Below are positions 1 through 64,000 of a DNA stretch of 64,000 bases, piece by piece (position 1 is the stretch's first letter; every line of letters starts with the position of its first letter). The notes under the pieces are model-generated. The model was not told the origin of the DNA. It saw only the letters and a program-made list of their open reading frames with translations, and made no database searches. This DNA comes from Triatoma infestans. Taxonomy: Eukaryota > Arthropoda > Insecta > Hemiptera > Reduviidae. Location of the stretch: assembly GCA_011037195.1 (NCBI GenBank), contig JAAEAF010002351.1:1-64000 (forward strand). The letters are read 5' to 3'. The translations under genes and the position numbers were made by a program.

Positions 1-200
1 TTTTTCGTGCTGCGGGTGTGTTAGCTTTTATGTTGATGGTAGCGTATTTAGGTATAACCTTGCGACTAAGACATTGTTTGTTGAAGTAAATAGTGGCTTT
101 AATATTGTAGTATATCAACATAGCAAGTACTATTTGGAAGGCTTCGCGGGTGGATTACTAGTTGTTGCCGTTCTTTATAGCAGTTTTTTCTTTTTGTGGG
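1..200 (-). repeat. Inverted, rearranged PLE 5' fragment
   Basis: Bases 1-119 are the reverse complement of about 1432-1553, and bases 120-200 the reverse complement of about 2246-2324, both parts of the PLE coding region further right. In a simple inverted copy the two blocks would be in the opposite order, so the copy is both inverted and shuffled. It joins directly to the plus-strand GIY-YIG segment. Inverted, truncated pieces next to the 5' end are typical of Penelope-like elements; the shuffle is an extra rearrangement. Confidence 0.8.
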
Positions 201-217
201 CAGTTTGACAATCCTTC

Positions 218-640
218 CGGACAAACAACAAATTAGGCAAAAAACTCCGCACTCGTACCGAGTTCACTGACATGTATCACAGCAGTGGGGTCTACGAGTT
301 GAAGTGCCCAGACTGTGACAACATTTACGTGGGGCAGACCGGCAGAAAAATCAAGGAACGATTTACCGAACACATCAGATCAAACAAATACGACAAAGTT
401 GACTCAAATTACGCCAATCACCTAAAAACAACAAACACAAACCCGATGACATAACGACCACGATGAAACTAATACACTCTGGCCACAAAGGACGACGACT
501 TGACATAGTAGAACACTCGAAATATATAAGCGAAAAACACAAAACTTAATAAATGAACAGACAAAACTTGTTAGTGAACCATTATTCAGAACACTCTTCC
601 CACAATAGCAACAGAAACACAATTACACACGCAACAAATA
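218..640 (+). pseudogene. PLE GIY-YIG endonuclease domain (C-terminal fragment)
   Basis: This is the C-terminal end of a Penelope-like element polyprotein. The frame opens at 218 with the family's lead-in (RTNNKLGKKLRTRTEF), then two cysteines (CPDC) followed by YVGQTGR, an R and EH, which is the GIY-YIG nuclease core with the PLE-specific zinc-binding cysteines. GIY-YIG nicks the target DNA during retrotransposition. After a stop at about 452 the tail continues in other frames (GHKGRRLDIVEH), so the copy is frameshifted. The RT that should precede it is not here; instead an inverted fragment lies upstream. A 3' UTR and the 5' end of another copy follow, the head-to-tail arrangement known for PLEs. 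Confidence 0.85.
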
Positions 641-1273
641 GTTCTTAAATAGATTTTAAGGTTAGGTTTAGTTTTAAATCTACTATGTACATATAACTTT
701 ACTAGTTTAGATATATATATATTTAAAAAAAAAAAAAAAATGATGTGTGACATGGTTTGTGGGATGCATAATAAAAAAACTTAATTATATAAGAAAACAT
801 AATTAGGTATACATGCTTGCGAGGATGTGAGGGTTGCGTGAAAAAGTGAAAGAATGACTGGAATTTCTTAATTCTTTGGAACTGGAAAACTTAACTTAAT
901 TATATAAAAAATCGTTCAGTTTTAACGAATGAATGAATTTTAAAATGTTAGTTTAATCGTTGTTTAATTTTATTTAGATTTATTTTGTGTATCTTATTTT
1001 TTAATTTTTATTTTTGTATATTCTTAATATTTTGGTTAGTTAATTGTGAAGTAAGTCTCCCTCCAACAACAGAGTTTAAAAATTAGACCTCCGCGTCCAC
1101 TGTAAGAAAAGAATTTGCCCTTTAACAACCCAAACACGTGTTTTCCCACCCATCTGGCCACATCCCTTTACCTAGCTTAAGAGTTTAGTAATATAAAAAA
1201 AAAAAAATACACCTCAGTTAGTGTGAAACTAAGTCTCTGTACGAGTCTGTGTTGGCACACTGTCTGAAAAACG
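641..1273 (+). repeat. PLE 3' UTR and pseudo-LTR leading into next copy
   Basis: This non-coding, A/T-rich stretch recurs inverted at 8930-9575 and directly at 9790-10188 plus 13586-13816. It contains an A-run near 725, a short-motif block (CTCCCTCCAACAACAGAG) and CACGTG-type sequence near 1137, then runs into the hammerhead ribozyme. Sequence between the GIY-YIG 3' end and the next 5' end is the PLE pseudo-LTR region. Confidence 0.75.
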
Positions 1274-1311
1274 CATCCTGAAGATGGGCGAACGCCCGAA
1301 ACCGGTCGATG
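1274..1311 (+). ncRNA. Minimal hammerhead ribozyme (PLE type), copy A1
   Basis: Stem I pairs CATC (1274-1277) with GATG (1308-1311). The conserved core CTGAAGA is at 1278-1284, one unpaired T follows, then stem II GGGC/GCCC (1286-1289 and 1294-1297) closes a GAAC loop. GAAA is at 1298-1301. Stem III is the six-base self-complementary ACCGGT (1301-1306) with no loop, so folding should need a dimer. The predicted cleavage site follows C1307. Small hammerheads of this form in Penelope-like elements, acting as dimers, are established; activity of this copy is inferred. Confidence 0.85.
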
Positions 1312-2888
1312 ACCACAAAATGAAGCAGGCTACCACGGAAAATGTCTCTGATGCTTTCCAGCTCTGCGGAACCAACCACCACAACAAATATGGAGCCAGT
1401 GAGGCTAAGTATTTTAACAATTTCTACAATTTAACCTCAAAAATATACAATATTAAAGCCAATATTTACTTCAACAAACTATGTCTTAGTCGCAAGGTTA
1501 CACCTAAATACTCTAACATCAACATAAAAGCTAACACACCCGCAACACGAAAAACAATTATCCAAGCACAGAAAATCTGGATTAAAAACGAAATACGTAC
1601 ACTTTACCAAAAAAAAGGAAAAACTAAACAGACAGCTGAAAGACACACACATTGAACTTGCCAATCAATACCCTAGTTCAATCTTTTATCATTACTACAA
1701 CCAGATAAGTGACAAACTTACGAAACAAATGGAACGTAAATACAAAACACTAAACAAAAACTCGACAACCTCCAAAAATCACAGAACACTCAATACAAAA
1801 AACATCAAACCCAGGCATTCCACCCACGAACTGTAAACCTCACAAACATTACGTTTACACCAATCGAAACCGAACTACTAGACAAGGGACTTAAATACAA
1901 TCTCAAGAGCACGAACCACACCAAGAACATTGAACAACTTGCCATTGACACTGAACTTGCGATAACTTTAGTACCACACGATGAACAGGAACACGCTCGC
2001 CATATCGCCGCAAACATAATAAAAGACTTACAGAAACAAGAAACGCACAGTAACACAGACGGACAAGAAGAAAGAACTGCCGGTAGAATACGGAAAAAAC
2101 TCAAAGATAATAACCTTATAATCACAAAAGCCGACAAAGGGAACAGCACGGTAATAATGACACACGACGACTACGTAAACAAAACCCTAGAATTCATAAA
2201 CAACAGTACATATACACAACTCAAAAAGGACCCAACAAAAAACTTCCAACAACAAGTAAAAACTGCTATAAAGAACGCAACACTAGTAATACCACCCCGC
2301 GAAGCCTTCAAATATACTTGCATGAACCCCGCAGCACCCATTCTAAATGCACTCCCAAAAATACACAAACCCAATATTCCCATCAGACCCGTCGTAAACT
2401 ACACAACGGCACCAGCATACAAGTTGACACAGCATCTGGCAGCGGTAATAAAACAAAGTAAAACTGAATGACACTTACAATATAATAAACACACAACACC
2501 TAATCCAGTTAACAGAAAATATAAAACTCACCCCCAATTCCCGTTTGCTGTCCCTTGACATTACCAACCTATACACCTCCATACCAATCACGGACACACT
2601 GGATTTAATGAAACAGAAGTTGGAACGAGAAGAATCCATGCAATTCGTCCACCAACTCACGAACTTAGTACAAACCACAACGACACAAAACTACTTTAGA
2701 TTTAATAACAAGTTCTACCTCGCTACCGACGGACTGGGAATGGGGCACCCCACATCGGCCATACTATCAGAAATATTTATACAAAACATGGAGGAAACTT
2801 ACGTACCCAAACTGAAGGAGGAGTTCGAACAAATAAGGCACAAAATTAAAAATATTAAAGAGAAAGGATATCGAATAACAATAAACTA
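1312..2888 (+). pseudogene. PLE reverse transcriptase, 5' two thirds, decayed
   Basis: Pieces of a Penelope-type RT lie in several frames. Recognisable blocks are the N-terminal region near 1400-1650, a segment ending in NALPKIHKPNIPIRPVVN (about 2350-2397), LSLDITNLYTSIPI (about 2548-2590, the catalytic-domain LD-TNLYTSIP motif) and FYLATDGLGMGHPTSAILSE (about 2714-2775, the TDG-AMG-like block). The ORF ends at 2888, before the YVDD active-site motif, where an unrelated LINE fragment begins. PLE RTs resemble telomerase RT and normally end in the GIY-YIG domain, which this copy lacks. It is nonfunctional. Confidence 0.85.
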
Positions 2889-2889
2889 G

Positions 2890-3410
2890 GTAAAGTCTCA
2901 TAATGGTTTAGTGGAGAATGAAGAAGCGGATTAGCAAAGGAGGCTTCTTTTGTTGACAGTCTGGAAATAAGTTTCAGTAAGTGTCCTAGAACTTTTATTA
3001 AAACAGTTTAATATGTTTTAATATGTGCGCTGCAAAGTGGGAGAGAAAGTGGCAATTAATACAAAAAGGTGCACAAACAAAGAAATACTTCCATACGGTA
3101 GAAGACAGAATGAAGTCATCCATGCCTATAACTTATGCGCTAGCACAAATACTGTCAGGACATGGAGCAGTAAGAGAATATCTCTATAAATATAACATCA
3201 TCCAATCTCCATACTGCAAGAGTAGCCCTACAATCGTTCAAAGTTTTGACCATGTAATCTATGACTGCCCATTGATTGATGAATTAAGGATAGACTTCGT
3301 AAAATTTTTATTATGTTCGGCTATCATAAGACCAGATGATTAAGAAAGATAATATAGAAAAATTTCTTGAGTTTGTTAATGGAATTGATTTTAAAAAACT
3401 CTCTGAATGA
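2890..3410 (+). pseudogene. R1-like non-LTR retrotransposon, C-terminal end
   Basis: The frame at 3023-3343 matches the end of R1-superfamily ORF2 proteins: AQILSGHGAVREYLYKYNI followed by a degenerate Cys-His knuckle (C...HVIYDCPLID). This region lies after the RT domain and is thought to help bind RNA or DNA. Only the last part is present, so it is a 5'-truncated insertion abutting the broken PLE RT at 2888. The upstream 130 bases (2890-3022) read in no long frame. Confidence 0.65.
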
Positions 3411-3915
3411 TGAATGATTTATTTTTAATTTTTGCTTAATTTAATTATGTTCATATATATGTATATAATGTGTACATGGTGTGTATGTGTTCATATATAT
3501 ATATGTGTGTGTTGTGTGTGTTTGTATGCATGCGTAAAATATTTATATCATTGGATTATGTAGAGGTCTATTTCTCTCATGTGTGTGTATGAGATTGGTG
3601 AGTGTTTTTGTAAATATATGTATATGGAAGAATTTTATGTGTGCATATAGGTATTGTGTGTTTGTGTGAGTGTGTGTTTGTATATAGGTATGCATTTATG
3701 TTTTATGTATATATGTTTTTTCTTTCTATTTACATTTGTGTACTTTAGTTTATATATGTGTAAAATATATATGTGTATGTATTCGTTGTCGGTGTGTCAC
3801 TATTGTGCTTTTTATTGATTTCGGATGTGTACAGTTGTCATTAACATTGTAACCCATTACATGTAATATATTAAATGATGCATGTAGAAATAAATAAATA
3901 AATAAAAAAATAAAA
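3411..3915. repeat. TG/TA-rich LINE 3' UTR with AAAT tail
   Basis: There is no coding potential. It holds irregular TG, GTGTGT and ATATAT tracts and ends in AAATAAATAAAT repeats (3888-3915). I read it as the 3' UTR and simple-sequence tail of the LINE fragment to its left. Minus-strand Gypsy sequence starts directly after the tail. Confidence 0.5.
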
Positions 3916-4165
3916 ACATGTAGTTAATTTCCTCATCCAGAATATTCTGTTTGAAGGGACCCACTCTATACGGATGGTGTTTTATTGCCACAGACGAAGT
4001 AGTCACAATGTCATGAACTATCTTATTTGTCCTAGTGGGAATATCAGAGAATATTTGAAGATAAGATGCTACTAGACTTTTCAGAGCAGATTTTTGAACC
4101 TCAGTTAGATGCGTTAGTTTAACATCTAGATTTTCTAACACTACAGAATTTTGTAACGAAGACAA
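3916..4165 (-). pseudogene. Ty3/Gypsy RT N-terminal start, downstream of integrase
   Basis: On the minus strand this reads L-HLTEVQKSALKSLVASY, then IFSDIP-RTNKIVHDI and HPYRVGPFKQ, the block just before the RT domain in Ty3/Gypsy polyproteins (an IFSD, HDI, PYRV pattern). It follows the integrase C-terminus on the same strand. RT after integrase is the domain order of the Gmr1-like group, not ordinary Gypsy order. The RT is cut at about 3915 by the LINE tail, so RT catalytic motifs and RNase H are absent. Confidence 0.7.
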
Positions 4166-5700
4166 TCTTCACTACTTCCTTGAAAATACACTCTATCGCA
4201 CTCTTGACACACACTTTCTAAAAGACATCGTTTTTCGTTACCCATTGCTGGTGATGGGTCTAGGTTAACAACTTTCGAATCAAATGTAGGACCCAGATTT
4301 TTACCTTTGAATTTCTCAGTCATGTTTGTATGGCACAACTGTTTTTTCTTCCTTCTATCAGGAGTTTCAATAATATAATTCACGTCACTGAGCTTTTCCA
4401 GTACAACGTATGGGCCCGAGTATCTCGCCCCTAAAGGATTCCTGTATCGGCAATAAAACCAAAACCATTCCCCAGGAGTAAATTCTCTATGAACCGCCTT
4501 GATGTCGAATTGCGATTTTATTTTGGTTTGTGTCTTTTCCAAATATTGTTTAGCAAATTCGTTAACTTTATGTAATTTTTCCTTAAATTCTAATACATAT
4601 TCTAAAAGATTAACTGATTTGCCATCAAATTCCCCCGAAACTAAATTTCTTTTAAAAGTTTTAGGGGTCCTCTTATGTTGTGGCCAAAAATCAACTGAAA
4701 TGGGCTAAATAATAGAGATTCTAAACTGAATTCCGAAGTGCAAAAAGTAACCAATTTATTCCCTCATCCCAGTCCCCGCCAGTTTCAAAGCAGTAAACTC
4801 TAAGCATGTTTTTGAACGTCTGGTGAAAACGTTCAAGGGCGCCCTGGCCCTCTGGGTGATAGACCGAAGAAACTATGCTCTTTATTCCCAACTAATGCAC
4901 AACCTGTTGAAAAACGTGAGAAGTGAAATTGGAACCCTGATTCTACTGAATTGTTTTCGGGAGCCCGAAGGAATTAACAAATTTAATGAGAGCTTTTATA
5001 ATGTTTTTAGTTCTAATACTTTTTAATGGAACAGCTTCGGGGAACTGGTTGAAGCACATATTATGGTGAAGAGATATTGGTTACCTGATTTTGTCCTACA
5101 CAGTCAATTAATATTTTGGTAAATGGCTCATCAAAAGCTGGGATGGGTTTTAAAAAGACTTTGGGAATTGTCTATTTGGCAAGTTTTACAATTTCTAATA
5201 TACACCGCAACATCCGATTTTAATTTAGGCCAAAAGAAATGATTCAAAATACTGTTAAACGTTTTACTGATTCCTAAATGGCCAGCCGGAGCAACATCAT
5301 GGGCGAGGTGTAAGACAAAAGGTCGAAGAATTTTTGGTACGACTATTTGATTTTTAACCGCCCATTCATCTTCATGCGAAGCCTCTGACGGTCTATACCT
5401 TCTCATAAAAAGTCCATTTTCAACACAATAACACGCGGAACCTAAAGAATGTCTCCCCAATTGTTAAGACTCTTTCAAATAATGGAAGAAGGTCACCGTC
5501 ATTTTGTTGTTCTTCTATTAATTTTTCTCTAGTTAGTCCAAAATTTTGAACGGCATTTCCCCCCGAATAGAATCGCCGTTAAAGACATTTTTCAAAAATG
5601 TATCCGACAGATTTATCTCTGCTTGGTCCGAGTCTGATTTTTGAAGCTTACTTATAGAATGGGTAACTACAGAGGAAGGGTAAATGTCAGACTCCTGTGT
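4166..5700 (-). pseudogene. Ty3/Gypsy (Gmr1-like) integrase, frameshifted
   Basis: The minus strand from about 5550 down shows a pre-integrase spacer, then the zinc-binding N-terminus with HLAHD...GHLGISKT and C-KTCQ (5131-5400). The catalytic core is decayed; the third acidic residue is visible as ALERFHQT near 4838-4860. The C-terminal GPY/F domain (ARYSGPYVVLEKLSDVNYII) sits at about 4370-4430. The integrase joins element DNA to the host. Several frameshifts and stops separate these blocks, and protease and gag are missing upstream. Confidence 0.75.
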
Positions 5701-5714
5701 CTCACAGTGGTTAG

Positions 5715-6065
5715 CTGATTTAGGAAACGCCTAGTTGAATTTGCCGAAAGTAATAAGCTATTTATTTTGAATACATATTTTATGGAAAAAAAAATCAAGA
5801 AAATGGACTTGGTTTAGCCCTGAGATGGCCAGACCAACAAATGAAATAGATTTCTTTATAACAAACAAAAAGGATATTGTACAAGCTGTTGATGTGGATA
5901 TCAGATTAATGGTAGCGACCATAGGGCCATCAATGATACTGAAACCTAGGATAGAGAAAAAGAAATGGGAATATAAACCAAGATATATTCGACATCTTTA
6001 TGAGCGCCCCAACAATGGACTTAAAGTATTCTTCTGTTACAAGCGGAGGCAAGAGCATATAGACT
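5715..6065 (+). pseudogene. RTE-type LINE endonuclease fragment
   Basis: The reading WTWFSPEMARPTNEIDFFIT then KKDIVQAVDVD corresponds to the end of the apurinic-type endonuclease of RTE/BovB-like LINEs (the W-W-SP-G-T-NEIDYILT pattern). The expected SDHR motif that follows is degraded. No start or RT is attached. Downstream the frame changes to an unrelated RNase H piece. Confidence 0.55.
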
Positions 6066-6066
6066 A

Positions 6067-6480
6067 ATGAACAATGGTTCTTGGAAGCACACTACTTCCT
6101 TTGTCAGACTTATGAACATAACAGATAAAGTCGACCCAGGACCTATGATCAACATGACTACTGAATCTCCAGTTTGCATGTGTATAAATTCTCTTAAACA
6201 ACTCTCCCGGCACAATAAAGTTCGGCTGGAATGGGTGCCGGGACATGTGGGGGGGGGGATCACTCCGTTCAGTGGTCCAGAACCTATCCTGGAGACTAGC
6301 AAAGGACCAGTGCATCTCTAGAGACTGGCTATGAAAAGAAGTTAGGTGCCAAACTTAGCAAGATGATGATGTGAAAGCTGTGTTAAGATTAAAACTAAAG
6401 AGACCCTCTGTTTAGGTAGGAACCAGAATGGTCTGGTGACAGGCCGTTTCACGATTACATTTACTGCTACATTTAGCTAA
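6067..6480 (+). pseudogene. LINE RNase H domain fragment
   Basis: RLEWVPGHVG matches the RNase H motif seen intact in the LINE at 24757 (LYWIPGHV), and GPEPILETSK matches the GPE segment that follows it there. The GNE-ADELA motif between them has been lost around a run of nine G (6248-6256). It is a short relic of the RNase H-bearing LINE family. Confidence 0.55.
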
Positions 6481-6953
6481 CTTTATCACACTTATTATAT
6501 TATAAGGCAACTTTCACTTCCGAAATGACATTTGGCGATCCTTTAAAAGAAATTTTATGGATTAAAAACAACATATCAGCACAGTTAAACCAAGTACTGA
6601 CAAGACTTTAATAGTATGAATACAATTCGAAACAATCAGCCAAAAATAAGTTAAATATTATCAGCCAAAAATAAGTTTTCATTTGTCACTTAGTACACTA
6701 AAGAAAAATTCTTTTCAAATAAGAACAGAAATTTGCTTCCTATAAGTTTAGATTTACATTAAATATAACCTTCATCTCTGACATATTAAATTTTAGAATT
6801 AACGGCACTCTCTTATCATGTGCTATACCATATCAAAATACATCCTCTTCTTTAAATTGTTATTATTTGACATATACTAATACTTCCCAGATTTGTGAGT
6901 GATTTTAAGAACAACATGATTATAAAAGTTCAAGTAAGTTTAATTTTCTTTAC
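6481..6953. other. Intergenic or intronic AT-rich DNA, nothing recognised
   Basis: I searched both strands here for the last exon of the SV2-like gene, whose preceding exon ends at 6954 with a consensus donor. No convincing continuation was found. Two near-identical 20-base words (CAGCCAAAAATAAGTT) occur at 6637 and 6662. Confidence 0.4.
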
Positions 6954-7113
6954 CTTAAATGAACTGGAAATGCTTCAATCGATATTATATTTACTGCATT
7001 AAATGCTATGAGGAATACAAGACACCAGATGAAATCAAAAATTAGAAGCGATAGACTATCATTAAGGAACCAGCAGGCTAATGAGGCTAAACTGCAGAAC
7101 AGCATTCCCAGAA
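6954..7113 (-). CDS. SV2-like MFS transporter, exon (late transmembrane segments)
   Basis: On the minus strand the exon follows a TGTACAG acceptor and ends in TTTAAG with donor GTAAAG. It encodes two hydrophobic segments and then AVNIISIEAFPVHLR, equivalent to the SV2 region where a sugar-transporter-like loop (E-YP---R) follows the tenth or eleventh membrane helix. It opens in phase 1 and closes in phase 2, matching the exon at 7190-7407. The next exon should supply the last membrane helices; it is not visible to the left and may lie outside the window beyond the transposon-rich DNA. Confidence 0.8.
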
Positions 7114-7189
7114 CTGTACATACAATTACATTTAATTCAAAAATAAGCTATAAGATGTTAATTACACACTGTAAACTAGAGATACTTAC

Positions 7190-7407
7190 CTCCGGTAGTG
7201 GACCTTTTCATATGGCCAATCCAGATTACAGTTAATGCAAAAGCCAAAAATGCACAATTTAACTTTATTGTATTCTCAGTCATTAAATCAGACTGTCTCA
7301 ATTTAAAGTCTAAATCAGTTCTGCAAGGAGCTTCAAGAGTGAAAAAAGTATTGTTTATCATTTCACAATTAATAAAGCGTTCCAGAGTAAAATCAGTTTC
7401 AACAAAG
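7190..7407 (-). CDS. SV2-like MFS transporter, exon (luminal repeats to helix)
   Basis: The acceptor is a T-run plus CAG; the donor is GGAG|GTAAGT. The product continues the pentapeptide-like luminal repeats (FVETDFTLERFINCEMINNT) and a C-DLDF stretch, then a hydrophobic helix (LNCAFLAFALTVIWIGH). This order, luminal repeat domain then a membrane helix, is diagnostic for SV2 proteins among MFS transporters. Phase 2 in, phase 1 out, in agreement with both neighbours. Confidence 0.85.
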
Positions 7408-7469
7408 CTGAAAAAAAATAGTAAAACTCGCCTAAAAAATTTATCAATAAATACCGATATATTAATCAT

Positions 7470-7640
7470 ACGCGCTGGACTTGCACACAAAGATCCCGAG
7501 TTCGAGTCCAGGCAGTAGTACCTTAGAAGCCTTTTCAGCTCATTGTCCAATGGTGAGCAGTACTGTCTATAAGACAAAACATGCTCGGAGACCAGCACTG
7601 CACTGAGAAGGCTCCAGGCGCCCATCACCTCAAATATTAA
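7470..7640 (+). repeat. Possible tRNA-derived SINE fragment
   Basis: The sequence GAGTTCGAGTCC at about 7498-7509 fits a pol III B box, followed by about 120 bases of non-tRNA sequence. No good A box is seen upstream, and no cloverleaf folds. It lies inside the intron between two SV2-like exons. Confidence 0.3.
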
Positions 7641-7676
7641 CGCGTCTTAAAAAAAATAATAAGTATCATAAAATAC

Positions 7677-7891
7677 CTCGATTTTTCCACGATGCTGTCA
7701 ATGAAATATGTTTTACTTGATAGTATATTGCTAAATTCTACATATGTTAAATTACAGTTTTGAAATGTTACATGTAACAGTGTTATATGCGCGAAGACGC
7801 ATGAATTAAAGGTTACATTTATGTATTTTTGGTTTTCTATATCATTAACATACAATGCCCCACACTCTTCCAAGTTCTGTGAGATCTGAAC
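7677..7891 (-). CDS. SV2-like MFS transporter, exon (luminal pentapeptide-like domain)
   Basis: It encodes about 71 residues rich in alternating N, F, T and C (for example VTFNSCVFAHITLLHVTFQN), the right-handed beta-helix-like fourth luminal loop of SV2, which in vertebrates carries N-glycans. Here NVT and NLT are potential glycosylation sites. The acceptor is TTTTAG at 7893-7892 (an alternative AG at 7887-7886 would shorten it by two codons). The donor is TCGAG|GTATTT. The upstream exon is 29.4 kb away at 37301, across a transposon-filled intron; phases match (0). Confidence 0.85.
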
Positions 7892-8639
7892 CTAAAACAT
7901 TTCATTAATAATAAAAACTGTAAAAAATAGAAGAACAAAAGTACCAGTTATGTAAAGCAATCTGGCAAGAGCATAATTCAATTAATGAATTTTTCTTTAC
8001 AAAATAATCCGCCAAACATAATAATATGGTTTAAAATTGCAACCATTTTCTTTAAACTTTGTATACATACTAGACATATTTAGGTCCATCACTTTAATTT
8101 GACTTTTTTGTAAGAACTTGATTTTCGGCTTGTTCAGAAGGAGGAATGACGTTAGTCTTCTTTCTAAAATACCATTCAAGTCTGCCACCTATTTAATGCC
8201 AGGAGAATTGATGTCCAATCAAAATTCTGAGTTTGAAGAAAATCAGTTGACCAGAATTATGACTTCACTGAAAGGTTTTTCGATTTTCCGCGATTTGCTC
8301 GAAAATGAACTAACGTGAATTTTCGAACTTAGTACACTAACTACACATATAAGTAAGTCGCTTTTTCGACACCCAACTGGGACACACACACAAATCTGGA
8401 TTGAGGATAAGAGCTGTTAATAACGGTCGTATCAAGTGAAATTAAGTGGCTAAGAAAGTTAAGAATGAGAATTTGTTAAGGATGGAGTATTTTTTCTTTA
8501 ATGCTTATCGAGTTTCTTTAATTCTGTATTTACATTGGATATTGTAAAGAATCATACCAGAGGGCACCAAGAGCAAACCTGCCGCCCGGGTGTGAGTATA
8601 CATTGTTGTTTTTGACAAAATAGTTAAAATTTAAATGTC
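7892..8639. other. Intron sequence, nothing coding recognised
   Basis: This is the 3' part of the giant SV2-like intron as read on the minus strand. A short region at 8268-8310 (TTTTTCGATTTTCCGCGATT) faintly resembles the AAAATCGCGAAAAA words of the Helentron-like repeats elsewhere in the window. Confidence 0.35.
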
Positions 8640-8838
8640 GCATACAAAAACCGATTATAACAGCAATAATTAGTATACTTCTGGTATTTTATCCGTCGTA
8701 GCATCCATATTTATTTTCTTGCTGACCGGTTTCGGATTTTCATCTATCGTCAGAGCAAATTCACCAAGTTCGTGTAGAGAGTTCACTTCAACATAATGTT
8801 TCTGTTACTTGTTACTCACACTTGTTACATAACTTGTA
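8640..8838 (-). repeat. Ribozyme-bearing dispersed repeat (type B), minus strand
   Basis: This copy matches 35260-35460, including words such as CAGAAACATTA and ACTCTCTACA-GAACTTG, read on the minus strand. It includes hammerhead copy B1 and adjoins the type A PLE end at 8840 in the same orientation. I interpret it as the 5' end of a second PLE family. Confidence 0.65.
8719..8758 (-). ncRNA. Minimal hammerhead ribozyme, copy B1
   Basis: Minus strand: core CTGACGA (8753-8747), one T, stem II AGAT/ATCC around GAAA (one mismatch against GGAT in other copies), GAAA, then the self-complementary ACCGGT and C8724 as the cleavage residue. Stem I is short and imperfect. Activity is uncertain because of the stem II change. 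Confidence 0.7.
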
Positions 8839-8839
8839 T

Positions 8840-9575
8840 ATCAGAGCCATTTTCCGTGGTAGCCTGCTTCATTTTGTGGTCATCGACCGGTTTCGGGCGT
8901 TCGGCCATCTTCAGGATGCGTTATTCAGACAGTGTGACAACACAGACTTGCACAGAGCAGAGTTAGTTTTCACACTGACTGTATTTAAAACTATACTCTT
9001 AAACTAGGTCAAGGGGTGGATGGTCAGCTGGGTGGGAAAACACGTGTTTGGGTTGTTAAAGGGGAAATTTTCCTTACAATAGAAACAACACGTGGTTTAA
9101 TTTTAAACTCTGTTGTTGGAGGGAGATTTACTTTGTAAATATCTAATCAAAATAAAATATAAAATATATAAAATAAACTTAAATTAAATTAAATAACGAT
9201 TTAAACTAACATCATTTAAAATTAAGGATTTTTATAGTTAAGTTTTTTATAACTATGCATTCCAGTCATTATTTCACTTTTTCACACAACATTCACATTC
9301 TCGCAATCGTGTATACCTAAATATGTTTTTTTTTTTTTGTTTTTTTTTTTCATCCAAATACGCACACTTTTTTTTTTTCTTAAATATATATAAAACTAGT
9401 AAATTTAAATATATATAACTAGTAGATTTAAAAACTAAACCTAAAACTAAAATCCGTTTAAGAACTATTTGTTGCGTGTGTAATGTTTGCACTGGTAATT
9501 GCGTTTCTGTTGCTATTGTGGGAAGAGTGTTTTGAATAATGGCTCACTGGCAAATTTTGTCTGTTCGTTTATTAA
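8840..9575 (-). repeat. PLE junction (3' UTR to 5' end), inverted copy
   Basis: This is the reverse complement of about 540-1380: the ribozyme region, the CACGTG-containing pseudo-LTR, the A/T-rich 3' UTR and the last coding bases (ATTATTCA-AACACTCTTCCCAC). It forms a head-to-head inverted pair with the plus-strand PLE end that starts at 9585. Confidence 0.8.
8881..8918 (-). ncRNA. Minimal hammerhead ribozyme, copy A2
   Basis: This is the same architecture as copy A1 on the minus strand: stem I CATC/GATG, core CTGAAGA, stem III ACCGGT, cleavage after the C at 8885. Stem II reads GGCC against GCCC, leaving one C-C mismatch, so stem II is weakened. Confidence 0.8.
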
Positions 9576-9584
9576 TGTAGTGTA

Positions 9585-10188
9585 TGCAGCAGTGGAGTTT
9601 ACAAGTTAAATGCCCGGACTGTGACAACATTTACGTAGGGCAGACCGGCAGAAAAAATCAGGAACGATTTTACCGAACATATCAGATCGTACAAATACAA
9701 CAAAGTTGACTCAAATTATGCCAATCACCTAAACACTAACAACACCTTATCCCGATGACATCACGACCACGATGAAGCTACAGAAACGCAATTACCAGTG
9801 CAAACATTACACACGCAACAAATAGTTCTTAAACGGATTTTAGTTTTAGGTTTAGTTTTAAATCTACTAGTTATATATATTTAAATTTACTAGTTTTATA
9901 TATATTTAAATTAATAATAAAAAAAAAGTGTGCGTATTTGGATGATGTATGTGAATGATGATGTGATATGGTGAGTGGAATACATAATAAAAAACTTATA
10001 TAAAAAAAACATATTTAGGTATACATGACTGCGAGGATGTGAATGTTGTGTGAAAAAGTGAAATAATGACTGGAATGCATAGTTATAAAAAAACTTAACT
10101 ATAAAAATCGCTTAATTTTAAATGATGTTAGTTTAAATCGTTATTTAATTTAATTTAAATTTATTTTATATATTTTATATTTTATTTT
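9585..10188 (+). pseudogene. PLE GIY-YIG remnant plus 3' UTR, split by Jockey insertion
   Basis: The frame starting near 9592 repeats the CPDC-NIYVGQTGRK signature of the copy at 272. An extra A in the run at 9654 shifts the frame, and the C-terminal tail is internally deleted (the text jumps from CACGATGAAGCTA to CAGAAACGCAATTACC). The 3' UTR runs to 10188, where a Jockey element is inserted; it resumes at 13573. Confidence 0.75.
10176..10188 (+). repeat. Target-site duplication, left copy (Jockey-1)
   Basis: TATATTTTATTTT here equals 13573-13585. The uninterrupted PLE sequence (seen inverted at about 9135-9180) contains this word once, which proves insertion into the PLE 3' UTR. Confidence 0.85.
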
Positions 10189-10201
10189 CCATAAAGCCAT
10201 A

Positions 10202-10633
10202 TTCCAGCTAACACGTCTTTACTATTCAGTAATTACTGTAGAACCCAGAAAGAAATCCAGCCTCATTCCACAGTGCATTAACTGCCAGCAATTTGGACAC
10301 ACAAAAAGCTACTGCCGGCTTGATCCTAAGTGCGTGAAATGCGCAGGCGATCACCACTTCTCAGTCTGCCCACACCGCCAGCTCCATACTCCTAAATGTA
10401 TTAACTGCAATGGAGATCATGTTGCCAGCTACAGCCGATGTGAAACATTAACTAATTTAATCGATAAGAAGAAAACACGCCATGCAAGACATAACATAAC
10501 TGAAAATAAGACCCTCTTTCATGACAGTCCATCCAGAATGAACACTCAGCAAGCCGCACAAAGTAAACAGGATTTGAAGGTAAATAATCCCCCCGACTCA
10601 TACCTAACTGCTGGACTCAAAGAAGAAAAATAA
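10202..10633 (+). pseudogene. Jockey ORF1 (gag-like) C-terminal part
   Basis: The frame open from about 10210 encodes three CCHC knuckles: CINCQQFGHTKSYC, CVKCAGDHHFSVC and CINCNGDHVASYSRC. Gag-like ORF1 proteins of Jockey elements bind their own RNA and shuttle it to the target. The usual PRE_C2HC-type domain before the knuckles is lost with the 5' truncation; the last residues before them (RLYYSVITVEPRKKSSLIPQ) are its end. The C-terminal third is K/T/S rich and low in structure. It stops at 10633, 160 bases ahead of ORF2. Confidence 0.8.
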
Positions 10634-10792
10634 GCAAGCCGATACAACAAGACGCCACCAACATCTCTTCAGATTCTAATACTCCTGTAACCACTCTTAT
10701 AAAAGACCTTCTCCTGCAAATAATCACTCCCATAATACCTCTCCTAAGACAGTTACTTACTGACTTGATTCAGACTGTCCTATTTCCTAACC

Positions 10793-13485
10793 ATGAACCT
10801 TAGACAGCTCTCTACACATAACTTATCGCTGGTAAACTTGAATGCCAACGGAATAAAAACACGAACCTCTATATTCTACGACTTCCTCACTAGATACAAC
10901 ATAGACATAGGATGTATCACCGAAACACATCTCACTAGCACTGACCGACTTAAACTATCAGGTTATACCACCTACCGCACTGACCGACAGTCACGTATAG
11001 CCTCAGGTGGAGTCGCTCTCTGCGTGAAAAGGACCATAAAACATCATGAATTTCCTCTACCTCCACTGGAGAACCTTGAGGCAGTAGCTATCCAAGTTAG
11101 CACAGACACTGGACCACTAATTATTGTATCTGCATACTTGAAACCTAACTCTAGACTATTACAAGAAGACCTCCAAAGAATTTTCACACAAAACAGCACA
11201 TTACTACTAGGCGACCTTAATAGCAAACACACATACTGGGGATGTCGAACGACTAATAACAACGGTACCAGACTACTGACGGCGACAGACAACCTTAACA
11301 TACTAATCTCAGCTCCCGAAGAACCAACATTCTACCCCTCTGCACGCAGACATCAACCTGACATACTGGACATCGCACTGTTACACAACATTAATATTCC
11401 AATACATTTGGATTCATTAAGTGAATTAGACTCGGACCATCTTCCAGTATTATGCAGGTTTCACTCACACCTACAGCGCAGTGAACCACCGCCAAAACTA
11501 ATAACTGGAAAGATAGAATGGGAAACATTTAGACATGATTTTACCAAACTTCTGACTATACCCAAACATTTCGGAACCGCTGACGATATCGACACATCGC
11601 TAGACCTACTCACACAGATAATTCCCACAGCTGTACACAACTCTACCCACAAAAGGCAGAATAACAATAACAGACACAACTGGCTACCAGGACACATACT
11701 CAACCTAATTCATGAAAAAAACAGAATTCGAAAAGTATGGCAGAGGACTAGGAACCCGTCAGACAAGACCCACTTCAACCGACTAGCTAGACGAATCAAA
11801 TGGGAACTTGACAATCACAGAATCTCCAGATACACATCTTACTTAGAGGGTTTAACTCCGGGTGACTCTTGTCTCTGGAAAGAAACTAAAAGACTTCTTA
11901 ATGATCATTGCCAGATATTCTCACTGCAAGTTGGTGACAGACTTGCAACGAGTGATGAAGAAAAATGCGAAGTAATAGCAACACACTTGGAAAATAAATT
12001 CACACAATCTCACCAGACAGACCAAGACACTGACGAACACATCAACCATGAACTGCAACAACCTCATCACACCGTAGAGCTTCCTATCTCATTCACTTCC
12101 CCTTCAGAAATAACCTCCATAATCAAAGCACTTCCTAACAAAAAGACTCCCGGAGACGACCTAATATCGAACATTCTTTTAAAAAATCTACCTCCGAAAG
12201 GTGTCGCTTTCTTAACCTCAATATTTAATGCATGCCTCCGAATGGGTTACTTTCCTAAAAAATGGAAGAATGCAATAATAGTTGTATTCCACAAAGCCGG
12301 TAAACCAAAAATTGACCCGAATAACTACCGACCAATTAGCTTACTAAACTCTCTCTCAAAAATATTTGAGAAAATAATCTATAGACGACTATTAAAACAT
12401 CTGACTGACACAAACACAATTCCACCACATCAATTCGGATTCGACCAAAACACTCACCAGTACATCAAATTAAGAGAATTACAGAATACATAGTACACAA
12501 CTTTAAAAAAAGGAAACATACTGCAGCAATATTTCTAGACGTATCCGCTGCATTCGACACAGTTTGGCACTCAGGACTACTCTACAAACTCAGACACACA
12601 AACGCACCTGACTACATTACTCAAATCATAGGATCCTTTTTAAGGGACAGAACATTTCAGGTAAGAGTCAACAACACATATAGTACTAGACGCCAAATTC
12701 TCGCGGGACTACCGCAAGGTGCAATCATCAGTCCTATACTCTTTAACCTTTACTGTTCGGACATACCTGAACCAACTTCAGCTACTTTAGCCACATACGC
12801 AGATGACACAATGATAGCCTCAACTAACGACAACATTGACCAAAGCATCACTGACTTACAAACAACTATAGACATCATTACAAAATGGTTCCAAAAATGG
12901 AAGCTACGTCTCAACATCACTAAAACAGAAGCAAAAATTTTTTCTCTTCGGAGATTTCAAAATGAAGACCTTCGGCGACTAAAACTAAACAACCAGGAAA
13001 TACCCTGGAAACCGAAGGATCAAGGAGTGCGCTATCTTGGTGTAATCCTTGACACCAGACTCACCTGGAGACTACACATTAACAACAAACTACAACAAGC
13101 ATACAACCGACTGAAACAGTTATATCCACTTATAAACAGAAACACACCACTCAAACACTCCTGTACAGTACTTCTTTATAAGACGCTTCTCAGACCTCTG
13201 TGCACATACGCTTGCCCAGTCTGGATAACTGCCAGCAACACACTGACGAAACGACTTCAGACATTTCAAAACAAAGTACTCCGAATTGCTTTAAGAGCCC
13301 CTTGGTTCACCAGAACCACACAAATACACAGAGAACTAGACATTACAGATATTCACACACACATGACTAAATTAACAGACAACTTCTTCCTCATACTTCA
13401 CACACTATCCTCAACGTCCCACTACAACATCGGGGAACCTACTCACTCTAGAAGACTGAAACCGCGACTCTACCAAGATTTATGA
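10793..13485 (+). pseudogene. Jockey ORF2: endonuclease and reverse transcriptase, one frameshift
   Basis: It starts with Met at 10793. The AP-type endonuclease occupies residues 1-220, with the catalytic residues in NANG, TETHL, GDLNSKH, DILDIAL and SDHLP. The RT follows: GNYRPISLLN-like (NNYRPISLL, about 12322), then a frameshift near 12450 that ends the first frame at 12493. The second frame resumes with AAIFLDVSAAFDTVWHSGLL, GLPQGAIISPILFN and the active site TYADDT near 12793, then the C-terminal thumb and connection to the stop at 13485. There is no RNase H, as expected for Jockey. The enzyme nicks genomic DNA and primes cDNA synthesis. Apart from the frameshift all motifs are intact. 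Confidence 0.88.
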
Positions 13486-13572
13486 AATAACATATTTTAC
13501 CTCTAATCTCTATGTGTAAAGCTCTTGGTGAGCTGGCCCATATTATGATTTGTAAATAAAAAAAAAAATATA

Positions 13573-13585
13573 TATATTTTATTTT
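13573..13585 (+). repeat. Target-site duplication, right copy (Jockey-1)
   Basis: This is identical to 10176-10188. The interrupted PLE sequence continues immediately after it with GATTAGATATTT. Confidence 0.85.
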
Positions 13586-13925
13586 GATTAGATATTTATA
13601 AAGTAAATCTCCGTCTAACAACAGAGTTTAAAAATTAAACCACGTGTTGTTTCTATTGTAAGGAAAATTTTCCCTTTAACGACCCAAACACGTGTTTTCC
13701 CACCCAGCTGACCATCCACCCCTTGACCTAGTTTAAGAGTATAGTTTTAAATACAGTCAGTGTGAAAACTAACTCTGCTCTGTGCAAGTCTGTGTTGTCA
13801 CACTGTCTGAATAACGCATCCTGAAGATGGGCGAACGCCCGAAACCGGTCGATGACCACAAAAAGAAGCAGGCTACACGGAAAATGTCTCTGATGCTTTC
13901 CAGCTCTGCGGAACCAACCCCATAG
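13586..13925 (+). repeat. PLE pseudo-LTR and 5' end, continuation
   Basis: This continues the PLE cut at 10188: 3' UTR end, CACGTG blocks, and 5' end with ribozyme, up to the TCTGCGGAACCAACC word that marks the start of the coding region in the copy at 1370. The coding region does not follow, so this is a truncated tandem copy. Confidence 0.8.
13817..13854 (+). ncRNA. Minimal hammerhead ribozyme, copy A3
   Basis: The ribozyme segment is identical to copy A1: stem I CATC/GATG, core CTGAAGA (13821-13827), stem II GGGC/GCCC, GAAA, ACCGGT, cleavage after C13850. All pairings are intact. Confidence 0.85.
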
Positions 13926-14152
13926 CAACTAACTTGTATATAATTATGTGGGGAGGTTATAAGGTTATGTTACTATGTGTATGTGATTAATGGCAAAATG
14001 GAATTATTGTAAGTTATGATTAGACATTAGAAAAATAGTGTATAATAAATTTGTTTCTGTTTTGCAGAATACTCCATAACTAAATTTTTAATAGTGTTGT
14101 AAAGTGTGCTCAGTGTCTTATCAAGTTATTTTTATTAGGGGGGGGGGGGGCA
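13926..14152 (+). repeat. Dispersed repeat ending in poly-G
   Basis: The stretches TGTATATAATTATGTGGGGAGGTTATAA and AGTTATTTTTATTAGGGGGG are found inverted at about 35200-35255, so this is a repeat family linked to the type B ribozyme repeat. It ends in a run of 12 G (14139-14150). Confidence 0.55.
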
Positions 14153-14154
14153 AT

Positions 14155-14296
14155 AAGATAAAAAGCAAACTGAACCCCAACCAAGACGAAAACCCCACAA
14201 CACCCTACTTGTTCGTCACTTTCACATACATAGGGAACGAGGTCTACAAACTGACAAACTTTTTCAAAAAACTAGGCTTGAGAACAGCATTCAGAA
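14155..14296 (+). pseudogene. Second PLE, segment before GIY-YIG, interrupted
   Basis: The frame reads LFVTFTYIGNEVYKLTNFFKKLGLRTAFR, which is the linker between RT and GIY-YIG in PLE proteins (given here in shortened form: FTYIG, FFKKLGLRTAFR). It is cut at 14296 by a LINE and resumes at 18361 with TNNKLVNKICTH, in the same frame across the 14-bp target duplication. Confidence 0.8.
14283..14296 (+). repeat. Target-site duplication, left copy (composite LINE)
   Basis: AACAGCATTCAGAA equals 18347-18360, and the PLE reading frame continues across it. Confidence 0.9.
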
Positions 14297-14339
14297 GGTT
14301 GGCCAATTTTGGTTTAATTGAAATCAATATTTGTGATTT

Positions 14340-15130
14340 GTGATAAAATAAATTTACTGCCATTGTATATTGGTTTTGGAAATTGGGTGGAAAGTTTTAA
14401 TTTTCTGTCCGACTTTGTTGTCACATATAATCATTTACAGTACTTACTGCTCGGAGATTGGAATGGCAGACTAGCCGCGGAACAATGTATTGATGCTGAT
14501 ATAGACCTTGGAATTTGTTCAGTAGAAAGAAAATCCAAAGATAATATCATTAATTGTGAAGGGAAACAGATTTTAGAGTTGTGTGAGGTGCAGGGGCTTA
14601 TTGTTCTGAATGGAAGAACGCCTGGTGATAAGCAGGGACAATATACTTACATTTCTCCTCGTTGAAGTTCTGTTATCGACTTGGCTGCACTATCTATAGA
14701 CTCATTAAGATTAGTTGAAGATTTTCGTGTAAAGAGGGTTTTTTGGTCGGACCATATGGCCAATAAAAGTAAAGTCACGCCTGGACCTAGAAAAAAAGGA
14801 TGTTATAAGCTTGCCAATGCGTCCTAGATTAAAATGGAGGCCTTTATATTCTCAACAATATAGGACTAGATTGGAGGAATCAATCCAAAATAAATGTGAG
14901 TTGAAGAGGGATTTACAAGAACTTAAAGATATAATAAGAAGATGCTCTGGTGCATATAATAAAAAAACAACCGTTTGAAGCTAAGCAACCGTGGTTTGAT
15001 TTTCAGTGTTTGAATCTTTGAGCCAGAGTTTATAAATTACTTAATTTATTCCGCAAAACCAATTCTGATATTGTTAGGAAGCAATACTGTTTTGAAAGAA
15101 ATTCATTTAAAAGGTTATGTGAATTAAAAC
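14340..15130 (+). pseudogene. LINE endonuclease domain, decayed
   Basis: LLGDWNGRLA (about 14450-14480) is the GD-N motif of the AP endonuclease, and the following LIVLNGRTPGD-QGQYTYISPR matches the NGRSAGDTPSKFTFIS of the copy at 27280. The SDH motif appears as WSDHMA near 14747. Stops at 14662 and many shifts follow. The spacer between endonuclease and RT runs to 15130, where a PLE fragment is inserted. Confidence 0.65.
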
Positions 15131-15138
15131 GAAAAAAA

Positions 15139-15315
15139 TATTTGTTGTGGTGGTTGGTTCCGCAGAGCTGGAAACATCAGAGACATTTTCCGTGGTAGCC
15201 TGCTTCATTTTGTGGTCATCGACCAGTTTCGGGCGTTCGCCCATCTTCAGGATGCGTTTTTCAGACAGTGTCACAACACAGACTTGCACAGAGCAAATTC
15301 AGTTTTACACACTGA
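15139..15315 (-). repeat. PLE 5' fragment inserted in LINE
   Basis: This is the reverse complement of about 1225-1390: GGTTCCGCAGAGCTGGAAA through the ribozyme and the CACTGTCTGA block. It breaks the LINE coding region, which resumes at about 15320. Confidence 0.75.
15217..15254 (-). ncRNA. Minimal hammerhead ribozyme, copy A4
   Basis: Minus strand: stems I and II are intact; stem III reads ACTGGT, so a dimer would have G-T wobbles. Cleavage is expected after the C at 15221. Confidence 0.75.
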
Positions 15316-15319
15316 GTCA

Positions 15320-17215
15320 GTCTGTACATCAAGTTCTGCACATCAAGTTTGTAATACAAATTTTGGAGGGTAATTCTTCTAGATTAATACATTTGATAAC
15401 TTCCGAAATAATTAGAAAAAACGTACTTTGGTGTAATGATTGGGTAAGTACTTGGAGCAAGAAATTAAATTTGCTTAGTGGTAATTCGGTACAGATCGGC
15501 GAGTGGAAGAACAAATTAAAAGATTTTGAAAAAGGCTTGATCAACTATTACCAAGCAGAATACAGAAGGAGAGCTTTGCAGGTCATTTCCACCCAATTTA
15601 CAGGCACCTATCATTCCAGGTCAACTACAATACTATTTCTGACATAATAATGTTAGTTTAATAATGAAATTAAGAGGTGAGCTTTTAAAGTTGAATTATA
15701 AACTTTATATTCAAGGGAAAATATGCCTTTGTTCAATTTGCAATTTGAAAGAAGTAAATTATGGAGTAAGGTCTACAGTTTAGGTGTAAGTCGGAAAATC
15801 CTACAAGTTATCAAAAATTTGTATGACAATGCTTCGATGGTAATTCAAGTCGATAATGATTGCTCTAAAGAGATATTGCTTTCGGAGGGAATTTTGCAGG
15901 GTGAAATCTTGAGTCCTCTCTTATTTTCCTGAGATTTTTATCTGAGAGATATAGTGACTTTTTTTGCCTCTAGGGGTTTATCCGGAGTCTTCCTAAATAA
16001 GGATAAAGATCTGAATATGATCCTTTATGCAGATATGGTACTTCTTGCCCCCACGTGGATCAGTGCCCAAAAACAATTAAATGCTTTAAGAGTACTGCGA
16101 AGAGAATTTGCTATCGGTGAATACCAGTAAATCTTTCGCTATGATATTTTCCAAGGGTGGAAATTTATCAAATGTAAAACAGTTATGTTATGGAGAACAT
16201 TGCATAAGTTTTACTAATAATTTCACGTACCTGGGGGTCCCATTTTCTCCATCAGCAAAGTTCTCTAAAGGGGGTGAATACTTTCTTTCACAAAATATAG
16301 CTGCTACGGCTTCAGTTATGTCTCTGCTAAAGTCATATAAGAGTGATAGTTGGGAAACTAAGAGTGCCTTATATCTCTGAGAGTGTGCTCTTATACTTGG
16401 TTGAAATCTGGGGTTGTGACTTCAGTAACGTAATAGAAAGAGGGCAACTGAGATTTTTGAAATTACATCTACACCTTCCAAGAAACACACCTGACTTTTA
16501 TGTTAGGATTGAAACTGGAAGGACACATACCAAATTAAAAATTTTTAAAAGAGTATTAGGCTGGTGGATGAAATTACTTGATATGTCTGATTGTCGCCTC
16601 CCTAAACAGTGCTTTGTAAGGTTGGAAGAATTGGGTGGAAGATATAATATGCACTATAACTGGGTGATGGCACTCAGAAACTACCTGACCTTTATCGGTG
16701 ATGAGGAATTATGGTTATTACAGAACGTTAACGTGGTTCGTAAGAGTTTCCCTTCTTTAGTGGAATCATTTAAAAACAACTTGCTGTCCAAAGACATCGA
16801 GTTAGTACTAAACAGTCGCTTTAACTCGTTTTATAGGCATTTAAGTAATCTAAACTTGGAAGAATTTTATTTTACTTACAATATTCACATTAATAAATTA
16901 AGATGAATAGCTCAACTTTGTTTACATTATAAAAAGATTTGTAAAGTATATTACAATCAGCAGAAATTTGAATTTAATATTGATAGATTCTGTAAACTAT
17001 GTTTATTAAACGAACCCGATGATGTTGTACATGCCATCACAAGGTGTCCTACTCTTTCAGCAAACAGAGATCCACTTATTCAAAAATATTGTCGTGAAAT
17101 AGAAAGTTATGACGAAATTTTCATAAATTTTCTTTCTTTTACAGAGCCAGATCATCTCAGTAAGTTAAACGATGTCTTTGCTTTTTGTTTAAATATGTTC
17201 AAATTAAGAAGCATT
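15320..17215 (+). pseudogene. LINE reverse transcriptase and C-terminus, decayed
   Basis: Frames spread over 15320-17215 match the LINE at 28597-30006: YDNASMVIQVDN and EGILQGEILSPLLFS (15850-15930), an active site read as LYADMVLLAPT near 16026 (the second D of YADD replaced by M through an indel), TYLGVPFSPSAKF, RIETGRTHTKLKIFKRVLGW, and a terminal Cys-His knuckle CKLC---DDVVHAITRCP (16993-17050). Stops and shifts make it nonfunctional. Confidence 0.7.
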
Positions 17216-17835
17216 TTTTTTATTAATTTGAAAGCTGTATTTGAAGTTATATTTGTTCTGTTTTTATTTTTTATATTTTTTTTTTATTTATTTATTTTAC
17301 ATATTGTCTTTGTATTTATTTATTATTATTATTATTATTTTTGTTTTATTAAGTTATTATGTTGTATTTGTTTATCTTATTTATTATTATTTATCAGGAG
17401 GATTATTATTTATTTATTTTTTTACCAGGAGGAATCCATTTTTCTGTTTCTCATTACTATCATTGAAGTATTTTTTGCTCATTTATTACTATTATTTATT
17501 TTGTTTATTTTTGCCCATGTGAATCCATTTTCTTTGTTCTTTTATTCAAATTTATTTTTAACTTCTTTTACTCTCATTATGTATTTATTTTCTACCTTTT
17601 GTTGTTTGAGTATATATGTAGTTACTTAAGTTTACCTACCTTACTCATTTATAATTTTTTTATTTTTTTTTTCAGTATTTGTTATATTTTTTCAGCAAGC
17701 ATTAGTTATATTTATTTACTAGAAGTATTTTGTCATACTTTATGCAATTTTTTTTTTTGCTTTCTATCTCTTTTCTTTTGTATTTTCGAGGTTCATCTCC
17801 CTCTGTATACCGCTAAGGTTAAAACAGTTGTAAAA
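17216..17835 (+). repeat. T-rich LINE 3' UTR or simple-sequence block
   Basis: This is mostly TTTAT, TTATT and ATT runs. Long frames here encode only F, L, I and Y and are artefacts of composition. It ends in an A13 run (17831-17843). Confidence 0.6.
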
Positions 17836-17844
17836 AAAAAAAAA

Positions 17845-18346
17845 ATTGAAAGAAGTAGAGGACGTATTTCACTTCCTTGGCCGGTGTCCTATTTTCAGCT
17901 ATATCCGCAAAAAGTATTTTAATTTAGAATCTCTAACGGATGGGGCTATGTTAACTTTACTCAACGGGTCTGATTGGACGGGCCTTATAAATTATAGTAA
18001 ACATGCCTTACCTTACAGAAAATTTCTTGTTGATCAATTTAATTATTAATCTATACTTTTACTCTACCTTTTTTATCTTGAGAAAAATTATTTTAAATTA
18101 AATTATTTTAAGTTTCAGTTAAAATGTTTTGTAAATTTTTAAGTTTATGTTTTCTAATTTGCACTTTTATATACTTTTTATATTACCTTAATTTTCATTT
18201 GTAGAAGACCTTTGCAATACTTAAGTTCACAAACCTGTGCTCTTGACAGACGGCCTTTGCCATTGTCACTAAATTACTTTTTTGTATGGAATGATTGTAT
18301 ATTACTGTATGTTAATAAAAGTATTTATCTATCTATCTATCTATCT
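17845..18346 (+). pseudogene. LINE-B C-terminal end and 3' UTR
   Basis: EVEDVFHFLGRCPIFS then WTGLINYSKHALPYRKFLVDQFNY with a stop at 18047 matches the end of the LINE at 60580-60793 (ENTFHFIAQCP, YTKAALNFRKDLVKEFNY). The 3' UTR follows, with a (TATC)n tail at 18325-18346. Confidence 0.7.
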
Positions 18347-18360
18347 AACAGCATTCAGAA
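18347..18360 (+). repeat. Target-site duplication, right copy (composite LINE)
   Basis: This is identical to 14283-14296. Confidence 0.9.
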
Positions 18361-18829
18361 CAAACAATAAACTTGTAAACAAAATATGCACTCATACTGA
18401 AACAACCAACCTATATGACAAAAGTGGCATTTATAAACTCTCTTGCCCCGAATGCAATTGCACGTACATAGGCCAGACCGGAAGACGCCTCAAAGACTGG
18501 TATAAAGAACATCTACGCCACATACAAATACAACAAAACCGACTCCACTTATGCTAACCAACTTACAAAGAACTACCACGAATCACAAGTATAGACAAAA
18601 CAATGGTCTTATTACATCAAAGCACAAAAGGAAGACGAATGCACGTTCTAGAAAAAATAGAAATATACAAACACAAGACTATCCACATAATGAATGACCA
18701 AATAAACTATAATTCAGACACACTCTTTAAGGTCATTCCCCACACCTAACTATATTACAAACATACCACCAACTAGTATACAACACATATCTATGCATAA
18801 GTATATATATGTATATACACATATATATA
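18361..18829 (+). pseudogene. Second PLE: GIY-YIG domain and 3' end
   Basis: It continues the PLE cut at 14296. SGIYKLSCPECNCTYIGQTG (18426-18485) is the GIY-YIG core with paired cysteines, followed by R-LKDWYKEH. A frameshift near 18540 moves the tail (STKGRRMHVLEKIEIYKHK) to another frame, which stops near 18748. An A/T microsatellite (18795-18829) follows and is the target of the Gypsy insertion. Confidence 0.8.
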
Positions 18830-19091
18830 TGTAAGGCTGCAGCCTAACCTAATCTACACATGGGATATAACCGTGCGTTACCTTCTTAAAAACGTTACCA
18901 CACTGTGTTGTTTGTATTAATAACTATAATTATTATAATTATTTATTACTTTGTTACCTTTTGGGAAGTTACGTGTAATTTAATTCTTTTCAGGTAACTG
19001 TATGTTATTATAGTCTTAGTATACTGTTTATACTGTTGTTTATAACCTACTTGTAATATGTCTTTTCAGAATAAAATCACGTAACGATTTT
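18830..19091 (+). repeat. 5' LTR
   Basis: It starts TGTAAGGCTGCAGCC and ends CACGTAACGATTTT, identical to 22260-22521. It carries AATAAA near its 3' end (19069-19074). The end is not the usual CA; the boundary is set by where the two copies diverge. Confidence 0.93.
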
Positions 19092-19127
19092 AGAAATTAA
19101 ATTACATTCACCCCAACTGGTAAGAAG

Positions 19128-20262
19128 ATGGCCCAACTTTTTGTTCGTGTGGTGAAGAAAGCCGAGAAGGAATTCGTGATCCACTGTATTTCTACGGATA
19201 AGAAGATTTGGAACTTATTACCAGAAGAATCCAAGGACTCAAAGGTCCACACAATTTTATCAAGTAAGAAACCCATTCAAAATGCTATGTATGCTATAAA
19301 AAATGTGAATGGTTACAGAACAGTAGCTATTATGATTGACGACGATATTCGGAAAGAATACTTTGATGAAGCGTCTAACGTTTGTTTCCAAGAATTACCA
19401 TTGGAAGAATATTCTCTAATAACAGTTTCTCCACGATCCATAGAACCCCTACAAACAGAGTTAGAAGACCGAATCAGACAATTGGAGCAACAGTTAAAAT
19501 CAAATTACATTCAAAACGAAATTAAACTGCATCATATTGAGAAGAAATTTGTTTTAGACAAATTCGAAAAAAAAATCCGATCCTGTAGAATGGTTACGTA
19601 GGTTTGAAGAAGAATGTTGCAGATTTCAAATAAACTCCGATACTGTAAAGGTTCAAGCTTTAGGCTTTTTTGTCACCGGTCCAGCAAAAGACTGGTATAA
19701 AACGAATTTGAAAAAGATAGGTCTAAACAATGACGACTGCTGGGTAAACTGGAAGAATTCTTTCCGCAATGTTTTCGTAGATAAAGGGTGGTCAGTTGTC
19801 AGAAGAGCTTTCAACTACAAATATTTAGCAGGATCACTAGTGGATTATGCACTCGCAAAGGAGAGACTATGCAAAGTTGAACCCAATGCTACTACGATAT
19901 CGCGCATAAACCAAATCGTCACTGGTTTACCAATTGGAGTTCAAGATGCGCTTGATAGGGAAGAGGTAACCACGCTTGACAAGCTATATACAGACCTCCG
20001 AAAATTAGGAAACACCTTTACTAGAAAAAAGAAAGAGAAGCCGCTAAGCCCAACGCTAAACAGAAAGTCTGTTGTAAATCCTGTAAAAAAATCTGAAATT
20101 CACCTGAAAAACGACCCCCAACGAAAACCTTGCTCGATTTGTGCGGCCCTTGGTTTCCACAATCGTTACCACTTACTATCCGACTGCCGTAACAAAAACC
20201 AAACACCTGAAAAGCTGAAATCAAATTTGACTGAATGTTCTACAAATTCAAACGACTATTGA
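19128..20262 (+). pseudogene. Gypsy gag, one frameshift
   Basis: Met at 19128 opens a 157-codon frame (MAQLFVRVVKKAEKEF) ending in a coiled-coil-like stretch. A length change in the A-run at 19568-19576 shifts the frame; the second frame carries the retrotransposon gag core (WLRRFEEECCRFQI, GPAKDWY, WNSFRNVF-like) and a zinc knuckle of the form C-x2-C-x5-H-x3-H-x4-C (CSICAALGFHNRYHLLSDC) before the stop at 20260. Gag forms the particle that packages element RNA. The knuckle coding region is partly duplicated downstream (20332-20413). Confidence 0.85.
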
Positions 20263-20331
20263 AAATCAATCTTGATAATGAAGATTTAAACTAGAGACGC
20301 GGGCGAAGTTAGATCCGTTGATAAAGCTAAA

Positions 20332-20960
20332 TGTAAATCCTGTAAAAAAATCTGAAATTCACCTGAAAAACGACCCCAACGAAAACCTTGCTCGATTTGT
20401 GCGGCCCTTGGTTATTAATGACAGCTTAAAAATCAAGTCTGTATATGATTGTGGCTCAAATGTCAGATTAATTAATCAACGAATTGCTGATTTGCTTAAG
20501 TTGAAATTAATGGAACATAGAAGAGTTCTAAAAACTGTCAACGGACTTAATTTCACTTCAGCCCGGGCTACGATTATGCTTCGCATTGGAAACATAACAG
20601 ATTACATAACAACTTACGTTGTAAAGAATGATAATTTCTCCTATGATCTATTGCTAGGTATCGATGCCATCAAAAAATTCAAATTAATTCAAGATAAGAA
20701 TTTAAAGACTTCCCAGCGTACAAATAAAACAAGTATAATAGATCTACAGGAAGATCAATCCCATAGAGATCAGAAACAATCACATACAAATCAACAGGTT
20801 ACAGCGAATACTGAAGATATGGAAGAGTATACTGAAGTAAATTTCAATGAACATTTGCATATAGATGAATTTACAGCTGACCTGCAACACATTGAAAATG
20901 ATGACAAGAAACAAATAATTTTGCAACTGATTGAAAAATATAAACAGTTATATTTTATCT
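20332..20960 (+). pseudogene. Gypsy aspartic protease with DCG active site
   Basis: After a duplicated 82-base piece of gag, the frame gives LKIKSVYDCGSNVRLIN (about 20427-20475), the retropepsin active site with Cys where Thr or Ser is usual (D-T/S-G), and YDLLLGIDAIKKF (20643-20680), the C-terminal LLG motif. The protease releases gag and pol products. An acidic linker and the lead-in to RT (DDKKQIILQLIEKYK) follow, then the sequence jumps to RNase H. Whether DCG is active is unknown. Confidence 0.75.
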
Positions 20961-20974
20961 TTTTATTCAGTTAT

Positions 20975-21197
20975 ATATCTTTATTTATCCCAGTTCAACT
21001 TCAATGTTATATATAAAAAAGGAAAAGCAAATATTCTTGCTGATTTGTTATCTAGAAATCCAGTCCTTGAATATTTCGAGAACGAGGATGCGATCCAGGT
21101 AGTAAATTTGATAGATTTATCCACCATACTAAAAGACCAAACAGAGCATCTCTCTGCTTTAAAAGTAGCAAAACAGACGGAATATAAAAGGGAATAG
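20975..21197 (+). pseudogene. Gypsy RNase H C-terminal stub
   Basis: SQFNFNVIYKKGKANILADL and LSRNP (20985-21065) are the end of Ty3/Gypsy RNase H (K-G-N-ADALSR). Everything between the RT lead-in and this point is gone. Confidence 0.8.
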
Positions 21198-21208
21198 TAC
21201 TTAAGAAA

Positions 21209-22264
21209 TTAAAAGCAAAATCGAGAATATTTGTTTCCCCTACATTTGGAAAAAAAATAATTCAACTTGTTCATCAACAGTATGGCCACATTGGCCCGGC
21301 TCATATGATTGCTACAATCAGGCCACATTACTACTTCAAAGGTCTCGACAAAGCGGTGCAAGCTTTCTGTAAAATCTGCAAAATTTGCATTGAAAATAAA
21401 GTTCGTCGTAGTCGTGCGATCGGCCTGCTCTCGCAATTCGGACCTGCCACAGAGCCTTTTCAAATCATGTCACTTGATACTGTTGTAGGTTTTCAGGGCC
21501 ACCGATCATCCAAACGATATATGCATATCCTAGTGGATCATTTCACCAGATATGTATGGATTTCTACAACAAAGAAAGCATCAGATTTTATAAAATTACT
21601 AAAACCACTTGTTAAGCAAAATCATATTTCAGTCCTATTAGCTGATCAATATACAGGTATAAACTCCACTGATTTCCTAAACTTTTTGGAAAAATCGGGA
21701 ATTCAGATCGTTTTCACGTGCATCGACCACCCCGAATCTAACGGTCTAAATGAACGATTAAATCAAACTTTAGTAAATCGTCTCCGCTGCAAAATTAATG
21801 AAAATCATAATAAAGCCTGGACAACACTCGCACAAGAATGTGCCAACGAATACAATAACACTATCCATAGTTCCACACATTTTGCCCCATCATATCTTTT
21901 GTTCGGACACAAACCTACCATATCTCCTTTTAAAGAAGAAGAAGAATCAACTCTTCAGGAAGACCGAAAGATAGCTTTCCACAATTCGGTGAAGAGTTTC
22001 CAAACAAATAAACTTCGAATAGATAAGAATCGATGCCAGCACACTTTCAACGTTGGTGATTTAGTATATATAGAAAATGGAAATAAATTAAATCGCAACA
22101 AGTTAGATCATGTTTGCATCGGTCCTTATCCAATCGTCGGACAGATTTCACCGTCTTTCTATGAAATTGGTAGTGGAAAGAGAAAAAAGATTTCCAATTT
22201 CTTCCACTCTAGTAAATTACTACCTTTTTCCCCTCATCCTGCGTCTTTAGGAGGGGAGGTGTAA
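21209..22264 (+). CDS. Gypsy integrase
   Basis: This is an open frame (Met at 21305 within it; the polyprotein reading is open from about 21200). The HHCC zinc finger reads VHQQYGHIG-AHM and CKICKIC (21268-21395). The catalytic core has D in MSLDTV, D in LLADQYTGIN and E in NGLNERLNQTL, with 35 residues between the last two, the D,D35E pattern. The C-terminal GPY domain is CIGPYPIVGQISPSFYEI (22116-22170). The stop codon overlaps the first bases of the 3' LTR. It joins cDNA ends to host DNA. A 119-base exact copy of 21403-21521 is found at 24178-24296. Confidence 0.88.
   Translation, partial: LKAKSRIFVSPTFGKKIIQLVHQQYGHIGPAHMIATIRPHYYFKGLDKAVQAFCKICKICIENKVRRSRAIGLLSQFGPATEPFQIMSLDTVVGFQGHRSSKRYMHILVDHFTRYVWISTTKKASDFIKLLKPLVKQNHISVLLADQYTGINSTDFLNFLEKSGIQIVFTCIDHPESNGLNERLNQTLVNRLRCKINENHNKAWTTLAQECANEYNNTIHSSTHFAPSYLLFGHKPTISPFKEEEESTLQEDRKIAFHNSVKSFQTNKLRIDKNRCQHTFNVGDLVYIENGNKLNRNKLDHVCIGPYPIVGQISPSFYEIGSGKRKKISNFFHSSKLLPFSPHPASLGGEV
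22249..22259 (+). promoter_or_regulatory. Polypurine tract
   Basis: AGGAGGGGAGG lies immediately before the 3' LTR, the expected primer site for plus-strand DNA synthesis; it also encodes the end of the integrase. Confidence 0.85.
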
Positions 22265-22521
22265 GGCTGCAGCCTAACCTAATCTACACATGGGATATAA
22301 CCGTGCGTTACCTTCTTAAAAACGTTACCACACTGTGTTGTTTGTATTAATAACTATAATTATTATAATTATTTATTACTTTGTTACCTTTTGGGAAGTT
22401 ACGTGTAATTTAATTCTTTTCAGGTAACTGTATGTTATTATAGTCTTAGTATACTGTTTATACTGTTGTTTATAACCTACTTGTAATATGTCTTTTCAGA
22501 ATAAAATCACGTAACGATTTT
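22260..22521 (+). repeat. 3' LTR
   Basis: This is identical to 18830-19091. Confidence 0.93.
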
Positions 22522-22689
22522 GATATATATACATTTTTTTTTAAAATATAGCTATGTATGTGTGGTGGGTATATATATATTATAATATATATATATTTAT
22601 AACCCACCCCCCACCCACCCACCCCACCCACACACACACACCACACACACACGATTATATATATATATAAAATGTGCATGATGCATGAA
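22522..22689. repeat. TA, CCCA and CA microsatellites
   Basis: TATATA tracts flank a C-rich CCCACCC / CACACA block (22601-22650). The LTR element ends at its left side. Confidence 0.8.
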
Positions 22690-22789
22690 CCTCTTATTGA
22701 ATTCTAACCTGTGGAACCAAAATTTTCTTATTTCCCGGATTAAAATACAGATTATTTGATGATGTTTAGAGAGGTTGGTCAACCTTTTC

Positions 22790-23949
22790 TTAATGGAGGA
22801 TTGCGACATAAAGAGTACCTTTCACGGGAACCAGCTTGCCTATTTGGCGGGGAGATCAACGGAGACTGCGCTCCACAATTTGGTGGGGAGAATCGAACAC
22901 ACGTTAGAGTCTAAAGAGTACGCGCTTGGATGCTTCTTCGATATTGAGGGGGCTTTCGACAGCGTGGCCCACGATAGAATTAGAATGCTATTGGAAGAGA
23001 GGGGTGTGAATGGGACCCTGGTTAGATGGATAGGCAACCTCCTGACTTCGAGGATTGTCTATTCTCGTTTGGGAGTTGCGGAGAGAAGGGTGAAAGCCAG
23101 TAGGGGCTTTCCTCAAGGTGGGAGCTTGTCTCCTCATTTGTGGTGCCTCATCGTTGATGAGCTACTTTGGGAGATGAACCGTAGGGGATTTTACCTGCAG
23201 ATGTATTCCGATGATGGGGTAATCCTAATCACAGGGAAGCATCTGAGTGTGGTGAGTGACTTGATGCAGTCGGCGTTATCTTACGTGGAGCAGTGGTGTA
23301 GGAACTACGGCTTGTCCGTCAACCCGGACAAAAGCTCCTTAGTTCTCTTTACCAGGAAGAGAAACTGGAAGGGCTTGGGAGACCCAGGCCTTCGGCAAGG
23401 AAGTGCAAATTTGCAGAGAGGTTAAATACTTGGGGATCTTCATCAACGTTGAATTGGCGGGCTCACATTGAGTATGTATGTGAGAAGGGACAGAAGGTTT
23501 TCTGGCAGTGTAGGAGATTAATGGGCAAGACCTGGGGAGTTAACCCCCGAGGCATCCACTGGATTTATGAGAAGCTGGTGAAGCCAAGGATAGTCTATGC
23601 CGATGTGGCATGGTGGTCTGGTCCCTTAGTGGAAAGGAACAGCAAGAAATTGCTAGGAGTGCAGCGCAAAGCCTGTTTGGCTATTACTGGCGCGATGAGA
23701 ACGACACCGACGGTGGCATTGGAGATGCTGTTGGGGCTAACCCCTCTTCAGTACGTGGTAACGGGGGAGGCAATGAAAGGGCACCTCAGAATGAGGTGCA
23801 AGGGAGAATGGGTGAGAACCTTTCGGGGGGATCACACTAGGATCGAGGACGAAATTTGGCGAGTGAACCGATTTCTGCTATCCAAGCTTGATGAGACGAG
23901 CAAGAAATGGGGATTTGAGAGAGATTATGAGATTACCATAGTAGTATAG
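22790..23949 (+). pseudogene. LINE reverse transcriptase
   Basis: The RT reads HGNQLAYLAGRSTETALH, GCFFDIEGAFDSV (first catalytic Asp), RGFPQGGSLSPHLW and the active site MYSDDGVIL (YSDD at 23204-23215 instead of the usual YADD), then VNPDKSSLVLFTRKR. A frameshift near 23400 moves the thumb region to the frame at 23449-23949 (GVQRKACLAITGAMRTTP). The 5' part of ORF2, including the endonuclease, is missing. Confidence 0.82.
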
Positions 23950-24177
23950 GGGATGGTAACCTCACGAGGCCAACGGAGTCGGGCAGCGGTATTATTCGCT
24001 GCTTTTCAGATGGCTCTAGGCAGGAGGGCACTGGCCTGTCGGGGGCGGGAGCATGGTTTCAGGAGTTGGATAGAGGGAGTTCGGTGGCCTTGGGTGGGTT
24101 GGCCACGGTCTTTCAGGCAGAGGTGGTGGGCATTATTGAATGCTGCCAACTGGTGGGGGAGTGGCAGGGAGGGCCGA

Positions 24178-24296
24178 TCGTCGTAGTCGTGCGATCGGCC
24201 TGCTCTCGCAATTCGGACCTGCCACAGAGCCTTTTCAAATCATGTCACTTGATACTGTTGTAGGTTTTCAGGGCCACCGATCATCCAAACGATATA
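24178..24296 (+). other. 119-base exact copy of Gypsy integrase inside LINE
   Basis: These bases are identical to 21403-21521 of the upstream LTR element. On both sides lies the same LINE sequence (23846-24173 and 24297-24625). Confidence 0.92.
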
Positions 24297-24311
24297 GACG
24301 AAATTCGGCGA

Positions 24312-25298
24312 GTGAACCGATTTCTGCTATCCAAGCTTGATGAGACGAGCAAGAAATGGGGATTTGAGAGAGATTATGAGATTACCATTATTAGTATAGG
24401 GGATGATAACCTCACGAGGCCAACGGAGTCGGGCAGCGGTATTATTCGCTGCTATTCAGATGGCTCTAGGCAGGAGGGCACTGGCCTGTCGGGGGCGGGA
24501 GCATGGTTTCAGGAGTTGGATAGAGGGAGTTCGGTGGCCTTGGGTGGGTTGGCCACGGTCTTTCAGGCAGAGGTGGTGGGCATTATTGAATGCTGCCACC
24601 TGGTGGGGGAGTGGCAGGGAGAGTTCAAAGAAGTGCGGATTTTCTCGGATAGCCAGGCCGCACTAAGGGCTTTGAGTAAGCCTTGGTGGAGTTCGAAATT
24701 GGTGGGAGAATGTCGGAGGAAGCTCAATGCTTTAGCTCGGAGGGGTACGGTGCGCCTCTATTGGATACCCGGACACGTGAGAATAGAGGGGAATGAGAGG
24801 GCAGACCAGTTGGCTAGGGAGGGATCATCTCAACCATTAGGCGGTCCTGAATCAGCCCTGGCTGTCACAAAGACGTTTCGTGACAAACAGATTAGACTTT
24901 GGGGGACGAAAGTTTTGGAGAAACGCTGGGGGGACACGCAGGGGTGCCTCCAAGCCAAAAGATTTATAAAGACTAGTAGGCAAGGAACCTCGGGGTATCT
25001 CCTGTCCCTTAGTAGGACGGGTCTGAGGACTCTGATAGGGATAGTGACTGGACACACTTGGGTGTCCAGCCACTTGTTTAATATAGGGAGGACGTCTAGT
25101 CCCATTTGTCAGAACTGTGACGACGGAGTCAGGGAAACGGTGTACCACTACCTTTGTCAGTGTCCCCGTTTCGCTGGAACTAGGTTTCGAGTTTTTGGGA
25201 GGGCATCACTCTCGCAGGATTGTCTGCGCGAGCTGGAGTTTCGGGATATCTTGGGATACTGTAGACTAACCGGTAAGCTACCGGGGGAGATTCATTAA
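24312..25298 (+). CDS. LINE RNase H and C-terminal knuckle
   Basis: The frame is open for 328 codons. RNase H catalytic residues are all visible: D in IRCYSDGSRQ, E in FQAEVVGI, D in RIFSDSQAA and D in GNERADQLA, with WIPGHV between. The domain would remove RNA from the cDNA hybrid. The C-terminus has LRTLIGIVTGH and a Cys-His knuckle (CQNCDDGVRETVYHYLCQCP), the same type as in R1/I superfamily LINEs. The start Met is internal to the original ORF2. Confidence 0.82.
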   Translation: MNRFLLSKLDETSKKWGFERDYEITIISIGDDNLTRPTESGSGIIRCYSDGSRQEGTGLSGAGAWFQELDRGSSVALGGLATVFQAEVVGIIECCHLVGEWQGEFKEVRIFSDSQAALRALSKPWWSSKLVGECRRKLNALARRGTVRLYWIPGHVRIEGNERADQLAREGSSQPLGGPESALAVTKTFRDKQIRLWGTKVLEKRWGDTQGCLQAKRFIKTSRQGTSGYLLSLSRTGLRTLIGIVTGHTWVSSHLFNIGRTSSPICQNCDDGVRETVYHYLCQCPRFAGTRFRVFGRASLSQDCLRELEFRDILGYCRLTGKLPGEIH

Positions 25299-25388
25299 GG
25301 GGATAGGGAGGTCTCGGGGGATAAAGGCCACATAGGCTTAGGTCACGCGCCATTAGGCACCCGAATTACAATAATAATAATAATAATA

Positions 25389-25701
25389 AATTCTCCTACC
25401 GTGCCCTATTCTTAACAAATGCCACCTTATCTCTTACTATAGTAACATATTCTTACTATAATTTAAACATAAATTAATATCATTTAAAAACAAGCATGAT
25501 AAATAAAAACGAATACATTTGATTTCCTCTAATATTTATTTTAACTCTTCTCCAATTTGCCGTTTGCTCCCAACCTTCTTACATATCAATTTACTTACAT
25601 ATTTTCTTGTATTCCCCTTTGGTCAGCCGACCAGTGAACATCTCTTGTGAGCTCTGCTATTCGTTTAGTTATTGATTTTTTCTTACTACTGATTGTTCTT
25701 C
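25389..25701. other. AT-rich spacer, possibly LINE or Jockey 5' UTR
   Basis: No coding sequence or repeat elsewhere in the window. The segment 25610-25660 (GGTCAGCCGACCAGTG) is richer in GC and could be part of the Jockey-2 5' UTR. Confidence 0.3.
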
Positions 25702-26221
25702 ATTTTCTTTATTATTAAATTATTACGTAGATAATTTGCATTAGTTATTTCATTAGTTGACATTTGTTTAATTTTGGTGTGTTTTATTTATTTCAGTTTT
25801 ATTTAATTTTTAGTTCACTTCATGTACATTTGTAGTTAATTGTAAATAGTGTATATAGTTGGAGTATGAGCAGTGTACAGTAGTGGGGTGATTAGCTGAC
25901 TGCTTACAGGTAATAGAACTTTTGTCATAGTACCTACTGTCGTAAGCGCTGTGGAGGGGGTATTCCCCTGTCACTATCACTACTTTATCATTGCACTTAT
26001 TTCAGTGCTCATTACTGCCCTAACTAGGGCACTATGAACGTTGGAGGAATGACCGACGCCACTCACAAACTATGTCACATTCTAATGCCTCTAATAGCGA
26101 TATGAATGTGATTCCTAGGCCCATTAACACTGTGGTGGAATCTGATGCCTCAGAAGTTTTTATACAACCCTCAAGAAGACGTAAGAGGCAACTCAAAAAA
26201 ACGCCTAGCACAAACAGCTCG
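25702..26221 (+). repeat. Extra copy of Jockey-2 5' end
   Basis: This is nearly identical to 30500-31020. It includes the 5' UTR and the start of ORF1 (ATG at 26035); a one-base deletion at about 26062 (CACTCAC against CACTTCAC) breaks the frame. It abuts a 5'-truncated LINE at 26222. Confidence 0.9.
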
Positions 26222-26232
26222 ACACAAAATCT

Positions 26233-26649
26233 TTGAACTTGTCACTATTCCCACAATTCTCTTCTGAAACAGTACACTCGCAGCGTATATATATTAATGA
26301 AAATCTTGATAAATTTACATATAATCTATTTAAAAAGGGGCATGCATTCAGAAAGGAAGGTAAAATCAAGCATATCTGGCACAGAAATGGAAAAATTTTT
26401 ATTCGTAAGAATGAAGGTACTGAAGCTAAGCTAATTAGAAAAGAAGAAGATTATTATTCTCTTATCGGAATTACCAATAAAAATGAAGGCGATTCGTTTG
26501 TTTTATCGGATCACAAATCAGAGGTGGATAATTTGGAAATTAACTGTTTTTCTCCTAATACGGTGTCAAAGAAGTATTTTAGGAAAAAACAGAAAATGCC
26601 CAGAGCTCGTCTGAGAAAACCAAGCGTTAGCGTTAATAATAATTCCTGA
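26233..26649 (+). pseudogene. LINE-A ORF1 C-terminal part
   Basis: The reading SQRIYINENLDKFTYNLFKK, then KIKHIWHRNGKIFIRKNEG and IRKEEDYYSL resembles the C-terminal domain found in ORF1 proteins of several arthropod LINEs, related to the baculovirus FP25K-type C-terminus. ORF1 proteins bind element RNA. The N-terminal coiled coil is missing because the copy is 5'-truncated. The stop at 26647 precedes ORF2 by about 50 bases. Confidence 0.6.
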
Positions 26650-26689
26650 CTCAAAAAAGTAAATGACTTCAGTGCAACTTATGACATTT

Positions 26690-28241
26690 GTTTTTGGAAT
26701 ATTTATGGTATAAATACATTGAGTAATATGTCGAATGATGAAATTGAAATTTTATTGAAAAAAGATATTATTTGTCTTAGTGAAACTTGGCTGACTACTG
26801 ACAAGTATGTATTTCCTTATTTTCTTAAGACTATCATAATTATTTTGTTTCCGCAACGAAATCACATTTAAAAGGAAGAGCTAGCGGAGGCCTTTTGATC
26901 TTTATAAGAAGGAAAATGGCCGCATCAGTTAAGCTGCTGGTGAGTGATAAGAACTGGATTTTCTTGAGAATCAAGATTGAAGATACTAACTTTATAATGG
27001 GGCTGGTCTATTTAACTCCAGGTAAGGATGGTGATATCTTACTCTCAGCCCTCACTTCGATTTTGCATGAGATAACTTCCGAGTATGGCCATGACAGTAT
27101 AATCGTAGGCGGCGACTTTAATTGTCGAATTAGTGACCTAAATAGTTTTGGAGAAGATGAATTGTTATTTGAGAATTCTTATTTAAATTGTTCAAGGGTT
27201 TCTTATGATGGTGAAATTAATAGCAGAGGCGTTGACCTGGTCAATTTAATGGAGAGCTTGGGTTTCTTTGTTTGTAACGGCAGATCGGCGGGTGACACTC
27301 CTTCAAAGTTTACTTTTATTTCCTGTAGGGGAAACAGCACAGTTGATTACGTTTGGGCCAATTTTGGCTGTCTTCCATTTATAAAATATTTCAAAATTGA
27401 AAATATTTCAGATTTATCTGACCACTTTAGTGGTGTTTTGGAGCTTAATTTAAAAACGGATATCGCTCCTAGAGTTCGCTCAAGTAATAGTAATAGAAAT
27501 AGAAATATTATTCCTGTTGTAAACAGAAATATACATAAGTTGAGGGAGTTTCACTTGTTGATGCAGTCTAATAACAATATTTACTTTAATAGTACTTCTG
27601 TAGTTGATCTGTACTCTAATTTTTATAATACCGTCATTAACTCAATGATTGATTCTAAAATGTTGTTATTTGGAGGCAGCTCTCCAATGATTTTTAATAA
27701 ACCATGGTATTCTAAAGAATGTCATTGGGCAAAGCGACAATTAAACGGAATATATAAACTTTATAAGAAAAATATACTGAATCAAAACTTACAAACTCTT
27801 TATCTAAATAATAAAAAATCTTATAAACTGATAATTAATAATAGTAAAAATGTTTATTTTGAATCTTTAAAAAGTACGTTGAAAAATACTAAAAACACCA
27901 CTGAGTTTTGGCAAACAATAAGAAAATTTAATTATAAAAAAAATGATGACTGTCCAATCTCGATTTCTGAATGGGAACAATTTTACCATTCTGTCTTACC
28001 TTCAAATAAACTTAGTATACAAAATTTTGCCGGTTTGTTTCACCCCACGCTCGATGCCGATTTTACATTAGAGGAAATTTTATGCAGCATACATGCCTGT
28101 AAAAATAATAAAGCCGCGGGGCTCGATTTAATTACTAATGAATGCTTTAAGTTTTTACCCACTTCGTGGGTACACTACCTTCATAATATGTTCAATGAAA
28201 TTTGGCATAAGGAAGAATTTCCAGCCAGTTGGCTAAGATAA
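26690..28241 (+). pseudogene. LINE-A ORF2: endonuclease and RT start
   Basis: The endonuclease begins near 26690 (FWNIYGINTL, then CLSETWLTTD), is interrupted by a stop and shift near 26830-26870, and continues in the long frame from 26895: VGGDFNCRI, STVDYVWAN, SDLSDHFSG. A spacer of about 200 residues, rich in N and K, follows, then the RT lead-in NNKAAGLDLITNECFK (28108-28155). A frameshift at about 28230 moves to the next frame. Confidence 0.75.
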
Positions 28242-30006
28242 AAATGAAACTGCTTCATAAGAAAGGGGACCCGAAGGACCCGGGAAACTATAGGGGAATA
28301 GCTATTTTTAATACTATTTCTAAAATTTTCACTTATGTGTTATACACAAGGCTTACCGATTGGGTAAATGAGCAAAATTTCTTACCGGAAGAGCAGATGG
28401 GCTTCCGAAAAGGACGTGGTTGTAGGGACGCAGTTTTCTCATTGGCTGCTGCAATAAATATTCATTTAAGGCAGAAAAGAGGAAAAGTATTTGCTCTCTT
28501 CATAGACTTTAAACGAGCGTTTGACTCTATCTCACACGTAAACTGTGGCATAAGCTGTACAGTATTGGCATTTGTGGAAAAATTCTAAGAATTTTAATGT
28601 ACATGTATGATAACGCCACAATGGTAATTTCACAGGGTACAGAGCAGTCAAAGGAAATCAATATCACTGAGGGACTGCTTCAGGGGGAAATTTTGAGCCC
28701 CTTATTATTTTCTATTTTCATAGCCGACATTGTTGACTACTTTACCAACAGAGGCGCTCAGGGAATAAATATTAATTCCACTAAAGATTTAATCATGTTG
28801 CTTTATGCGGACGACACAGTTCTGCTGTCCTCAACGTGGTCAAAAGCACAAGCTAATTTAAATATTTTGTTCGATTATTGTAATTCGAACTCTTTAACTG
28901 TAAATACTGCTAAAACCTTTCTGGTTCCTTTTCATAAAGGTGGGCGTTTCCCAGAAAAATACAAAAAACTCTGGTACAATAAACATAAAATAACCTGTGC
29001 CAAAAACTTTACATATCTTGGAGTGCCCTTCTCCTCTTCCGCTACTTTTAGTGCCGCCGCTAATTACTTTTTGTGTAGGTTTGGCTCAGCGAACTCCGCA
29101 GTTCTCTCTCTGTTAAGGGGTATTAAGTCTGATGCATGGGAGACTAAGTGTACTTTATATGAATCTATGGCGGAAAGTGTACTTCTTTATAATGCCGAAG
29201 TTTGGGCACCCCAGTATTCTGATATAGTTGAGCGTGCACAATTGCTCTTCTTTAAAACGTTATTAAAAATACCTATTCACACTCCGAGCGCATATGTCAG
29301 AATCGAAACTGCGAGGACTCACATAAAATTAAAGATTTTAAAACGTACCCTTGGTTGGTGGATTCAGTTGTTGTCTATGCCAGAAGATAGAATTCCCCGA
29401 TTATGTTACGACCGCTTAGTTCATTTGCATAAAAACAGTATCAATTGCCCGTCTAATTGGTTTACCCACCTAAATAATTTTTTGGAAATTATTAGTTATG
29501 ATCACCTGGCAGTTAATCCGAAGCTCTCCATGATTATATATTACAAAGATGACATTTTGGAAGCATTTAAAAACCACCTAATTTGTTTGGACATTGAGAC
29601 AGTTATAAATTCCTCTTTCAATTCTCACTATAGACTGATAAGTCCTCTAGGGTGTCAGCCAAGCTATTTTAACTTTGACTGTAATATAGAAAAATTACGG
29701 GTAGTAGTTCAATTGCGGCTGATTTCAAAAAAATTTCCTAGAATTTTGGTGCGCGGGGAGAGAGTTCAATTTTTTCCAGATAAATATTGTCCGCTATGCA
29801 CAAATAAAGAAATCGACGATGTTTATCATTTTTTATTTCAATGTCCTGCTCTCGTTTCATTTAGAAATAAATTTTTATTAAAATATATAAAACTAAACTG
29901 TGGCCCACTTGAATTGATTGAAAACCTTTTAAATTCATTAACAAAAGAGAAAGTGAACGACATATTTCTGTTTGTCATCAATAGTATAAAATTAAAAGCC
30001 AAATAG
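28229..30006 (+). pseudogene. LINE-A ORF2: RT and C-terminal knuckle
   Basis: Two frames joined by a shift near 28560: PGNYRGIAIFNTISKIF, QMGFRKGRGCRDAVFSL, ALFIDFKRAFDSIS (first catalytic Asp), then EGLLQGEILSPLLFSIF, the active site MLLYADDTVLL (28801-28830), TYLGVPFSSS and the knuckle CPLCTNKEIDDVYHFLFQCP (29790-29850), stop at 30004. Catalytic residues are intact; three frameshifts in ORF2 make it inactive. Confidence 0.8.
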
Positions 30007-30831
30007 TAAGCCTAATTTTTTCAAAATAATTTCATTGTTTGCCAATCCTCATACCTCATATTATGTATGTTTCTATCACCATAATACCACATGTCAATGA
30101 CTGCTTCTTGTACAAATTTCTACTTTTGAAATTTGGTTAAACCTTTTTTATTTATTCCAATGCATGTTTAAGTTTGTGAAGAATGATTATTTTATGTTTT
30201 ATTAATATAATTATTATTGCAAGTCATTGTTATTGTCATTATCTTTACTAAGATGGTTTCTATTTTATTTTGTAGTTCATTTCTCATTTTTATATTATTT
30301 CATTCTCCCCTTTCTCTCTCTACTTCTAATTGCTGATAATAATTGGTGAAAAAGTTTTATTTCATTTTATTGTATTTACTTAATATTATTGTCGCTATTT
30401 ATTTTAAATTCCAAATATAATGTATTACCTATTTTGTACCAACTCACTTTGTACCAAACACATGTTTGAAACAAATAAAAATTTATTATTATTATTATTA
30501 TTTTCTTTATTATTAAATTATTACGTAGATAATTTGCATTAGTTATTTCATTAGTTGACATTTGTTTAATTTTGGTGTGTTTTATTTATTTCAGTTTTAT
30601 TTAATTTTTAGTTCACTTCATGTACATTTGTAGTTAATTGTAAATAGTGTATATAGTTGGAGTATGAGCAGTGTACAGTAGTGGGGTGATTAGCTGACTG
30701 CTTACAGGTAATAGAACTTTTGTCATAGTACCTACTGTCGTAAGCGCTGTGGAGGGGGTATTCCCCTGTCACTATCACTACTTTATCATTGCACTTATTT
30801 CAGTGCTCATTACTGCCCTAACTAGGGCACT

Positions 30832-32197
30832 ATGAACGTTGGAGGAATGACCGACGCCACTTCACAAACTATGTCACATTCTAATGCCTCTAATAGCGAT
30901 ATGAATGTGATTCCTAGGCCCATTAACACTGTGGTGGAATCTGATGCCTCAGAAGTTTTTATACAACCCTCAAGAAGACGTAAGAGGCAACTCAAAAAAA
31001 CGCCTAGCACAAACAGCTCGCCAAAAAGCAAACAAAAAAAGGGCACTAATGCCACAGACAGTGATGCGAGCTTATCATCTGCTGCAACCCCACTAGCGGC
31101 AGCGCAACCCAATAAAAATCTCGACAAAAACACACCAAAGCCACCACCTATTGCCTTAAAAAACATAAAAAAATTTTACCAGTCTGTGCCAACAACTAAA
31201 ACTTCTTGTTGGTAATGACAAATTCTATTGCAGAGCCAGACTAAATGATATGTTGGTATATACTCATGATAGCGACAGCTACCGAAAAGTTGTTAAATAT
31301 TTGCAGGGAAAAGATCAGGACTTTCACTGCTACCAACTACACGAAGACAAATGTTTTCGTGTGGTAATCCGAGGGTTACATCAAACAACAACTACGGATG
31401 AAATAAAAAACGAACTTACTGCCCAAGGCTTTAAAGTCATTAGGGTCCACCAGGTTTTGCAGCATATAACTAGGGCTCCTCTACCATTGTTTTTTGTTGA
31501 CCTGACGAACGACAAATCCAGTCAGGAAATTTTCAAGCTTCGCTACCTTCTCTACACAAAAATTGGGGTAGAGGGACCCCGAAGAAGAACTAATATAGTT
31601 CAGTGCACTAGGTGCCAGGACTTAGGACACACTAGAACCTATTGCAATCATCCCCCCAAGTGTGCCCGCTGTGCTGGACCGCACCCATCAAGTGACTCCA
31701 TAAAACCACTGAACTTACCAGATACCTGCGCTCTATGTGGTGGTGCTCATCGAGCCACCTATAAGGGTTGCGCAACTCATAAAGAACTTCATAAACAAAG
31801 AGAAATGAAATTAGTTTCTAAATTCATGCCAACTGTCCAGAAGGAAGAAAAGGTCTCTGTTTCAGTCACCCAGCCTCCTCCAGTTACTCCTACACCACAT
31901 CTGCAAAAAAGAGAAAAAGCCAGCAGCTATGCTCAAATTGCCAGCGCCACGATTAAAAACTTTCCTCAATCGACCACATATGTTCCTCCCTCTATTAAGC
32001 CATCTACAATCCCAGTACAGACTACTCCTACCCCAATCAATCGTTATCCTATTCCTACATATTCTACAGCTAACCCCGTCCTTGACATCACATCCCACTT
32101 TACGTCCTTCCTTAATGACTTCAAGTTATTAATAACTCCTCTAATTTCCCTCCTCACTACTCTCGTAACAGAGCTCCTTCCTAAACTTACCCGATGA
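30832..32197 (+). pseudogene. Jockey-2 ORF1 (gag-like), one frameshift
   Basis: Met at 30832 starts a polar, low-complexity N-terminus (S, T, N, K rich) that stops at 31213 after a shift. The frame from about 31220 encodes the PRE_C2HC-type domain (FRVVIRGLHQTTTTDEIKNE, FFVDL) and three zinc knuckles: CTRCQDLGHTRTYC, CARCAGPHPSSD and CALCGGAHRATYKGC. A P/T-rich C-terminus ends at 32195, overlapping the expected start of ORF2. Confidence 0.85.
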
Positions 32198-32199
32198 AC

Positions 32200-34893
32200 A
32201 ACCTTCTCATAAACCCCTCACAGTTCTGCTCTGGAACGCAAACGGAGTACTAACTCACAAACAAGAATTACAAGTATTACTGAATGACAGAAATATTGAC
32301 ACAGCACTAATTACAGAAACCCATTTGACTGACAATCACTACTTCTACATGCTCGGCTACAAGACATACAAAACTAACCATGCTGGACAAAGAGCTCAAG
32401 GTGGCTCTGCAATCCTAGCCTCCAACTCCTTGTCTCACCACGAGCATACCCTCATAGCAACAGATTCCTTTCAAGTCACAGCAATATCTCTATCACTATT
32501 TCCTTTTCCTGTAACTTTGGCAGCAGTATACTGTTCCCCTTCCACCACCATATATTACCCTCAGTTCATATCCTTGTTCCAATCCCTCGGTCCCCGCTTT
32601 ATTGCCGGCGGAGATTACAACGCTAAGCACCCGCACTAGAGCAGCAGAATCGCTAACTCCCGTGGGCGTCTCCTTAACAATATCATTCTTTCCTATAATT
32701 ATTCCTTTATGTCCCCTAATTACCCTACATATTGGCCTTCTGATCCCAACCGCATCCCAGATTTAGTAGACTTCTTTGTTGCTTCTGATGTAGGAGCCAT
32801 TTTTTCAACCACACAAACCTTGAATGATTTATCCTCTGACCATTCTCCAGTACTCCTTAACCTTAGCATAATTCCCATCCCTAAGCCTCCTAAACCATCT
32901 CTGATTGAAGACCCGATCAACTGGGATCTCTTCCAACGTAAGTTAGAAAATTCTATAAATCTAAACATCTCCCTCAAAACCGCCAGTGAAGTTGAGCAAG
33001 CTGTTCAACTCTTCACTAACTCCATTCAACACGCAGCCCAACAATCCTGCTCCTATCGTCATAAAAATCATCCTTCACCTAAACCTAGTCTGCCTCATAA
33101 TATCCGAAACCTAATAACTGCTAAACGACAGGCCAGAAGAAGGTGGCAGTATTCACGATATCCTTCCGATAAAAGAATTTTTAATCAATTAACAAATCTC
33201 CTGCGATCCCAGCTAGCTGAGTTCCGATCCTCCCAACACCAAAAATATATTGAATCCCTTTCCACTGAAGATAACTCCCTCTGGATTGCAACTAAAAAAG
33301 TATTCAAATATCACATAACTGTATCACCTATCCGCACTCCCAATGGCCCCTGGACCAGGAGCGACGTAGAAAGGGCTAACATCTTTTCTAGTTATTTAGA
33401 ACATACCTTCACCCACATCCAGAGATACTACTAGATCCTACCCACAGTAAACATGTTCATGAAAACCTTGACATTCCACTTCCTCTCCACCTTCCTTCTA
33501 AACCTATACTCCCATCAGAGGTAAAATCTCTTATCGAACATCTTCCTCGGAAAAAAACACCTGGACCCGATCTTATCACATCCAAGGAAGGCCGTTATTT
33601 TCCTCACGACAATTTTCAATTCTATCCTTCGTACCGCTCACTTCCCATCCAATGGAAATATTCCTTAATTATCCTTATCCCCAAACCCCTTAAACCTCCC
33701 AGCGAGTTATCTTCTTACAGACCTATTAGCCTTCTTCCCATGTTATCCAAAGTCCTAGAAAAAATACTCCTTAAACGGCTGATTCCCATCCTAGTATCCC
33801 AGAATATCATCCCTCCCCAACAATTTGGTTTCCGCACTCGTCATTCCACAATCCAACAATCCCTCAGAGTATTGATACTATTTCGTCTGCTCTGGAGAAC
33901 AAAAAATATTGCCTGGGTGTCTTCCTGGACGTGGCTCAGGCTTTCGACCGAGTTTGGCACCCAGGACTACTATACAAATTAAAAAAGTTCCTTCCCACTC
34001 CATTCTATCTCCTCCTGCAATCCTATTTAACTGACCGCTGCTTCAGGGTGAGGTGCGGCGCTGAATTGTCTGAGCTGCATGCGATCTGTGCAGGCGTGCC
34101 CCAAGGCAGTATACTGGGACCAATCCTATATACCATCTACACTGCTGATATTCCTACTCATCCCCAAACCTTAATAACGACCTATGCTGATGACACCGCA
34201 ATATTATCTTCCCACTCTGATACTATTCAAGTTTCTACCATTACCCAAGAGCACCTTGAGCTCATTGAAACTTGGTGTAAAAAATGGAGAATAAAGCTTA
34301 ACCCCACCAAGTGTGTCCAGGCTACATTCACATTCAGACGACAGACCTGCCAACCACTAACTATTAACGGTTCAGACATACCCACATCCACCGAAGTACG
34401 TTACCTAGGTCTCTACTTAGACAGTCGCCTAACGTGGAACCCACACACAAGACTTAAAAGAAAAGAAAAAGAACTAAACAGACGCTACGGACTACTTAGG
34501 AGACTTCTTGGACCTAAATCCACCACGACAGTTCATAACAAACTCACTCTTTACAAAACTCTACTCAGACCAATATGGACATATGGAGCAGAATTGTGGG
34601 GCTCCGCAAAACCTTCCAACATACAACCAATACAATCTTTCCAATCCAAAGTCCTTCGTCGAATAATTAATGCACCCTATTATGTTTCTAATCGAACCCT
34701 CCATCACGATCTAAATATTCCATTCGTCAATGATCTTATCCACACCCGCTTCCAGAAATTCCACAAAAACCTACAAGTCCACCCAAATCCTGTCGCCCAA
34801 TCATTATCCACACCGTCCCATCCTGAAAATATTCCACGGCGATTAAAGTGTCGTTGGCCTCGTGATCTTCCTTCTCTCCCAACCTGCCAATAA
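32200..34893 (+). pseudogene. Jockey-2 ORF2: endonuclease and RT, decayed
   Basis: The endonuclease reads LLWNANGVLTHK, LITETHLTD, GGDYNAKHPH followed by TAG at 32637-32639 where Trp is expected (one-base change from TGG), then LSSDHSPVL. The RT shows shifts near 33430, 33590 and 33930, with SYRPISLLPMLSKVLEKIL-like text, FLDVAQAFDRVWH-like text, GVPQGSILGPILY (34096-34134) and the active site TYADDTAIL (34180-34206). The C-terminus closes at 34891. Confidence 0.82.
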
Positions 34894-35204
34894 TAAGTCC
34901 TAGGAAGTTCCAGCGCTGGCTGGTTTCTTCTATCACGCTGTCCTAGTTGTGGCGCTGATCCCAGTTCAGTGTCACAATTTGTATAATATCTTGTACATAC
35001 ACATTTACCAATGTATATATTGTACAGATGCAAATAAATAAATATATATTAAAAATAAAATAAAAAATTCTTGTATTAACCCTGCTTGTATTTCACATTT
35101 ATGTATTAATTCTACAAGCTTTTGACTGTCCATAAACTTTGCATCGCCCTTCTTCAAACTTTATCTATTCCTATTAGACAGTATACTCCTGAAATAACTT
35201 ATCC

Positions 35205-35460
35205 CCCCCCCTAATAAAAATAACTTGATTATAACCTCCCCACATAATTATATACAACCAACAAGGGTGAGTAACAAGTACCAGAAACATTATGGTAAAG
35301 TGAACTCTCTACATGAACTTGGTGAATTTGCTCTGACGATGGATGAAAATCCGAAACCGGTCAGGAAGAAAATAAATATACATGCTACGACGGATAAAAT
35401 ACCAGATGTTATCCAGCATTGCGGATCCATCCACATATTCAAGTAGTATACTATTTCACC
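35205..35460 (+). repeat. Ribozyme-bearing dispersed repeat (type B), plus strand
   Basis: It starts after poly-C (35204-35214), the inverse of the poly-G repeat at 14139, contains hammerhead B2 and ends with GCATTGCGGATCCATCCACA, a word found again at 39148. The region after the ribozyme parallels the start of the type A PLE coding region (CTGCGGAACCAACC). Confidence 0.7.
35328..35367 (+). ncRNA. Minimal hammerhead ribozyme, copy B2
   Basis: Core CTGACGA (35333-35339), unpaired T, stem II GGAT/ATCC around GAAA, GAAA (35353-35356), self-complementary ACCGGT, cleavage after C35362. Stem I is short (about two pairs plus two after a mismatch). Confidence 0.8.
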
Positions 35461-35504
35461 TGCTACAGGTCGATCGATAACTTCTACTTGAAACACTTGT
35501 TTTT

Positions 35505-36290
35505 AAAAAATCTGAAATCTGTGAAACACACACAAGACTTTCTCTTATTCCTGCTAGCACACTGCTTCATGTATAAAATAACGAATTTTGTTTAAACTCA
35601 AATTTTACATATTCGTCCATAAAGGTGGTGGGACCTACCTACTAACCTTCAACCTTGCCAGCTGAGAAGTGATTATATTGTGGACCAGTAAAGGGCACCA
35701 AAAACACTGAAACAACTATATAACATTTGAAATTTATCGCCACAAATTCCGCACAACCATCCAAAATCAATTTTATTGGAACAATGTTTCAAATAAAAGT
35801 GATACGTTTATATCTGCGCAGTCAGAATACCAAGTTTAAAGGAAGTCGTTCTAGATGTTTTCAAGAAAATTCCCCAAAAAAACTCAAAAACATATTCTGT
35901 AGGTCGCACTGACGGTTCACCGATTTTCTTAAAATTTGAAATTCTAGATATCTTAATTTATATATAATTAATATTTTATGAGTGCTAAAAGCATGTATTG
36001 TATTGGAGTCCTTTACAAGGAAGCTTCAGCTTAACGTTACTGTTCCCTCACGACCACCAAAAAAAAAAAAACATTTTCCTAGAAAAACGTTTCAAATAAA
36101 AGTGACAGGGATTCATTTATGTTGATTTATGTTGAAAATGCAAAGTTAAAAAAAATTTCGAAAAAATAGTAAAGTCGCACTTCCGGTTGATTAATTTTGG
36201 CCGATACCTTCGTTTCAGATGCGATGGTACGAAGTTTGAACTTCCAGTGATTTTTCGTTTTTTGATATTTTGTTCACACACACACATATA
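35505..36290 (+). mobile_element. Helentron-like repeat, plus-oriented, degraded
   Basis: The left end (CTGTGAAACACACACAAGACTTTCTCTTATTCC) and words such as GTTTCAAATAAAAGTGA, CGCACTTCCGGTTGA and the terminal CA/TA microsatellite match the full copy at 41216-42504. The right part after the microsatellite is replaced by an inverted copy. Confidence 0.6.
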
Positions 36291-36344
36291 TATATATATA
36301 TATTAATAATAATAATATATGTAGGGGGAGAGAGAGAGAGACTC

Positions 36345-36680
36345 AACAAAAACCGAGGAAGATTCACAAAAACAGTTGTTACTTTGCCTTAAAAGGAAGA
36401 ATTCCGATCGTGCCAGATTTTCGAAATTGAGTTTTCACCGAAGTTCGTTTTGGGGTTATCTGAATACTAAAGAAACGTATTATAGCGCATGGTCTGTGTG
36501 TGTGTATGTCAGTCTGTCTGTCTGTTTGTGTGTTAACAGAAAATCTCAAAAAGGAAAGATCGTAAGAAGCTCAAATTGGTATTCTATTTAGTTACTATCA
36601 CCGCATCAGACTAGATAATTTCTGACAAAATCCATCAACCGGAAGCACTTTTGGAACTTTTCCGAGAAAATTGAATTTAG
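36345..36680 (-). mobile_element. Helentron-like repeat, minus-oriented fragment
   Basis: Minus-strand match to 42200-42500: the TTTCCGGTGAAAAC-like segment near the 3' end, the CA/GT microsatellite and CTTCCGGTTGA. With 35505-36290 it forms a tail-to-tail inverted pair. Confidence 0.6.
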
Positions 36681-36774
36681 GGTTTATAGGATGAAGAAGA
36701 GTTTAGTATTTCGCAATTTTTCTGCAGAAAATAAACTTTAATAAAATTGTGACTTTACAACTCTTCTTCAAGCA

Positions 36775-36870
36775 TCAGTGTCTGAGTGATTAGAGGCGTG
36801 GTTAGTCAAGCTAAGCTATATTGTGGTAATGAGTTAAATTCCCAGCTTTGCATTTGGATTTTGTTTGATG
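36775..36870 (+). repeat. Possible tRNA-derived SINE
   Basis: TGAGTGATTAGAGGCG resembles an A box and GAGTTAAATTCCC, 50 bases on, resembles a diverged B box (GGTTCGAATCC type). The spacing fits a tRNA head. Confidence 0.35.
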
Positions 36871-37300
36871 TATTAATATGAGCAACATATAATAGACTAT
36901 ATTTGCTAACTTTCTCCACAGAACACCTAATCAGTAGTTGACGCACAACCTGCCGGATAAAATAGGCATTACTTTACTTACAACTCTTCTTCATCCTATA
37001 AGTGATTAAAAAAGTCATTACATAAATTTATCCAAAATTATTTTACAGCAAATGGGACTTATGCTTCCTTCAAAAGTGTTATTTCATTACACCTTAGGTT
37101 GGCCCGTCAAACATTTACATGAAAGCAAATATTGAATACAAATTTCAAATTTGAAGAAAATATGTCATATATAACTACATAAACTGCAGAAGAAACTTTA
37201 AGCTGTATTCATTTATCTGAATCCTTATTAGTTAAGAAGTAGTTAAAATAGATTAATTATAAGAAATCTATCAAATAATCTTAAAACTCATTCTATTTAC
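36871..37300. other. Intron sequence, nothing recognised
   Basis: This is the 5' part of the giant SV2-like intron (minus strand), AT-rich, without recognisable repeats. Confidence 0.4.
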
Positions 37301-37370
37301 CTGTGAATCATATTCTTCCTCGGCTAAGTGTTTAATTTGGGTAGGAATCCATAAACTAAGGCCATGGTAA
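37301..37370 (-). CDS. SV2-like MFS transporter, exon (helix 7 end and motif)
   Basis: The acceptor is TATTTTTCAG; the donor is CACAG|GTAAAT. With the last two bases of the preceding exon it encodes SYHGLSLWIPTQIKHLAEEE, aligning with the SV2 segment SYYGL-VWFP after helix 7. Phase 2 in, phase 0 out. The next exon is 29.4 kb downstream at 7891. Confidence 0.87.
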
Positions 37371-37446
37371 CTGAAAAATAAATGGTAAAAAACCTTACTG
37401 CTATTATTCAGTTTGCAATATTCCATTCATTTTATAAAATAATTAC

Positions 37447-37535
37447 CTGAAACCTAGGGCAGCCCATACAAGAGATAAAAGTGCTGTAGACATGAGATTC
37501 TGTCTTTGCCCAAGTTGTCTGATTGAATCTAAAAA
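37447..37535 (-). CDS. SV2-like MFS transporter, exon (helix 7)
   Basis: The acceptor is TAATTTCAG; the donor is TTTCAG|GTAATT. The product FLDSIRQLGQRQNLMSTALL plus SLVWAALGF is a cytoplasmic loop running into a membrane helix. Phase 0 in, phase 2 out. Confidence 0.85.
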
Positions 37536-37877
37536 CTGAAATTAATATTACTGATAAAAAAAAAAACACAAAAAACAAGTCAATACAAATAATTTTTTCT
37601 TAGGGGATATCAAGCAGTTGTTGAGTCGCGAAAAAGATTCTTCGGCTCTGATCTTATTTCTAGTAGTTTTATTGTTGAATTGTTTTCTACCTCAGATCAC
37701 CAATTGCTTACGTCATATCTGAGGCATAAGAAATTTAAGAATATCAAATTAAATACTGTACTCTTCACATATGAATTTACACTTTTCCCAACATTTATAT
37801 GTCAATTTTTGTATTTATTTCCTTTTGTATATAGTGCTATTTAAAACTACAAATAATTTTTATGTAATAAGCATTAC

Positions 37878-38012
37878 GTGATTAAAGTTTGCGATCATTT
37901 GGGCCCAAACTGATTTTGCTTGAAGTGGTTTGGCAATTGATACTTTACTTGGAAGTTCTAATTCAGTTAATTGATACTGTGCGCTTTTAGATGCATTCCA
38001 CTTATACATTTG
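37878..38012 (-). CDS. SV2-like MFS transporter, exon (central cytoplasmic loop)
   Basis: The acceptor is TATTTTATAG; the donor is AATCAC|GTAATG. Its 45 codons include YQLTELELPSKV, a motif position conserved in the long loop between helices 6 and 7 of SV2-like proteins. Phase 0 on both sides. Confidence 0.85.
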
Positions 38013-38082
38013 CTATAAAATATAACAAATTATCATTAATAAATAAAAATTGTTGACTAAATTTATAATTGAACCTTATTAC

Positions 38083-38286
38083 CTGATACATCATGATTGC
38101 ATTAACATCTTTACCAGCATGGAGAAGATATCTGACAGATTCAGAAACACAAGAGAGGGAAGCCAATGCGAACACTGTTGGCAAGCAACTGAGTAGCAAA
38201 ACTCGATGCCAAGCGCTCTGATGCTCTTTCACTTCGTACATTATTTCTTCGCCTTCAAATACATATAGGTGAGGAAAGTATAAATA
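38083..38286 (-). CDS. SV2-like MFS transporter, exon (helix 6 and PES-R motif)
   Basis: This exon identifies the family: FPHLYVFEG, then WHRVLLLSCLPTVFALASL and SESVRYLLHAGKDVNA, aligned with SV2 WRVFV-VCALP---SV-AL--PESPRFLLE-GK. The usual P of PESPR is replaced by S and V (SESVR), a divergence from the MFS motif. The acceptor is ATTATCAG at 38288-38287; the donor is TATCAG|GTAATA. SV2 proteins sit in synaptic vesicle membranes in animals; the substrate of this divergent copy cannot be inferred. Visible coding exons total about 360 codons (about 410 with the uncertain exon at 38373). Confidence 0.85.
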
Positions 38287-38372
38287 CTGATAATTTTAAT
38301 ACCAAAATTAAGTGTTTAAGAACCTAATCTTTAGTTAAACATATATTACGTTAGGAAGAGAGAAACTCATAC

Positions 38373-38522
38373 TTCACAAAAACAAGTTGCAAACAACAAA
38401 TACCAAGATTTCTCTCTTCTGCACAACGATTTTTCATTTTTAATTCTCTCTGAAGTATTCACATGCTCAGGTAAGTAAAACTCATTGGCTATTAAACCTC
38501 TTGATGTAGATGTTGTTACCAT
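38373..38522 (-). CDS. Possible upstream exon of SV2-like gene
   Basis: Minus-strand open frame of 50 codons starting with ATG at 38522 and ending exactly in phase 0 at a GTATGAG donor, 86 bases before the next exon (phase 0). It encodes ANEFYLPEHVNTSERIKNEK and a short hydrophobic end. Similarity to the SEF-P--RG region of SV2 is weak, and no clear acceptor lies upstream, so it could be a first exon of a shortened gene or chance. Confidence 0.4.
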
Positions 38523-38699
38523 ATCAATGTTAATAGTTTATAAAGGAATAATGCAAAACTCCTCTTTTCCTTCGAGTACTGTTTGACGCTCGAAGATCAT
38601 GTTATCCTTACAATGTTACTGCATTAATTTTTTTCGAATACTACTGAAATTTTTTCTATCGCTACATTATAAAAACTACAAATTTAATCTCTAACGGCC

Positions 38700-38915
38700 T
38701 CGCGGATGACTGTGGATATTCAGGGTAAAGTTATCAAATTCGTGTAGAGAGTTGTCTTCAACTTAATATTTCTGTTACACATTACACTCATACAATCAAC
38801 AAGAGTAGAGTGTAACAGAAACATTAAGTTGAAGTCAACTCTCTACATGAACTTGATATCTTTACTCTGACGATGGATGAAAATCCGAAACCGGTCAGGA
38901 ACATTGCATGTTACG
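38700..38915 (+). repeat. Inverted pair of type B ribozyme repeats
   Basis: 38731-38800 is the reverse complement of about 38801-38866 (shared words CAGAAA-ATTAAGTTGAAG, ACTCTCTACA). Only the right arm keeps an intact ribozyme; the left arm is degraded at the corresponding place (38700-38725). Confidence 0.75.
38864..38901 (+). ncRNA. Minimal hammerhead ribozyme, copy B3
   Basis: Core CTGACGA (38867-38873), T, stem II GGAT/ATCC with GAAA loop, GAAA (38887-38890), ACCGGT (38890-38895), cleavage after C38896. Stem I is short, as in B2. Confidence 0.8.
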
Positions 38916-38954
38916 ACATATAAAATACCAAACTTTATTTACTAATAACATCAA

Positions 38955-39105
38955 ATACAGTGGAAGCCGGATATTATAATCACGGATAATGTTATCACAA
39001 TCAATCGATACCGAACCTCATCATATAAAATTACATAAAATAATCCGCTTATTATAAGCAAACTTCGGCTATTGTTATCAATTCTGTTGCTATACAGTAG
39101 TTCTC
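38955..39105. mobile_element. Possible pogo/Tigger-like MITE remnant
   Basis: CAGTGGAAGCCGGATATTAT at 38955, with several ATAATCCG/CGGATAAT words, resembles pogo-family termini (CAGT-GAA-C--GATTATC). A matching opposite end (TATACAGTAG at 39101-39110) is only partial. Confidence 0.35.
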
Positions 39106-39261
39106 AAGAACGCTGACGCATGCAAATAAAATAGCAGATGTTATACACCATTGCGGATCCATCAACATATTCAATAAATAAAGTTTGTTGAAAAGAATTT
39201 CGTCATTCAAATTTATCCCCTTTTCCTTCGAGTCGAAGGATTTCATAAGTTTCCGATTGTA

Positions 39262-39477
39262 TTGTCGTTCAGAAATATAGTTTACACTGAATCTTTCGAA
39301 AATGTAGAAAGAAAAGAAATGACGAAAATGAAAAGAGGAGTTTATAAAGAGATTGTGAAGTTGTTCGCGTCCGAGATTGTTCTCACGTGCCCCCTGGATA
39401 TCCTAAACAAACATCAATCGCCAGCGAGGCCTAAAATTTTATACTGGGCCGCACGAGGTAGAAGAACAGCTGAATAG
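39262..39477 (+). other. Unrecognised 71-codon frame
   Basis: This frame encodes a K/R-rich start and ARPKILYWAARGRRTAE at the end. No family recognised. It lies among ribozyme repeats and may be part of a mobile element. Stop at 39475. Confidence 0.25.
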
Positions 39478-39479
39478 CC

Positions 39480-39689
39480 GAAGAATGGCGTAAGAAAAGA
39501 TAAACAAATCTGAAAAGACAACTAACAAATATTAAAAGACACTTGAAGAATTTCGCAGAGAAAATACATAGTCAAACCAAGTTGGATATCATCAAAGTAA
39601 AAAAGGAGCGTCTGCATGATGTGTATAATAATCAGCTCAATAATTCTCGTTGATATGTGGATGGGTACGCATAGTCTGCATATTTTTGA
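39480..39689. other. AT-rich DNA, nothing recognised
   Basis: There are no long frames or known repeats on either strand. Confidence 0.35.
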
Positions 39690-39995
39690 TGTTCCTGAAT
39701 GGTTTCGGATTTTCATCCATCGTCAAAGTTATCAAGTTCGTGTAGAGACTTGATATCAACTCATGTTTCTGTTACATTCTACACTTGTCGAATGTATGCG
39801 GGAGAATATAAGGTCATAATTTATAATCATTCCATTTTTGTGTTTAAACAACACACATAATAACGTAACCTTATGACTTCCCTCAATAATCAATAAGTGT
39901 AGTGTGTAACAGAAACATTAAGTTGAAGTCAGCTCTCAAAAAGAACTTGATAACTTTACTCCGATGATGGATGAAAATCCGAAACATTAAAAATA
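39690..39995. repeat. Second inverted pair of type B ribozyme repeats, degraded
   Basis: The left arm (minus, 39690-39790) and right arm (plus, 39895-39995) face each other around a 100-base centre. In the left ribozyme the segment after GAAACC reads ATTC instead of GGTC; in the right arm the core is CCGATGA and the sequence after GAAAC is lost. Both should be inactive. Confidence 0.7.
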
Positions 39996-40329
39996 TGAGC
40001 TACGACGTAGCTCAAATAAAATCGACGTCAAAAAAACAGATTAATAATTCTCGTTATTATTTTCAAGATCAAAGTTACTATGATGCAATAGATGAGGATT
40101 ATGTTTATAAAAGTTATTTTGTTCCTATTTGGCTCCAATAAAATCAGAAAAACCGCCATTAAAGTTTGATAATAGATCAACTGTCTTGCCTATAATAGGT
40201 TTAGGTTTTTTTCAGGGACATTGAAGATCTCCCTTCCTGTACGACCAACATTCCAGTCACTTATAGGCAAAAGAAATTTAGATTAATTCCTGTCAAGGGT
40301 AGTGACGTAAGGACTAGGATAGAGGGGTG

Positions 40330-40681
40330 AGTAGATGAAATTGACCGATTCTAATTCACTTTGCTGCACAACATGGCGGCCGTCCCCCTTCGCCCACCCC
40401 CCAGTCACTTACCCCCCCATCCCCCCAACCTATTCCCAACTTTTCTCTCCCACCCCTTCCACTCCTCCTTCCTGTAGACAAAGAAATGTTAAAAATTATT
40501 TTTTTTTTGCTGAGGCAGCAAAAGCATCTCACAACCTTCGCCATACAAGTCCATCACTTTCACCACTCAGCTATAGTGGTAACTTGGGAATAGTAGTTTT
40601 CTTTAGATCCTTATACCTCACCCACATACTTCTCCCTCATGTCTCTCACATCCTTTCTCTCTCTCTCTCATACATCTCTCT

Positions 40682-40723
<42 letters not shown>

Positions 40724-41215
40724 CATATATATATATACACAGAGACTTAAAGGGGGGCTCTGCCCCACGTACCCCAGGCCAGGGTTCATTAACCTTTGCA
40801 TCTGTATTTTTCCATTCGTACAAAAGTTTATTAACCTCTATGTGTGCACAATTTTTGCAATATACTTTCTGAGTAAATATATATATATATTTTTTTGTTT
40901 TCCACTAACACTTGAAGAAAGGCATACCCTATGCCCTTCTTATTTAACATAAATCTATTTATCGATCAAGTATATATTGATAACACATATTGATTCCAGT
41001 GTATTGATTATTATCGATTTTGTATGAGGCAGTCACTTCTGTAAGTTTTTTGGGTAAAACATTTTTAAAAGTTAGAAAGCGTATTTAAGATAAATCTATT
41101 TATCGATCAATTATATATTGATCGCTTCCAGTATATATTGATTATTATTGATTTTTATGAGGGAGTCACTTCCGAAAGTTTTCTGGTAAAACATTATTAA
41201 AACTAAAAAAAATCT
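40330..41215 (+). repeat. E1 left terminal inverted repeat, outer part
   Basis: It begins near GATGAAATTGACCG and has ACATGGCGGCC (YY1-like) at about 40370-40381, a C-rich stretch, an A/T hairpin-like TTTTTTTTGCTGAGGCAGCAAAA segment, CT and TA microsatellites (40655-40740), GGGGCTCTGCCCCACGTACC, then two tandem units of about 100 bases beginning ATAAATCTATTTATCGATCA (40950 and 41088). Confidence 0.75.
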
Positions 41216-42329
41216 GGTGTGAAACACTCACACAACTTTCTCTTACTCCTGTTCTCAAAATTAAAATTGACAAATGTTATAGTTTGAAAACTGAAAAAGC
41301 TGTTCAGCATAAGCGCACTTCCGGCTTACAATTTTCTTAAAACTTGGAATTTTGGCCATCTGTTTATTTCTAATTAATTTTGTTTGGATGATAGAATTGT
41401 ATAATCAACTTAGGAATACCACTTTAGGGGAAGCTGCAACCCCACCCCTCCCCTAAAACTGCCCTACATGAATTTTTCCAGAGAAATGTCTTAAATAAAA
41501 GATGTAGATCGTTGCATTTTTATTTTGTATACGAAGTTTCAAGAAAATCGTCGGAGCCATTTTTGAGAAAATCGCGAAAAAATGAAAGAATCATTTAGTA
41601 AAGTGTCAAAACAAACGCACTTCCGGTTATCTGATTTTTTACAAACTCGGAATTTCAACAACATATTTAATTCTAATTAACATTATTTAGATGACAGAAT
41701 TGTCTAATAAACTGAAATAGCACTTTAGATGGAAACCTAACCCCTCCCCTACCCCAGAGGTGCCCTTAAATGAATTTTCCTGGAGAAATGTTACAAATAA
41801 AAGTTATAGCTCTTTGTATGTTTAGTTGATATAAGATGTTTAAAGAAAATCGTCGGAGCCATTTTTGAGAAAATCGCAAAAAAGTGGAAAAATCATTTAG
41901 TAAAGTATAATGTAAACGCACTTCCGGTTATCCAATTTTTTTCAAACTCGGAATTTCATTAACATATTTAATTCTAATTAACACTATTGAGAAGGCAAAA
42001 TTGTCTACTAAACTGAAATAGCACTTTAGATGAAAACCTAACCCCACCCCTCCCCCAGAAGTGCCCTAAAATGAATTTTCCCGGAGAAATGTTTCAAATA
42101 AAGGTTGTAGCTGTTAGTATATGTAGTTGATATGCGAAGTTTGAAGAAAATCGTTGGAGCCATTTTTGAGAAAATCGCAAAAACGTAAAAAACCGACTAG
42201 TAAAGTGGTACTTCCGGTTGAGGAATTTTGACAGATGACCCACTGTCGGATCCCATGGTGATAAGTAAACGAATTATCAAGTTTGAAGTTTCTATGATTT
42301 GAAGTTTTTGACCTATGCTGTTCACACAT

Positions 42330-42372
<43 letters not shown>

Positions 42373-42504
42373 CAGACCATTTGCTAAAAACCACTTTTTT
42401 GGACTCAGGGGACCTCAAAACGGATATTTCCGGTGAAAACTCAATATCGAAAATTTGACACGATTACAATACTTCCTCTTACTAGGAGTAAGAGAAAGTA
42501 AAAA
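41216..42504 (+). mobile_element. Helentron-like nonautonomous element (Hel1)
   Basis: It starts with TCTGGTGTGAAACACTCAC and ACTTTCTCTTACTCCT; the latter 16 bases recur inverted at the 3' end (AGGAGTAAGAGAAAGT), a subterminal inverted repeat. A perfect hairpin CTCTTACT/AGTAAGAG (42476-42494) sits at the 3' end. Inside are about three units of 290-300 bases (near 41325, 41625 and 41930), each with CGCACTTCCGGTTA and AAATCGTCGGAGCC words, and a CA microsatellite (42330-42370). This architecture matches Helentron/DINE-1-type elements. No Rep/helicase is encoded. It splits the E1 left arm. Confidence 0.7.
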
Positions 42505-42640
42505 AAAAGTGTATAATATCATAGAACAAATTAATTAGAGAAAGGAAAAATCTTAGTATTTAACCTGGAGAACTAGTACTTTTTATACGATTAATAATAT
42601 ATATTTTTTCCATTCTCTCTTGCGCATCATATTACGCACC
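42505..42640 (+). repeat. E1 left terminal inverted repeat, inner part
   Basis: This is the reverse complement of 47597-47735, including GAACTAGTACTTTTTATACG and the CATTCTCTCTTG block. The uninterrupted right arm shows the joint AACATTATTAAAA-AAAGTG, locating the Helentron-like insertion in an A-run. Confidence 0.85.
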
Positions 42641-42975
42641 GATTGTATAGGAATTAATGAAAAACAAAAACAATCTTGATTCAAAATAACTTATTATTTA
42701 TACACTTAATTTTACAAGGTATGATTGATAATATAAAGCATGTTTCGATAGCTTATTTTGTAATAGACATTTTGAAAAATACATTCGTATAACATACATC
42801 TTTAGTTCTTCACCACATTCGTACCATATAAACGATTATTTCTCCCACTAATCTATAATTAAACAATTTATTTATATATTTTAGTTATACAATATTATTA
42901 ATGAAAATGTAAAGCATGTTTTTCGTTAGTTTTTTTTGTAATGGACATTAGTTCATCACCACACACCATTTAAAA
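42641..42975. repeat. E1 core, diverged tandem duplication
   Basis: TAAAGCATGTTT, TTTTGTAAT-GACATT and TTC-TCACCACA occur in the same order at 42734-42812 and 42911-42968, indicating an old duplication of about 175 bases downstream of the minus-strand genes. Confidence 0.5.
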
Positions 42976-43480
42976 ATTTATTATTATTGTTTTTCCTAAT
43001 CCTTAATCTATTTGACTGATACCATAATGCAAGTTCAATTCTCTGAGCTTTTGCACATTTTAAATTTTTATTATTATAAAATAGACATTTGAACATATTC
43101 TTAAAGTTAACAATTTTAGGGCACCCAAAGTCTTCTAAATTAAGAATACAACTGTTGGAAAGATATTGTTTTATAAATTGTAATTTCTCTAATCCTTTAA
43201 TTAGTACCTCATCATAATGTTGACTGTAGTATATATGCTAAATGACAGTATGGAGTCAGTCCATCTTTCCATGCTAGTCCATGAAAATATTTGGTTAGCC
43301 ATCGGTTTGCAGGGAGAGATTGTCAACTTGAAACCCATGCAGGTGGTGCAAAAATCCAATGCGATGTAGATCCTGTTTCCACATCTACAATTGCCAATTC
43401 TTTCACAACGTATTTCCTCCAAGTTGGATCTTGAAGAGCTTGGAAATCCACTACTGCTGCTAATTTCTTCATATTACGTT
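42970..43480 (-). pseudogene. E1 gene 1: unrecognised protein, frameshifted
   Basis: A minus-strand exon starts at 43480 after the acceptor TTTTTTCCAG, with ATG at 43472. The first frame reads LAAVVDFQALQDPTWRKYVV then KELAIVDVETGS and stops near 43325; later frames hold GLEKLQFIKQYLS and NLEDFGCPKIVNF, then KCAKAQRIELALWY, ending near 42970. The VDFQ---KELAIV start and the LEDFGCP block recall a multicopy, uncharacterised arthropod protein family with a possible nuclease-like fold; this is from memory, not a search. At least two frameshifts are present. Confidence 0.4.
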
Positions 43481-43590
43481 CTGGAAAAAATAATTAATTG
43501 AAACACAACAAATATTTAAAGAAAAACTCTTCTTTTTTTTATATTATTAGGTATTAAAGAAAAATAAATAAATAAATCATTACACACACA

Positions 43591-43957
43591 TTATACAAAC
43601 TCTAAATCGAATTTTTGTGCGTTAAATCCCTTATAGATTAAGAACATTTTATTTTCCGTTGTGTTATATTCATCATTGTATCTGTTAATCAACTCCTCAG
43701 TCAAAATATTACTGTAGCGTTTTGGGAGAAAAACTTTAGTAGGATAATTATCATTAATATTAAAAAATTCAGCTGATGGTTGAATCAAGTGTGCTATTGT
43801 TGTCTGACCATATCGAGTGTTCATTTTTTCGAATTTATGTACTTCATGTGGAGCACCAATCATTAAGTCACACACTTTATTAATTGAACCACTATGCTTA
43901 TTGCAGGCGTTTAGATAAACCTTTAGTAGATCCATTATAAAAAATAAAAAACCGTAC
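43591..43957 (-). CDS. E1 gene 2: small unrecognised protein
   Basis: The exon starts at 43957 after the acceptor TTATTTTTAG. ATG at 43935 begins 114 codons: MDLLKVYLNACNKHSGSINK, HKFEKMNTRYGQTTIAHL, VFLPKRYSNILTEELINRY and a C-terminal FLIYKGFNAQKFDLEFV. I prefer this Met to one further upstream (44007), which would cross the intron. Alternating hydrophobic strands are compatible with a small beta-barrel (OB-like) nucleic-acid-binding protein, a guess only. Intact frame. Confidence 0.55.
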
Positions 43958-44034
43958 CTAAAAATAACAATTAAAAAAAAAAATAATAATAATAATCTAT
44001 TATACAATTACAAGTATTTAAAAGTAACACTTAC

Positions 44035-44305
44035 CTTAGTTATGGATAATGATGGTGAATGATCAATGTACAGTAGATCTGAAAAAATAATAATAACAAT
44101 AATGAGAATAATCAAAGATAGTACTGGAAAATAACTATTTTCTTTTTATATATACTATCACATATATAGAATACAAAATAAAAATAATAAAAAAATTAAT
44201 TATAAATGAAATTATAAGTAAAGTTAATAGTAAATAACATAAGATCCAAAATACTCACCGAAGAAGAAGAAAAAGCAGAATGCAGATTAATTGAAGAATG
44301 ATGGA
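44035..44305 (-). promoter_or_regulatory. E1 leftward spliced leader (two noncoding exons)
   Basis: Leader exon 1 ends at 44259 with donor CG|GTGAGT. Exon 2 spans 44078-44035, preceded by TTTTTTCAG and followed by AAG|GTAAGT. Downstream acceptors at 43957 (gene 2) and 43480 (gene 1) could be used alternatively, so one promoter may serve both genes. All signals match animal splice consensus. Confidence 0.55.
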
Positions 44306-44325
44306 TGACTAGTTAAGTAACGGCA

Positions 44326-44348
44326 TTTTTATATTCATTGTGACGTAT
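44326..44348 (-). promoter_or_regulatory. E1 leftward promoter: TATA box and ACGTCA
   Basis: Minus strand: TATAAAAA (44333-44326) lies about 70 bases before the first donor, preceded by ATACGTCA (44348-44341), a half cAMP-response element. Transcription would start near 44300. Confidence 0.55.
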
Positions 44349-44359
44349 ATATTAACCCC

Positions 44360-44778
44360 CCACTTTTGTCATGCATTCTCTCTCTTAAGTAAAAGAGAAG
44401 GTATACCCATCAGCTGCAAAATATTAATGCTGGCTTTTATCTTAAAAATAAATAAAATAATTTTATTGTTGTTGTTAACCATTGGATAAATAGTTGCTCT
44501 AAGAAAATTTAGAAATAAATTTTCAACTATGATTTTAGGTGATGATTATGAATTTATCAAAACAAAACAAAAAAAATGTTTGGCTTAAACTAACTGTTAT
44601 TAAAGATGTAACAATTTGCAAAGGAATATGTTGAAAGAGATCCTAATCTTCATTTTAAACAATGCTTTTGGTCAAAAACCTAACCAGATTTGCGACCCCC
44701 GATAGATGCATATAGCTGTCTCGCAATTCGCATTAAAAGGAGCTGTACTTGATTTATTTGGAAATAGTGGGGGTCTTG
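44360..44778 (+). other. E1 core spacer with coding remnant
   Basis: This is mostly noncoding. The frame 44609-44680 reads QFAKEYVERDPNLHFKQCFW followed by SKT and a stop, a short relic of an unknown protein. The divergent genes lie on either side. Confidence 0.3.
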
Positions 44779-44797
44779 TCATTGTAACTGTAGTGAA

Positions 44798-45423
44798 TTG
44801 GTTTGTCTTTTTGCATTCAGTTGTAAACGCGGCACCACCATGACAAATGAACTTGGATTGCAGCTAACTACAGCTTTTTCTTTCAGCAGCAACTCCACTA
44901 AAAGGCTAGTAACTGGTCTTTCCCAAGAAGGTGTACCACTTGCAGCACTGAAGGTAGCGAAAAAGAAAGTCATCTATTTAAGTGAAGAAGATTGGTCAAC
45001 GCTTCAGTCTAGCAGCAGACAAATATGAGATAATTTCTTCAAAGAAAAGAGGAAAAACGAAGTAATCACTGATATAATTCAATTATCTCTTTTGAGAAAT
45101 CTACACACAAAGTGATTGCATTCAAAGGGAAACCAACATGGTTAGAATCAATTCTTAATTTTCAACCTCCAAAGATTACTCTTATGAGAAATGAATACTT
45201 TAAACTGATAAGTTTGTATGAAGATGTACTGAAGCAGTTTAGTTATTTAAGAAAACTTTACAATCCCGTTGTATTGACATATTCTGAAGAAAACAATAAA
45301 TCTATTTTTGATATCTATTTTGTTTTGTTTTGTTTTTCATTTTTTAACCTATCATCTTATTGGGGTAAAAGAAACAAAAAAATAAATCCACTAAAGTTAA
45401 TAAATTTTTCAATTAACACTTAA
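44798..45423 (+). pseudogene. E1 gene 3: unrecognised protein, frameshifted
   Basis: The likely start is the Met at 44840 (TNELGLQLTTAFSFSSNSTK, GLSQEGVPLAAL, VIYLSEEDW), which stops at 45026. A second frame at 45112-45310 (LMRNEYFKLISLYEDVLKQF) looks like its C-terminal half. The two halves have the length and composition of small DNA-binding or structural proteins, but no family is certain. Low-complexity sequence ends the second frame. Confidence 0.4.
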
Positions 45424-45429
45424 CTGATT

Positions 45430-46189
45430 GTTTTTATAGATAAGAAACAAGGCTGCAGAGTTGCTTTCATCTACCTAAATTTCAAGTAACCGTAATAAGG
45501 TGATAGAATGACTTAATTTTTGTTTATTTGTTTTTTGACGAGCTGGAGATATACCATTACTTAACGAGTAATCATAAATTTGCTTGTACCAAGGAGAGTA
45601 CAAGACAACTGTAACAATGATTAAAAATGATATTTATTAACTCTATTAAGGGTCCAGATGCGTGGCTAAAACAAACTATTACATAATCTTTTGGGAAAAA
45701 TAGCATGGAAGCACAAGATTGGTAGCAACAGTATACAATAGCTGGAGGTTCGAATTCTAATTTTATAGATAATTTTTGGACAATTTAGACCATTCTACAC
45801 GAATTTACTTTCAATAATTATACATATACGTTTACTTATTTATTAAAACATTTTTTTTTTTATTCTGTTCAATATAAAGTCATCGCAGAATTAATGTCAG
45901 TAATTTTCCATGGAATCAAGTAACATAATGGGAATGTTGCAAGCATTAAATATGTTTTTTCTGAGAGATCATGTATGTTCTTTCTTTCTCACAAAGGTTT
46001 GTTGTTTTTATAGAAATATCATGTTATGCTGATTGTTAATTTAACATACCACAGTAGTCTGTCATATCTGGTTTATATATACATATAACATAATAGAAAA
46101 AAATATTTCTATTTATTTAAATGTTAAAAAAATTATTGTGTTAATTGCAGTAGATGTATTGCCTTGGGGATTTGGTTAGGTAAAAATAT
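45430..46189. other. E1 core, noncoding, with possible SINE head at 45690-45790
   Basis: GGAGGTTCGAATTCTA (45745-45760) is a perfect B-box match, and TAGCATGGAAGC 45 bases upstream is a weak A box. The rest is AT-rich with no frames of interest. Confidence 0.35.
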
Positions 46190-46480
46190 AAATACTTAGG
46201 GCAAAATCACTACACACAGCAACAAATATGACCGAAGTAAAAATTAATTTGTGAAATAACCAAGAAAACACAGTTAAGATAATAAATTACGCACTTTCTT
46301 CTTTTACTTTCAACTGAATACGAGTTAATCATATAAGACAATCGCTATAAAAGAAGTACATAACATATTAGGTACTAAAACATATTTACGTTATCATATG
46401 GCAATTATTGTGGAATCTTAAAAAAAAACAAAAAAAAAACAACAGATTTTTCGCTAGTAATTTCCAATATAGTTCCATAG
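46190..46480 (+). repeat. E1 segment homologous to E2 left arm
   Basis: GGGCAAAATCACTACACACAGC, AATAACCAAGAAAA-CACAG, CGTTATCATATGGCA and TCGCTAGTAATTTCC occur in the same order at 52690-52850 of E2 (and inverted at 56640-56810). This ties the interiors of the two elements together. Confidence 0.65.
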
Positions 46481-46504
46481 ATAAATAGATGACTTACCTG
46501 CCTC

Positions 46505-46746
46505 TAACTCCTAGTAAGAGGAAGTATTTTTTTTCTATATTACAACTGGTACTTAAAGAGTGGCTCTGCCCACTGGCTAGAGTACCCCAGGCTTACGCAT
46601 TAGCATAAGAGTGGGAGGAAATTTGTATTCTACTAAAGTGACGTCATGCCATTGAATTGGGGGGTGGGTGGGTGGTACGGTTAAGAAATTTTATGTGATT
46701 GAAGGACTACATTAATCACTTGGTGTATTCCCTTCAGACTAACAAG
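46505..46746 (+). promoter_or_regulatory. E1 rightward promoter region and leader exon
   Basis: GTGGCTCTGCCCACTGG...AGTACCCCAGGC (46560-46592) resembles the GGGGCTCTGCCCCACGTACC block of the E1 and E2 termini. A perfect cAMP-response element TGACGTCA lies at 46639-46646. The leader exon ends at 46746 (AACAAG|GTAAAT). A short inverted match to the Helentron 3' hairpin lies at 46502-46520. Confidence 0.5.
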
Positions 46747-46838
46747 GTAAATAATTAAATATATTTCTCATTCCATCCATTTTATTTTCTGTTTTTGTAA
46801 TGGCTATTAGTTACTTTAAAATGTTAATTCTATTTCAG

Positions 46839-47251
46839 GAACTTTATGGAAGTCAGTTGTATATGAACATACAAACTATTGCAATTTAGTGTGTAATTAA
46901 TTTTCATAAAAAATGGAAGAATGGGCTCGCATTATATCACACCCTCTCTATCAACAATTTCTAGATTTCTCCAGATGCACCTTAGAAAAACCGGGAGCAA
47001 TTCAGTATATGAATTTATACAATGATATAAAAGAATTGGAACAATTATCTAAAAAATACGTTATAAAAAGCAAGTATAAAAATTTCCATTATGTAAATTG
47101 TGTTTGGTCAAACCCAAATTATAAAGAAGGACCTGATACGTGTAGATGTTGCAATATTTCTGGTTTGTATTATTCTATTATTAACCAATTAGGTGAAATT
47201 TACAATTGTAATTTTATTGAAATCATGAATAAACAGACAATAAATAATTGA
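46839..47251 (+). CDS. E1 gene 4: small Cys-containing protein
   Basis: The exon begins at 46839 after the acceptor CTATTTCAG (intron 46747-46838). ATG at 46913 opens 112 codons: MEEWARIISHPLYQQFLDFS, SKYKNFHYVNCVWSNPNY, DTCRCCNISGLYYSIINQLG and a short tail. The C-x8-C and CRCC cluster could bind a metal or form disulphides. The frame is intact with a good context (AAAAAATGG). No family recognised. A strong hairpin follows 110 bases downstream. Confidence 0.6.
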
Positions 47252-47360
47252 ATATGTTATCAAAAAGAAAAAAAGAAGCTGTTATTATAAAGATTGCAGA
47301 TTATATTTGTAGATCAAATTTATAATTTGTTTAAGACATTTAGAAACAAAATTAATTGTG

Positions 47361-47423
47361 TTTTTTCATCACACATATAAGTTCTATGTATTTATAATAG
47401 AACTTATTTGTGTGATGAAAAAA
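47361..47423. other. Long hairpin after E1 gene 4
   Basis: Arms 47361-47387 and 47397-47423 are 27 bases each with one mismatch and a 9-base loop. The arms end in T and A runs. It could mark a 3' end for converging transcripts or be an inserted palindrome. Confidence 0.7.
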
Positions 47424-47596
47424 AAAATAAATAAATTTTTCTTATTTTTGAAAGAATAAAAACAAAGTGTCCATTAATTATGATAACCCTTCACATAGTT
47501 GTAATTTGCTCTAAAAATTTTCATATGCCTATGTATAACAAATTCTTAATTCGTATGCTGTACAAAAGAGAATTTAGTTGAAATTTTGCTCGAATT

Positions 47597-47923
47597 AAGT
47601 AATATGATGCACAAGAGAGAATGGAAAAAATATATATTATTAATCGTATAAAAAGTACTAGTTCTCCAGGTTAAATACTAAGATTTTTCCTTTCTCTAAT
47701 TAATTTGTTCTATAATATTCACTTTTTTTTTTAAATTTTAATAATGTTTTACCAGAAAACTTACAGAAGTGACTCCCTCATAAAAATCAATATATACTGG
47801 AAGCGATCAATATATAATTGATCGATAAATAGATTTATCTTAAATACGCTTTCTAACTTTTAAAAATGTTTTACCCAAAAAACTTACAGAAGTGACTGCC
47901 TCATACAAAATCGATAATAATCG
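47597..47923 (-). repeat. E1 right terminal inverted repeat, truncated
   Basis: It pairs with 42640-42505 and then 41215-41008. Beyond 47923 the match stops, so the outer end with the YY1-like and microsatellite blocks is missing. Confidence 0.85.
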
Positions 47924-48039
47924 ATTTCCATCCAATAACATGGAATAACCGCTTCTCGTTTAACTCTAAAATAAAAAATCGCAAGGGACGTAGAAGTTCT
48001 CATTTCTTAAGTTATAGCAGAATTAAATCGAGCACTGTT

Positions 48040-48280
48040 CACAGTCATTCGGATTGTTGAAATGAACATTTCTTTGATGTTTTAAAACAATTAGAAACAA
48101 ATGGAGAAGGTTCTAAAAGTTACATTTTAATAAAATTAGTCCCTTTTTTAGAAAAATTAGGTTTATTACGTATAGATGGAAAATTAAAATTCGGTGATTT
48201 TAATAAGAAAGAAATGATGTGGTAAGAAACATCGTTTGTTGTTGCCTAAAGTGAGTCATTGAATAACCTTCTAATTAGAC
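48040..48280 (+). pseudogene. BEL/Pao pol fragment before integrase
   Basis: LVPFLEKLGLLRIDGKLKFG followed by DFNKKEMM and LNNLLIRH corresponds to the block before the integrase of BEL/Pao elements (NPFLD--GLLRVGGRL, HPILLPK, LI--YH). A stop and shift lie in it. Nothing else of the element is nearby. Confidence 0.5.
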
Positions 48281-48780
48281 ACTAACATATCTGCCATTTG
48301 CATGCAGGTCCGCATGGCTCTGTTTGGCTCTGTTTTCGCTTTATAAATACTGCGAGGTACATCTTTATTTTCTTTTGGGCTGAGAAAATCCTGAAAAAAA
48401 ATATACATTTTTGTGGATATTGTGGCAATCTGGCAAAATAGGTATATTTGAAATCATGTGTGTTTTATAACATGGTTAGTTTAAATAATAAAATAATTAA
48501 CAAAAGACGGTGAGTAAGAAATACGATTTTGGTTGGTCCATCTGTGTGTTTGATGTGAGAGTATTTTTGTTTTGTGTATGTACTCTGAGAAGTTGAAAGC
48601 TCAGGAGTGGTGAATATCAGGAAAGGGAAAAGAAATAAGAAAACACTTAGAGGTTTTAATAGTACAAATCTTGTGTATTATCTATGTATTCTTATCAAAG
48701 GCATCAAAATTCTTTCATTCCTTTAAAGTCATCATTTCTCAATGTTTTCATCGACCTTGTTTGTTTCTTCCATAGGAAAG
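48281..48780. other. No recognisable feature
   Basis: There are no frames or repeats on either strand that I recognise between the BEL fragment and the RTE sequence. Confidence 0.4.
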
Positions 48781-49245
48781 TTTGTGTTCTGGGTAAGACA
48801 TTAAACTGCACCCTGAGGAGATGGACCTCAAAGCCGTGGTGAAGGCGACCCATCTATCTAGGAGAAGGGCACTCCGAAATAAAACCAAGGGCAGGCCACG
48901 CTCTGTAAGGTGTGGTGAAACCGACTGGGCTAGGAGACGGAAACTCCGAATTCAAATGACCTAGGTTGGGGGTTGGCTGTACGGTTAACAACCCTACGCT
49001 GTAAAAAATCTCTTGTTATGAAACCAGAAACTATGAATAGCCGGACGATTTTCAGGGCCTAGGCGAATCAAAGGATCTTCAAACAGTTAACTTTAGCCAC
49101 ATGGAACGTAAGAGGGTTCTCCCAAGCGGGAGCAAGTAGAAATTTGAAAGAGGTTCTGCTACGTTACGGTGTGTATATTATACGCGTTCAGAAAATAAAA
49201 TGGAATTAAACAGAAGTCATGGATTTGAGAAATTATATATAATAA
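48781..49245 (+). pseudogene. RTE-type LINE, 5' end
   Basis: It contains the RTE 5' text (GGAGACGGAAACTCCGAATTC and GGTTGGCTGTACGGTTAACAACCC-like segments) and the endonuclease start: LATWNVRGFSQAGASRNLKE then RYGVYIIRVQKIKW, where E of QE-RW is replaced by K. It breaks off at about 49245. Confidence 0.65.
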
Positions 49246-49249
49246 ATTC

Positions 49250-49480
49250 TTTTGTGGCTGAAAGCTTAGTGAAAATGCTCCAGTATAGGCCAAGGTATAG
49301 GTGGAGAGGAGACGCCGCGGTAGGCCAAGGAAGTTATGGATGGACGGCGTGAAGAAAGCTCTGTGGCTAGAGGTCTACGAGAAGGAGAATGGCAAGATAG
49401 AGAGTACTGGAGGGAAACTCTTTTGGGCAACGGGGTGCACTAAACGGTGTAAATACCCGTAAAAAAAATATATACATATA
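49250..49480 (+). pseudogene. RTE-type LINE, 3' end
   Basis: GRPRKLWMDGVKKALWLEVY is the C-terminal GRPR-RW-D-V motif of RTE ORF2, ending near 49465 and followed by an A-run. The order 5' end, 3' end, middle (49500 on) shows separate insertions or rearrangement. Confidence 0.6.
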
Positions 49481-49499
49481 TATAATAAATTGCGGTTAT

Positions 49500-50805
49500 A
49501 GAATTTTTATAACACGTTTGAAGGGTATGTATTTTAATACGTCCTTAATCAGTGTAAATGCACCTATAGAAGATAGAGAAGAAGAAGATAAGGATTATGT
49601 CTATGATGTTTTCTCACAAGAATATGACTTACTACCAAGGCATGATGTAAAATTGTCATGGCGATTTAAACGCTAAGATTGGTGAGGAGGCAGCTTTCAG
49701 TCCAACAACTGGGGCACACAGCAAACACGAACTGTCTGATGAAAATCGTATACGAATAGTGGATTTTGCAGTAGAAAAAGGAATGGTTGTAACTAGCACA
49801 TGTTTTCCCCACAAACTTATTCATAAAGAAACTTGGGTATCTCCGGACGGGAAAACAAGAATCCAAATTGACCATGTCCTTACAAGACATCTTCAGAAAT
49901 ATCTGATGTGATAAGTTACCGTGGTGGAGATGCAGATTCGGACTACTTTTTGGTATGGTTTCCCTATAAACAAAAACTAGCAAGAAAAGCCCGCGGGAAA
50001 GGAGAAAAGCAATCAGATATCGAAGTGACTTATTAATCGAAGCAGTCCAAGTACGAAGAAAAATTTAAAGAAGGAGTCCATTAATAAAAATGAAAATGAA
50101 CAAGTTGAGGATACCTGGAAGAAAATTAAGGTAACACTGAGGAACACGGCTGATGAATTACTTGGAATAAGACAGAGAGAGATTAGAAACGAATGGTTTG
50201 ATGATGAATATGAAAAGAGGCTTAGAGAAAGAAATGAAACAAGGATGAAAATGTTGGCTAGGAATACACGGCATAATAAAGAAGATTGTAGGGCTAAGAG
50301 GAAGGCGGCAAAAACTATTTGTAGACAGAAAAAGAGGGCTTTGGAAAGGAGAAAGTTGGAGGCATTACAAACGGAATATGAAGTAAAGCAAACCTCAGTT
50401 TTATAAAGGAATAAGAGAATTTAAGATGGGATTTCAGACAAGAACATGCTTCTGCAGAGACAAAGAAGGTATTTTGATTGGTGATAGTGCAAAAGTTAAA
50501 GATATCTGGCGCCAGTATGTCGAGAGCCGGTTAAAGCCGGGATGCTGGTAAAAGTGGAGAAGACTGCTGAGTCAAGTGCCGAATTGGCAGAAATACCTTT
50601 AGACAATGAAGGTGATGATGTTGAACCCCCAGATTTTGAAGATTTCAAAGAAGAAAAATGACAAAAGTCCCGGCTGCGATGGCATAGATGCAGAAATGCT
50701 GAAATATGGTGGTGAGGATCTAATCAAAAAGCTATATGACTTAATATTACAAGCATGGATCTCAGAAAAGATGCCGAGCGAATGGTTGCTATTATATGTC
50801 AAGAG
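49500..50805 (+). pseudogene. RTE-type LINE, endonuclease and RT start
   Basis: It continues the endonuclease: LISVNAPIEDREEEDKDYVY, the GDFNAKIGEE position (frameshifted at 49665), AFSPTTGGHSKHELSDENRI, STCFPHKLIHKETWVSPDG and IQIDHVLT, then ISYRGGDADSDYFLVW (H of SDH changed to Y). A basic spacer and the RT start KKKNDKSPGCDGIDAEMLKY follow (50645-50710). The E2 end interrupts the RT at about 50805. Confidence 0.75.
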
Positions 50806-51140
50806 TAGATTGGATTGACCGGTTCTAAAACAGTTTTCTGTACAACATGGCGGCCGTCCCCCTCGCCCGCCCCCTCATAGTCACTTACCCCCTCCTCCAC
50901 CACTTAACCCCCCCAACCTATTCTTAACTTTTCTCCACCCCTCCCCCTTTCCTGAAAACAAAGAAATGTTAAAAATATTTTTTTTTTTTGCTGAAGTCAG
51001 CAAAAGCGATGTCACAAACCTTCGCCGTACAAGTCCATCACTTTCACCACTCAGCTTAGTGGTAACTTGGCAATAGTTTTTTCTTAGATCCTTATACCTC
51101 ACCCACATACTTCTCCCTCATCTCTCTCATATCCTTTCTA

Positions 51141-51176
<36 letters not shown>

Positions 51177-53095
51177 ATATACATATATATATATACACAG
51201 AGACTTAAAGGGGGGCTCTGCCCCACGTACCCCAGGCTACGGTTCATTAACCTTTGCATCTGTATTTTCCCATTCGTACAAAAGTTTCTTAACCCCTATG
51301 CGTGCACAATGTTTGCAAATATATTTCCTGATTATATTTATTTATTTATTTTTTTTACACTAAGTCTTAAAGAGAGAACCCTCCCTCTTTGTTTATGATA
51401 AAACTATTTTTATCGATCAAGTATATTACCAACACATATATCTAATCCAATATAGTGATTTCTGAGACAGATACTTATGTATGTTTTTTTTTGGTAAACA
51501 ATAAACTAAAACTAATCTATGCCTCCTTCTTATACATCTTACTTATCTATTTTTATCTATCAAGTATATTGACATCCTAACCAGTATATTGATTTATGAG
51601 TCACTTACCTGTCTAAGGTTTATGGTAATCAATTGAAAGTTAAATCTCCACTTTCCTTGTTTAAGATAAATCTATTTTTTATCGATCAATTAATTTATAG
51701 ATTCCAATATATCGTTTTCTTTTTGGCACAGCTTAAAGTCGTTGGATCTGTTATCTAACGCAATACATGACGAAGTAGTTACTAATATCTTTTGTCGTAC
51801 TAATTGTTTATGCAATTAAAGAAAGGAAAAAAGCTAGTGTTTAACCAGAAATTTAGTAACTGTTGTGTCTCAATTTACGTACTAAATTCCGCATATTTTT
51901 AATCACTTTTCTAATCTAAGAAGCACTCAATTTACACACATAATTCCGTCAATTCTCGCAAAGTAGAAATGTAAATTTTCGGTTAAAAAAGTCGAAAGTG
52001 CCTATCTTACAGATTGACATGTAACAAATAAAAGTAAGAATAGCGGTCTATGCGCATTTATTAAAACTGGTAAATTAACTGGAATTTGTATGTTATATAT
52101 TTTTAAACACTTCTTATTAGAGCAGAAGTAATTTCTCCACAGATAATTTGTGGAGTTTCTCAGTAATATCTTACATCTAGTGGAAAGCTGATCCTGCACA
52201 AATAATGTAATTTTCAAAAAAAAATCGTCTGTCGAACTAATTGTTTGTACAATTAAACAAATTCGTTAGAGAAAGGAAAAATAAAAGAAAACTTAGTAGA
52301 ACTAGTAGTCTTTTAATCTCAATTTACGTACACAATTCCCCATATTTTTAAACACTTTTCCAATCTAAGAAGCACTCAATTTACGTACTTGATTCCCCCA
52401 AAATAGTGATCAGTTTCCAATTTAACTGGTAAATGAATTATTCTATATTTTTAAACATTTTTGTAATCTAATAAGCTTTCAATTTACATATATAATTCCC
52501 ATAGAGAATTTATTAAATTAATGGGATCTATACATCACCTAAATAGAAGTAACTTCCTTAGTGAATAACAGATTGAATTTTACTCCTAGAGTTGTGGATA
52601 TGCTAATGAGTTATGACGAATGATTAGACAATAGAGAATGTATTGTGTTAAATGTCTTTGGTCATGTTAATATGTAATATTTTGGGTAAAATCACTGCAC
52701 AAAGCAAAGTTTGATTGGACTGCAATAAAATTTGTCGAATAACCAAGAAAATCACAGATATACAAAAGAATATAAATATATATTGCACTAAAACATTCTT
52801 AAGTTATCGTATGGCATTCTTGTGGATTGCAATAACAGTTTTGCTAGTAATTTCGAAGTTGAGTCTGCTTTCCTCAACCTTTCTAAACACGTAACAACTT
52901 GTTCTACTGCCTTACATTGTTAAACAGGCATAGTGGCTGAACAGCATATGATATTACACACTAAAAACATGTTACTTTTTAATCAAAGAATATTGGAAGT
53001 AGTTAAACCATTGTGCGCAAAGTATAGGGAAATAAGTTTCTAATCTGGGGAAATGTTTGCATTATATCCAAATTCGAAATCTTCTGTTTGGAATT
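50806..53095 (+). repeat. E2 left arm
   Basis: From outside in: ACATGGCGGCCGTC (about 50847), C-rich, CT and TA microsatellites (51140-51200), GGGGCTCTGCCCCACGTACC, repeated TATCGATCAA motifs, then repeat units with AATTTACGTAC-AATTCC words, and the conserved inner block ending TTCGAAATCTTCTGTTTG. Confidence 0.8.
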
Positions 53096-53508
53096 GTAGA
53101 CATTTCTACCAGCACTAACTCTATGCAATTACTGGAAGATTGTTTATCACTATTAGATAGTAGGAAATGTTATTTTAAACCAGTAATTACATAGGGTTTG
53201 TTATTTCCGACTCATATGTAAACAGGGATTGTACATTTTTCGGTTGCGTCTAAATCTTTATTTTGCCTATCTTACCAAAATCAGACCTTTGCCTAATTTT
53301 GTCTATGTCTAAACCTAAACCTATTACACAAAACATACCGTGGACAGCCGATTTGGAGGACCGATGGAGATGGAAAAAACTTAATTGTTAAGAAGGAAAT
53401 TAGTGGCTCTTTTAACAGTTATCTCCGAGGGAAATGCGGTCATTTGTTTGTGCGAGACATGGTGTTAAAGCCAAACTACCTTTTTTTTACTAGAAAGCAA
53501 GAACAAGA

Positions 53509-55410
53509 TGGCTAAAGATGTAGAAACAGTAACTGGCGAAGAACGTTTAGGAGATATTTAAAAAAAATATAACAATCCAGTATAGATACGATTCAAAGTC
53601 GAGGTGTCAGATGTTAAATTGGAGAATCAGCTGGAAAAATTGCAAGAATTATTAAACCGACTAAAAGAGGAAGATTACTACCTAATAGATTTGGATATAA
53701 CACAGGACTTTGCTGGAATATTTAATAGAACAGAAATGGGTAGTTATTTAACCAATACTTTTAACTTTTGCCACCAAGGAGAGTATAAGAACGATTGTAA
53801 TGTAATTGTGGATAACGATAAAACAGTTGGTAAGGACTGTTTAACTTGGTTAACTTCTAACGCAATAACGCAAGAGTTAAAATATGCGCTAAGTTTATTT
53901 GTCAAATAACAAGTCCGGGCGTTAATAAGAAAATCGGCAATCATATTGTACATTTTGTAAATTGTCCGGATACAAGATTAAAGAAACATTTACGTCTACT
54001 TCTGCCAAAGAACATGGTATTACAAGACTAGAAGCTACAATTTATAACTACTGTACTGGAAATTATTACGAAGCAACCGACGATATGTACAAACCTCTGG
54101 AAAACGTTTACCCCTATTGGAAAGTAGCAAATGTTATTTCCGTCAAGCTCCAATGTATTCTGTTTCTTTTGCAAAGATGTAGACAAGGCTAACAGACACT
54201 CTACAAAACAGTTGTTGTCTTGTATTTAATAATTTGTATATGTAGTAATAGTATGTATATTGGGCGAATAAGAACACAAGAAAGTTGACTGGTATACAGT
54301 TAAACCTACCGGAAAATACCAAGAACAGAGAAAAAATGATAAATTATGTTGTTTCGGCATTTAGTTTTAACTCTCTACCAATTAATTATATTGAGACCAT
54401 AGAAGATTGTGTAAACAAAGATATTGTACAGATTGTGCAAAAATGTTACATTAAAGTTGGGGAAACGTAATTCACAAAAACTGGAACACTGTTTTCTACC
54501 ATACCAGGAAGTATAGATATCGAAAAGACAGGATTGGTCTCTACAAATAATATAATTCCTCATGTCTTACGGAAGAGAGCTAACATAACCAACACGCTAT
54601 TGCCATATACAATAAAAGAAATAGAACCCCATCCCTAATGTATGCACTATCTGCAAAGAAACGACACTTAGAATTAGAAGAGGTGAATTTAAAAAGAAGG
54701 AAGATAGACTATATAAGAAAACTACAGCTCTTAAAGAGGAATACAAGCAACTGGTGGAGAAAGAAAACGAGTTGACCGAATTTAAAAATAGGTTAATAAA
54801 CCTATTTAAAACACATTGGAAGAATTTGGACACAACTGGTGTGTACAATGTTTTCTGCATTTACCGTAAACAACAAAGGAACTTTTACATATGTAAGAGT
54901 CCTTGCAGAAAAAGAAGGGTGCAAGAACGTATACTTTCTAAAAGGGTACCACAAAAATACATTTATAAGTGCCTATTCCAATAAAGAAAAACTTAAAGAA
55001 GATGGTTACATTATAATACCAAAAAATGGGTTGGATATAATTTCCTCACCCACCGAGTAACCATTTTTAACATTTACTACGAATGGTGTAACAACTTACA
55101 AAGGAAACTCATATGCCAAAATAGAGAAGATGGAATTTTGCACAGACATATGGAAAAAAATGCAAGATACCGCTTTTACACACAAGAGGAGATGGGGAAG
55201 TTTAACGATATTACGATCCAAGAAATAAAAGGTCGTGTTAAAGTTTCTGAGTGCAACCGGCTAGAAGAATTACCAGAACTAGTAATTCTGGTGGGTCCTA
55301 CACTAGTTACTTACAGAAATAAACTCCGATATATACTACAGATGGAAAATATAGAGACATTGTACATATCTAATTGCTGGTTAGTAAGAGAATTCAAGAC
55401 TTAGCTTTAG
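53509..55410 (+). pseudogene. E2 core gene: unrecognised protein(s), multiple frameshifts
   Basis: A start is plausible at 53509 (MAKDVETVTGEERLGDI). Frames at 53604-53909 (YLIDLDITQDFAGIFNRTEM), 53900-53990, and 53962-54192 (EHGITRLEATIYNYCTGNYY) appear to be one protein cut by two frameshifts. Frames at 54285-55030 (LPINYIETIEDCV, EYKQLVEKENELTEF coiled coil, SAFTVNNKGTFTYVRVLAEK) and 55140-55404 (LVILVGPTLVTYRNKLRY) look like a second part. The pattern YNK-like---TRLEATIY vaguely recalls replication initiators; this is speculative. AATAAA-type signals occur at 55515. Confidence 0.45.
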
Positions 55411-56040
55411 ATTTTGACTATAAAATAAATTACATTAGATAAGTTAAAACATACTGCCAGTAGACATAAAAAGAAAGATTTGTATTGTGTGTGTAAATTA
55501 TGTATATTATTAACAAAATAAAAATAAAATTATAGTATAAGGGATGGATTAAGTAACCATATTATGTTTGTGTTATTTATAATAGAACCGTACACATCTG
55601 TGTATTATGGGAGAAAAATGATAGAGAAAACGGTGATCAATTTTTACTTTTTTAGTGGTTGTAATTATTTCTTTTCTATTTCTTTCTTTTGTATTGGAAA
55701 AATAGAGAAACATTTATTATTTTTTTTTTCTTTAAATTATTCACTTAACAGCATGTAGTGATCGCGCGCGTGTGTGTGTGTGTGCAATGGCGCGTAAGGA
55801 TGGTTTAGGAATGATCTGACGCTGCAAAAATACTTCTGTGTAATAATTTCCGTCTAATAAAAACAAGTTAAAACATTAAACAGAACTAAGAATCATTTTT
55901 CTTTTTTGGGAATATTTTGATAAATTTCTTCCAAATGACTACAGATATATTTATCTTCCTAATCGGTAGCAATTACAACAATTTGGGGGGCCAGGCACTT
56001 GTATGTTTGCAGTATTTTTTTGTTTTAAACAGCTCTAACT
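55411..56040. other. E2 core 3' flank, noncoding
   Basis: AATAAAATAAAAATAAAAT (55516-55534) could be the polyadenylation region of the core gene. A CG/GT microsatellite lies at 55764-55785. No genes seen. Confidence 0.45.
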
Positions 56041-56377
56041 ATTAGACGTTAGACAACAGCTACAAACAGAAGATTTTGAATTTGGATATAACACAATCAT
56101 TTCCCCAAATTAGAAACTATTTTCCTATACTTTGCAAGCATTGGTTTAACTTGTTCCAATATTCTTCGATTAAAAAGTAACATATTTTTAGTGCATAATA
56201 TCCTATGCCTGTTTAACAATGTAAGACAGTAGAAAAAGTTATTTACATGTTTAGAAAGGTTGAGGAAAGCTGATTCAACTTGCAAAACTGTTACTTAAGA
56301 CTGTTTTAATGCAATATATGTTTATATTCTTTTGTATATCTGTGTTTTTCTTGGTTGTTCTTGGACTAATAGACGTT
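56041..56377 (-). repeat. Extra direct copy of E2 inner arm
   Basis: ATTAGACGTTAGACAAC-GCTACAAACAGAAGATTT starts both at 56041 and 56369, and about 300 bases follow in parallel, so the inner end of the right arm is duplicated. Confidence 0.75.
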
Positions 56378-58671
56378 AGACAACGGCTACAAACAGAAGA
56401 TTTCGAATTTGGATATAATGCAATCATTTCCCCAGATTAGAAACTTATTTCCCTATACTTTGCGAACAATGGTTTAACTTGTTCCAATATTCTTTGATTA
56501 AAAAGTAATATGTTTTTAGTACATGACATCACATACTGTTTAGCCTGTTTAGCCATTATGCCTGTTTAACAATGTAAGCCAGTAGAACAAGTTGTTACGT
56601 GTTTAGAAAGGTTGAGGAAAGCAGACTCAACTTCGAAATTACTAGCAAAACTGTTATTGCAATCCACAAGAATGCCATACGATAACTTAAGAATGTTTTA
56701 GTGCAATATATATTTATATTCTTTTGTATATCTGTGATTTTCTTGGTTATTCGACAAATTTTATTGCAGTCCAATCAAACTTTGCTTTGTGCAGTGATTT
56801 TACCCAAAATATTACATATTAACATGACCAAAGACATTTAACACAATACATTCTCTATTGTCTAATCATTCGTCATGACTCATTAGCATCCACAACTCTA
56901 GGAGTAAAATTCAATCTGTTATTCACTAAGGAAGTTACTTCTATTTAGGTGATGTATAGATCCCATTAATTTAATAAATTCTCTATGGGAATTATATATG
57001 TAAATTGAAAGCTTATTAGATTACAAAAATGTTTAAAAATATAGAATAATTCATTTACCAGTTAAATTGGAAACTGATCACTATTTTGGGGGAATCAAGT
57101 ACGTAAATTGAGTGCTTCTTAGATTGGAAAAGTGTTTAAAAATATGGGGAATTGTGTACGTAAATTGAGATTAAAAGACTACTAGTTCTACTAAGTTTTC
57201 TTTTATTTTTCCTTTCTCTAACGAATTTGTTTAATTGTACAAACAATTAGTTCGACAGACGATTTTTTTTTGAAAATTACATTATTTGTGCAGGATCAGC
57301 TTTCCACTAGATGTAAGATATTACTGAGAAACTCCACAAATTATCTGTGGAGAAATTACTTCTGCTCTAATAAGAAGTGTTTAAAAATATATAACATACA
57401 AATTCCAGTTAATTTACCAGTTTTAATAAATGCGCATAGACCGCTATTCTTACTTTTATTTGTTACATGTCAATCTGTAAGATAGGCACTTTCGACTTTT
57501 TTAACCGAAAATTTACATTTCTACTTTGCGAGAATTGACGGAATTATGTGTGTAAATTGAGTGCTTCTTAGATTAGAAAAGTGATTAAAAATATGCGGAA
57601 TTGTGTACGTTAATTGAGATAAAAGACTACTAGTTCCACTAAGTTATCCTTTATTTTTCCTTTCTCTAACTAATTTGTTTAATTGTACGAACAATTAGTT
57701 CGAGAGAAGTTTTTTTTTGAAAATTACATTATTTGTGCAGCATCAGCGTTCCACTAGATGTAAGACATTACTGCGAGACTCCACAAACTATCTCTAAAGA
57801 AATCACTTCTGCTATAATGAGAAGTGTTTAAAAAATATATAACATATAAGTTTCATTTAAATTATTAGTTTTAATATGTACGCATAGAGCGCTATTCTTA
57901 CTTTTATTTCTTAATGTCAATCTGTAACATAGGTACTTTCTACATTTTTAACCGAAAACTTAGATCTCTACTTTGCAAGAATTGACGGAATTATATGTGT
58001 ACATTGACTATGTTTTAGATTAGAAAAGTGATTAAAAATATGCGGAATTGAGATTCAGTAAATTGAGATACAACAGTTACTAAATCTCTGGTTAAACACT
58101 AGATTTTTTCCTTTCTTTAATTGCATAAACAATTAGTTCGACAAAAGATATTAGTAACTACTTCCTCGTACATTGCGTTAGATAACAGATCCAACGACTT
58201 TAAGCTGTACAAAAAAATAACCGATATATTGGATTCTATAAATATAATTGATCGATAAAAAAAAATTTATCTTAAAAAAGGAAAGTGGAGATTTAAGTTT
58301 TAATTGTTTGCCAAAACCTTACACAGGTAAGTGACTCATATCAATATCTGGATTGGATATATTTGTTGTCAATATACTTATTTATCTTAAATAACAGGTT
58401 AGAAGGAGGCATAGATTAGTTTTAGTTTTTGTTTACCAAAAAAAAACTTAACATAAGTATCTGTCTAAAAAAATAAATAAATATATTATAATTAGGAATT
58501 ATATTGCAAACATTGTGCACACATAGAGGTTAATAAACTTGTACGAATGGCAAAATACAGATGCAAAGGTTAGTGAACCCTGGCCTGGGGTACCTGGGGG
58601 AGAGCCTCCCTTTAATCTCTGTGTACATATATATTAATATTATAATATATATATATATATATTATATGTGT
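56378..58671 (-). repeat. E2 right arm, inner part
   Basis: This is the reverse complement of the left arm. It has two units of about 450 bases (57245-57690 and 57695-58145, each with TTTGAAAATTACATTATTTG) where the left arm has one. It ends in the TA tract where a LINE is inserted. Confidence 0.82.
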
Positions 58672-61165
58672 AACTAAGAATGATTATTTTCTGAATCTGA
58701 CAGAGCGATTTAAAACTATTAAAGATACAAGGGAGTTTTGGAAGGTAGCTAATAAATTAAAAAATAAACAATTTATTTGCGGTCATAATATAGAAAATGA
58801 ATATTGGGTACAATATTTTTCAAATTTGCTAAATCCAGAAGTACACGCACCAAATATTAGCTATGTAAGCCCTTTCATATATGTCGAAAGTTTAGACAAA
58901 CCCTTTGAGCTGAAGGAATTGCAATTTGTAATTAATAAAGCACCGAATGAACAGGCTCCCGGCCTGGACCGGATACCTTTTGAATTTTATCAGAATAGCC
59001 CGGAAAACTTCTTAGAAAAAATATTATATTACTTTAATTACATAAGGAAAGTTGGAGTGGTACCGGACAATTTTGGCAGCTCGATCATATTTCCGCTTCA
59101 TAAAAAGGGAGATATCAATGATGTTAATAATTTCCGCGGAATAGTATTTTCGGATACAATCGTAAAATTGTTTACCGGAATAATCCTAGAAAGGCTGAAA
59201 TTATGGGTTGATAACAATAATAAATTAAATGAATATCAGTCCGGTTTTAGGAAAGGGTTTTAGGAAAGTACAACAGATAATATTTTTAGTCTGCTTAACA
59301 TTGTAAAAATTAAAATGTCGCGAAAGCGAAGCAAAGTATACTGTTTTTTCGTCGACTTCAAAGCAGCCTTTGATTCCCCAGTCAGACACGCGATTTATTA
59401 TAAATTACATACTTTAGGGGTGTCTACAAAATCAATTGAATTAATTGAGAAATACTATGAAAATACCGAAGCTGCAGTTTGGACGAAAACAGGTACCACA
59501 CGGTTTTTTAAAACAAAAAATGGATTAAAACAAGGCTGTTTGCTTTCACCATTGCTGTTCGCCCTGTTTTTGAACGACCTCCATGAGTTTGTGGAAGGCG
59601 GAATATGGATAGGAAATGTAAATGTTAGAGTTTTACTTTATGCGGACGATATTGTCCTGTTGGCCAGCGAACCGCGAACCCTACAGACCATGATCAATAG
59701 ATTAAAGAAATATTGTGAACTCTGGAATTTAGTAGTAAACTTGAAAAAATCTAAAATTATGGTGTTTAGGCGTGGGGGTAGATTAGCGCGAAAAGAGAGG
59801 TGGATGTACTCTGATGAACAGATAGACGTCGTGTCGCACGCATAAGTACCTAGGATTAACTCTCACTCCGCAAATTACATTTGGAAAACACTTCAAGGAA
59901 AAGTCAACTGCCTGCAAAATGAGCATAGGATCTGCCTGGAACAGAATTATAACAAACGATAATATACCGCTTTCCGCAAGGTATCAGTTTTTGACTCGGT
60001 TTGTAGAGCGGTCGTATGCTATTCCGGGCAAGTTTGGGGTTTTCAGGAACATAATGAGGTTGAAAAATTACAAAAATATTTTATTAAAAGATTATTTCTC
60101 TTGCCAAGTCATACACCGAATTATACAGTATATCTGGAAACAGGTAGATTCCTATTATTTCATTATACCTTACATCTTCACCTGAATTATGTCCGCAAAA
60201 TATTATCATTGCCTGCTTCGCAAATTAGGAAAAATTTAGCTCAGTGTATAATAGATAAGAAGATATGGTGGTTTGCTGAAATTTCAGATTTAGCCAGTAA
60301 ACATAATTTTAACGCGGTGGAATTGTATACCGGCGAGGATAAAAGTTATGTTAATAGATTTATAGAATCACTAAAAACAAATTTTAAAAGCACACTACTC
60401 AACAATAAAGCTAATTCAAAATTCTATCTAATCTATAAAGAAGTAGAAGTGAAATGGAGAGAAGGATATATGAAGGACTCCAATAAGCGATTTTTCATAT
60501 CAGTAATAATGAAAGTAAGAGGAGAACTATTGGGATTAAATCGCTCTGTAAGCAGGTCAGAAGAACAGTTAAAATGTTCAATGTGCAAAATGTCTGCAGA
60601 AGAAAACACCTTTCACTTCATAGCCCAGTGCCCAATTTTAACAGGTTTTAGAAAAAAATGGTTTAAAACTGAAAAACTGTCCTTGATTGAATTTATTGAA
60701 TACCTAAATGGTAAAAACTGGGAAGTTCTCTTTAAATATACAAAAGCTGCCCTAAATTTTAGAAAAGATTTGGTAAAAGAGTTCAATTATTAACTATTTA
60801 GTTCTAAGAACAAAATTATTAATTTGTAATCCTATTTATAAACCTCTTACAACTTACTACACATTCAATATTAGAAAAGGGGACTTGGTTTTAGTTTGGT
60901 TTTCTTTGTTTTCCTTTGTTGTTTTCTTATATATATAAAGGGTATTTTTAATTTCACCTAAAGCACCTTGCAAATAAAATTCCTAAATAAAATCGATTGA
61001 AATTGTAGCTAATTTATATTTTGATGTATTATTATGCCAACTTGGCAAGACGAACTAAGGTTCATTGCCTATTTTGTGTTATGTAAGAATATTTCTTGGT
61101 TGTAGATTTTAATTGTAAATAATAAACGCATTTATTATTAATATTATTATTATTATTATATTATA
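58672..61165 (+). mobile_element. LINE-B insertion, 5'-truncated
   Basis: About 2.5 kb with RT, C-terminal knuckle, 3' UTR and (TTA)n tail (61130-61165), inserted in the TA microsatellite of the E2 right arm. ATTATATG-TGTA occurs on both sides and may be the target duplication. Confidence 0.8.
58690..60793 (+). pseudogene. LINE-B ORF2: RT and C-terminus, frameshifted
   Basis: NKAPNEQAPGLDRIPFEFYQ and IIFPLHKKGDINDVNNFRGI open the RT; a nonsense codon at 59261-59263 interrupts the finger region (RKGF). Then YCFFVDFKAAFDSPVRH (first Asp), NGLKQGCLLSPLLFALFLND and the active site LLYADDIVLLA (59635-59667). A shift at 59845 moves to later frames (SIGSAWNRIITNDN, FLTRFVERSYA), and the last frame has the knuckle KCSMCKMSAEENTFHFIAQC and stop at 60791. 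Catalytic residues intact; inactive through shifts. Confidence 0.82.
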
Positions 61166-61820
61166 TTATATGGTGTATATATCTATAGATGAGATAGAGA
61201 TAAAAAAAAGGGTGAGAGACATGAGGGAGAAGTATTTTGTGTGGTTATAAGGATCTAAAGAAAACTACTATTCCCAAGTGTACCACTATATCTGAGGTGG
61301 TGAAGTGATGTACTATGATGACGGAAGGGGTTGAATCGCTTTTTCCTGACTCACAAAAAAAAAAAAGATTTTTATATAACTCCTTTGCTATAGGGAAAGG
61401 AGACATGTGGAGGGAGCGGTGTGAGAAGGGTATGCACTGTTGTGCAGAAAATTGGAGGGGTTAAGTGGTGTGTGAGGGCGTAATGGAGTTTTGGTTGTGG
61501 ATGTTACGTTAAGGGTGGGGGTGCAAAGAAAATGGAGGTCATCGATTTGGATGATAAATTAAGGAAGGGGGTAAGTGGTTTAGGGAGTTGTCGAAATCGA
61601 TGCTTGGAAGTGGGGGTGACCTGTTTGTCCAGTACAATGATTGGTCTGTGGGTGAATGGGGTGGGGGAAAGTGGGCGTGGCCTAAGTGTTTGTCCAGTTC
61701 TATGATTGGTCAGCGGGTGAATGGGGTGGGGGAAAGTGGGCGTGGCCTAAGTGCTCGTCCAGTTCGATGACGGCCGCCATGTTGTGCAGAAAACTGTTTT
61801 AGAACCCGTCAATCCTACCT
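61166..61820 (-). repeat. E2 right arm, outer part with promoter-like tandem units
   Basis: It pairs with the outer left arm but contains extra units: a 66-68 base unit at 61618-61685 and 61686-61752, each with GATTGG (inverted CCAAT), AGTGGGCGTGG (GC-box-like) and a third partial copy. GACGGCCGCCATGTTGTGC (61767-61785) is the YY1-like end motif. Confidence 0.75.
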
Positions 61821-61849
61821 ACTGGGATTCCTAGTAAGCTGGTCATACT

Positions 61850-62752
61850 ACAATCTCATCAACCACAACACCACCGCCCCTCGAGCCTATGGCCTTCCAA
61901 ATATTCACAAAATTGGTTTCCCCCCTTAGATCTATAATTTCAAATATCAACTCCCCTGCTTCCAAACTCAGTCAGTTCCTGTTGCCCGCATTACAACCCT
62001 TTTGATGTAAAAACTCTTCAATTTATCGACAAAATAAAAAACCTTTCCATCCCTCCACAATACATCATGATCTCTCTAAACGTCACATCTCTGTTCACTA
62101 ATATACCTATGGAGATTGCCCTTGATTTAATTCTGAATAACTAGTCACACCACTCTCTCTAAAGACAGCTTTCTTCTCTCCCTTAAAATGTGCTGCACAT
62201 CAGGTTACTTCTCCTTCATGAACAACTTCTACATACAAACTGACGGACTTGCAATGGGAAGTTGCCTAGCTCCTCCCCTTGCCAACATTGTTATGAATGA
62301 CCTCATTAACACCAGCCTTCCCTCACTCAGCAACTCCATTTCATTCTTAGTGAAATATGTTGACGACCTCTTTCTGACTGTTAACCCAGACCACATTCCT
62401 TAATACTGGGCACCTTTAATTCTTACCATTCACGCATACAGTTCACTCTAGAAACAGAACAAAACAACTAAATTTCTTTCCTAGACACTCTAATAATGCG
62501 ACAACCAGACCAAACATTCACATACAATTCACATACATTCACATACCAAACCTACTTACTCCGGCAGACTGCTACATTTCCTTTCAAATCAGCCCTTAGA
62601 TCATAAAATTAATTCCATCAAAAACTTATATAACCGAGCCATTAACTTGTCTGCACCTCCATTCCAGAACGACAATACCAACAAATTACACAACATTCTA
62701 CTACAAAATCATTATCCAAATCACCTATCCTCAAAACATTCCGTAAACTAAA
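61850..62752 (+). pseudogene. Third PLE: reverse transcriptase, frameshifted
   Basis: APRAYGLPKIHK (about 61876) begins the RT. Catalytic-domain blocks follow in other frames (LFTNIPMEIALDLI-like near 62090), then NNFYIQTDGLAMGSCLAPPL (62221-62280) and the active site VKYVDDLFLTV (62350-62384). The frame after 62400 continues through FLDTLI and YSGRLLHF-like text into NPLKTT across the inserted Helentron-like element at 62753. Confidence 0.82.
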
Positions 62753-63742
62753 AAATCTGGTGTGAAACACTCACACAACTTTCTCTCCTGTTCTTAAAAT
62801 TATAATTGACAAATTTTATAGTTTGTGTAACAAATTAAACGAAATTCGTCGAAAACTGAAAAAAGCTGTTCAGTAAAAGCGCACTTCCGGTTTACTAAAT
62901 TTCTTAAAAGTCAGAATTTTAGCCATCTATTTATTTCTAATTAATTTTGTTTGGATGATAGAATTGTATAATCAACTGTGATAGCACTTTAGAGAAAGAC
63001 ATAACCCCACCCCTCCCCTAAAAGTGCCCTTAAATGAATTTTTACAGAGAAATGTTTTAAATAAAAGTTGTAGATCATTGCATGATTAGTTTATATACGA
63101 TGTTTCAAGAAAATCGTCTGAGCCATTTTTGAAAAAATTGCGAAAAAGAGAATAAATCATTTAGTAAAGTGGTAAAGAAAACGTACTTCCGGTTATCCGA
63201 TTTTTTCAAACTCGGAATTTCAACAACATATTTAATTCTAATTAATATTATTTAGATGACAGAATTGTCTAATAAACTGAAATAGCACTTTAGATGGAAA
63301 CCTAACCCCTCCCCCAAATGTGCCCCTAAATGCATTTTTCCGGAGAAATGTTTCAAATAAAAGTTGTAGCTCTTTGTATGTGTGGTTGATGTACAAGTTT
63401 AAAGAAAACGTCTGAGCCATTTTTGAGCAAATCCCAAAAAAGTAAAAAATCCAACTAGTAAAGTGGTACTTCCGGTTGAGGAATTTTGACAGATAACGTA
63501 CTGTCAAATCCCATGGTGATACCTAAACGGAATATCAAGTCAACTTTCTACGGTTTTTCATTTTTGAGCTATGCTGTTCACATATACATACAACCAGACA
63601 CACACACACACACCAGACCATTTGCTACAAACCACTTTTTTGGACTCAGGGGACCCCAAAACGGATATTTCCGGTGAAAACTCGATATCGAAAATTTGAC
63701 ACGATTACAATACTTCCTCTTATTAGGAGTAAGAGAAAGTAA
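62753..63742 (+). mobile_element. Helentron-like nonautonomous element (Hel2)
   Basis: It has the same ends as Hel1: TCTGGTGTGAAACACTCACAC on the left, and on the right AGGAGTAAGAGAAAGT with a hairpin (63717-63735, one G-T pair). There are two internal units instead of three, and a CA tract at 63597-63614. The PLE reading frame is restored exactly when this segment is ignored, with insertion inside an A-run and no lost bases. Confidence 0.78.
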
Positions 63743-63970
63743 AAACAACCCTTTAAAAACCACATGCCATTCCATGCCCGATCCATCCATATTCAGTTCT
63801 TTCATCTACTCAAATACCATCTCATACAAAATCATTCATATTCTGAAGTCTATCATTCCCAATCTCAAATCTGGTCTCTACTCCACTAACAAACTCAGCA
63901 AACTGTTCTCTAAACTCAAAGATCCCATTGACAAAACGAACTCTGTTTAAGCATACGTTGCACTGCACCA
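63743..63970 (+). pseudogene. Third PLE: segment after the RT
   Basis: NNPLKTTCHSMPDPSIFSS, then KIIHILKSIIPNLKSGLYST and NKLSKLFSKLKDPIDK correspond to the region between RT and GIY-YIG. A stop follows at 63948. The GIY-YIG domain would lie beyond the window. Confidence 0.75.
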
Positions 63971-64000
63971 AACTGTAACGCATTTTACATTGTGAATCAA

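What the first reader, a model, noticed from the sequence alone, without database searches (positions are those of the whole stretch)
40330..61820. E1 and E2: related inverted-repeat elements with unfamiliar genes
Two large elements share outer ends (GATTGACC-GTTCTAA, then ACATGGCGGCCGTC) and interior homology (46190-46480 with 52690-52850), yet carry different small genes with no recognisable transposase, integrase, RT, helicase or polymerase. Structured arms with unit repeats recall foldback transposons; compact, spliced, divergent small genes recall virus-like genomes. I see the arms and frames directly; the nature of the element is inference.
Basis: partly seen in the sequence, partly recalled or inferred. 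Interest (0 to 1): 0.88.

Follow-up and report, generated by a model that had tools for sequence, protein, structure and literature searches.

The report
Polinton offshoots with plasmid-type Rep gene
The two strange elements are broken, non-self-sufficient offshoots of a large virus-like DNA transposon (a Polinton) found elsewhere in the same animal genome, and the gene left in one of them looks like a DNA-nicking replication starter of the kind known from bacterial plasmids.

Summary
In detail: E1 and E2 share ends, long inverted arms and interior homology. Copies elsewhere in the same 941-Mb genome show what they are. Ends read 5'-AGTAGA..., and 3 of 5 copies with both flanks read have perfect 6-bp target duplications. 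One such copy, C276 (14.65 kb), has the ends of E1's relatives, an rve integrase, a 1,226-aa ORF with family-B polymerase motifs, E1's gene D (truncated) and an unbroken 801-aa version of E2's gene. E1 and E2 are therefore non-autonomous, decayed relatives of a Polinton/Maverick. E1's close relatives also include ~14-kb palindromes whose ~6.7-kb arms each carry E1's four genes. E2's gene family matches no Pfam family, but its predicted fold and invariant D, D, G, YxK and RxE residues resemble Rep_trans rolling-circle nickases, a family that a 2026 paper calls apparently restricted to bacteria. Shown: copies, ends, target duplications, integrase, gene sharing. Inferred: mobilisation in trans, polymerase (motifs only), nickase activity. 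The window's own copies are relics.

The parts
40330..41212 (+). E1 left terminal inverted repeat, 5'-AGTAGATGAAATTGACC
   Evidence: Homologous to E2's left end and to the ends of the C2800 copy
42500..42635 (+). E1 left arm, inner part, after an inserted repeat (41213-42499)
   Evidence: 96% inverted match to 47599-47731
42956..43473 (-). E1 gene A (nuclease-like by recall), broken frame in this copy
   Evidence: Frames; the related frame in L151 matches gene A of Polinton L143, 41% over 108 aa
43594..43935 (-). E1 gene B, 114 aa, open; spliced leader suggested upstream
   Evidence: 106 of 114 residues identical to L131; GT-AG leader by eye
44768..45423 (+). E1 gene C, in two broken pieces here; open in L131 (1509-2156)
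46228..46335 (+). E1 trace of the E2-type (Rep-like) gene
   Evidence: tblastn with the 22 members of A1: 21 have a hit in the E1 core at E <= 1, best rows at 46228-46335, E 3e-5
46910..47248 (+). E1 gene D, 113 aa with a CxxC pattern, open
   Evidence: 764 candidates and 150 scored rows in the own genome
47599..47925 (-). E1 right inverted repeat, outer part missing
50804..51460 (+). E2 left terminal inverted repeat, 5'-AGTAGATTGGATTGACC
51459..53090 (+). E2 left arm with ~449-bp units
53363..55183 (+). E2 core gene: Rep_trans-like replication gene in broken frames; the presumed catalytic tyrosine position reads cysteine
   Evidence: Pieces match 22 of 22 A1 members, best member 46-81% per piece; frames
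56056..58472 (-). E2 right arm
58467..58673 (-). E2 right terminal repeat, inner piece
58674..61150 (+). Nested reverse-transcriptase element inside the right repeat (not part of E2)
   Evidence: RT motifs by eye; interruption of the TA tract
61151..61823 (-). E2 right terminal repeat, outer piece, with a 65-bp tandem unit

Best explanation
E1 and E2 are non-autonomous, now inactive derivatives of a Polinton/Maverick family that moved recently in this genome. Shown: C276:107482-122134 (14.65 kb, target duplication CATGAT) carries an rve integrase, an ORF with family-B polymerase motifs, gene D (truncated) and an unbroken E2-type gene between the terminal repeats of E1's relatives; E1's relatives insert with 6-bp target duplications. 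Inferred: the integrase and polymerase of C276-type copies recognise the shared ends, copy E1/E2-type DNA and insert it in trans. Also inferred: E2's gene is a Rep_trans-type tyrosine nickase that starts or resolves replication of the element. E1 kept genes A to D and a trace of the E2-type gene; in E2 only the E2-type gene was recognised. A lineage related to E1 became a ~14-kb palindrome, probably once, and then amplified as a unit.
For: Terminal repeat of C276 97-98% identical to that of C2800 over ~1.27 kb, gene D region 98% to L131. rve in C276 1.5e-12 and in Polinton L143 1.4e-15, with Pox_A32 5.5e-7 and Phospholip_A2_4 3.2e-13 in L143. Polymerase and exonuclease motifs in order in a 1,226-aa ORF. 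Perfect 6-bp target duplications TACAGA, TACATG, CATGAT in 3 of 5 copies. The C2800 end resembles the ends of five integrase-type Polinton copies: 0, 0, 0, 3 and 0 of 2000 shuffles reach it. Gene A relative in a Polinton. E2 core matches 22 of 22 A1 members.
Against: The window copies themselves lack integrase and polymerase, and E2 has no target duplication. C8106 and C169 also show none. The window's own ends resemble the L143-type Polinton ends less clearly: 0 to 348 of 2000 shuffles reach the score, weakest E2 right against L145. Pfam, PHROGs and PDB searches with the 1,226-aa ORF returned no polymerase. No capsid, ATPase or protease ORF was recognised in C276, among ORFs of at least 90 aa (L158) and 80 aa (L159). 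Trans-mobilisation was not observed.
Confidence: 0.88

Rival explanations
1. E1 and E2 are a separate foldback-type transposon family that only picked up Polinton genes.
For: Long inverted arms with internal repeat units and giant palindromes.
Against: 6-bp target duplications, and the same terminal repeats on an integrase-bearing element. No P- or Mutator-type transposase among the Pfam matches of the ORFs scanned.
Confidence: 0.05
2. The palindromic E1 relatives are independent small viruses whose genes A to D are self-sufficient, and Polintons borrowed from them.
For: Genes B, C and D are open in L131; 138 of 150 scored gene D rows have no stop inside the match (hand count).
Against: No polymerase or integrase was seen in the C2800 copy (ORF lists of L131 1-5300 and L151; Pfam); ends shared with C276.
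Confidence: 0.06
3. The E2-type protein has only a TBP-like DNA-binding fold and is not a nickase.
Against: Y214, K216, K212, R261 and E263 are invariant in 21 of 21 rows and D25 and D151 in 19 of 19, in the order known for Rep_trans, with Y214 in a beta-strand of the model. PMC13107129 says that the Rep_trans fold is the TBP fold and that an archaeal relative was recognisable only by structure (passages).
Confidence: 0.4

Closest known systems
Polinton/Maverick self-synthesising transposons
   Same: 6-bp target duplications, long terminal inverted repeats starting AGTAGA (vertebrate Mavericks: (AGT)2 or (AG)3, PMC8097293 passages), rve integrase and polymerase motifs in C276, genes A and D shared with integrase-bearing copies
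   Different: E1 and E2 lack integrase and polymerase; C276 shows no recognised capsid, ATPase or protease gene but has the E2-type gene; many E1 relatives are palindromes
Rep_trans (PF02486) rolling-circle initiators such as pT181 RepC, RepDE and RepSTK1
   Same: Predicted N-terminal fold; ordered D, D, TxG, YxK and RxE residues
   Different: Insect genomes; ~800 aa with an OB/HIN-like C-terminal part; motif I has L for R, motif II is shorter, motif III has C for E; no significant sequence match
Foldback transposons (FB, Galileo, Tetris; recalled)
   Same: Long arms with internal repeats
   Different: 6-bp target duplication, Polinton-type integrase on a relative with the same ends

Membership tests
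Polinton/Maverick | 6-bp target site duplication | tested here: met
   Relatives: perfect in 3 of 5 copies (C2800, C8413, C276; not C8106, C169). Window: E2 none; E1 not testable because its right end is missing
Polinton/Maverick | Long terminal inverted repeats with AG/AGT ends | tested here: met
   AGTAGA ends at E1 left, E2 left, C2800, C276 and six L143-type Polinton copies; E2 right reads AGTAGG
Polinton/Maverick | rve-type integrase encoded by the element | tested here: not met
   Not found in the window's E1 or E2 (ORFs, ten frames scanned with Pfam); met in the relative C276. Hence filed as non-autonomous derivatives, not as complete Polintons
[quoted passage not shown]
   Not seen in E1 or E2; in C276 by motifs only, not returned by Pfam, PDB or PHROGs searches
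Polinton/Maverick | Packaging ATPase, protease, capsid proteins | tested here: inconclusive
   None recognised in C276; ATPase present in the related L143 element
Rep_trans rolling-circle initiators | Significant match to the family profile or to a member | tested here: not met
   0 of 22 members match PF02486 in Pfam; hhalign with RepC E 0.16
Rep_trans rolling-circle initiators | TBP-like catalytic fold | tested here: inconclusive
Rep_trans rolling-circle initiators | Active-site motifs N' D, RxD, T/SxY/ExG, YxKxxE, W/LxRxE | tested here: inconclusive
   D, D, T/S..G, YxK and RxE present and almost invariant; R of motif I and E of motif III absent, motif II shorter (definitions)
Rep_trans rolling-circle initiators | Tyrosine-dependent DNA nicking | not testable with these tools
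   Needs a bench assay
Foldback transposons | Long inverted arms made of repeat units | tested here: met
Foldback transposons | P- or Mutator-type transposase and target duplication longer than 6 bp (recalled) | tested here: not met
   Target duplication is 6 bp; integrase of the relative is rve; no such transposase in the ORFs scanned

The most novel reading that the evidence does not exclude
An insect Polinton lineage carries its own Rep_trans-type tyrosine nickase beside its polymerase: a eukaryotic home for a replication-starter family reported as apparently restricted to bacteria. It may replicate partly by nick-primed strand displacement, and it supports a crowd of palindromic, gene-bearing satellites.
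Probability: 0.5. Interest if true: 0.85.

Novelty: new variant of a known kind. Interest (0 to 1): 0.66.

Why it matters
Polintons are held to be a root group of eukaryotic DNA viruses and to replicate by protein priming (recalled; PMC8097293 passages call their polymerase protein-primed). A lineage with no recognised capsid genes but with a plasmid-like nickase would be a new replication mix. It would also place a Rep_trans relative in eukaryotes, against a 2026 statement that the family appears restricted to bacteria (PMC13107129, passages). The palindromic E1 relatives are gene-bearing satellites with very similar arms and would let one test whether Polinton enzymes act in trans. Where the database gives the E2-type protein a name, it is 'hypothetical' or 'uncharacterized'.

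Tried and rejected
Scans of viral contigs with gene B and two E2 pieces confirmed nothing. Protein-database searches with gene B and one E2 piece found nothing; only proteins of similar length are candidates there. The intact 746-aa frame of L155 then found 29. PDB sequence searches with four short pieces gave no row or only weak ones, and the A1 profile gave none. PHROGs gave two weak matches for one E2 piece (E 0.006 and 0.023) but none for the intact proteins.

Ideas dropped: (a) E1 as a truncated palindrome (my note). Its right arm joins the gene D side much as the left repeat does in C276, so a linear repeat-A-B-C-D-repeat element is the better reading. (b) Palindromes re-formed at each round by snap-back. 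Arms within a copy are not more alike than arms of different copies: within 97.6-99.9% in 9 copies, between-copy mean 99.0%, maximum 99.96%, 144 pairs. The tenth fetched palindrome with long arms (L132) was left out because its contig ends in the right arm. (c) Strong selection on gene D: dN/dS 0.41-0.86 in 13 of 15 pairs, 1.3 and 1.4 in two pairs with small counts; rows with L158 are unreliable because its gene D is truncated. An earlier run used wrong frames for gene D of L143 and L158; those rows are dropped. (d) A trace of the E2-type gene near 45590 in E1, read by eye; the tested trace is at 46228-46335. (e) In one search the row for the C276 end is not used, because its letters were joined one base off.

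Not done: genome-wide counts of the termini, the integrase and the polymerase, because the genome search answered only twice. I saw their listings; passages of PMC8097293, PMC13107129, PMC4797284 and PMC5714925; section 11 of PMC4797284; section 10 of PMC5714925. They cannot show that nothing is in print.

Full report
What is there. The window is the first 64 kb of contig C2292 of a 941-Mb assembly. E1 runs from 40330 to 47925 and E2 from 50804 to 61823. Three ends survive and begin at AGTAG. E2's arms are long and partly made of ~449-bp units. E1's left arm is interrupted by a repeat at 41213-42499 that is related to 62733-63748. E2's right arm is interrupted by a reverse-transcriptase element at 58674-61150 (by eye).

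Copies elsewhere. E1's 113-aa gene D has 764 candidates in the same genome, of which 150 were scored; 138 of these 150 rows show no stop inside the match (hand count). By hand count in that table, 59 rows on 38 contigs, the window included, match over the full length at 88% identity or more, and 21 of these contigs carry two such copies facing each other about 1-2 kb apart. Twelve loci of this group were fetched. Ten (L131-L136, L138-L140, L142) have inverted arms of at least 3.5 kb within the stretch, at 93-99.5% identity (L138 in two blocks); in the other two (L137, L141) the contig ends inside the palindrome. With flanks, the C2800 copy spans 258350-272434 (14.1 kb): arms of ~6.7 kb and a centre of 0.6 kb. 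Window E1 from 42.9 to 47.5 kb matches the arms of these copies at 84-91%. Each arm holds genes A and B pointing outward and C and D pointing inward. Arms within a copy are no more alike than arms of different copies, which fits one founding duplication followed by a burst (9 copies).

How they move. The C2800 copy interrupts a LINE-like ORF and has the target duplication TACAGA. C8413 has TACATG and C276 has CATGAT. C8106 and C169 show none, so the count is 3 of 5. Vertebrate Mavericks have 6-bp target duplications and (AGT)2 or (AG)3 ends (PMC8097293, passages).

The link to Polintons. The fetched L143 copy of the 58-60% group of gene D lies in an element with a Pox_A32-type ATPase, an rve integrase and a parvovirus-type PLA2. 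L145, L147, L148 and L149 are co-linear with it or with each other over 5-6 kb. L143 also has a gene A relative (41% over 108 aa) with a weak BIR match (9.5e-5, just above the cut-off). The ends of six such copies begin AGTAGA and five of them were compared with those of E1's relatives. Most direct is C276:107482-122134. Its left terminal repeat is 97-98% identical to that of C2800 over ~1.27 kb. Then follow gene D (98% DNA identity to L131, but truncated), an unbroken 801-aa E2-type gene, a 285-aa ORF, an rve integrase (1.5e-12), a 1,226-aa ORF and the opposite repeat. That ORF has, in order, YADFEA, NLTGYDSH, YLKTDVLLLADVF, DCNNLYGYAM, NNSVYGK and YIDTDSF, which I recognise from memory as exonuclease and polymerase motifs. 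Pfam, PDB and PHROGs searches did not return a polymerase for it. No capsid, ATPase or protease ORF was recognised in C276 among ORFs of at least 90 aa (L158) or 80 aa (L159).

Verdict. E1 and E2 work like Polintons and derive from them, but neither carries the integrase and polymerase that define a complete one. They are non-autonomous derivatives: a new variant of a known kind. The nickase-bearing Polinton and the palindromic gene-bearing satellites are what a specialist would find surprising.

Noticed in passing
41213-42499 and 62733-63748: Two related inserts with ~301-bp tandem units and 16-bp inverted ends (ACTTTCTCTTACTCCT / AGGAGTAAGAGAAAGT); related stretches also turn up on other contigs (L121, L122, L144, L145, L153).
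   Followed up: partly
48800-50803 and 58674-61150: Two retroelement fragments by eye (endonuclease/RT-like frames); E2 interrupts the first, and the second interrupts E2's right repeat.
   Followed up: no
61824-62500: Right flank of E2 reads by eye like a Penelope-type reverse transcriptase fragment.
   Followed up: no
L143 4818-5795: Polinton gene A relative with a weak BIR (inhibitor of apoptosis) match in its C-terminal part.
   Followed up: partly
L157 1733-4663 and 6160-9081 (C540): Two ~800-aa Rep-like ORFs in an inverted pair, 98.8% identical, beside E1-type sequence: a second kind of inverted duplication in this family.
   Followed up: partly
P0029: An Aphis glycines protein joins part of the E2-type protein to a PF13843 (piggyBac-type) transposase; it may be a fusion or a gene-prediction artefact.
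   Followed up: no
P0008: A 785-aa relative is filed under a Baumannia (insect symbiont) MAG on a 60-kb contig; host contamination is likely.
   Followed up: no
22763-25295, 10769-13482, 32169-34890: Several long retrotransposon frames in the window (by eye).
   Followed up: no
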